This document shows, in pieces, positions 1 through 34,324 of a stretch of DNA of 34,324 bases. Made by a program: the position numbers and the translations under genes. Below the pieces are notes generated by a model. It did not search any database. It was given only the letters and a program-made list of their open reading frames with translations, and had not been told where the DNA came from. Numbering within the stretch: the first letter of the stretch is position 1; each line of letters begins with the position of its first letter. Source of the stretch: Baffinella frigidus (Eukaryota; Cryptophyceae; Cryptomonadales; Baffinellaceae); NCBI GenBank assembly GCA_026770585.1, contig MU646348.1, positions 1,114,778 to 1,149,101 on the forward strand, given 5' to 3'.

Positions 1-206
1 TGCAGCGCCATGGTTCTCAAGGGTTGTCGATGATTCTTAAGGGTTGGCGATGGTTGCCCAGGGTTATCGATGGTTCTCAGGGGTTCATTTTTGGTTGAAG
101 TTCTGCCATCCGAACCCCTGGTGGGTGCATCCGATCAGTCCGTTTCCTCGACTTTTGCATCATGCACAATATTATTCCTTTCCCTGATATGATGCACCAA
201 CCCCTT

Positions 207-250
<44 letters not shown>

Positions 251-560
251 CCTCTCCCTCTCCCTCTCTCTCTCTCTCTCTCAGCACAGACAGGATGGTC
301 GACAGCGGCCAGGCGCCGCTGTGATTTCTCGTTGAAGTTCTTCCATCCAAACCCCTGCAGGACGATGGTTCCCAAGGGTTATAGATGGTTTTCAGGGGTT
401 ATCGATGGTTTCTAAGGGCTATCGATGGTTGCCAAGAGTTCCTGATGGCTGCACGGGTTCGTGTTTCGTTGAAGTTCTTCCATCCTTTTTGTGCGGGTGC
501 AAACCCTAGAAAAGCCGCTGTCGGTTTTCGTTGAGGTTTTTCCATCCAACCTGACAATGT
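1..560. repeat. Exon-edge copies of the 354-292 exon plus GATGGTT minisatellite
   Basis: Truncated copies of the acceptor side of the 354-292 exon (core GTTGAAGTTCTTCCATCC on the plus strand) occur at about 82-118, 467-488 and 520-560. Around them lies a degenerate repeat of about 20 bp with the core ATCGATGGTTCTCAGGGGTT at 1-95 and 362-450. Only the 292-354 copy keeps a long open frame. Confidence 0.6.
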
Positions 561-2442
561 CTTTCAAATTTTCTGGCATAAATCATAGCCAGAATTTCGA
601 CCATAACTCGAAATCCTTTTCGAAGCCCACAGTGTGGATGATGATAGGACTAACCGCCCCTACAGTACTGCCTACCGTATGGACGGTACTCTTTACCGTA
701 GGGTCCTATAGACGATCTACGTAGGGGTGTTCCGCAAAATCACCTCGCATCCTTATCTCAGATAAACACTTTTAAAAGTCGTTTTCCTAAGTCAACTCCC
801 CCACAAATCTGTCAACTTATGCTTTACTCTGCGAACCCGTACGCATAAGTCGCCGGATTTGTGGGGGAGTTGACTTAGGAAAACGACTTTTAAAAGTGTT
901 TATCTGAGATAAATCCCGGTGTGTGGAAAGGCGTACCTTGAACCACGAGAGCATGCAGCACCCTTGCCGCACGTCCCGCAGCGTCGGCGTCAGGGATCTG
1001 TTTAGGATTTAGGGGTTAGGGTTTAGGGTTTGGGGTTTGGGGTTTAGGGTTTATGGTCTAGGGTTTAGGATCTAGGGGTAAGGATTCAGAAACCCCAATC
1101 AGAGACAAGCAGCAGCTGCTGCTGACTGCAGCTGTTACTGACGTCAGTCTCTGGGTCGGCACCGTCAGTCACCCTTGCCGCACGTCCCGCAGCGTCGGAG
1201 TCGGCGAACTGCTTAGGGTTCAGGGTGTAGGGTTTAGGGTGTAGGGTGTAGGGTGTAGGGTGTAGGGTTTAGGGTTTGGGGTATAGGGTTTAGGGTTCAG
1301 GGTTTAGGGTTTAGGGTTAAGGATTTCGGGTTTAGGGTTTAGGGTTTATGGTTTAGTGTTTAGGGTTTAGGGTTTGGGGTTTAGAAGCCCCAAACAGAGC
1401 CGAACAGCACCGTCAAGTCTCTGGGCCTTTCGGTGCCTGGTCAAAGATTTTTTGTTTGACCAGGCTAGGCCCACATGAGCAGCAGCAGTGCCGCATTCCC
1501 GCTACATTTTCTTTTCCGCTCAAAAGTTGACGCTCTTTTCCGCTCCAAAGTTGACGAATGTGTACCGCAAACCCGGCATGTCAACTTGAGAATAGTCTGA
1601 CAGTCAACCCGACTGAGGCAGAGCTAGAACTCGGGGGGTGGGGGGGTGGGGGGGGCACATGTCGTCGGTGAGGAGGGGACCGCACACTCATTTAGTACCA
1701 CAAAACGAAACGTCGCGTTCTGAAATTCCCACACTTGACCTGGCGTGGCTAGGGGCGGGGCGGGGACTTTATCCGGGGAAACCTATTTTTCTTGAGTTTG
1801 ATGGCAAGGAAAATTACTACATAAATGCTTTAATATTACTAATAAAAACGAATTGTGTAGTAATTTTCCTTGCCATCAAACTAAAGAAAAATAGGTTTCC
1901 CCGGATAAGACTGCATGTCGTCGGTGAGGACAAGTCGGAGAAGGCGGGGAGCGGGGGTAGGGGCTAGGCACTGTGGGATAGGGGTTAGGGGCTAGGCGTT
2001 CGGGGTGAGGGGGGTGGACCGCATGTCGTCAGTGAGACCTCACCAGGCGGAAATGGAGGAAGCTCACAACGGGGTTTGGTCCGCTTCGGAGGGCTAGTGG
2101 ACCGTATTAGTTTGCGAAGCGTCTAGCCCTGAAACTCCTGAAGCGGATCAAATTGCCTCTACGCTCCAAAAAAGTCTAAAAGGGGGGTACGAAATAAAAA
2201 AAGGGGGTGATGTAGAGGCGATTTGATCCGCTTCAGGTCCAAAAACAGGAGTCAGGGCTGGACGCTTCCGTAACGAGTATGGCAATTAGGTGAGGGGGGT
2301 GGACCGCATGTCGTCGGTGAGGCCTCACCAGGCGGAAATCGAGGAAGCTCACATCGGGGTTTGGTCCGCTTCGGAGGGCTAGTGGACCGTATGGCAACTA
2401 GGTGCGGGGGGTGGACCGCATGTCGTACTGAAGGCCAGAGGG

Positions 2443-2480
<38 letters not shown>

Positions 2481-3829
2481 GAAGGCGGCAGGGGAGGAGC
2501 GAGACGGAGAGAGAGACAGACAGTGTCCACCCTTACACTAACTCGGGGCGGGACGGGCACCGCATGTCATCGGTTTGGTCCACTTCGGAGGGCTAGGGGA
2601 CCGTATGGCAACTAGGTGTGGGGGATGTCGTACTGAAGGCCGTCGGATCCCGACGACCTCCGGTGCAAATCAAGGGACTCGAAAAGATAATTTGCTCCCA
2701 CTCTGAGGGCTCGTGGAGGGCACCGCATGTCGTCAGTGAGGCCGCGTATCAGGAATCGCCAGTCCTGCTCTGTCTTGAGCAGCTCCTGGTGCAGGGTTGT
2801 AGGTTCAGTGTTTAGGTCGTAGGGTTTAGGGTCCAGGATTTAGGGTTTAGAGTTCAGGGTTCAGGGTTCAGTCCTGCTCTTTCTGGAGAAACTCCTGATT
2901 CAGGGCTGTGGGTGCGGGGTTCAGGGACCAGGGTTTAGAGTTTACATTTTAGAGTTTAGAGTATAGGCTTCAGTTCTGCATCATGGTCGAAGCCTGCAAG
3001 GGACCACCGCAGGAACCCGAAAGACATCGGTCAACCCAGACAGGTCCACGCGAGCACGCGGATGGTGCATGTTCCTGAGATTATGGGGCCACAATTTCCG
3101 CATGTACATTATAGAGCGACATTCGCACCCTCTCTCTCTTTCCTCTCTCTCTCACACACCCACTCTCTCTGTCTGTAACCCCCCCGTGGCGGTCCGTTAT
3201 GTTGTGGGAGTCGATACACCTGAAAGGAGCAAAATGATGGCGCATGCTCCTGGCCCAGGATCAATCTGTTCAAGAGTTGTGACGCGTGCCATGACGCGTC
3301 TCTCGCGTACGGGGTACCACCACCTTCTACCTCTGTCCGCGTAAAATTGGGCTCGCCGTCGATGTACTTAGGGGCACTGTTACCCCAGGTTCAATGGTCT
3401 CAATGGTTTGTATGGCCCGCCCAGTTTTACTCAGGCAGAGCTAGACCTTGGGACGAAGCGCTTCATATTCAAGGGGCGTCCATCTGAAGGATTTCCGGTA
3501 CAACCCCCCGGCATTTATGGTACAACCCCCCGGCATTTTTTTCGGTACAACCCCCCGGCATTTTAAGTACTCAACACCTGCAACGCCACGCGAAATCTGA
3601 GATACAATCTGAGACAGGTGTCGGTACTAAATCTGAGATAGGTGCCGGGACTAACCTTGGGTACGAATCGCTTCATGTTGGTGCACATCATGAGGAGGCC
3701 CCCCTCGTCCTCCCCCGACGCAAGGAAGAACCCTGCGAACTCCTCACGTTGCATCCTGCGGTGCCCCGGTTACGTTAGCCCGCGAGTTCTCTCCCCCCCT
3801 CTCTCCCTCTCTCTCTCTGTCTCTGTCTC

Positions 3830-3878
<49 letters not shown>

Positions 3879-6743
3879 TCTCCCCTCTCTCTCCATCTAC
3901 CGAGCATTCCGAGCATTCTGATTGATCAGAGAGGATCCGCCGTTTCTGCCAAACCCATGCCACCACGCTCACACAGGTTAATTCGAAAGGGTTTGGGGTT
4001 TAGGATGAAGGGTTTGGGGTTTAAGATGGATAGTGTTAAGGGTTTGGGGGTTAGGATGGATGGTGCAGGGTTCGAAATCCGATCCAGACACATCATGCGG
4101 AGCCCCCCCCCGCCCTCCCCCGACGCAAGGACCTCGAAACCCCAAACCCTAAACCCTCGACCCAGCGAACTCCTCCCGTTGCATCCTGCGCGTGGGTTTT
4201 GCGGTGTAGGGTTTAGGGATTAGGGTTTAGTTATTTGCGCTTTTTTGCGTAACGTACCACTTAGACACTGGTTGTAATTGAGTCTAGCCTCGTCGGGCCA
4301 GACGAGGATGTGAATCCTAAATCCTAAGCCCCAGGGAAATCTAGCTCTGCCTGAGCAAAACTGGGCTCGTCACAAAACTAAAATGTTAGTTGACCTTTTG
4401 TACGTGCTGAGTGTCTGACCCAGGCAGAGCTACAACCCCCAGGGAGATGGCTCGTGATGCTCTCAGAAATGAATTCATTAAAATGATGAAGAGGAAACTG
4501 ACACTATACTTCCAAAACAAAAAAATGATAAATGATAAATAATAAAGGGGGTACCACGCGGTGGACTCGGCCTGGCAGGTTTCGCAGGAGCCGTACTTGC
4601 GCCTCGTCTCGATCTGGCTGCCTGTAGTAAATTCCACAGACAATAAAGGCTGGGCCTTCACCCCCTGGTGAAAAAAACGATCTGGTTCAACCCGATCCGG
4701 TTCACTTCGGGTGGTGGTGGTAGGATACCACGCGGTGGACTCCGCCTGGCTGGTTTCGCAGACTCCGTACTGGCGCATCGTCTCGCTGACGTGCTTCGCG
4801 CGATGCAGCGCCTTTTTCGCGTCACCCTTCCCCAGCAACGCAAACCTGGCACAGCACGGAGGCGGCCGACGCTCAGGTCTTCAACCTAGCTCTGTCCCAG
4901 TTCAATTTGGGCTCGTAGATAGAGTGCCTCCCCCGAAATTTCACAGGTGGATTTTGACCCCCCCCCCCATGAAATTCACCTGGGAAATTTCGGGGGGGGC
5001 TCTCTATCTACGAGCCCAGATTGAACTGGGACAAAGCTAGGAAGCGCCTTGCAGCGCCTTTTTCACGTCGCCCTCCCGCTATCGAGGCAACACGGGGTTC
5101 ATTAAAAAGCCAGGACCGGAAATCCGGTCCCAAATTTTTCATTTTAAAAGTCCATTTCCCTTAGGATTCAGGTGAAAAGTTCTTAACATCCTTTAAAATT
5201 GTGTCCCGTCCTCGCTCGGCAGCGGCCCATCAACGCAAACCTGGCAGAGCACGGATGCGGTCGAGGCTCGGAAGCCTAGCTCTCTCCCACTTCAGTTTGA
5301 GCTCGTAGATAGAGTGCCTCCCCCGAAATTTCACAGGTGAATTTGCTGGTCGATCGTGGTGTTGCTCCTGCCCCCAGAGCTCATCCGGGAACCTGTTTAA
5401 TTCAAACGAAAATGGCCTATCAACCCGGATTCTGGCCCTAATTAAATTTACTTAGGACCCTAGTTAACCTTTTTTTCACTCCTATGAACAAATAGGGAAC
5501 CTTTTTCTTTGAAATTAAACATGCCCCCGGATGAGAGCGTCAAAAGGGGCCCGCCGGATTCGGACGCGCTCTACCTACATTACCAGATTCCACAGGGCTT
5601 GGCAAGGACTCTGGATCGGGTTTTCAGACGAGGGATCGAACTCGTCGCTGCCTGCTCCTGCGTTTCACCACTCCAGGGGGGGTATTCCATGTGCGTTCTT
5701 GGAGCCGTTTCTGCGTTCTTGGAGCCGTTTTACTGCTAAAAGATGACTTTTGAGAACCATTTACCCTGAAAAACGACTTTTGAATACCCCCCCCCTCCAG
5801 TCCTGGATGGCCTGGGCGTCCACCAACCCTCACGATCGGACCAAATCGTCGATTCTAGATTTTAGATTTACCCTTGATCTACCCTTGCAGAGACCCCGGA
5901 TCCGGGGTCTCGGCAAGGGTGAATCTCAAGTCTAAAATCGATGAATTGGTCCAACCGTGAGGGTTGGTGGGTAGAGCGTTTGCAGTAATTGTTGTCCATT
6001 TTGGACGTGCGGTTTTCCGGTTTTCCGGTTTTGTAAAATGTTGTAAAGGCCTCAAAACATTTTAAATGGACACGTCTGGTACGAATGAAAACCGTAAAAC
6101 CGTGAAAACCGCACGTCCTAAACGGACAACAATTATCGCAAACGCTCTAGTTGCTCGCGTCGCGTATTCCAACTCTGTCTCAGTCTGATTTTCATAGGGA
6201 CCCGAGAGGGTAGTTTAGCCTACGGATCTCCTATGACCAGGCCTACCGTAGGGGGTAGGTCTCCTAGGACCAGGTCCTAGGAGTCCCTCGGCCTACGGTA
6301 GGCAACCCCTAGGCTTAACTACCCTAATTTCGGGCCGTTGAACAACTAACTTGGTCGCACCAATTTGGCGAGACCAGGCCCTTTGACAACCTGACGTCAG
6401 GTTGCTCATGCCGTGCCGTTTCCCAGGAGCAGGTGGGGTCGGGGTTTGGGAGGGTACGCATGGAGCATAAAGGTGTTTTCGATGACGACCCCCTCCTTCT
6501 GCGCAAGCAGCTGCAGCTTCAATGCCCATCCCTTTTCCTCATCTGCGAAGAGAGATGAGGGAGAGAGGGAGAGTAAGCGGAGAGGTGAGGTGGAGTTTAA
6601 GGCAGACCACACGACGGCACTTCGCGCACACACCGCCCAGAGTCGATGCGATCACCCCGCGTAGGCATGCAAGAGATGAGGAGGCCAGCTGCCGCTCGGC
6701 TTGCATCCTCCCTCCTCTCATAGTTCTTGAAGGCAGGAGGCAT
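1..6743 (-). CDS. CRAL-TRIO (Sec14-like) domain protein, 5' part, runs off left edge
   Basis: Seven exons on the minus strand join with matching phases: 6743-6656, 6542-6458, 4845-4729, 3755-3656, 2764-2634, 997-937 and 354-292 (645 nt, 215 codons). The start is the ATG at 6743 (MPPAFKNYERRED). The segment FALLGKGDAKKALHRAKHVS resembles the N-terminal CRAL-TRIO helices (RFLRAR..D..KAL), and EEFAGFFLASGEDEGG resembles the D.EGRPV strand. LTPTLRDVRQGCCMLSWFKG followed by FGWKNFNEK resembles the lipid-pocket core, which in the family is followed by YPxR; that part lies beyond base 1. Family members bind or transfer small lipophilic ligands such as phosphoinositides or tocopherol in the cytosol; the ligand here cannot be inferred. 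Introns are filled with repeats and exon-edge copies. The gene is head to head with the plus-strand gene at 6963. The exon chain is well supported by phase agreement; the family call is by motif memory and the last exon's donor (292) is tentative. Confidence 0.68.
207..282. repeat. (TC)n microsatellite
   Basis: Nearly pure CT dinucleotides with a few CCCTC interruptions. It lies just downstream (minus strand) of the CRAL-TRIO exon at 354-292, inside the presumed next intron. Confidence 0.9.
753..912. mobile_element. MITE family A copy 1 (TTATCTCAG ends, 4-bp TSD ATCC)
   Basis: A 160-bp near-perfect palindrome begins TTATCTCAGATAAACACTT and ends with its reverse complement. It is flanked by the direct repeat ATCC (749-752 and 913-916). 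There is no coding capacity. The inner arms contain AAGTCAACTCCCCCACAAAT, shared with the other copies at 14546, 18077, 26147 and 29422. It sits in the intron 24 bases past the donor of the 997-937 exon. Confidence 0.9.
1008..1385. repeat. Telomere-like heptamer arrays (TTTAGGG variants)
   Basis: Two arrays, 1008-1077 and 1205-1383, of GGGTTTA, GGGTTTG and GGGTGTA heptamers. They are separated by a truncated acceptor-side copy (1167-1205) of the CRAL-TRIO exon at 997-937 (core CCGCACGTCCCGCAGCGTCG). They are interstitial, inside an intron. Confidence 0.85.
1769..1908. mobile_element. MITE family B copy 1 (TTATCCGGGG ends, TSD GACT)
   Basis: A 140-bp inverted repeat starting TTATCCGGGGAAACCTATTT and ending with the complement, flanked by GACT at 1765-1768 and 1909-1912. 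A second copy lies at 21278-21417 with a different 4-bp duplication. The ends (TTAT...ATAA) and 4-bp duplications resemble family A. Confidence 0.9.
2112..2273. mobile_element. Palindromic element inserted in the repeat cluster
   Basis: The arms GCGTCTAGCCCTGAAACTCC and AGGAGTCAGGGCTGGACGCT face each other, with an inner inverted pair CTGAAGCGGATCAAATTGCC and GCGATTTGATCCGCTTCAG. It is non-coding and MITE-like and interrupts one of the 100-bp repeat units. Ends are approximate. Confidence 0.65.
2449..2487. repeat. (GA)n microsatellite
   Basis: GA dinucleotides with one AAAG interruption, lying between two repeat units in a CRAL-TRIO intron. Confidence 0.85.
2793..2955. repeat. Degenerate telomere-like heptamers
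   Basis: AGGGTTTAGGGT-type units with many substitutions, in two blocks around a diverged copy of AGTCCTGCTCT, the acceptor edge of the 2764-2634 exon (second copy at 2871-2882). Confidence 0.6.
2956..3655. other. Intronic spacer with short CT tracts and GGTACAACCCCCCGGCATTT triplication
   Basis: No coding exon was recognised. CT/CA-rich tracts lie at 3127-3172. A direct triplication of about 26 bp (GGTACAACCCCCCGGCATTT) lies at 3496-3565. A donor-edge copy of the 3755-3656 exon (CTTGGGACGAAGCGCTTCAT) lies at 3448-3467. Confidence 0.6.
3789..3893. repeat. CT-rich microsatellite
   Basis: CT and CTGT repeats immediately upstream (in the sense of the minus gene) of the acceptor at 3755. They could serve as an extended polypyrimidine region only in the opposite orientation, so no splicing role is claimed. 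Confidence 0.8.
4084..4200 (-). repeat. Second copy of the 3755-3656 exon, interrupted by telomere-like heptamers
   Basis: On the minus strand CGCAGGATGCAACGGGAGGA and GAGTTCGCTGGG match the exon start, then GTTTAGGGTTTGGGGTTTCG is inserted. The copy resumes with CCTTGCGTCGGGGGAGG and degenerates before CATGATGTG. It lies upstream of the intact exon. Confidence 0.75.
4540..4640 (-). repeat. Donor-side copy of CRAL-TRIO exon 4845-4729
   Basis: On the minus strand the copy reads RRKYGSCETCQAESTAW before GTACCCC, against RQYGVCETSQAESTAW before GTATCC in the intact exon. It lies downstream of the real donor. Acceptor-side fragments of the same exon lie upstream at 5047-5070 and 5229-5260. Confidence 0.75.
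4896..5039. mobile_element. Inverted-repeat element (CTAGCTCTG ends) with GAAATTTCGGGG core
   Basis: Outer arms CCTAGCTCTGTCCCAGTTCA and TGAACTGGGACAAAGCTAGG; inner arms GCTCGTAGATAGAGTGCCTC and the complement; core CCCCGAAATTTCACAGGTG facing CACCTGGGAAATTTCGGGGG. A left-half copy lies at 5277-5342. The core is shared with hairpins at 22386 and 31549. Confidence 0.8.
5382..5535. mobile_element. MITE family C copy 1 (CTCATCCGG ends)
   Basis: Left end CTCATCCGGGAACCTGTTTA and right end TTAAACATGCCCCCGGATGAG-like; related to the copy at 14363-14526. AT-rich and non-coding. Confidence 0.7.
5668..5806. mobile_element. Palindromic element with GGGGTATTC ends
   Basis: Begins AGGGGGGTATTCCATGTGCG and ends TTTTGAATACCCCCCCCCTC, with inner TTTACTGCTAAAAGATGACT and AAAACGACTTTTGA. 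Related to 14075-14192, which has the same ends. Confidence 0.65.
5835..6150. mobile_element. Two adjacent palindromic elements
   Basis: 5839-5970 has arms ACCAACCCTCACGATCGGAC and GTCCAACCGTGAGGGTTGGT around CCCCGGATCCGGGG. 5972-6149 has arms AGAGCGTTTGCAGTAATTGT and ACAATTATCGCAAACGCTCT. Both are non-coding MITE-like hairpins in the CRAL-TRIO intron. 6197-6320 holds a further degenerate CCTACGGTAGG hairpin cluster. Confidence 0.7.
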
Positions 6744-6962
6744 GCAGCGAGATACTGGGGAAGAGCTGATGGGCTCATTACCGGTGATCTCATTCTCTCC
6801 TAGCATTTTCTCTTCTCGGGGTGCTCAGGTTTGCGGAGACGAGACGAGAAAGGTCGGATACAGCAGGGATACAGTCAGGTCCCCCCTGCCACTAAAAAAG
6901 AAATTCAGAATGGTCAAACTCAACGGCTCGAGAGGGCTGAGAAGAGGACGCTGGCACGGAAG
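6744..6962. promoter_or_regulatory. Divergent promoter interval, CRAL-TRIO gene and plus-strand gene
   Basis: It lies between the minus ATG at 6743 and the plus ATG at 6963. A possible plus-strand 3' splice site (TTTTCTCTTCTCGGGGTGCTCAG) lies before 6829, so the plus gene may have 5' leader exons. No TATA box is convincing. The assignment rests on gene order only. Confidence 0.4.
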
Positions 6963-9716
6963 ATGCAGGCGCTAGACGATGGCACCCGGCTCGTGCGAAG
7001 GCTCTCGGGTGACCCTGCTGTCGCCTTGCCGGAGGGGAAACAGCGCGCTCGTCTCAAGTCAACAGCGCAGACATCCTCCTCCGGGCGGACCAGGAGAAAA
7101 TCCTTGTCCGTCAGTCCTGAGAGGATAGCCTCGGGCATGTCGAGGCGGACCTCGTCGTCTTCCAGGGGGTCGGCAGCCTCAACATCGTAAGTGCACGTTC
7201 CATCCTGGCCGTGCCTCTTGCATGCGCCCAGCGGTAGCGAGCCGTTGGCTCTCGTTCTTCTGAATTGAGCCTCGCTCGCTGCCCGCATCGCGTCTAACGC
7301 TCCCCACCTCTGTGCAGAACCGGCCCGCCCCCGCCCCCACGGCGCCCAGCCAACGCCATGCGGAAAGTCTACGACGTCAACACCGACCAGCACGGCCCCC
7401 CTCCACCCGCCCTCGAGCGTCCCCAGATCATGCGCCCCCCGACAGAGTGGGCCAGGGACGCTACCGTCACCGGGGAGTTGACGCCGCGTCCAAATTCGTC
7501 TGATTCGCAGATGGAGGTCCGCGCGCTGCCCCGCGCTGGTTTACGCTTTAGGGGGGTGAGGGTTTGGGGGTTGAGAGTTTAGGGTTCAGGGTTCAGGGTC
7601 TAGGCCCTGCGCTGCGGAGCCTTGCACGCGCTGCCCCCCCCTTGGACCGGGCGTATTTCTCGCCCCGCGGTGTGATGTCCAAGGTGTGATGTCGCGTTGG
7701 TTTCCAACGCGACTGGAAACTAACACGACATCACACCTTGGAAACTAACGCGATATCACACCTTTGGAAACTAACGCGACATCACACCGGAAAGTCTCGC
7801 GTCGGTTCCGCGTGCCTACCCTCCGGGGTAGTAACGGGCAGCTTGAGCCCTCTGGTCTTGTCGAATCTCTCCCCCTAGCGTGAAGCGGTCGTGTTTTTCA
7901 ACTTATTGAACCTCGCTTTTCCCCGTGCCATGCGAAGAATCCCAGCTCTGCCTGAGTAAAACCTCGCCATCAAAACACATGTACAGCAGAACCTCCAGTA
8001 CAAACGGGCAACTAAAAAATAGCCCAGAGCTCAGCCCTGGGCTCATGGAGAGCCCAGTTTCCCCCAGGCAGAGCTAGGAATCAACGGTGCGATGCTAACC
8101 TCCGTGCAAGTATTAATTAATTGCTTTTGGCAACGAAAATTACTACACGATGTGCTCATAAAAGTAATAGTAAAGCGTTTGTGTAGTAAATTTCGCGCCA
8201 AAAGCAATTAATTAATACTTTTGTGGGGATGAATGCCCCGCGTCGCGGCAGGCGCGAGAGAAGTACGACCACCTGGAGCAGCGGAGGGAGGTCGCGTGCC
8301 GCACCGTACCCTACACCGGCACCGGTCTGCCCTGGACCCTAACCCTACACCTGAAGCCAAAAGGCGGAACCTTAGACCCGAAACCCGAAACCCGAAACCC
8401 GGAACCCTGAAGCCGAAAGCCGACAACCGAAACCCGAAACCCGAGACCCGAAATCCGAAACCCGAAACCCTGGACCCTAAATCCTACACCCGACACCCTA
8501 AACCCTGAGTGTAGAGTCAAACTCAGAGTTCAGAGTCAACTCGGAGTTTAGAGTTGAGATTTACGCAGCTTACTGGCTGCCCAGCGTCTAGAGTGCACAT
8601 GCCCCCCTCTACCTCCCACTGCCACCAGCCATCCCCAGTGGCTCAAATAGTGCCCTGGAAGGTCTTCGATTTTACCTTGGACCGGGGTCGGACCCGACCC
8701 CGATCCATGGTGAATCGAAAATGCCCCATAGCACTATATGAGCCAACTCCAAGGGCTACAGGGGTACCTCGCTCATAAGAAAGCGCCACCCCCTAGGACC
8801 CTACAGTAGGCCTATGCCTAGGGCCCTATGGTGGTCCTAGGGGGGTGGACGTTTCTTATGAGCGAGGTACCCCTGTAGTGGTGAGCCACAGCCTCCTCGA
8901 GTGAGGCGGACACCTCGCGGCCATGTTAATGTGCGAAACCACTCAATTTCGCCTTTTATGCTATCTTAAGGGTGATTTCTCTCTTATTTTGCTATCTTAG
9001 CTTCGACATAGCTTTAAGATAGGAGAAGATTTACCCCACGATAGCAAACACACAGTTTGAATTGAGTGTCCTCGCACATGAATGTCCATCCCTCAAGTGG
9101 CGAGTAGCCTCTCACGCTCCTACGTGGGCCGATCCCTCAAGTGGCCAGTAGGCTCTTACGCCCTACCGTAGGGCCCTAGGACCTGCCTAGGACCTCTAGG
9201 GGGTCAATTTTGACTCCCGGGCCACTTAACGGGTGCAACTAGGGGCCTACAACCCTGGGTGGGTCATACAACCCGCTCGCGACTTGAGGGATATCTTCAT
9301 CATGAAACGGGCCACTCTCACTCTCACGCACCGCTTAACGTGCGTGTGTTACGGTGAGGGCGACGCCAGTTTGCATTTCGGGAAACGCGCGTGCGTGACG
9401 TTTCTGTTCCTTGCTCGGATAGCGAAGGGGCAAACGGATCGGGTAATTTATGGCCAGCCTTCCAAAAGGGAAGTCTTGCTCCCACAGGTTGGACGCGACT
9501 GGTACATTTTTTTAAATTCGTACCCGAATCAAAAAGATCCGGTTGCTCCCTCGCTTTCCGCCCAAGGATGACATTTCTCTAAATGCAAACTGTCGCACAG
9601 GCGAGCTTCACCAGGAAAACTTTGTGGCGATCGACGCCAACTTGAATCTCGTCACCGGGGGGCGCCCCCCCCCGCCTGCGCGCCCGCCGTCCATGTTCCG
9701 TCCGACGCTCAACTGA
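6963..9716 (+). CDS. Unrecognised spliced gene, about 216 residues
   Basis: Exons 6963-7186 (donor GTAAGTG), 7318-7555 (acceptor CTCTGTGCAG), 8252-8324 and 9601-9716 join in phase (651 nt, stop TGA 9714-9716). The N-terminus is basic and Ser/Arg-rich, then comes a proline-rich stretch and RKVYDVNTDQHGPPPPALER, a segment with strongly GC-biased third positions. The last junction reads TVPYTGTGELHQENFVAIDA and the protein ends RPPSMFRPTLN. I do not recognise the family. Uncertain points: the start (the frame is open back to an acceptor at 6828) and the donor at 7556, which lies in heptamer-like sequence. The opposite strand also has a long open frame at 7393-6920, considered an antisense shadow. 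Introns carry family F and D elements. Confidence 0.5.
7545..7612. repeat. Telomere-like heptamers
   Basis: GGGTTTGGGGGTTGAGAGTTTAGGG-type units directly after the proposed donor at 7556, followed by a fragment resembling the exon end (CGCGCTGCCCC at 7629-7639). Confidence 0.7.
7675..7795. repeat. GTGTGATGTCGCGTTGGTTTCCA repeat and inverted repeat
   Basis: Short units (AACTAACGCGACATCACACC) occur four times, the first inverted relative to the rest. The stretch can fold into a long hairpin. No gene seen. Confidence 0.7.
7943..8077. mobile_element. MITE family F copy (CAGCTCTGCC...GGCAGAGCTAG)
   Basis: Ends CAGCTCTGCCTGAGTAAAAC and AGCCCAGTTTCCCCCAGGCAGAGCTAG-type, flanked by GAATC (7937-7941 and 8078-8082). 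Related ends occur at 1605-1628, 3421-3444, 4353-4376, 17190, 18356, 27617-27757, 30858 and 34043-34164. Confidence 0.8.
8104..8230. mobile_element. MITE family D copy 1 (AAGTATTAATTAATTGCTTTTGG)
   Basis: Inverted repeat with arms AAGTATTAATTAATTGCTTT and AAAGCAATTAATTAATACTT around a CAACGAAAATTACTACAC core. Copies at 24892-25026 and 33431-33571. Confidence 0.85.
8335..8510. repeat. Telomere-like heptamer array, C-rich on plus (ACCCGAA)
   Basis: ACCCGAAACCCGAAACCCGA-type units with ACCCTAA at the edges, directly following the donor at 8325 of the plus-strand gene. Confidence 0.85.
8644..8748. mobile_element. Palindromic element
   Basis: Arms AAATAGTGCCCTGGAAGGTC and ATGCCCCATAGCACTATATG with inner TTCGATTTTACCTTGGACCG facing CCATGGTGAATCGAAAATG. 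Non-coding. Confidence 0.65.
8757..8877. mobile_element. MITE family E copy 1 (TACAGGGGTACCTCGCTCAT)
   Basis: 121 bp with perfect terminal inverted repeats TACAGGGGTACCTCGCTCAT / ATGAGCGAGGTACCCCTGTA and an internal CCTAGGACCCTACAGTAGGC hairpin. The most abundant family in the window. Confidence 0.9.
8936..9080. mobile_element. MITE family G copy 1 (CGCCTTTTATGCTATCTTAAGG)
   Basis: Arms ACTCAATTTCGCCTTTTATG and CACAGTTTGAATTGAGTG around CTTCGACATAGC. A related copy lies at 32848-32978 and part of one at 13516-13572. Confidence 0.7.
9126..9245. mobile_element. Palindromic element (CCCTCAAGTGGCCAGTAGGC)
   Basis: Arms GATCCCTCAAGTGGCCAGTA and the opposing GGCCACTTAACGGG, with the inner inverted pair CCCTACCGTAGGG and CCTAGGACCTGCCTAGGACC. 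A copy with the same ends lies at 10614-10722. Confidence 0.6.
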
Positions 9717-10123
9717 CTCTCTCTCGCGCGCGCGCGCTCGAGCGCGCGCGCGCGCTCTCGCTTTCGCTCTCGCTCTCGCTCTCGCTCTCGCTCTCTCTCT
9801 CGCTCGCTCGCTCTCGCTCTCTCTCTCTCTCGCTCTCTCTCACTCTTTCTCTCCCTCCCTCTCTCCCTCTCTTGCTACGCGCGTGGAGCGATCCTGCCAG
9901 CTCACCTGACACGTGTGTGAGGACCTAGGCTAGGACGAGCCCGCCTCGGGCTGGTAGACAGTCGATCTAACGGCCCGAGGCGGGCCCGTCATAGACTAGG
10001 TCCTCACAACGCGCGCGGAGCGAGCGAGCGGGTCGGGAGTGGTCCTGTGCGTCGAGAGAGAGAGCGAGAGCGAGAGCGAGAGAGAGAGAGAGAGAGCGAA
10101 AGAGAGAGCGAGCGAGAGCAAGC

Positions 10124-10161
<38 letters not shown>

Positions 10162-10218
10162 AAGCGAGAGAGAGAGAGAGCAAGCAAAAGAGAGAGAGAG
10201 AGGGAGAGAGAGAGTGAG
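9711..10218. repeat. Large CT/GA inverted repeat around a palindromic element
   Basis: A CT-rich arm (9717-9871) and a GA-rich arm (10054-10218) flank a 100-bp palindrome at 9912-10012 with arms GTGTGAGGACCTAGGCTAGG and CTAGGTCCTCACAACG around CCCGCCTCGGG. The motif ACGCGCGTGGAGCGA/ACGCGCGCGGAGCGA is repeated directly on each side. Related palindromes lie at 27170-27235 and 27465-27565. Confidence 0.8.
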
Positions 10219-10394
10219 ACAGGGGGTGCAGTCGGGGGCTACGAAGCGCAGCGGGCGGGAATCAAGAGTGTTACATGTAATGTACATTATTTATCAATGC
10301 GCTGGACCAGGCTGGGCAGCGCGTGTCCACACGCACCCCCGACTCTGAACCCCTCTCAGGGGCCACGTGGCATCCTGCTACAGCTCTCCAGCTC

Positions 10395-10515
10395 TACAGG
10401 GGTACCTCGCTCATAAGAAACCGCCTCCTCCTAGGACCCTACCGTAGGGCTATGCCTAGGGCCCTACGGTGGTTCTAGGGGGGTGGGCGTTTCTTATGAG
10501 CGAGGTACCCCTGTA
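10395..10515. mobile_element. MITE family E copy 2
   Basis: Terminal repeats TACAGGGGTACCTCGCTCAT and the complement; 121 bp, the same length as the copy at 8757. Confidence 0.9.
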
Positions 10516-10544
10516 CCCCCCACTCCCCCGCCGACGTGTGCACA

Positions 10545-10850
10545 GAGGTACCCCGCTCATCAGACACCGCCTCCCCCACCTTCTAGCTAGGACCACTGCA
10601 GGGCCTACTGAACCGTATCCCTTAAGTGGCCAGGTAGTCAAATTTGACGGCCGAGAGGTCCTAGGCAGGTCCTAGGACCCTACGGTAGGGCGTATGAGCC
10701 TACTGGGCACTGAAGGGATAATCCTGGGAGGGCGCGGGTTCTGGATGAGCGTGTCATGGGACGCCTAGGACCCTACCGTAGGGCTATGCCTAGGGCCCTA
10801 TGGTGATCCTAGGGGGGTGGGCGTTGCTGATGAGCGAGGTACTCCTGTAT
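10545..10850. mobile_element. Family E element split by another palindromic element
   Basis: The left end GAGGTACCCCGCTCATCAGA at 10545 and right end GCTGATGAGCGAGGTACTCC ending at 10849 are interrupted by a CCCTTAAGTGGCCAG palindrome (10614-10722) like that at 9126. This looks like a nested insertion. Confidence 0.6.
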
Positions 10851-10983
10851 GCCACGCCGCGCCCTCCCAGGACGCTGCGGGTACGACATGCCGGTGGTAC
10901 GGGTACGGGAAAACATCAGGTCCTAGGGGGCCCTGCCGTAGGCAATACCGTAGGCTTACCTACCCGGATTTCAGGACGTTAGC

Positions 10984-11141
10984 CTACAGTGTTTCAACGT
11001 GACGGTGGTACGGGTACGGGACATGCCCGCGGCGCTGGAAGAGCAGCACGTCGTTTGCGACCCGCTCGTCTTTCGAGAGCTTTTCGAGGTGCGCGGGCGC
11101 GAAGGCGCGGACCCGGGTCGAGGTGAGGAGGGGGTAGCGCC
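10984..11141 (-). CDS. Probable terminal exon of the DUF1647-like gene
   Basis: The exon starts after an acceptor CCAG and reads RYPLLTSTRVRAFAPAHLEK, then LSKDERVANDVLLFQRRGH, ending at TAG (10986-10984). The tail VPYPYHRHVETL coincides with a GTACGGGTACGG motif that recurs at 10889, 29921 and 30367, so the stop may come from a mobile element. Three acceptor-side copies lie upstream at 11190-11235, 11297-11343 and 11415-11452. It lies beyond the gap from the other exons, so its membership in the same gene is inferred from strand and style. Confidence 0.5.
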
Positions 11142-12816
11142 CTGGATTAAGGTTTAGGGTTGAGGGTTGAGGGTTGAGGGTTTGGGGTTTGCAAAGGCGC
11201 GGACCCGCGTGGAGGTGAGGAGGGGGTAGCGGCCTGGGTTAAGGTTTGGGGTTTAGGGTTTAGGGTGCCCAAAGAAAGTTTTTCGAGGTGGGCGGGGGCG
11301 AAAGCGCGGACCCGGGTCGAGGTGAGGAGGGGGTAGCGGCCTGGGTTAGGGTTTGGGGCTTGGGGTTTAAGGTTGAGGGTGTCCAAAGAGAGCTTTTGGA
11401 GGTGGGCGGGTGTGAAGGCGCGGATCCGGGTGGAGGTAAGGAGGGGGTAGCGGCCTAGTTTGGGGGTTGGGGTGTAGGGTGTAGGGTGTAGGGTGTAGGG
11501 TGTAGGGTGTAGGGTGTAGGGTTTAGGGTTTAGGGTTGAGAGTTTAGGTGNNNNNNNNNNNNNNNNNNNNNNNNNNNNNNNNNNNNNNNNNNNNNNNNNN
11601 NNNNNNNNNNNNNNNNNNNNNNNNNNNNNNNNNNNNNNNNNNNNNNNNNNNNNNNNNNNNNNNNNNNNNNNNNNNNNNNNNNNNNNNNNNNNNNNNNNNN
11701 NNNNNNNNNNNNNNNNNNNNNNNNNNNNNNNNNNNNNNNNNNNNNNNNNNNNNNNNNNNNNNNNNNNNNNNNNNNNNNNNNNNNNNNNNNNNNNNNNNNN
11801 NNNNNNNNNNNNNNNNNNNNNNNNNNNNNNNNNNNNNNNNNNNNNNNNNNNNNNNNNNNNNNNNNNNNNNNNNNNNNNNNNNNNNNNNNNNNNNNNNNNN
11901 NNNNNNNNNNNNNNNNNNNNNNNNNNNNNNNNNNNNNNNNNNNNNNNNNNNNNNNNNNNNNNNNNNNNNNNNNNNNNNNNNNNNNNNNNNNNNNNNNNNN
12001 NNNNNNNNNNNNNNNNNNNNNNNNNNNNNNNNNNNNNNNNNNNNNNNNNNNNNNNNNNNNNNNNNNNNNNNNNNNNNNNNNNNNNNNNNNNNNNNNNNNN
12101 NNNNNNNNNNNNNNNNNNNNNNNNNNNNNNNNNNNNNNNNNNNNNNNNNNNNNNNNNNNNNNNNNNNNNNNNNNNNNNNNNNNNNNNNNNNNNNNNNNNN
12201 NNNNNNNNNNNNNNNNNNNNNNNNNNNNNNNNNNNNNNNNNNNNNNNNNNNNNNNNNNNNNNNNNNGGGGGGGATTATCGTTAGGGGGCCCTATGTGGTA
12301 ATTTTGTATTCCTGGGGGGTGTCCGTCTATTGGCGAGGGACCAAATTTGTGCCGTGTCCCGCAACGACGAATTTCAACCGAATCCGAAGAACGGATCTGA
12401 CACTCAACGGATCGGTGGTTGCTCTTGTTCGACCCTGCCGGGGCAATACACCTACGGGGGTTCCGGATTTAGGGTTCGGTATTGAGAGTTTAGAGGCTTA
12501 GGCGCCGCTTGCGTCAGAGCGCTGTCCTCTTGTTCGATCCTTGGTTGCTCTTGTTCGACCCTGCCGGGGCGATACACCTGCAGGGGGTGGCAGGGTTTAG
12601 AGCGGCACTTGCGTCGGAGGGCTAGAGCGGGTTTCACAACGGTCGGCCACTCACCGAATTATGAACAAGGGCTCCAGTTCCGGCCAGTTTTGGCAGATGC
12701 ATCTGCGGGCCGTCGCGTTACAGTAAGGTATTCAATTGAGCTCATACAAAGTGGTCGTCTGTAAAGTCATTCAGCGTGGTCTTCTGTAAAGTGATCACTC
12801 ACGTCATTTCTCTCTC

Positions 12817-12863
<47 letters not shown>

Positions 12864-15800
12864 GTCTCGCTCCCGGCAGCTCCACCGTTGGCGTTGAGAG
12901 TTTACAGAAGGGGTTTCGGGTGTGGGCTTCAGAGATTACGATCTGGCGCGGCAAGGTGTGCGGAGCAGCCTGGGACAGGCCCGCCTCGAGAGAGCTCGTG
13001 GTCTGAAATTCCATGGGTTATGATCTCTAGTCCGAGGTGGGTCGGGCGGGGGCGGAGAGTGGAGGTCGAGGGCGGGTTTAGGGCGTAGCGTTCAGGGTGC
13101 AGGGTTCAAGGCTTACTGGACGAGACCGCACTGGACGGTCGCGCACCAGAGTCGCTGCATTCCGGTTGAAGCCCATTACGCCGCCTGCGTCAGAGGGCTA
13201 TCTATGCGGGCTTCTCGGCAGTTAGCGTTTAGGGAATGGGGTTGGTCTCTGGGATTCTGGGATTACGATCTGTAATCCCACAGGTTATGATCTGTAGTCC
13301 AAGAGGGGTCGGGCAGGGGCGCAGACTGGGGGTCGAGGGCGCAGAGCATCATGGGTTGCACGATGTCGCGCATCAGCGCCTCGTCGTTGCGATTGAAGCC
13401 CATCACACCGCTCCACACCTCGCGCAGAAAGTGCCCGTGCGCGTCCCTGTTGATTGAGAGAGCGCGCGGTGTTAATACCAACACGGCCGACGTGCACGCA
13501 CATCGCGTCTCTGGATTTGCTATCTTAGGTTCGACATAGCTGTAAAATAGCACACAAATCCACCCCTAAGATTGTTGACGCTCGTGATGCCGCTCCACAC
13601 CTCGCACAAAAAGTGTCCGTGTGCGTCCCTGCGCGCGAACAAGGCGTGAATTTGATGCGGAAACAAGGTTAATTGCAAGCACTTTTCTGCTATGTTAGGG
13701 TTTGGGTTTGTGCTATGGTACAGCTATGACGCGTCATTCCGGTTGAAGCCCATGACGCCGCTCCACACCTCGCGCAGAAAGTGCCCATGCGCATCCCTGC
13801 GCCCGAGAGAGAAGTTGAATTGTCAACACCGTTCTGCTGTGGCAGGGGTGTTTTTTGTGTTATGGTACAGCTGGGGTGAGGATAAGATAGCAAATTTCAC
13901 GATTTCTCGGTTTTCCATTATTTCCCGTGCCCAACTTCTCTGCACAGCGCTCTACCAGCACGGCCACCATGCATCCCCTCTGCAACGGAGGCTACCAGAA
14001 AGCTAGCTCTGCGACGGAGGCTACCGTTGCAGAGCTAGCTTCCTGCCCAAGGCTACCACACAGGGCGCTACGTGGGGGTATTCCAGGGTCGCCCTTTGAG
14101 CCATTGGGTCACCCTTGGAGCTCTTTTCTTCTCAAAATCGACTTTTTGAATACCGTTTTCCCTCAAAAAGTGACTTTGAAATACCCCTCCAGCCCTGCGT
14201 AGGCCCTGCAGCGCTAGCTTCCCGCCCTCGCCCCCCCCGCGCGAACACGAAACGCAGACTACACCCACTTCCACGTCCAGGGTCACTCCCTGAATCCGAT
14301 GCCAGAACCCAGAAACCAGAACGCCTGGACACCATGGACCAACGCTAACCTCCCACGTGATCTCATCCGGCCAGGTATTTAATTTAAATGCTCGGCGGAG
14401 TTCCCCATACAACGAAAATTACTACACAAGCGATAAAAGAGTCGTGTCCAAAAGATCATGTGTAGTAATTTTTGTACATTCGGGGAACTCCCGAGCATTT
14501 AATCTAAATACCTGACCGGATGAGATCGCGTGCGACGGCCCGCACTTATCTCCAAAAAGGGATTCTAAAATTCGTTTTCTCAAGTCAATTCCCCTTCAAA
14601 TATGTCAACTTATGCGAAGATAAAAGAATAAGTTGATGAATTTGTATAGGAATTGACTTAAGAAACGAGTTTGAGAATCCCTTTTCTGAGATTAGCACGC
14701 CCGCACACACGTATCCTCGAGTGACATATGCAAGGCGGGTGGGCGGGCACTGAAAGACGTCGAGAGCGCGCCGTGTGTTGCTATCTATGCACCCCCACCG
14801 AGGCTGTGTATTGAGTACAGGCGCCGAGAGGGCGGGTACCGAAAGACATCTAGCAAACTCATCTGTGTGTGCCGAAAGACGTCGAGAGCGGCGCCGCGCC
14901 TGTGGGCAGGGAGCGCGCGGGCGCACAGAGTGGCTCGCGCGACGGCTGGATTCCGCTGTGTGACACTCAAGCATTTGTGACTGTATAGGCATCTAACAAA
15001 CTCATCTTTAAGTGACGAAAGACGTCGAGCGGCTGCAGGGAGGATCGCGCGGGCACAGATAGGGTGGATCCACGCGTTCGGGAAGGGCCAGCCAGAGGGT
15101 CTGTTCGGACTCACCAATCTGGGGAGCCCGGGCTCGTCTCCGCTCCAAAGTTGACGGGTTCGTACCGCACACCCAGCCTGTCAACTTACCGAAAGACGTC
15201 GAGCGGATTCGCGCGGGCGCACATAGGGTGGAGTCACGCGTTCGGGAACGGCCACCCGGATGCTAGGAGATCTGTCGCAGTCTATTCGGGCTCACCAATC
15301 TGGAGGGCCCGGGCTCGTCCCCGCTTTAACGTTGACGGGTAAGTACTACACACCCAGCGACAACTTCACTGCTAGCCAGGATATTTTACCTTAAGTCAAC
15401 TTGGCTGATCCTGGGCAGTAAGTTGCCTGGACCTGCTCCCAGAGCAGGTATTTGACTTAAGGAACAGATTTTCAGGGGCAGTTGACTTAGGCGAAATGTT
15501 CTGGCTGGCAGTGAACTTACCGAAAGACGTCGAGCGGGTTCGCGCCGGGCGGCAGGAGCGCGGTGGCGCACAACGGGTGGAGCCACGCGTTCGGGAACGG
15601 CCACCCGGAGGCGATGAGGAGCGCGCCGTAGCGCGAGAGGAAGGGCGGGGCCCAGGAGGTGACGTTACGCCGGAGCTCGATGCCTGTCGGGTGTGTGGGG
15701 GGGGGAGGGTGGTCACGTTTCAGGACCGGTTTTGCCCGGCTTTCCGGTGTGTTATCCGTAGGAACCCCCCTATGTCCCTACGATATTGCCTACCGTAGGG

Positions 15801-18800
15801 CCAGGAGGTGACGTTGCGCCGCAGCTCAACGCCTGTCGTGCGGGGAAGGGGGGGGGGTGGTCACGTTTCAGAAGAAAAGCGCGTTAAGTGCAGGTTGAAA
15901 CCAACCACACAGCGGGCTACTAAGGGATTTTCTAGCCGGTTTGGCCCGGCTTTCCGTTGTGTTATACGTAGGAACCCCCCTATGTCCCTACGATATTGCC
16001 TACCGTAGGGCCAGGAGGTGACGTTGCGCCGCAGCTCGATGCCTACCGTGCGGGGGGGAGGAGGTCACGTTTCAGAAGAAAAGCGCGTTGAGTGCGGATT
16101 GAACCCAACCACACAGCGGGCTACGAAGACATTCTTCTGGCCGGTTTTGCCCGGCTTTCTGTTGTGTTATCCGTAGGAACCCCCCTATGTCCCTACGATA
16201 TTGCCTACCGTAGGGCCAGGAGGTGACGTTGCGCCGCAGCTCGATGCCTGCCGGGTGGGGGGGTTGGGGTTGAGGGTTTAGGGCAGAGGTTTTGGGGTTT
16301 GGGGTTTGGGGTGTAGGGTTTCGGGTTCAGGGTCTAGGGTTTTGGGTTCAGGGTTTCGGGTTTCAGGTTTCGGGTTTCGGGTTTCGGGTTTCGGGTTTCG
16401 GGTTTCGGGTTTCGGGTTTCGGGTTTCGGGTCTAGGGGTTGGACCGGAGTCGAGCCAGAGGATGCAGTCATGCGTCTTCAGCGCGTCCCACACAACCAGC
16501 GGCTTGAATGCGTAAGTGCTCTTCTCCCATCCTGCGGGGGGGGGGGTACGCACAGGGTTCAGAACCCTGAACCATACACCATAAACCATAAACCATCAAC
16601 GATAAACCATGAACCATCAACCATAAACCAAAAACCATAAACCATACCTTATAACCCATAACCCATAACCCATAACCCATAACCCATAACCCATAACCCA
16701 TAACCCATAACCCATAACCCATTAACCATAAGCCTGGGGCGTGAATGCGTAAGTGCTCTTCTCCCACCCTGTGGATAGGTTTTTGGCGTTTAGGTCCTAG
16801 TCTTACACGGCACGCTTAGGTCCTAGTCGTGCAAGGCCCGACCGGAACAGGGCTGCGAAAACACTCCAGCCTTGTTGGTTAACATTTGAAACCCCTGCCT
16901 TGAGGAGGAATTGACTTTTGGCGACCCATTCCACGACTCTGGCGTGGGACGACCTCCACACGGTGGACTACGAACCTTTCATCAAAAGTCAACTTACCTG
17001 AAGACGATTAACATTAAGGATTGTTCCAAGCAAATTGGTCACGTAACACCCCGGAATCCGGGGTCAACGAACCCCTCGTAGCCCACCGAGTGGACACGGA
17101 CCGAACCAGGACGGCAACCTGTGCTTTGGAGGTGGAGGGGGTATCACGCGAAATCCAGCATGGCAACTTAAGAAAAGCCGGGCAACCCGAGTGAGACAGC
17201 GCTAGAACTCAGCAAGGCCACGGATCCAACATTTGTTTCGTTGGAGCTATTGTTATGGACCGAACCAGGGCGGCGACCTGTGCTCTGAAGGTGCGGGGGA
17301 TATCGCGCAAAGTCCAGCGCGCGTACCTCCACCCCTGCCCACCCCCGCGCTTCCGCTGCCTGCTTTTTTGGGGGGGGGGGGTAGGATTTAGGGTGTGGAC
17401 TGCAGGTCGCGGGAAACGGTAGACTCCGAACCCCGAACCCCCCCCGCGCTTCTGCAGCCTGATCAATTCAGGACAGTGAGGCTTAGTTCGAGGGGCCCGG
17501 AATCGATTGTTGGTGTCCTTGGTACTGGTGAGGTTAGGTTATGAGGTCCACAAGAGACTCTGCCAGCCTCTTCCACACGTCATCCAAAGATGAATGGTGT
17601 GTTCGTTTGGCCAACCCCCGATTTATCAAGTCCAGCGCGCGCACCTCCACCCTAGACTCCGAACCCCGAACCCCCCCCGCGCTTCCACAGCCTGCTGTGC
17701 GAGAGTGCGCGAGCCTCTGTCAGTCTTTCACCCGTCCTCCTCCAACGTCGAGGTGTGGTGTTCGTTTGGCCAGCCCCCGATTTCCCCCGATTTAATGCGG
17801 AAACGGTTTTAGTTCAAACCCATTGGATTCAATGAAAGTTGCTGCACGAATGATTTAATATTCCTAGTGAAACTCATTGTGTGCAGTAAATTTCATTCCC
17901 AGAAATTTTCAAATTAAAACCGTTTCTCTATGAGATTGGTACCCCGGAGGAATCCACGCGACTTAAAGGTTGACACGCGCTCACTTCGAAGGGCGGGTAG
18001 GTGTTTCCCCAAACAGTGCTTTCCAACCGTGCGCCGTTGGTGCGTGGCAGACAGGCGGAGGGGTCTGCTCGCAATCTTATCTCAGAAAACGAGTTCTAAA
18101 ACTCGTTTTCTTAAGTCAATTCCCCTACGAATTTGTCAACTTCTTCTTTACTCTCCGCATAAGTTGACAAATTTGTAGGGGAATTGACTTAAGAAAATGA
18201 GTTTTAGAACTCGTTTTCTGAGATAAAATCCGAAGGAGGCAGCGGGTCTCGCAACAAGGGAGGGGGGTGGATTTAGGCTTTAGGGTTTAGGTCTAGGGAT
18301 GAGGCGGGGAGGGGTGGAGCGGGGCGGGGCGGGGCGGGGAGAGAGGGATCTTATGGCGAGCCCAGTTTTATTCAGGCAGAGCGAGGGGGGGGGGCGCTGG
18401 CCTGCTGCGCGAGGAGCCCCACGTCATAGAGGATGACAGGGACCGCTCGGTCCCAGACATGCACGGATCCGACGAGGTTCTTGGCCCGGTCGAAGTACTG
18501 ATGTGACGCTGCGGACACGATGGCGAAGGTGGCGCATTCTCCCACGCCTGGAGGGTTGTGGGAAGGCGGTTGGGATCCAAGGGAGATCTACGGCGATTTC
18601 GGTAGGGTTTTGGGGTGGAGGAACCCTACATCCGAAAGTATCAATGCGACGCTGCGGACACGATTGCGAACGTGGCGCATTCTCCAACGCCTGGCGGGTT
18701 TGGGGTTTGGGTTTTGGGTTTTGGGGTTCGAGGCGGATCTACGGCGATTCGAGTAGGGATGAAAGGTTTAGGAACCCTGAGTCAGAACGTACTGGTGCGA

Positions 18801-21800
18801 CGCTGCGGACACGATTGCGAACGTGGCGCATTCTCCCACGCCTGGAGGGTTGTGGGAAGGCGGTTGGAATTCGAGGTGGATCTACGACTGTTCCGGTAGG
18901 GTCTGGGGGTGGATGAACCCTACAACCGAAAGTACTGATGCGACGCTGCAGACACGATTGCGAAGGCCGCGCATTCTCCAACGCCTTGCGGGGTGCGGGA
19001 AAGCGTGCATTTAGGGTGTACGGTTCAGAGTGCAGGTTGGGATTCGAGGTGGGTCTGAAGCGATTCCAGGAGGGCTGGCAACGTTTTCGAGCACACGATT
19101 GCAAAGTTCGCGCATTCTCCAACGCCTGGAGGGTTGCGGGAAGGCGGTCGGGATTCGAGGTGGATGGATCTACGGCGATTCCGGTGGGGCTTCAAGGTTT
19201 AGGAAACCTACGGGTCGTGTGGGGGCGGATTTAGAGTGTACGGTTTGGGTGCAGGTTGGGATTCGAGGTGGGTCTACAGCGATTCCGGCAACGTTTTTGA
19301 GAACACGATTGCGAAGTCCGCACATTCGCCGACACCTGGAGGGGTGCGGGAAGGCGGTTGGGATCCGAGGGGGGTCTACGGCGATTTCAGTAGGGTTTTA
19401 GGGTTTAGGCACCCTACAACCGACAGTACTGATGCGACGCTAGACTCACGATTGCGAACGTGGCGCATTCTTTAACGCCTGGCGGGGTTGGAGTTTCGGA
19501 TGTGGGGTTTGGGGTTTGGAGTTTGGAGTTTGGGGTTTGGGGTGTGGGGTTCGGGGTTTGGGGTTCGGGGTTGGGGGTTTGGGGTTTGGGGTTTGGGGTG
19601 TGGGGTGTGGGGTTTGGGGTTTAGGGTTTGGGTTTAGGTTATTAAGGTTTAGGGTTTAGGGTTTGATCTTCAGTGATTCCAAGAGGGCTGGGAACGTTTT
19701 CGAGAACACAGTTGCACGGTTGAACGATCTATAGAAACAATTGTACCATATTAGAAACAATTCCACTGAGTCGCGTCCAAACCAGTCCTCCTCTAACGTT
19801 GGCTTCCTGTATGCGGACCGGCGCGCACCTCCTGCAGCGCCCCCAGCCCCCCCTGCGGCAGGATCCGTCAGGAGTTCCGGGAAAACTCCTGAACGATCCG
19901 GAACTCCTCAACGATCCTGCCGCATGGGGGGCTGGGGGCGCTGCAGGAGTTCCGAGGGCGTTGGCGGGGCGTGTGAGGCCTTCGAGCACTGCTGGCGGGA
20001 TCGTTGTTCGGGGTCTATGGATGGGGGTAGAAGCGCACCTCCTGCAGCACCCCCCGCCCCACCCCATGGGCGCGTTGTGAAATAACACCGATTGGGTAAC
20101 GTGATCAGGTCTAGGGAGGGGGGGTTATCACCTCTACTTGAGACGTGACCGGGAGCAATCAAAAGTCAACTCAATTGCAGAAATCACGGAAACCCGTGTT
20201 TTCTTCCAAAAGTTGACCTCGCGGCACTGGAGAGTTGACTTTTGTGATTGACCACCCTCAGGTCTAGCGTAGATTGGGTAACGCGATGAGGTCTAGGGAG
20301 GGGGGGTTATCACCGATTGGGTAACGTGATCAGGTCTAGGAAGGGGGGGACAGAAACAATTGTACTGCGTCGCGTCCAATCAAGTCCTCCTCTAACGTTG
20401 GCTTTCTGTATTAGGGTCGGCGCGTACCTCCTACAGCCCCCTCCGTGGAAGACGGGTCGCGGAGGAGCTCCGGGGGGGTGGGCGGGGCGTGTGACACCTC
20501 CGAGCACTGCTGGCGGGTTCGTTGTTCTGGGTAACGCGATGAGGTCTAGGGAGGGGGGGTCGGCGCGTACCTCCTGGAACCCCTCCCGTGGAAGCCGGGT
20601 CGCGGAGGAGCTCCGGGGGGGTGGGCGAGGCCTCTGAGAAGTCCCACACGCCGCACTCCATCATCGTTATCTGTTTCGGGGCGGGAATATTTACGAAAAC
20701 CTCTTGGCCGATTAAGGCGCGTATGGAGTTAAATCCTTTTCTGGTTAGGGATCATAAATATCTATCGGGGGGTGGGCTTTTTGAGCCCTGGTCGGGAAAG
20801 AATTTTTCCGAGATTCGATGTGGTAGGACTGGGCCAAATCGAATTTCGTTTGGGGAAAGTTGCCTGTTCGATTTGTAACCCTGCCAAATTGGCGATGTAT
20901 AGTGTTCAAGAAGGGAGCGTCGACAGCCTTCATCGGGAAACCATTCCACGCCAGAGGGCTCGAAACACATCCACGTTTGAAATATTTCAGGGGGAATCCC
21001 CTGAATACTGAAGTCAACGACGCCAGATCTGGCGTGGATAAGGCGTCGGTTTCCCTCGAGCCCTCTGGCGTGGTTCGACGATGCAGGGTCGTGGAGCATA
21101 GCGCGTGGGCTACGGTAGGTCCCAGGGCGCCTAGGGCCGCGGCTTTACCCAGGAGGTCCTGTCGGCCTAAAATCGGGCTCAGAACAGTAAGGCTTGGATT
21201 CATGTTTGTTTGTTTGTCAGCGCCATTCCCCTTAGTGTTAGATCCAGGAGCGCGCCACTCTCTTCCTTCGCTCGTCCTTATCCGGGGAAACCTATTTTTC
21301 TTTCATTTGATGTCAACGAAAATTACTACACAAATGCTTTAATATTACTAATAAGAACAATTTGTGTAGTAATTTTCGTTGACGTCAAATGAAAGAAAGA
21401 TAGGGTTCCCCGGATAAGTCCCTCTCTGTCGTCTCCAGACTTTTCGGGCGTACCTGCAGAGTGTACCACACGCCGACCGCGTCAGGCGCGGCAGCCGCCG
21501 CCGCGTGGATGAGGCGCACGGCGGCGCCGCAGTCACCGCGCTCGCGCGCCTCCTTGGCCGCCTGCTCCAGCCCGCCGTCGTGCGTCTGCCCGGTGTTCCC
21601 CGACTGCGCGAAGCGCCGAGCGCGCGGCGCCACCGCCGCCCAGGACCCCCCCGCGCGCCCCGCTCCGTGCCGCAGGTCGGCGTGGCCGGGAAGGGCTGGG
21701 AGGTCGGCGGCGGTGCACGGGTGGATGAGGGTGCGGGAGAGGAAGAGCCCCGCGTGCGTGCCGGAAAGCGGTGCGCTGCGCGGGTCTGCGACGAGTCGCA

Positions 21801-22209
21801 GGCCGGTGAGGATCGCGCGACGGGAGAGCACAAGCGCGCCATGCCACCGCGGGTCAGTCGCGCGCGAGTGGCAGCGCGCGCCGGAGAGCCCCTCGTTCCC
21901 GGAGCCACCGCGAGGTGCTGCTGCGCCCTCAACGACGAGGTCGTGCAGGCGCGTTCCGATGCGGATCCACGCCTCCGCCTCGCTCCCGCTCGTCTGGCGC
22001 TGCAGCATGCCGACCACCGCCACGGCCAGCTGCTCCGGGTCCGGCGCACACGCCAACAGTGCCGCGCGTCCTTCCACAGCCGCGCCATAGCACGGGTCTG
22101 CTGCCCCCGGGAGGTCGGGCCGGGGAACATCGTCCGACGCGCCTAGAACGAGCCCAAGCAGGACCAGCGCCGCGCTAAGGGAGCGGGGCACCCCCGCCGC
22201 TCGCACCAT
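10984..22209 (-). CDS. Secretory protein with DUF1647/glycosyltransferase-like domain
   Basis: Exons: 22209-21454 (ATG, donor GTACGC), 20670-20571, 18547-18402, 17359-17278, 16531-16445, 15683-15521 and 13446 to about 13267. A probable last exon lies at 11141-10984, and exons may be lost in the gap at 11551-12266. Every junction from exon 1 to exon 7 agrees in phase. Residues 8-24 are a hydrophobic signal or anchor (SLSAALVLLGLVLGAS), and 225-252 resemble a TPR helix pair (AKEARERGDCGAAVRLIHAA). The C-terminal domain shows ATFAIVSAASHQYFDRAKNL, VPVILYDVGLLAQQAAEARG, VRALDFARYPPHL, TYAFKPLVVWDALK, ILWLDSGIELRRNV and MGFNRNDEALMRDIV, the order seen in DUF1647-type nucleotide-sugar-transferase-like proteins, so a Golgi/secretory glycosylation role is inferred. 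Exon 3 appears to use a GC donor. Head to head with BuGZ. Confidence 0.7.
11145..11550. repeat. Heptamer arrays alternating with exon-edge copies, next to the gap
   Basis: GGGTTGA, GGGTTTA and then pure GGGTGTA heptamers (11470-11520) alternate with three copies of the exon edge AGGCGCGGACCCGGGTCGAG at about 90-110 bp spacing. The run of N from 11551 starts at the end of the array, so the gap probably reflects collapsed repeats. Confidence 0.8.
11551..12266. other. Assembly gap (716 N)
   Basis: Undetermined bases. Any exon of the minus-strand gene between 13267 and 11141 could lie here. Confidence 1.
12415..12640. repeat. Duplicated GGTTGCTCTTGTTCGACCCTGCC segment, possible exon edge
   Basis: Two copies (12417-12452 and 12541-12577). 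On the minus strand each begins after AG (CCTGCAG or CCGTAG) with VYRPGRVEQEQ, which suggests an acceptor-side exon copy of the same minus-strand gene. No downstream continuation could be confirmed. Confidence 0.4.
12807..12866. repeat. (CT)n microsatellite
   Basis: Nearly pure CT dinucleotides just upstream, on the plus strand, of a diverged exon-7-like segment. Confidence 0.9.
13010..13810 (-). repeat. Copies of the edges of exon 7 (13446-13267)
   Basis: Acceptor-edge copies (plus GCCGCTCCACACCTCGC...AAAGTG) lie upstream of the real exon at 13575-13617 and 13737-13800. A downstream-half copy (GGTTATGATCTCTAGTCCGA) lies at 13015-13075 and a small fragment (CCGGTTGAAGCCCATTACGC) at 13160-13180. 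Confidence 0.7.
14075..14192. mobile_element. Palindromic element with GGGGTATTCC ends, copy 2
   Basis: GGGGGTATTCCAGGGTCGCC at the left and TGACTTTGAAATACCCCTCC at the right, with inner CTTTTTGAATACC. Related to 5668-5806. Confidence 0.65.
14363..14526. mobile_element. MITE family C copy 2
   Basis: Arms CTCATCCGGCCAGGTATTTA and AATACCTGACCGGATGAG, with TTACTACACAAGCG facing GTGTAGTAA in the core. Non-coding. Confidence 0.85.
14546..14694. mobile_element. MITE family A copy 2 (TSD GCAC)
   Basis: Begins TTATCTCCAAAAAGGGATTC and ends TTTTCTGAGATTA, flanked by GCAC at 14542-14545 and 14695-14698. Confidence 0.9.
14745..15275 (-). repeat. Donor-side copies of exon 6 (15683-15521)
   Basis: The exon-end core CGAAAGACGTCGAGCGG is copied at about 14750, 14840, 14872, 15015 and 15188. 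The 15015 and 15188 copies extend through CACGCGTTCGGGAACGGCCA. All lie downstream (minus sense) of the real donor at 15520. Confidence 0.8.
15690..16260 (-). repeat. Tandem units of about 205 bp carrying the acceptor edge of exon 6
   Basis: Three further copies of CCAGGAGGTGACGTTGCGCC plus acceptor lie at 15801-15838, 16011-16046 and 16215-16250. Each is joined to the same palindromic filler (GTAGGAACCCCCCTATGTCC...CGATATTGCCTACCGTAGGG). They lie upstream of the real exon. Confidence 0.85.
16260..16438. repeat. GGGTTTC heptamer array
   Basis: GGGTTTC repeated about 12 times with GGGTTTG, GGGTTCA and GGGTGTA variants, adjoining the donor of exon 5 (16445). Confidence 0.9.
16553..16775. repeat. 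ATAACCC heptamer array between exon 5 and a copy of its acceptor edge
   Basis: Degenerate CCATAAA units, then ATAACCC repeated about 10 times (16649-16720). On the far side lies a copy of the exon-5 edge (GCGTAAGTGCTCTTCTCCCA) at 16746-16770, so the array splits a tandem duplication. Confidence 0.9.
16780..17160. other. Intronic spacer with AAAGTCAACTT inverted repeats and donor-edge copy of exon 4
   Basis: GAATTGACTTTTGGCGACCC (16908) faces CATCAAAAGTCAACTTACC (16979). A donor-edge copy of exon 4 (GGCAACCTGTGCTTTGGAGG) lies at 17113-17152. No exon seen. Confidence 0.6.
17380..17770 (-). repeat. Copies of exon 4 with heptamers inside
   Basis: Upstream of exon 4 (17359-17278) are two copies of its 5' part, at 17418-17465 and 17622-17700. 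Both carry GGGGTTCGGGGTTCGGAGTC in place of exon sequence. The second resumes with TGGAGGTGCGCGCGCTGGAC. Confidence 0.75.
17800..17935. mobile_element. Palindromic element (AAACGGTTTTAGTTCAAACC)
   Basis: Arms GGAAACGGTTTTAGTTCAAA and TTCAAATTAAAACCGTTTCT with the inner pair AATGAAAGTTGCTGCACGAA and GTGTGCAGTAAATTTCATT. Non-coding. Confidence 0.8.
18077..18226. mobile_element. MITE family A copy 3 (TSD AATC)
   Basis: A 150-bp near-perfect palindrome TTATCTCAGAAAACGAGTTC...GAACTCGTTTTCTGAGATAA, flanked by AATC at 18073-18076 and 18227-18230. Confidence 0.95.
18600..19480 (-). repeat. Six acceptor-edge copies of exon 3 in tandem
   Basis: Copies of GCGACGCTGCGGACACGATT plus GCGCATTCTCCAACGCCTGG (exon 3 start and acceptor in plus orientation) lie near 18647-18690, 18799-18845, 18942-18988, 19085-19125, 19302-19345 and 19432-19480. 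Each unit also holds GATTCGAGGTGGATCTACGGCG filler. Only 18547-18402 continues into the domain. Confidence 0.85.
19485..19675. repeat. GGGTTTG heptamer array
   Basis: GGGGTTTGGGGTTTGGAGTT-type units, next to the exon-3 copy cluster. Confidence 0.9.
19735..20600 (-). repeat. Donor-side copies of exon 2 (20670-20571)
   Basis: Copies of the exon end (CCGGAGCTCCTCCGCGACCC and the donor GGAGGTACGCGCCGAC) lie at about 20425-20490, 20034-20070, 19910-19945 and 19818-19870. They are interspersed with GGGTAACGTGATCAGGTCTAGG units (20095, 20278, 20315, 20530). Confidence 0.75.
20156..20262. mobile_element. Palindromic element (AATCAAAAGTCAACTC)
   Basis: Arms AATCAAAAGTCAACTC and GAGTTGACTTTTGTGATTG. 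Short, non-coding; it lies within the exon-2 copy cluster. Confidence 0.65.
20947..21073. mobile_element. Palindromic element (CCACGCCAGAGGGCTCGA)
   Basis: Perfect ends CCACGCCAGAGGGCTCGA / TCGAGCCCTCTGGCGTGG with the inner AGGGGGAATCCCCT hairpin. It lies in intron 1 of the DUF1647-like gene; no exon was seen between 20671 and 21277. Confidence 0.8.
21278..21417. mobile_element. MITE family B copy 2 (TSD GTCC)
   Basis: Ends TTATCCGGGGAAACCTATTT and the complement, flanked by GTCC at 21274-21277 and 21418-21421. It starts 36 bases past the exon 1 donor of the minus-strand gene. Confidence 0.95.
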
Positions 22210-22522
22210 GTACGCGAGGCTCGTTCACGTGGGGCGCCGCAAGTGCGAGGGAACGCTGAGCATCGTGGCGCGCCACGCACTCCAGCACACGGTCCAGCTG
22301 CCTTCCGCCAAAGGGGCCGCCACTCCAGGAAAATGGATTCCAGAGCTGCGAACCAGGTTGACTTTTGCGGGGTCCACTTTCCAGGTATTAATTTTGGGTG
22401 ATATTTCGCCCCCCCCCAAAAAAGTCACAGGTAAATTTCATGGGGGGGGCCAAAATTTTGGAAGGCCTCTGCAGCGTGTGCTGAAGGGAAGTGAGGCGCC
22501 GCGGCTCCTCGCTCTTGACAAA
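22210..22522. promoter_or_regulatory. Divergent promoter interval of the DUF1647-like gene and BuGZ, with hairpin element
   Basis: 313 bp between the two start codons. 22386-22470 holds an inverted repeat (GGTGATATTTCGCCCCCCCC facing GGTAAATTTCATGGGGGGGG) of the same family as 4949-5005 and 31549-31612. No TATA box or other core element was recognised. Confidence 0.5.
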
Positions 22523-25500
22523 ATGGGGAAGGGTTGTGGCAAGAAGAACAACAAAAGAGCCACTGGCAACTACTGGTAAGGCGCAGCTTCCTCTCGTGCT
22601 TGCTAAACCCTCCGACGTGCGACCCATGCCCGGGCCTGGGTGTTTGGCGCGAAACAGGACGCGAAGGTGCGGTGCTGATCTTTGTGCGGGGACTGGGTGT
22701 GCAGCTTTTACTGTGGACCGGAGAGGGAGTACGGTGACGAGGTCACGCTCATCCAGCACCAGGTCTGCTCTCCCGTCTTCCCTGGCGAGCACTGACCTGG
22801 AGGGAGGATCACGATATGCTGGGGGCGGGATCCTTTTGTCGGGTGTGCTGCCGGCGCGGGATTTGCTCACCGCTCTTGTGGTGGGTGTGCAGCGCAACAA
22901 GCACTTCCAGTGCACAACATGCCACAAGAAGTTAACGACAGCGACGGCGCTCAAGACGCACATGCTCTACGTCCACAAGGAGGAGATCACCGCGGTGCCC
23001 AACGCCAAGCCAGGCCGCGATGACTTCAACTTCGACATCATCGGCATGGACAACGTACCTCCCCACCCCGCCCCTCCCCGATACCCCCGCACCAGCGATA
23101 CGACTGTGCACCTTGGCACGCGACACAGCGAGCGCGGCGTCCATCCAGGGGGTCGAGTCCCAACTACACAGCACCGGACCATCTAGTGCTCAGTAGTTGT
23201 CCGGTTCTGACGCGGGGCGCCCAAACAGCTCGAGGAGGCAGAAGCGGCCCGGGCAACGCGGGAGGACCCCTCCAAGAAGCCCAAGACCGGCCCGGTCATG
23301 GCAGCGCCGCCGCCCCCGGGCGCCTTCCCCCCCGCCCCCTTCGCGCCCGCCCTCCCGCCGGGCGCCTACCCCCCCGCAGCGTACGGCGCGGCACCTGCCT
23401 GGCCGGGGCAACCGCCTCCTGTCGGATACCCCCAAGCCTACGGCGCCCCACCAGCAGGCTACGGGGCGCCGCCCCCGGGCTACGGCGGTTACGGCTACCA
23501 GCCACCACCCCCCGCACATCCCTCCTACGCCTACCAGCAGGGGGCGCCCACCGGCCAACCCCCCTCGGGGCAGCCTCAATACCAGCAGCCCCCGCCGCCC
23601 GCGCAGTACGGCAACCCGCCGCCGCCTGCGCCGTACCAGCCTCCGGCGCCTGCCGCGTACGAATACCCGCCCCCGGCTGCTGGCGGCTACCAGCCGCCCC
23701 CGCCCCCGCCCAGCGCCGCCCCCCCGGGGGGGCAGCCGCCGCCGCCTGGGGGCTCGCCGGCAGGCTACCGCCCACCCCCGCCGAGCATGCCGCCTCCGGG
23801 GTATCAGGGCGGGGGACAGCCGCCGCTTCCGGGGGGAGGCGGGCCGCCGCTACCTCCTGGGGCGCCCGGGGGGGGGGGGGGGGGCGGGCCGCAGACGCCG
23901 GTTTCTGCGCCTGTGCCTCCGAAGGCAGCTGCTGGCCAGCAGGTGTGCTCTCCCCGCCCCAAGCGATATGTGTGGCCCTTGGCGCGTGGAGAGATGGGTT
24001 CGTCAGTGTTGTCTTTCTTCGTTGTTACTCCCAGCCTGGCAGTTGGGTTGCTGAGATTTGTCTCTCCCTCTCTCTCCCTCTCCCTCCCTCCCTCCCTCTC
24101 TNNNNNNNNNNGTTGACAAATAGATAAGTCAACTTAGAATATTTTGAAAGGGTGCTTTGGTGCTATTTACACTCATATCGAAGGCCACAGCCCACCTCAC
24201 TCTTGAGGAGTTGGAAGTCATCTACGAATGAGCTCCTCGACCCGACCCGTCCGGATCCGACCGAGCCCCCTTTTCTCGCACAGTTTAGGGTTTGGGGTTT
24301 GGGGTTTGGAGTTTGGGGTTAGGGGTTAGGGGTTTAGGGTTTAGGGTTTGGGGTTCAGGGTTCAGGGTTTAGGGTTTAGGGTTTAGGGTTTAGGGTTTCG
24401 GGTTTCGGGTTTCGGGTTTCGGGTTTCGGGAGAAGTGCTTCATCAAGAAATGAAGTTGGCTCGGGGTAGGTGCGAGCTGGGGATGTTCCGCGTATGCCGC
24501 CCAGTGCCCTGCCCGGTTTGTCACGTGGGTTTGGCGCCTGTGTTTTACGGTGGCCGCAGGTAGGGTTTAGGGTTTAGGTTAAGGGTGTAGGGTGTAGGAT
24601 TTATGTTGAGGGTTTAGGGTCCAGGGTTTAGGATTGCAGGTTTATTGTTTCGGGTTTAAAGTTTAGGTTTTTAGGGTTTAGGGTTTAGGATTTGGTTTAG
24701 GCTTTAGGCTTTAGGCTTTGGGGTTCGGGGTTTGGGGTTTGGGCTTTAGGCTTTGGGGTTTGGGGTTTGGGGTTTGGGGTTTGGGGTTTGGGGTTTGGGG
24801 TTCGGGGTTTGGGGTTTAGGGTTTAGGTTTTAGGGGGTTTAGGGGTGAGGAGCCTGTTGGGGCAGTCTTGAGGGGGGATTGTTGGAGTTTCATCTCCACA
24901 AAAGTATTAATTAATTGCTTTTGGCGCAACGAAATTTACTACACAAATGCTCTACTATTACTTTTATGAGCAAATCGTGCAGTAATTTTCGTTGCCCAAA
25001 CGCAATTAATTGATACGTCTATGGAGATTAAGACGGTGCATTTGGCTGATGCCGTGTCGGGCGCTGTACAGGGGTACCTCGCTCATAAGAAAGCGCGCCC
25101 CCTCGAAGGACCACCGTAGGACCGTAGGTACAGGTCTACTGTAGGGTAGGGCCTACCGGGACTTTCCACGGAAGGGTCGGGTGACCGGCTATGGCGGGAT
25201 ATGAATCAAGCCTTAAGGTCCTAAAGGTCTAAAAGAGCCATTGAGTCGTAACAAAACACCTGGGTAGATGTACCTAGTGTTCGACGACAAGGAGTATTGG
25301 ATGGAGGAGACAGAGCAGTGCCCCGGTGATGTCGGCCTTGGTGGCTTGTCCTTTTTTGTGTCAGCTCACACAGCGGACTTCGAAGGGATTTCGAACAACC
25401 CTTAAGCGATAAGACCTACGACCCTACGGTAGGCAATCCGTAGGGACATGGGGGGGGGTCCCACGGATAAGGTAACGGAAAGGTGGCCCGATTTGGGCCG

Positions 25501-26867
25501 AAAATCCCGGCGTAGCGCGCTGTGTGGATTGGTGACTTGTGCTTTTGTTCGCTTTATAGGTATACCTGGTGTTCGACGACGAGGAGTTTTCGATGGAGGA
25601 GAAGCGCGCGCTCACGCCCAAATACAGGTTTCTCACTCCCAACCCTGAAACCTGAACCCCAAACCCTAAACCCTAAACCCTAAACCTAAGCTCTGAACCC
25701 TGAACCCTGAACCCTAAATCCTGAACCCGAAACCCGAAACCCGAAACCCGGAACCCGAAACCCTGAACCCTGAACCCTGAACCTTGAACCCTAAACCCTA
25801 AACCCTAAACCTTAAACCCTAAACCCTACACCTTGGACCTGAAATCCTAACCCCCAAACCCTGAACCCTAAACCCTAAACTCAAAACCCTAAAACCCTGC
25901 CTGCCCCGCGCGCGTGCCACATCTTACGCCCAGCCACCACCCCGCGGGGCTTCGTGTGGTCTACCCGCATGGCCCCATGGGGCTTCTTGTGGTCTATGCT
26001 AGATGTGGGTATCTAGGTTGTGGGTATCTAGGCTCCAAGGGCACCTAGGGACGCTTGGTGCCTTTAGAGCCTAGATACCCACACCAGAGCCTTGAGCTGT
26101 CTTTGCACCCCGCGCCGGCCCAGCGTGTCCAGCACGCACACTCCTCTTATCTCAGAAAAGGGATTTTTAAATTCGTTTTCTTAAGTCAACCCCCCTTCAA
26201 ATTTGTCAACTTATGCGCAGAGAAAAGAATAAGTTGACGAATTTGTACAGGAATTGACTTAAGAAAACGAATTTAAACATCCCGTTTCTGAGATAACCTC
26301 GTACCACTCCTCGTCTGCGATGCCATGATGCACGCACCTTGCCCTGAGATTGGCCGTGTTCCTACACGGCCGCGCGTAGAAGTAGAGCTCATGGGCGGTG
26401 TCGTCCAACGTGTAGACACTTTTCTAGCCACCAGGTGAGGTGGGGCCCTCGCTCCGACGCGGGTCCGGGTGGTCCTGCATGTAGACCCCGTTCTCACGGG
26501 AAGGCGTGCTCATAGGACCCTACAGTAAGACCATGCCTAGGGCCCTATGGTAGTCCTGGGGGCGGGGGGCGCTTTCTTATGAGCGAAGTACCCCTGGAGA
26601 CCCTGTTCTCACGGGAACGCGTGTGGCAGGTTTGACGACTCCCGGCCTCAACCCTCAACCCTCAACCTTCAACCCTTAACCTGAACCCCCAACACTCAAC
26701 ACTCAACACTCAACACTCAACACTCAACACTCAACACTCAACACTCAACACTCATCCCTAAGCCCTAAGCCCCAACCCTCAACCCCAACCCTCAACGCAG
26801 GTTTGATGACTCCCGGCGGCAGCACGTGCAGAACCTCGAGAGCGCAGTGGGGAACATCTTCGGCTGA
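22523..26867 (+). CDS. BuGZ/ZNF207 homologue (Bub3-binding zinc-finger protein)
   Basis: Exons 22523-22575, 22705-22762, 22893-23054, 23229-23942, 25560-25627 and 26801-26867 join in phase to 373 residues ending FG-stop. All introns are GT-AG. Residues 18-41 form zinc finger 1 (C18, C21, H36, H41; CFYCGPEREYGDEVTLIQHQ) and 44-65 finger 2 (C44, C47, H60, H65). They are followed by the family signature VHKEEITAVPNAKPGRDDF. Residues about 110-325 are Pro/Gly/Tyr-rich low complexity, the region that drives condensation of BuGZ in animals. The GLEBS motif VFDDEEFSMEEKRALTPKYR (333-352) is the Bub3-binding segment. In animals BuGZ loads Bub3 at kinetochores and acts on spindle and splicing proteins in the nucleus. 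The C-terminal tail FDDSRRQHVQNLESAVGNIF is predicted helical. The start ATG has AAAATGG context. Introns 4 and 5 are large and repeat-filled, with partial copies of exons 5 and 6. Confidence 0.9.
23944..24284. other. BuGZ intron 4, first part, with CT tract and 10-N gap
   Basis: A CT-rich tract lies at 24057-24101, then N at 24102-24111. The right end of a MITE-like AGTTGACAAATAGATAAGTC sequence follows. No exon seen. Confidence 0.7.
24285..24845. repeat. Telomere-like heptamer arrays in BuGZ intron 4
   Basis: 24285-24431 passes from GGGTTTG through GGGTTTA to GGGTTTC. 24560-24845 holds GGGTTTA, then long runs of GGGGTTT. Between them is about 130 bp of unique sequence. Confidence 0.9.
24892..25026. 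mobile_element. MITE family D copy 2
   Basis: Ends TCTCCACAAAAGTATTAATT and a TGATACGTCTATGGAGA-type end, with the same ACTACACAAATGCTCTACTA core as 33431-33571. Confidence 0.85.
25071..25120. mobile_element. Left end of a family E element
   Basis: TACAGGGGTACCTCGCTCAT with the first CCTACCGTAGG hairpin, but no matching right end nearby; a truncated copy. Confidence 0.7.
25267..25317 (+). pseudogene. Decayed copy of the BuGZ GLEBS exon
   Basis: After TAG it reads MYLVFDDKEYWMEETEQ, against VYLVFDDEEFSMEEKRA in the intact exon at 25560. The copy has lost the conserved E and S positions and the exon end. The upstream flank (TTGGTGGCTTGTCCTTTTTT against TTGGTGACTTGTGCTTTTGT) is also duplicated. 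Confidence 0.8.
25645..25905. repeat. C-rich telomere-like heptamers in BuGZ intron 5
   Basis: AACCCTA, AACCCGA and AACCCTG units in the orientation opposite to those in intron 4. Confidence 0.9.
26085..26419 (-). CDS. Antisense coding-like exons inside BuGZ intron 5, interrupted by MITE A4
   Basis: On the minus strand about 26417-26338 reads VYTLDDTAHELYFYARPCRN followed by TANLRA and a donor AG|GTGCGTGC. 26145-26085 reads GVCVLDTLGRRGVQRQLKAL with a donor CTG|GTGTGG. The phases agree if the acceptor AG is the one formed where the MITE (last base A) meets its target duplication (first base G). I do not recognise the protein. It may be a gene fragment or part of a nested gene. Alternatively the first frame reads on past the donor through CVHHGIADEEWYE up to the MITE. 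Confidence 0.35.
26147..26296. mobile_element. MITE family A copy 4 (TSD CCTC)
   Basis: A 150-bp palindrome TTATCTCAGAAAAGGGATTT...CGTTTCTGAGATAA, flanked by CCTC at 26143-26146 and 26297-26300. It lies within minus-strand coding-like sequence. Confidence 0.95.
26511..26597. mobile_element. Family E element flanked by a 25-bp direct duplication
   Basis: A right end CTTATGAGCGAAGTACCCCT is present and the left end is degenerate. The flanks GACCCCGTTCTCACGGGAAG (26484) and GACCCTGTTCTCACGGGAAC (26599) are direct repeats. Confidence 0.6.
26630..26798. repeat. Copy of the last BuGZ exon edge plus CAACACT heptamers
   Basis: GGCAGGTTTGACGACTCCCGG at 26625-26645 copies the acceptor and start of exon 6 (26795-26817). 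It is followed by CCTCAAC, then pure CAACACT heptamers (26690-26754), up to the real acceptor. Confidence 0.9.
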
Positions 26868-26925
26868 AAACCACTTCCGAGAAACCCGGGGAACATCTTC
26901 GGCTGAAGACCACCTCCGAGACATC
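26850..26925 (+). repeat. Tandem duplication at the BuGZ stop codon
   Basis: GGGGAACATCTTCGGCTGAA and AACCACTTCCGAGA are repeated at 26888 (GGGGAACATCTTCGGCTGAA, GACCACCTCCGAGA) about 39 bp downstream. The extra copy lies in the 3' untranslated region. Confidence 0.85.
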
Positions 26926-26988
26926 CTTCGACGCAGGCGCGCGGCCAGTCCGGGGGGCGATGGGGCCCTACCAACACCCTAGGGCCTA

Positions 26989-27118
26989 CAGGGATACCTC
27001 GCTCATAAGAAACCACACCCGCCCCTAGGACCACCGTAGGGCCCTAGGCATAGCCCTACTGTAGGGGCCTACTGTAGGGTCCTATGGGGGTGGCAGTTTC
27101 TTATGAGAGAGGTACCCT
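26989..27118. mobile_element. MITE family E copy
   Basis: TACAGGGATACCTCGCTCAT at the left and ATGAGAGAGGTACCCTA at the right. AGGGCC borders both sides. Confidence 0.75.
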
Positions 27119-27149
27119 AGGGCCGCTCAGCCTGCGGCGCGCTGATACA

Positions 27150-27570
27150 GGTTATGAGCGAGGGCCGCCTCGAGGATAGCGTGGTGTGGGCCCGCCTCGG
27201 GTGTGCGGACGGAGTCCCGAGGCGGGCCCTTCCCAGGACTCCGTCCCCACATCGGGGATGGCGTGCGACGGGCCCGCCTTGCCTCGCGGAAGCCTGGTCT
27301 TGTGGAAGAACGCAACGTTCGTTCGAATCACAGGTTATGAGCCAGCGCTGCGCTGGCTCATAACCTGTGGTTTGAGCGCTTGGTCGCGGATGGAGCTGAG
27401 GGAGGCGGGCGGTTGAGCCGCAGATGGCGGGTCCGCGGAGTGGTGGTGAGGGGGTGTGAGGGTGTGAGGACGCTGGCCTAGGGACGGGCCCGCCTCGGGG
27501 CGAGAGGCCCGGCGTTAAGAGGGGATTTAGCTAGATGTATTAGGGGCGCGTCCTCACGAGGTGCGCAGAG
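27150..27570. repeat. GGGCCCGCCTCGGG palindromes and AGGTTATGAGC repeats
   Basis: GTGGGCCCGCCTCGG faces CCCGAGGCGGGCCC at 27185-27232. CACAGGTTATGAGCCAGCGC faces GCGCTGGCTCATAACCTGTG at 27329-27369. A further GTGTGAGGACGCTGG...GCGTCCTCAC element lies at 27465-27558. No convincing gene was found between 26925 and 28520. Confidence 0.65.
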
Positions 27571-27616
27571 CGAGGTTGTCAATGAAAAGCGTGGTTGGTG
27601 GCACCCACACGTGCGT

Positions 27617-27757
27617 GTGCTAGCTCTGTATCAGTTTGTTGGGGCTCACCGATGTGGTGAGCCCGGGCTCTTTCCCGCTCCGAAGTTTACGGCTTTGTAC
27701 CGCACAGCCATGTCAACTTGAGATAAGTTGCTGAACCCGAGTGAGGCAGAGCTAGCT
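27617..27757. mobile_element. Family F-type inverted repeat
   Basis: Begins CTAGCTCTGTATCAGTTTGT and ends GAGTGAGGCAGAGCTAG, with GAGCCCGGGCTC and AAGTTTACGGCTTTGTACCG inside; resembles 15117-15190 and 1515-1628. Confidence 0.65.
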
Positions 27758-27760
27758 AGG

Positions 27761-28510
27761 TACAGGGGTACCTCGCTCTTAAGAAAACGCCCCCCCTAGG
27801 ACCCTACAGTAGGCCTATGCCTAGAGCCCTATGTGGGTCCTAGGGGGGTGGCGGTTTCTTAATACCGGAGGGTTGACTAAACCTCGCGTTAAGCGGCTGT
27901 CTAGTGCCCTGTGGTGGTCCCAGGGGGGGGGCGTAAGGCCCGCCACGCCTACTCCGCCACGCCTACTTAGCAGGCACAAGTGCCTTTAAACGCCCTACCC
28001 CTTAATTAGACCCCTAAGGAGTCTCAGAGCAAACCTAAGACATGCACCAGTAACCTGTACAATAGTGTCTTGACACTGCAATCGGCCCAAAGATGATTCT
28101 CACCCAGGAAGCACGCCAAAAGTCAGCGCATTTCCCCCGGAAATCCGGGAGAGGACGGCATCGGTGGCTGCTAAGTCCTTTAGGTTCTTCGAGCTCCCAA
28201 CATAGGAGGACACTGGAAATTCTGAGTGGTGAGGGGGGGCCGACGGTAGGCATATTCCCACGGACTAGGACCCTCCTAGGGACGGTGCCTATCCTTGTTC
28301 ACGAGTGTCAACTGTACGGTGTACCTGGATGAAAAGAAAGCGCCCTCCTCCTAGGACCACCAGAGGGCCCTAGGCCTTCTGTAGGGTCATACAGGGGTAC
28401 TTCGCTCATAAGAAAGCGCCCCCCCCCTAGGACCACTGTAGGGCCCTAGGTATAGCCCTACCGTAGGGTCCTAGGGGGGGTGCTTTCTTATGAGCGAGGC
28501 ACCCGTGTAT
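27761..28510. mobile_element. Cluster of family E elements
   Basis: A right-truncated copy at 27761-27862, a degenerate copy at 28318-28390 and a full copy at 28390-28509 (TACAGGGGTACTTCGCTCAT ... GAGCGAGGCACCCGTGTA). Between them 27890-28310 holds CCTAGGA/TAGGGAC fragments and no recognised gene. Confidence 0.75.
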
Positions 28511-28650
28511 AGGGGGAGGCGTGTCGTGTACCTCTGAACCCGAATCTGCCAAAGAGCTCCCGAGCTTTTCGGCTTTACATAACTCGAGTTTTGTACAGAG
28601 GGTTTTGCATAACGCGAATTTTGCAACGCCGCTCAGGTTATGGCGCGTGC

Positions 28651-28653
<3 letters not shown>

Positions 28654-28703
<50 letters not shown>

Positions 28704-28903
28704 CGCGCGCGAGAGAGAGAGCGCGCGAGAGAAAGAGAGAAAGAAAGCGAAAGAGAATGAGTGTGAGAGATAAAAAAATATAAATTCCTTGGACCGCGTT
28801 GCATCTCTGCTAGCCAACCAGATGGCTTACGAAGATTCTTACCTAGACAGCATTTGAATTCTATGATCCTACACTTTGTGTACGAACGGAGACAGGGGCC
28901 AAT

Positions 28904-28950
<47 letters not shown>

Positions 28951-29003
28951 CATGCACACACACACACACACACATACACACACACACACACACATACACA
29001 CAC

Positions 29004-29050
<47 letters not shown>

Positions 29051-29060
29051 ACCACCACCA
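28654..29060. repeat. (GA)n tract followed by a long (CA)n tract
   Basis: 28654-28760 is GA-rich with GCGCGC insertions. 28903-29049 is about 147 bp of CA dinucleotides with CATA and CATG interruptions, ending in CCACCACCACCACCA. Long translated frames here are low-complexity artefacts. Confidence 0.95.
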
Positions 29061-29136
29061 CCAGAGTTTGCCTCCCAGTCCTTTACAGTGCCTGCGGGCA
29101 CGTCTCGTCCCCACCTCTCCTCCCGGCTCGTTGCGG

Positions 29137-29266
29137 TACAGGGGTATGTACATACCTCGCTCATAACAAACCGCCCCCCCCTAGGACCCTACAGTAGGCT
29201 TATGCCTAGGGCCCTATGGGGGTCCTATGGGGGGGGGCGCTTTCCTATGAGCGAGAAACCCCTGTA
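29137..29266. mobile_element. MITE family E copy
   Basis: TACAGGGGTATGTACATACC at the left (with a TATGTACA insertion) and TATGAGCGAGAAACCCCTGTA-type end at the right. Confidence 0.85.
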
Positions 29267-29421
29267 ATCTTACTGACCTCGAGGGGTTCGGAGGGGCTTT
29301 GAGTGTTTCTATCGGACGTGCCCCGTACTAACAAGGACGCTCCGTACTAATCTAGGACGCGCCGCCGGACGTGACCCTCTCATAACGGTCTGGTCTTGCA
29401 CCTGCCAACACATCTCAGACC

Positions 29422-29583
29422 TATCCTCAGACAATGTATTTATAACTTAGTTTCTCTTCAGTCAACTCCCCCACAAAAACGTCAAATCAATATCTTAATT
29501 AGAAATAGTAAACAATAAGTTGACAGTTTTGCGGGGGGTTTGACTTTAGAGAATTTGATTAATAAATCCATTGTCTGAGATGA
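29422..29583. mobile_element. MITE family A copy 5 (TSD GACC) inside a WD40 exon copy
   Basis: TATCCTCAGACAATGTATTT...CCATTGTCTGAGATGA, flanked by GACC at 29418-29421 and 29584-29587. The insertion follows the WD-exon segment DGKR on the minus strand. Reading the target duplication as splice signals gives a GT...AG interval, 29586-29421. Confidence 0.9.
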
Positions 29584-29586
29584 GAC

Positions 29587-31510
29587 CGCTTCCCGTCCGC
29601 GAAGAACGCGACCGAGAAAACGATGTTCGAGTGCCCCTCCAGCGTGTGCACCTGCCAACATTTATTAAGGCTCATAGACTTTTGTATCACTCAACTCAAG
29701 GCCCAAGGGCCTCATTTAGGATCTCCATCGAGAGTAATAACGAAGAAGAAGAGACACCTGCTAACGCACGGTCACCTCAGACCACTTCCACTACAAAGCA
29801 TGCGAGAAACCCCCAGGCAACACCTCCACCACCTCACTTCCCTCGTCGCACTCCCACAAAGCTGCTCACCTCGGCGCCGGTTGCGGCGTCCCAGATCTTC
29901 ACGAGCCTGTCCTCCGACTTCGGGTACGGGTACGAAGACCGGGTACGGGCACCCTACGGTAGCCGATAGGGTAGGGTCCTACGCAACTTCCCGGATCCGT
30001 ACGCACCTCCTGTCCGGTCGCGGCGTCCCAGATCTTGACGAGCCAGTCCCCCGACCCGCTGACGACGCGCGTCCTGTCGCGGGAGAAAGTAACGCACCAC
30101 ACCTCGTGCAAGTGTCCTCTCAACGTGTGCACCTGCAAGACACCCCAGATTCAGAACGGCAAACACCGCCGCCGCCCCCCCCAAACCAACACCAAATCCT
30201 CGCTTCACAAAGTGCACCCTCCATCGCGCATGGCCTTTCTGCAGGATACGTTCCAATGTCCGCCTATGGCGGGAGTTAAAAGAACGTAAAGGTCCTACAT
30301 GCTCACCACGGCTCTTGTCTCGGCGTCCCAGATCCTGACGAGGTGGTCACTCGACCCGTCTTTTCGGGTACGGGTACGAAGACCGGATACGGGCACCTTA
30401 CGGTAGGCAACAGCGCAGGGACCTACACAACTACCCGGATCCGCACCTCGGCTCCCATCGCGGCGTCCCAGATCTTGACGAGGTGGTCACTCGACCCGCT
30501 GACGACGCGCTTCCCGTCCGGTGAGCACGATACCCAGTACACCCAGCGCGAATGCCCCAAGGATGGGACACGCCGGGTGCTCAAAGACGGACTCGTGCCC
30601 CCACAGATCCACCCTCTTAACGCAGATGCAGCCATTCGTGTAGTCGTGCGCTCCCGTCGACCACACCTGCGAGAGAGAGAGGTTGATAATTTATTGCCAA
30701 CCAGTCCGCGTCAGTACCGCACATGCGACGCATTGAGCCACATACTGTCCCCCGCGTCGGCCGCTCATACGAGCATTTTCCGGATGGATTCTAACTGCGC
30801 CTCCTACCACCACACCTGCGAACGGGCGGTCAGCAGGCGTGCACCCTCACACAAAGTATAGCTCTGCCTGACTCGAGTTGACTGATCGTGTTCACTCCAA
30901 AAGTTGACGGATTTGCACCTACTCCCCGGGGAGTTGACACCCGACTGCCCCACCCTGATCTCCCGCCCCGTGAGCTCCGTTGCCACCTCCCTCGGTGCAT
31001 CGCTCAGCCCCCGCGTCCGCCCGAACAGTCCAGCTTCCTCTTCCGAGTCCCCGCTTGATGCCGCGTCATTGCAATGCGGGTGCATTGAGGGCTGTGCAGT
31101 GCGCTTGCCGCCGATGCCCCCGACCTGTTTCTTTCGGGACTGCGCCTGCGTTCAAGAGCCTGCACCTGTCATAAGGCGTCAACCCCCTGTAGGCAGCGCC
31201 TACAGGGGGAAGTCGCTGGTCTGCAGGGGAGGCTGCCGCTGCCTTTGCGGGAACCGCATCCCAACAGCACGCTCCGGCTACCCCACGCCCCGAAATCCAG
31301 CCCACGGATTTTGACCGACAGGTTCTAGCGTGCGGACCCTGGCTTCGAGGAGCTACACTCTGGCCAGGGTGGACACACCACAACCAGGTGGGGCGTACCT
31401 TCCTCTGGACGACCGCACCGGCAGAATCGCCAGCCTCCTCTCTCCCCTCGCTCCTTGAATGCTCCCCGTCCAAAAATGCCGGTTCAAAATGGTCAAAATC
31501 CAAAAAATAG
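29587..31510 (-). CDS. WD40-repeat protein
   Basis: Minus-strand exons: about 31510-31399 (DHFEPAFLDGEHSRSEGREE..., donor GTACGC), 31091-30954 (DSEEEAGLFGRTRGLSDAPR...ELTGREIR), 30666-30447, 30132-30007 and the start of another at 29651-29587. All agree in phase. Exon 30132-30007 is exactly one 42-residue WD repeat (VHTLRGHLHEVWCVTFSRDR ... SGDWLVKIWDAATGQE), and 30666-30447 ends GKRVVSGSSDHLVKIWDAAM. WD repeats build beta-propeller scaffolds; the specific partner is unknown. The 5' end has no in-frame ATG, so the first exon may be incomplete or start elsewhere. Exon 30666-30447 needs a one-base shift inside a GGGG run near 30570 to connect REIRVWSTGAHDYTNG to LGHSRWVYWVSCSPDG. Donor-edge copies lie at 30304-30353 and 29873-29930. 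Confidence 0.8.
29873..30360 (-). repeat. Donor-edge copies of WD40 exons
   Basis: 30304-30353 on minus reads GSSDHLVRIWDAETRAV then GTGAGC. 29873-29930 reads SEDRLVKIWDAATGAE then GTGAGC. Each lies downstream of a complete WD exon and is joined to a GGGTACGGGTACGAAGACCG filler that recurs at both sites. Confidence 0.85.
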
Positions 31511-31678
31511 AATTTGGCAAAATTATTTCGCTCCCCCAAAATGTTATAGTAGAATTTTGACCCCCCCCATGAAACTCACCGACGAAATTTCGGGGGGGGT
31601 CGAAATATCTCTCAAATTGAACTGGGGATTTTAAATTTAAAACACACAAACTGAATTGAAAATAACATCTGCGTTAGG
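31511..31678. promoter_or_regulatory. Divergent promoter interval of WD40 and membrane coiled-coil genes, with hairpin
   Basis: 31549-31612 holds GACCCCCCCCATGAAACTCA facing CGACGAAATTTCGGGGGGGG, the same family as 22386-22470. The AT-rich TTTTAAATTTAAAACACACA lies 45 bases upstream of the plus ATG. Confidence 0.45.
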
Positions 31679-33802
31679 ATGGCGGCCCTTGTTGAAGATA
31701 TGATGGACTTCGCGAACATGGAAGGCGTGGTGCCAGTGCTAGTTGCGGTGAGTCGCCCCCCTCTCCCGCGCAATCTCGAAGCAGGGAAAAAGTGAGGTTG
31801 GCTCAGCAATATTTTCGAGCAAAAAGTGAGGTTGGCTCAACAATATTTTCGAGCACCCTGCGACTAGGGACGATGAAACACCCTGACTGAGCGGGCTTCC
31901 TCCTCCCCAGTTTGCGGTCGTCGCGGCGTCGGCAGTCGCATGGTCGTGCCGGACACCCAAGAAGCCTGCCCCTTTGGAGAAGAGCAAGGCGGCAGGAGAG
32001 ATTCTGGAGGAGCTGACGGAACGGGAGAGGCAGAGGTAAGCTGGGAAGCAGGAAGCCGCTCAGAGATGTTGTTCTAAGGGTCTTGCGAAGCACGCGAGAC
32101 CCTTCCTGCCTGTGAGAGGAGAAAGCCGACTGGGAGAGGAGATATCGATCGGATCCGGGCACCGTTGCCCCTCTCTCCCTGCATCGCGACCAAGCATTTC
32201 ACTTGCTGCTTGCGAGGTGCAGTACCCTGACGCATGAAGCGTCGATGCAGGCGGAAAGCGCTGGAAGTAGAAGTCGAGCGGGTCAAGGGCGAGAAGGCTG
32301 GGAAGGAGCGCGAGATCGACAGGTTGCAGCCCGTCCCCCTAACTCGCCTCGTTACCGTCGGTGCTCGTTCAGATAGGGACTAGTGTCCTTGCTCGGACGC
32401 TCTCGCTGCAACCTCTTCGGTCCCGTGTCTTTTCTTCAGGTCGCGTGCATTTTGTTCGCAGCCTTCACGTGCCTCGTGCCTCGCCCACGCCCGCAAATCT
32501 TCCCAGCCACCTCTGGCACAGTTCTCTACCGTTTCTCCCCTGCACACGCTCACTTGAGAAGCAAGTGCTGCTCAAAACGGCCTCCGAGGCGCTCCCTTCT
32601 CCAACCACCCTGCGGGGTGGTAGCGAGCTGCTAGAGCCCTCGTGTCTCGGCCTACCTCTCCCCCTGGTCCCATACCGCGGTCGTGTTGATCAACTCAACC
32701 TCGCCTTCCCCCTCCTAGGACCTGTATCGAGAGTAATAAAGAAGTCCCCCTCGTGGAACCAGGCTTCGCAAGATCAAGGAGGACGAAGAGAGCCAGACGC
32801 TGCGCCGCCACCACGAAGGCTTGCAGGTGAGTGTCCGAGGACGTGCAAATTTAAACCGCCTTTTATGCTATCTTAAGGGTGGATTTTGTCAGATTTTGCT
32901 ATTTTAGCGTCGACATAGCCTTACCATAGGACCACCCCCACCCCAAGACAGCAAAAACACGGTTTGAATTGCATGGCCTCGCCCATGAAGGTCTCCCCCC
33001 AACCGCACTCTCCCGCAATCGATCCACAGCCTTCGTCCCCCCGGATGGATCCGAGTCGCCGGGGCAATCTCATCGGGACGAGTATGTGCAATAAATACGA
33101 TTTCGGGGATCTCTGATCCAATTGTGGTGTATCGTACGGCTCTCAATGAAGTCTAGATAGACGACCGTCTTATTTCTATCCGTAAGATACACCACAATCG
33201 TATTCATTGTGAATACTCGGCGGGATTAAATCAGCGCCCAGACGAAGCGAGCACAGCGCCATGGCGCCTTCGTCGTCGTCAAAAAAAAAGTCATCCAGGC
33301 CTGGACGAGTTTTTTTGTGCTGGGAGTTGGGGAGCTGACGCGAGTGTAACCGAGCAGCGGGCAGCGGAGCGGACGAGGGGGTTTGGGGTTTGGGGTTTGG
33401 GGTTCGCAGCTCGCGGTTCCGGGTGTAGAGTTTAATCTCCAAAGAAGTATTAATTAATTGCTTTTGGGCAACGAAGATTACTACACGATTTGCTCTTAAA
33501 AGTAATAGTAGAGCATGTGTGTAGTAAATTTCGTTGCGCCAAAAGCAATTAATTAACACTTTTTGGGAGATGAAGTTCGGGGTGTGGGGGTGGGGGTTGT
33601 GTCCGACGCGGCGTGTCACCGCATGGTCACGGATCAGCGGGCAGCGGACGAGAGGGTCTGTGTTCGGGGGTTGGGGATTCGGGGTGTGGGGGTGTGGGGT
33701 CTGACGCGGCGTGGCACCGAGCAGCGGGCAGCGGAGCGCAAGGCGGAAGAGGAGCGGGTGGTGCAGAGCGAGCGCGCGGCCGCCGCGCTCAACCGCACTG
33801 AG
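31679..33802 (+). CDS. Membrane-anchored coiled-coil protein, 5' part
   Basis: Exons 31679-31747, 31911-32035, 32251-32322, 32763-32826 and 33722-33802 agree in phase (137 residues so far; donor GTAAGG at 33803, so it continues past the window or into unseen exons). Residues about 17-35 (VVPVLVAFAVVAASAVAWS) form one membrane segment near the N-terminus with no cleavage site evident. From about 45 on the protein is charged and predicted helical (EILEELTERERQRRKALEVE ... QRAAERKAEEERVVQSERAA), consistent with a cytosolic coiled coil on a signal-anchored protein. I do not recognise the family. Head to head with the WD40 gene. Exon 5 has acceptor-edge copies upstream and donor-edge copies downstream. 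Confidence 0.65.
32323..32762. other. Intron 3 of the coiled-coil gene
   Basis: Unique sequence with an open plus-strand frame (32361-32876) that overlaps exon 4. No splice-compatible extra exon could be supported and no MITE is obvious. Confidence 0.55.
32848..32978. mobile_element. MITE family G copy 2
   Basis: TTTAAACCGCCTTTTATGCT at the left, GCAAAAACACGGTTTGAATT at the right, with GCGTCGACATAGCC at the centre. Confidence 0.75.
33110..33215. mobile_element. Palindromic element (CAATTGTGGTGTATCGTACGG)
   Basis: CCAATTGTGGTGTATCGTAC faces GTAAGATACACCACAATCGT around TCTAGATAGACGACC. Non-coding. Confidence 0.65.
33335..33722 (+). repeat. Acceptor-edge copies of coiled-coil exon 5 with heptamers
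   Basis: GAGCAGCGGGCAGCGGAGCG at 33350 and ATCAGCGGGCAGCGGACGAG at 33635 precede the real exon at 33722. GGGTTTG heptamers (33380-33403) and MITE D3 lie between them. Confidence 0.9.
33431..33571. mobile_element. MITE family D copy 3
   Basis: AATCTCCAAAGAAGTATTAA ... TTAACACTTTTTGGGAGAT with a TTACTACACGATTTGCTCTT core; 141 bp. Confidence 0.9.
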
Positions 33803-33819
33803 GTAAGGGCGGACGACCT

Positions 33820-33910
33820 ACTGGAATTCCTGTACGACTAATGGAATTCCGGACGCCTAATGGAATTCCTAATGGGATTCCTAGCATTCTACCGTAGGAA
33901 TTAGGCGTGT
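33820..33910. repeat. CTAATGGAATTCC repeats
   Basis: GAATTCCTGTACGACTAATG, GAATTCCGGACGCCTAATGG and GAATTCCTAATGGGATTCCT form short tandem units ending in TACCGTAGGAATTAGGCGTG, an inverted closing arm. Confidence 0.7.
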
Positions 33911-34042
33911 GGCCGTACCGAGGTGCCACCACGCAAAAGTTTTTCTGAGTGCCTAACCCGAGCCTGGACCGATTTCGGCTGTGGTCGAAAGTCCGTTTCG
34001 GATTTCTGGATTGCAGCCGCGCTCTACCGCACCGAAGTATTC

Positions 34043-34164
34043 CAGCGTTGCCTGAGTTTTATTCTGGCTCGTCCTAAAGGCTTTACATTTCGCCCTGTTG
34101 TACTGGATTTCTGCTCGTAAATACTTTTTAAGGACGAGCCAGAATAAAACTCAGACGGAGCTAG
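34043..34164. mobile_element. MITE family F copy with 6-bp duplication GTATTC
   Basis: Arms TTGCCTGAGTTTTATTCTGG and CCAGAATAAAACTCAGACGG; ends CAGC and CTAG; flanked by GTATTC at 34037-34042 and 34165-34170. It lies in a donor-edge copy of coiled-coil exon 5 (CCGCGCTCTACCGCACCGAA). Confidence 0.85.
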
Positions 34165-34215
34165 GTATTCGGGGAGAGGCGTGCCGCTGGACCGCGCAGG
34201 AAACTGCGGCGATTT

Positions 34216-34324
34216 ATGGTACAGGGTGCAGGGTTCAGGGTGCAGGGTTCAGGGTGCAGGGTTCAGGGTGCAGGGTTCAGAGTTCAGAGTTCAGGGTGCA
34301 GGGTGCAGGGTTCAGGGTGCAGGG
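34216..34324. repeat. GGGTGCA/GGGTTCA heptamer array at the right edge
   Basis: GGGTGCAGGGTTCA 14-mers (two alternating heptamers) run to the end of the window. Confidence 0.95.

Follow-up and report, generated by a model that had tools for sequence, protein, structure and literature searches.

Truncated copies of exon edges in the adjacent introns of a Baffinella frigidus genomic window

Gene A and the copies of its exon edges

The window, which is the whole 34,324 nt stretch of Baffinella frigidus DNA analysed here, contains gene A as its best-supported gene, with seven exons that form one open frame and a frame that needs none of the copies described below. With a query that included the complete exon 4 and lacked exons 1 and 2, gene A matched DUF1647 with a score of 31.0 versus a cut-off of 25.7; an earlier gene A query had reached 14.5 bits, below the cut-off, and no family was found for three other queries in the same profile comparison. 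A search by sequence found no relative of gene A with a solved structure.

Exon 1 runs from the ATG to the donor (21454..22209, like all gene A features on the minus strand), and its donor edge has no copy. Exon 2 (20571..20670) lacks copies of its acceptor edge, and its donor edge is repeated in the intron stretch 19753..20560, with copy junctions at 20427, 20038 and 19828. Upstream of exon 3 (18402..18547), which has a GC donor, six acceptor-edge copies form an array (18636..19716; junctions 18690, 18841, 18984, 19125, 19335 and 19478) with a spacing of mostly 141-151 nt; two heptad arrays (18696-18728 and 19484-19665) accompany them. Exon 4 (17278..17359) has acceptor copies at 17458 and 17691 and a donor copy at 17118 (17098-17159), and exon 5 (16445..16531) has an acceptor copy at 16738-16774, with a heptad array (16570-16731) between the intact edge and the copy. 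Both edges are copied at exon 6 (15521..15683; acceptor copies 15832, 16042 and 16247, donor copies 15189, 15015 and 14872) and at exon 7 (13327..13446; acceptor copies 13628 and 13796, donor copy 13059, where the donor dinucleotide is lost). Two copies of a further gene A acceptor edge are located at 12410..12586 (junctions 12451 and 12577), the intact exon of which probably sits in an N gap, and the probable last exon (10985..11141) has acceptor copies at 11233, 11340 and 11454 with short heptad arrays between them.

Some families have common exon cut points, at 35 nt in all three copies of the exon 6 acceptor edge (A6a) and, for the exon 3 acceptor edge (A3a), at 53-55 nt in four of six copies and 33 nt in two. 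In the four gene A introns that have both kinds of copy, positions range over 7-37% of the intron length for donor copies and 54-96% for acceptor copies. The idea that identity falls with distance was rejected, since the closest copy has the highest identity in A2d and A6d but not in A3a, A6a, A7a or A9a.

Survey of exon edges across the window

We scanned 36 exon edges, ungapped and with simple repeats masked, using queries centred on the junction (60 nt of exon and 60 nt of intron) over ±2.5 kb for 33 edges and ±1.5 kb for three further edges. The threshold for each edge was the second highest score of 100 Markov shuffles, a level at which chance should yield about 0.7 false edges among the 36, and the reverse strand served as control. 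Clear same-strand copies on the intron side were found at 21 of the 36 edges, with two doubtful and 13 without a copy, so that the truncated exon-edge copies reported for adjacent introns in the initial annotation are real. The reverse strand exceeded the null at only two of the 36 edges, and barely (A5d, 10.0 vs 9.5; A6d, 9.5 vs 9.0), and tied with it at one (2723d, 9.5). Most copies contain 14-67 nt of exon, with a maximum of 98 nt at the A6 donor in a gapped comparison, and identity to the intact edge and among copies is mostly 0.75-0.92. The edge scan revealed no copy at the A1, A3, A5 and 25627 donors, at the A2 acceptor, at the five edges of a BuGZ-like gene or at the three edges of the gene at 31.7 kb. 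In gene A 4 of 15 edges lack a copy, as does every one of the 8 edges tested in two other genes.

Copies had previously been listed for 17 edges, 15 of which were recovered (acceptors 18547, 16531, 15683, 13446, 11141, 997, 25560, 26801 and 33722; donors 20571, 15521, 17278, 4729, 30447 and 30007), and six edges without earlier mention were added (acceptors 17359, 12451, 2785 and 4845; donors 13327 and 2723). The only repeat at the donor 33802 measures 19 bp and lies immediately within the intron (10.5 vs a threshold of 9.5), which is not convincing. At the acceptor 354 the intron-side copy at 553 is weak (8.0 vs 7.5) and an exon-side copy at 117 is better (21.5), so either the claim that acceptor copies are always upstream and donor copies always downstream fails, or the intact exon was misread. 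A local duplication that covers only part of an exon must leave the truncated copy on the intron side; the polarity is therefore a matter of geometry that needs no mechanism of its own, and it is not independent evidence.

Among the other genes, the newly recognised exon at 2724..2785 (minus strand), read as ELLKTEQDWRFLIRGLTDDM from its frame only, has an acceptor copy at 2894, donor copies at 2560, 2416, 2304, 2019 and 1911, and a heptad array (2793-2871) between the acceptor and its copy. Also on the minus strand, the exon 4729..4845 has a donor copy at 4549-4611 and an acceptor copy at 5240 (5226-5344), and the acceptor edge 997 (959..1210) is separated from its copy at 1170-1210 by a heptad array at 1000-1077. 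On the plus strand, the acceptor edge 25560 (25265..25602) has a copy at 25265-25310, and the acceptor edge 33722 (33330..33802) has short copies at 33354 and 33634, with the AG lost in the latter. The WD40 exons ending at 30447 and 30007 (29863..30518, minus strand) have donor-edge copies at 30306 and 29869. These two exons match each other, as WD repeats would.

The resulting list of 21 families with 40 copies was compiled by hand from the edge scans and leaves out 20135 and 20317 (A2d), 13072 (A9a), 16997 (A6d), 25071 (25560a), 33634 (33722a), all matches of 354 and 33802, and the matches between WD40 families (30006 and 29869 for 30447; 30306 and 30446 for 30007). When the window was compared with itself, edge copies matched within their own locus only, and distant matches were mainly palindromic elements and heptad arrays. 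Exact matches to the 24-nt end of a palindromic element were absent from viral and bacterial/archaeal contigs, a comparison from which records near the window were possibly excluded.

Telomere-like heptad arrays at exon edges

The heptad units are variable (TTTAGGG, GGGTTTC, GGGTTTG, CCTCAAC). The 151-bp array at 26646-26796 (26626..26816 with its flanks, plus strand) is flanked directly, with a gap of 0 on both sides, by a 20-nt duplication of the acceptor edge (GCAG plus 16 nt of exon), the intact acceptor being located at 26801; the flank repeat has one mismatch, and the edge is weak by its junction score (12.5 vs 11.0). Such a gap-free target duplication is what a filled-in staggered break would leave. 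Near-exact flanking was observed at 11151-11189 (gaps 0 and 1) and 2793-2871 (gaps 4 and 0). Heptad arrays were located at most 20 nt from a junction or copy in 8 of 11 cases, compared with 2.7 expected (P 0.0008), and limits of 6, 10, 15 and 40 nt gave P values of 0.076, 0.013, 0.009 and 0.008. In a list of 22 arrays compiled by hand, significant direct flank repeats of 20-58 nt occurred at six, with 0 of 300 shuffles as good, and no significant flank repeat was found at 14; by inspection, all six flanked arrays lie at exon edges, and three of them belong to one family. The end repair proposed in the initial annotation thus has support at a few places, best at 26646-26796, and with this single exactly flanked array the argument for break repair comes from few cases.

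Origin and fate of the copies

Differences among copies follow the codon frame, and the codon-position pattern of 14:12:37 fits a drifting copy compared with a coding exon (1:1:2, P 0.36). The third-position bias of changes present in some copies only (11:8:26, P 0.0005) first suggested coding constraint on the copies; against this, changes private to one copy (10:7:18, P 0.016) amount to 6:6:9 outside CpG (P 0.17), and 26 of the 35 are C-to-T or G-to-A, so that mutation bias, together with substitutions that the intact lineage acquired between duplications, can account for this bias. Constraint on the splice dinucleotides was likewise rejected, since the retention of AG is borderline (22 of 23 acceptor copies, P 0.046) and just 9 of 12 donor rows retain GT (P 0.81). 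The copies look neutral. The kept AG and the codon bias would suit a function as decoy, alternative or recursive splice sites, but given the loss of GT in some donor copies and the mutational explanation of the bias, such a role appears very unlikely.

Local tandem duplication of the edges, as had been suggested, is well supported by the direct orientation, the proximity, the arrays and the common cut points in some families. Of the 13 local repeat families in gene A, 9 extend across an exon edge, against 3.5 expected (P about 0.001); a stricter circular-shift test, in which the edges are shifted, gave P values of 0.01-0.07 (0.037 and 0.072 with 5 or 8 nt required on each side). These latter values leave some room for duplications that arose everywhere without edge preference, the exon-containing ones being recognisable for longer because the exon is conserved. 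Repeats occupy 3458 of the 7981 unmasked intron bases of gene A, so some edges would be hit by chance, and short repeats occur away from known edges (34 bp at 31787-31855 and 20 bp at 5692-5730). The family-level test speaks against this explanation, as does the fact that the intron part of the units is still recognisable in many copies, yet no gene A repeat family is clear of exon sequence or an edge array; we regard it as rather unlikely. Intron similarity beyond 10 nt is absent in about half of the families tested (4845a and 2723d left out, and the 2785a copy placed 3 nt off, at 2897 for 2894), which argues against plain tandem duplication unless the introns changed fast.

Exon copies within introns would also be expected if the introns had arisen from a tandemly duplicated exon segment (the AGGT model) or from DNA inserted where an exon had suffered a staggered break. 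Under these models the 5′ end of the intron should resemble the beginning of the downstream exon, or its 3′ end the last part of the upstream exon. None of the 6 gene A introns tested has this arrangement (no comparison out of 12 exceeded the 95% null), and the copies instead adjoin their own exon, which makes such an origin exceedingly improbable. Entire exons that have decayed, or protein repeats, could underlie some copies instead of edge fragments, as the matching WD40 exons suggest, where block 29863-30078 repeats 30300-30518 over 223 aligned positions, intron included, at 79% identity; as this concerns 2 of the 21 edges, and gene A repeats cover just part of the exon from the edge, we consider it highly improbable. 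An assembly artefact is scarcely credible: the N gaps (726 N) leave part of the window unresolved, but the copies differ at many positions, in a manner that follows the codon frame.

We favour, as the probable explanation, that duplications across exon edges and the repair of breaks made the introns longer, with amplification and decay following. Local tandem duplications with ends on either side of an exon-intron junction would have produced the copies, and selection that keeps the exon whole would have left the truncated copy in the intron, on the 5′ side of acceptors and the 3′ side of donors, which accounts for the polarity with nothing further required. Some founding duplications would then have been amplified into arrays, the copies of which drifted neutrally, in introns that we infer to have been short ancestrally. 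At a few sites, a staggered double-strand break at the edge was probably filled in, duplicating the edge, with telomere-like heptad DNA ending up between the two edge copies after repair. CCCTAAA or CCTCAAC heptads on the sense strand resemble a branch point plus pyrimidine tract and may perhaps for this reason be tolerated beside acceptors. It is unlikely, but conceivable, that exon-intron junctions are breakage hot spots here, that edge-duplicating repair leaving telomere-type DNA is the main engine of intron growth, and that CCCTAAA-type filler survives as a ready branch point and pyrimidine tract forming part of the splicing signal.

Long introns are usually attributed to transposable elements. 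The window shows one way in which introns become long, in that part of the long-intron DNA is traceable to the introns' own exon edges and the course of growth is readable in the sequence, while telomere-like arrays at duplicated edges point to break repair.

The initial annotation knew of no standard name for the pattern, but related processes have been named: Ma et al. 2016 (PMC4974935) described tandem duplication across an intron-exon boundary in the potato RdRp gene, and Li et al. 2014 (PMC4202315) attributed direct repeats in new Daphnia introns to staggered breaks, together with passive lengthening. In the potato case, too, an acceptor edge was duplicated directly in tandem along with its splice signals, and direct local duplication across a junction is what the 21 edges display; there, however, it was a single young event that yielded a new intron and an exon piece, for which RNA reads and relatives gave the proof, whereas the window contains many old events, arrays, and both acceptor and donor edges, with the frame running through intact exons only. 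Daphnia introns share the intronic direct repeats, proposed as traces of staggered breaks, whereas here mostly 14-67 nt of exon are repeated, beside the same exon and in arrays. Santagostino et al. 2020 (PMC7215372) describe the insertion of interstitial telomeric repeats at double-strand breaks; unlike those insertions, the heptads here are degenerate and the duplicated target is an exon edge. Exon sequence is also duplicated into the intron when introns are gained through AGGT tandem duplication (review, PMC3443670; Drosophila cases, PMC2891723), but the copy then lies at the opposite end from that observed in the window. Arrays of edge copies were not encountered in the portions of the open-licence literature searched. 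Introners, described in dinoflagellates (PMC10666404; also PMC7789003 and PMC9860276), similarly tie repetitive DNA to introns, but they are elements spread across many introns, whereas each family here belongs to one edge, and the self-comparison of this one window did not reveal the same element in many introns. Dinoflagellate donors are 23.6-36.6% GT in five of seven table columns (PMC10666404), compared with, by inspection, 17 of 18 donors in the window.

Gene models and the survey of exon edges

The window is eukaryotic in appearance, with a GC content of ~55%, numerous degenerate TTTAGGG-type arrays, microsatellites of TC and CA, N gaps, and palindromic elements of ~60-190 bp each. From splice sites we assembled a minus-strand model, gene A, with the exons A1 (22209-21454), A2 (20670-20571), A3 (18547-18402), A4 (17359-17278), A5 (16531-16445), A6 (15683-15521) and A7 (13446-13327), whose phases match and which form a single open frame of 484 codons. 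A3-A5 match Pfam DUF1647 with 31.0 bits (cut-off 25.7); an earlier, incomplete query scored under the cut-off. A3 ends at a GC donor (18402); GT was read at 17 other donors in the window. Gene A has another exon start near 12451 (A8), seen as two copies, whose intact form probably lies in the N gap; the exon from 11141 (A9) is probably the last of gene A. Zinc fingers were found, with a partly approximate query, in a second gene that we take to be BuGZ-like, and a WD40 gene is also recognisable. The sole basis for the remaining exons is their reading frames and splice sites.

For each acceptor (a) or donor (d) edge the query comprised 60 nt on either side of the junction, exon and intron, and a match had to span that junction. 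Clear intron-side copies, that is, truncated exon edges inside the adjacent intron, were found at 21 of 36 edges, with two doubtful (354, 33802) and 13 without. Gene A had them at 11 of 15 edges, including 12451, whose intact exon is probably in the N gap; exons 2724-2785 and 4729-4845 had them at both edges each, and six of nine other edges (eight from the initial annotation) were clear. No copies were found at the five edges tested in the BuGZ-like gene or the three in the gene at 31.7 kb. A reverse-strand control put two of 36 edges barely above the null and tied one with it. The 17 edges of the initial annotation proved largely right, 15 being supported by this junction-crossing search against a shuffled null. 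Exon-side matches were found for 354 (at 117), A6d (16997, short and in a different intron) and 30007 (the other WD40 exon and its copy). One GFGW-like exon start occurs at 78-117, 324-354, 455-485 and 514-549; as more than one of these may be the intact form, polarity at 354 is ambiguous.

Local origin and probable amplification of the copies

Tandem duplication of part of an exon with adjoining intron would yield one complete and one truncated exon, the latter falling on the intron side of necessity, and selection on coding sequence would presumably eliminate other outcomes. Polarity therefore shows a local origin and says little further about mechanism. Placement does distinguish the copies from those of AGGT-duplication intron gain, where the copy would stand at the intron's far end, an arrangement found in none of six gene A introns. 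In the four gene A introns with both kinds, the positions of donor copies span 7-37% of intron length and those of acceptor copies 54-96%.

All three A6a copies share an exon cut point of 35 nt, and the A3a copies are cut at 53-55 nt (four of six) or 33 nt (two). Some families have a common spacing as well, which together with the common cut points indicates a founding duplication followed by amplification. Intron similarity more than 10 nt from the junction was tested in 19 families (4845a and 2723d excluded) and found in at least one copy in nine (A3a, A6a, A8a, A9a, 997a, 2785a, 33722a, A2d and A7d). At P 0.05 it was not found in A4a, A5a, A7a, 25560a, 26801a, A6d, 4729d, 30447d and 30007d, and A4d (P 0.053) was counted with these. 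For families lacking such similarity, filler at a break is a better fit than simple tandem duplication, but introns with rapid sequence turnover would give the same picture. Among the long local duplications seen, the youngest is a 95-nt direct repeat (2013-2107 and 2298-2392, 96% identity) that includes copies of donor edge 2723. In the WD40 gene (29863-30518), a repeated block (79% over 223 aligned positions) takes in a truncated edge copy, intron and exon end, so the edge may have been duplicated before the exon was.

Edge preference and telomere-like arrays

After simple-repeat masking and exclusion of palindromes, nine of 13 local repeat families in gene A cross an edge, against 3.5 expected by random placement (P about 0.001). 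Of the other four, two are intronic stretches adjoining edge arrays, one is A4 exon sequence and one is an acceptor pair close to the N gap. A circular-shift test was weaker, with nine, eight and seven of 14 edges when 3, 5 and 8 nt were needed per side (P 0.010, 0.037 and 0.072). Any such count carries a bias: exon sequence is slow to change, so duplications containing exon stay visible longer. Intron length also bears on the excess: two BuGZ-like introns measure 129 and 130 nt by their coordinates, and the median spacing of edge copies is 163 nt. If introns were once short, duplications of about that size would have been too long for them and would have had to extend across an edge, which would account for the pattern without breaks being drawn to edges.

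Break repair at a few edges is suggested by the degenerate telomere-like heptad arrays. Eight of 11 in gene A are no more than 20 nt away from a junction or copy (2.7 expected, P 0.0008; P = 0.076 to 0.0008 across limits of 6 to 40 nt), although arrays within amplified units are not independent of one another. Direct flank repeats of 20-58 nt, unequalled in 300 shuffles, border six of 22 arrays, three of these being one family (A9a); two further arrays gave P 0.013 and 0.020, and 14 had no significant flank repeat in the same shuffles. The cleanest is a 151-bp CCTCAAC-type array (26646-26796), bordered gap-free on both sides by the acceptor edge GCAG|GTTTGAYGACTCCCGG. A staggered break at the 26801 edge, with its overhangs filled in and its ends rejoined around telomere-type DNA, would account for this layout; 3 of 66 horse telomeric insertions have been described with the same footprint (PMC7215372). 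The flank repeat of array 2793-2871 revealed exon 2724-2785, which was missing from the initial annotation and has copies of both edges on the expected side. Read by eye, the acceptor-nearest arrays are C-rich in the sense strand at 997, 1208, 11141, 11233, 11340, 11454, 16247, 18690, 19478 and 26801; the C-rich arrays at 1000-1077, 11151-11548, 16267-16437, 18696-18728, 19484-19665 and 26646-26796 nearly touch acceptors or their copies. The array by A5a (16570-16731) and those by the A4a copies have the opposite orientation. As the C-rich arrays fall into about five families, their orientation is only suggestive.

Direct repeats from staggered breaks with passive intron lengthening have been proposed in Daphnia (PMC4202315), and in potato a single tandem duplication across an intron-exon boundary has been described (PMC4974935). 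Set against these reports, our one window differs in scale: most edges of one gene have copies, spaced 92-395 nt apart with up to six per edge, both intron ends are hit, and telomere-like arrays lie at edges.

State of the copies and palindromic elements

Gene A copies (A9 excluded, each distinct change scored once) differ from the intact exons at codon positions 1, 2 and 3 by 14, 12 and 37 changes, which rejects equal rates (P 1e-4) and fits the 1:1:2 ratio expected when a drifting copy is compared with a coding exon (P 0.36). A bias is also seen among changes that some copies have and others lack (11:8:26, P 0.0005), which could reflect constraint on the copies or substitutions in the intact lineage from one duplication to the next. 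Changes found in a single copy count 10:7:18 (P 0.016), or 6:6:9 (P 0.17) once CpG is excluded, and C-to-T or G-to-A accounts for 26 of the 35. From these sequence counts, we read the copies as decaying neutrally. The acceptor copies retain AG in 22 of 23 cases (P 0.046) and the donor rows retain GT in nine of 12 (P 0.81); these counts do not support splice use of the copies.

Near-palindromic elements of several families lie within introns and intergenic sequence at 753-912, 1769-1908, 8756-8878, 10395-10515, 14545-14695, 18074-18229, 21277-21418, 24889-25031, 26147-26296 and 33432-33574. They look like miniature transposons, and some are multi-copy, for example 1769-1909 and 21278-21418 at 89%.
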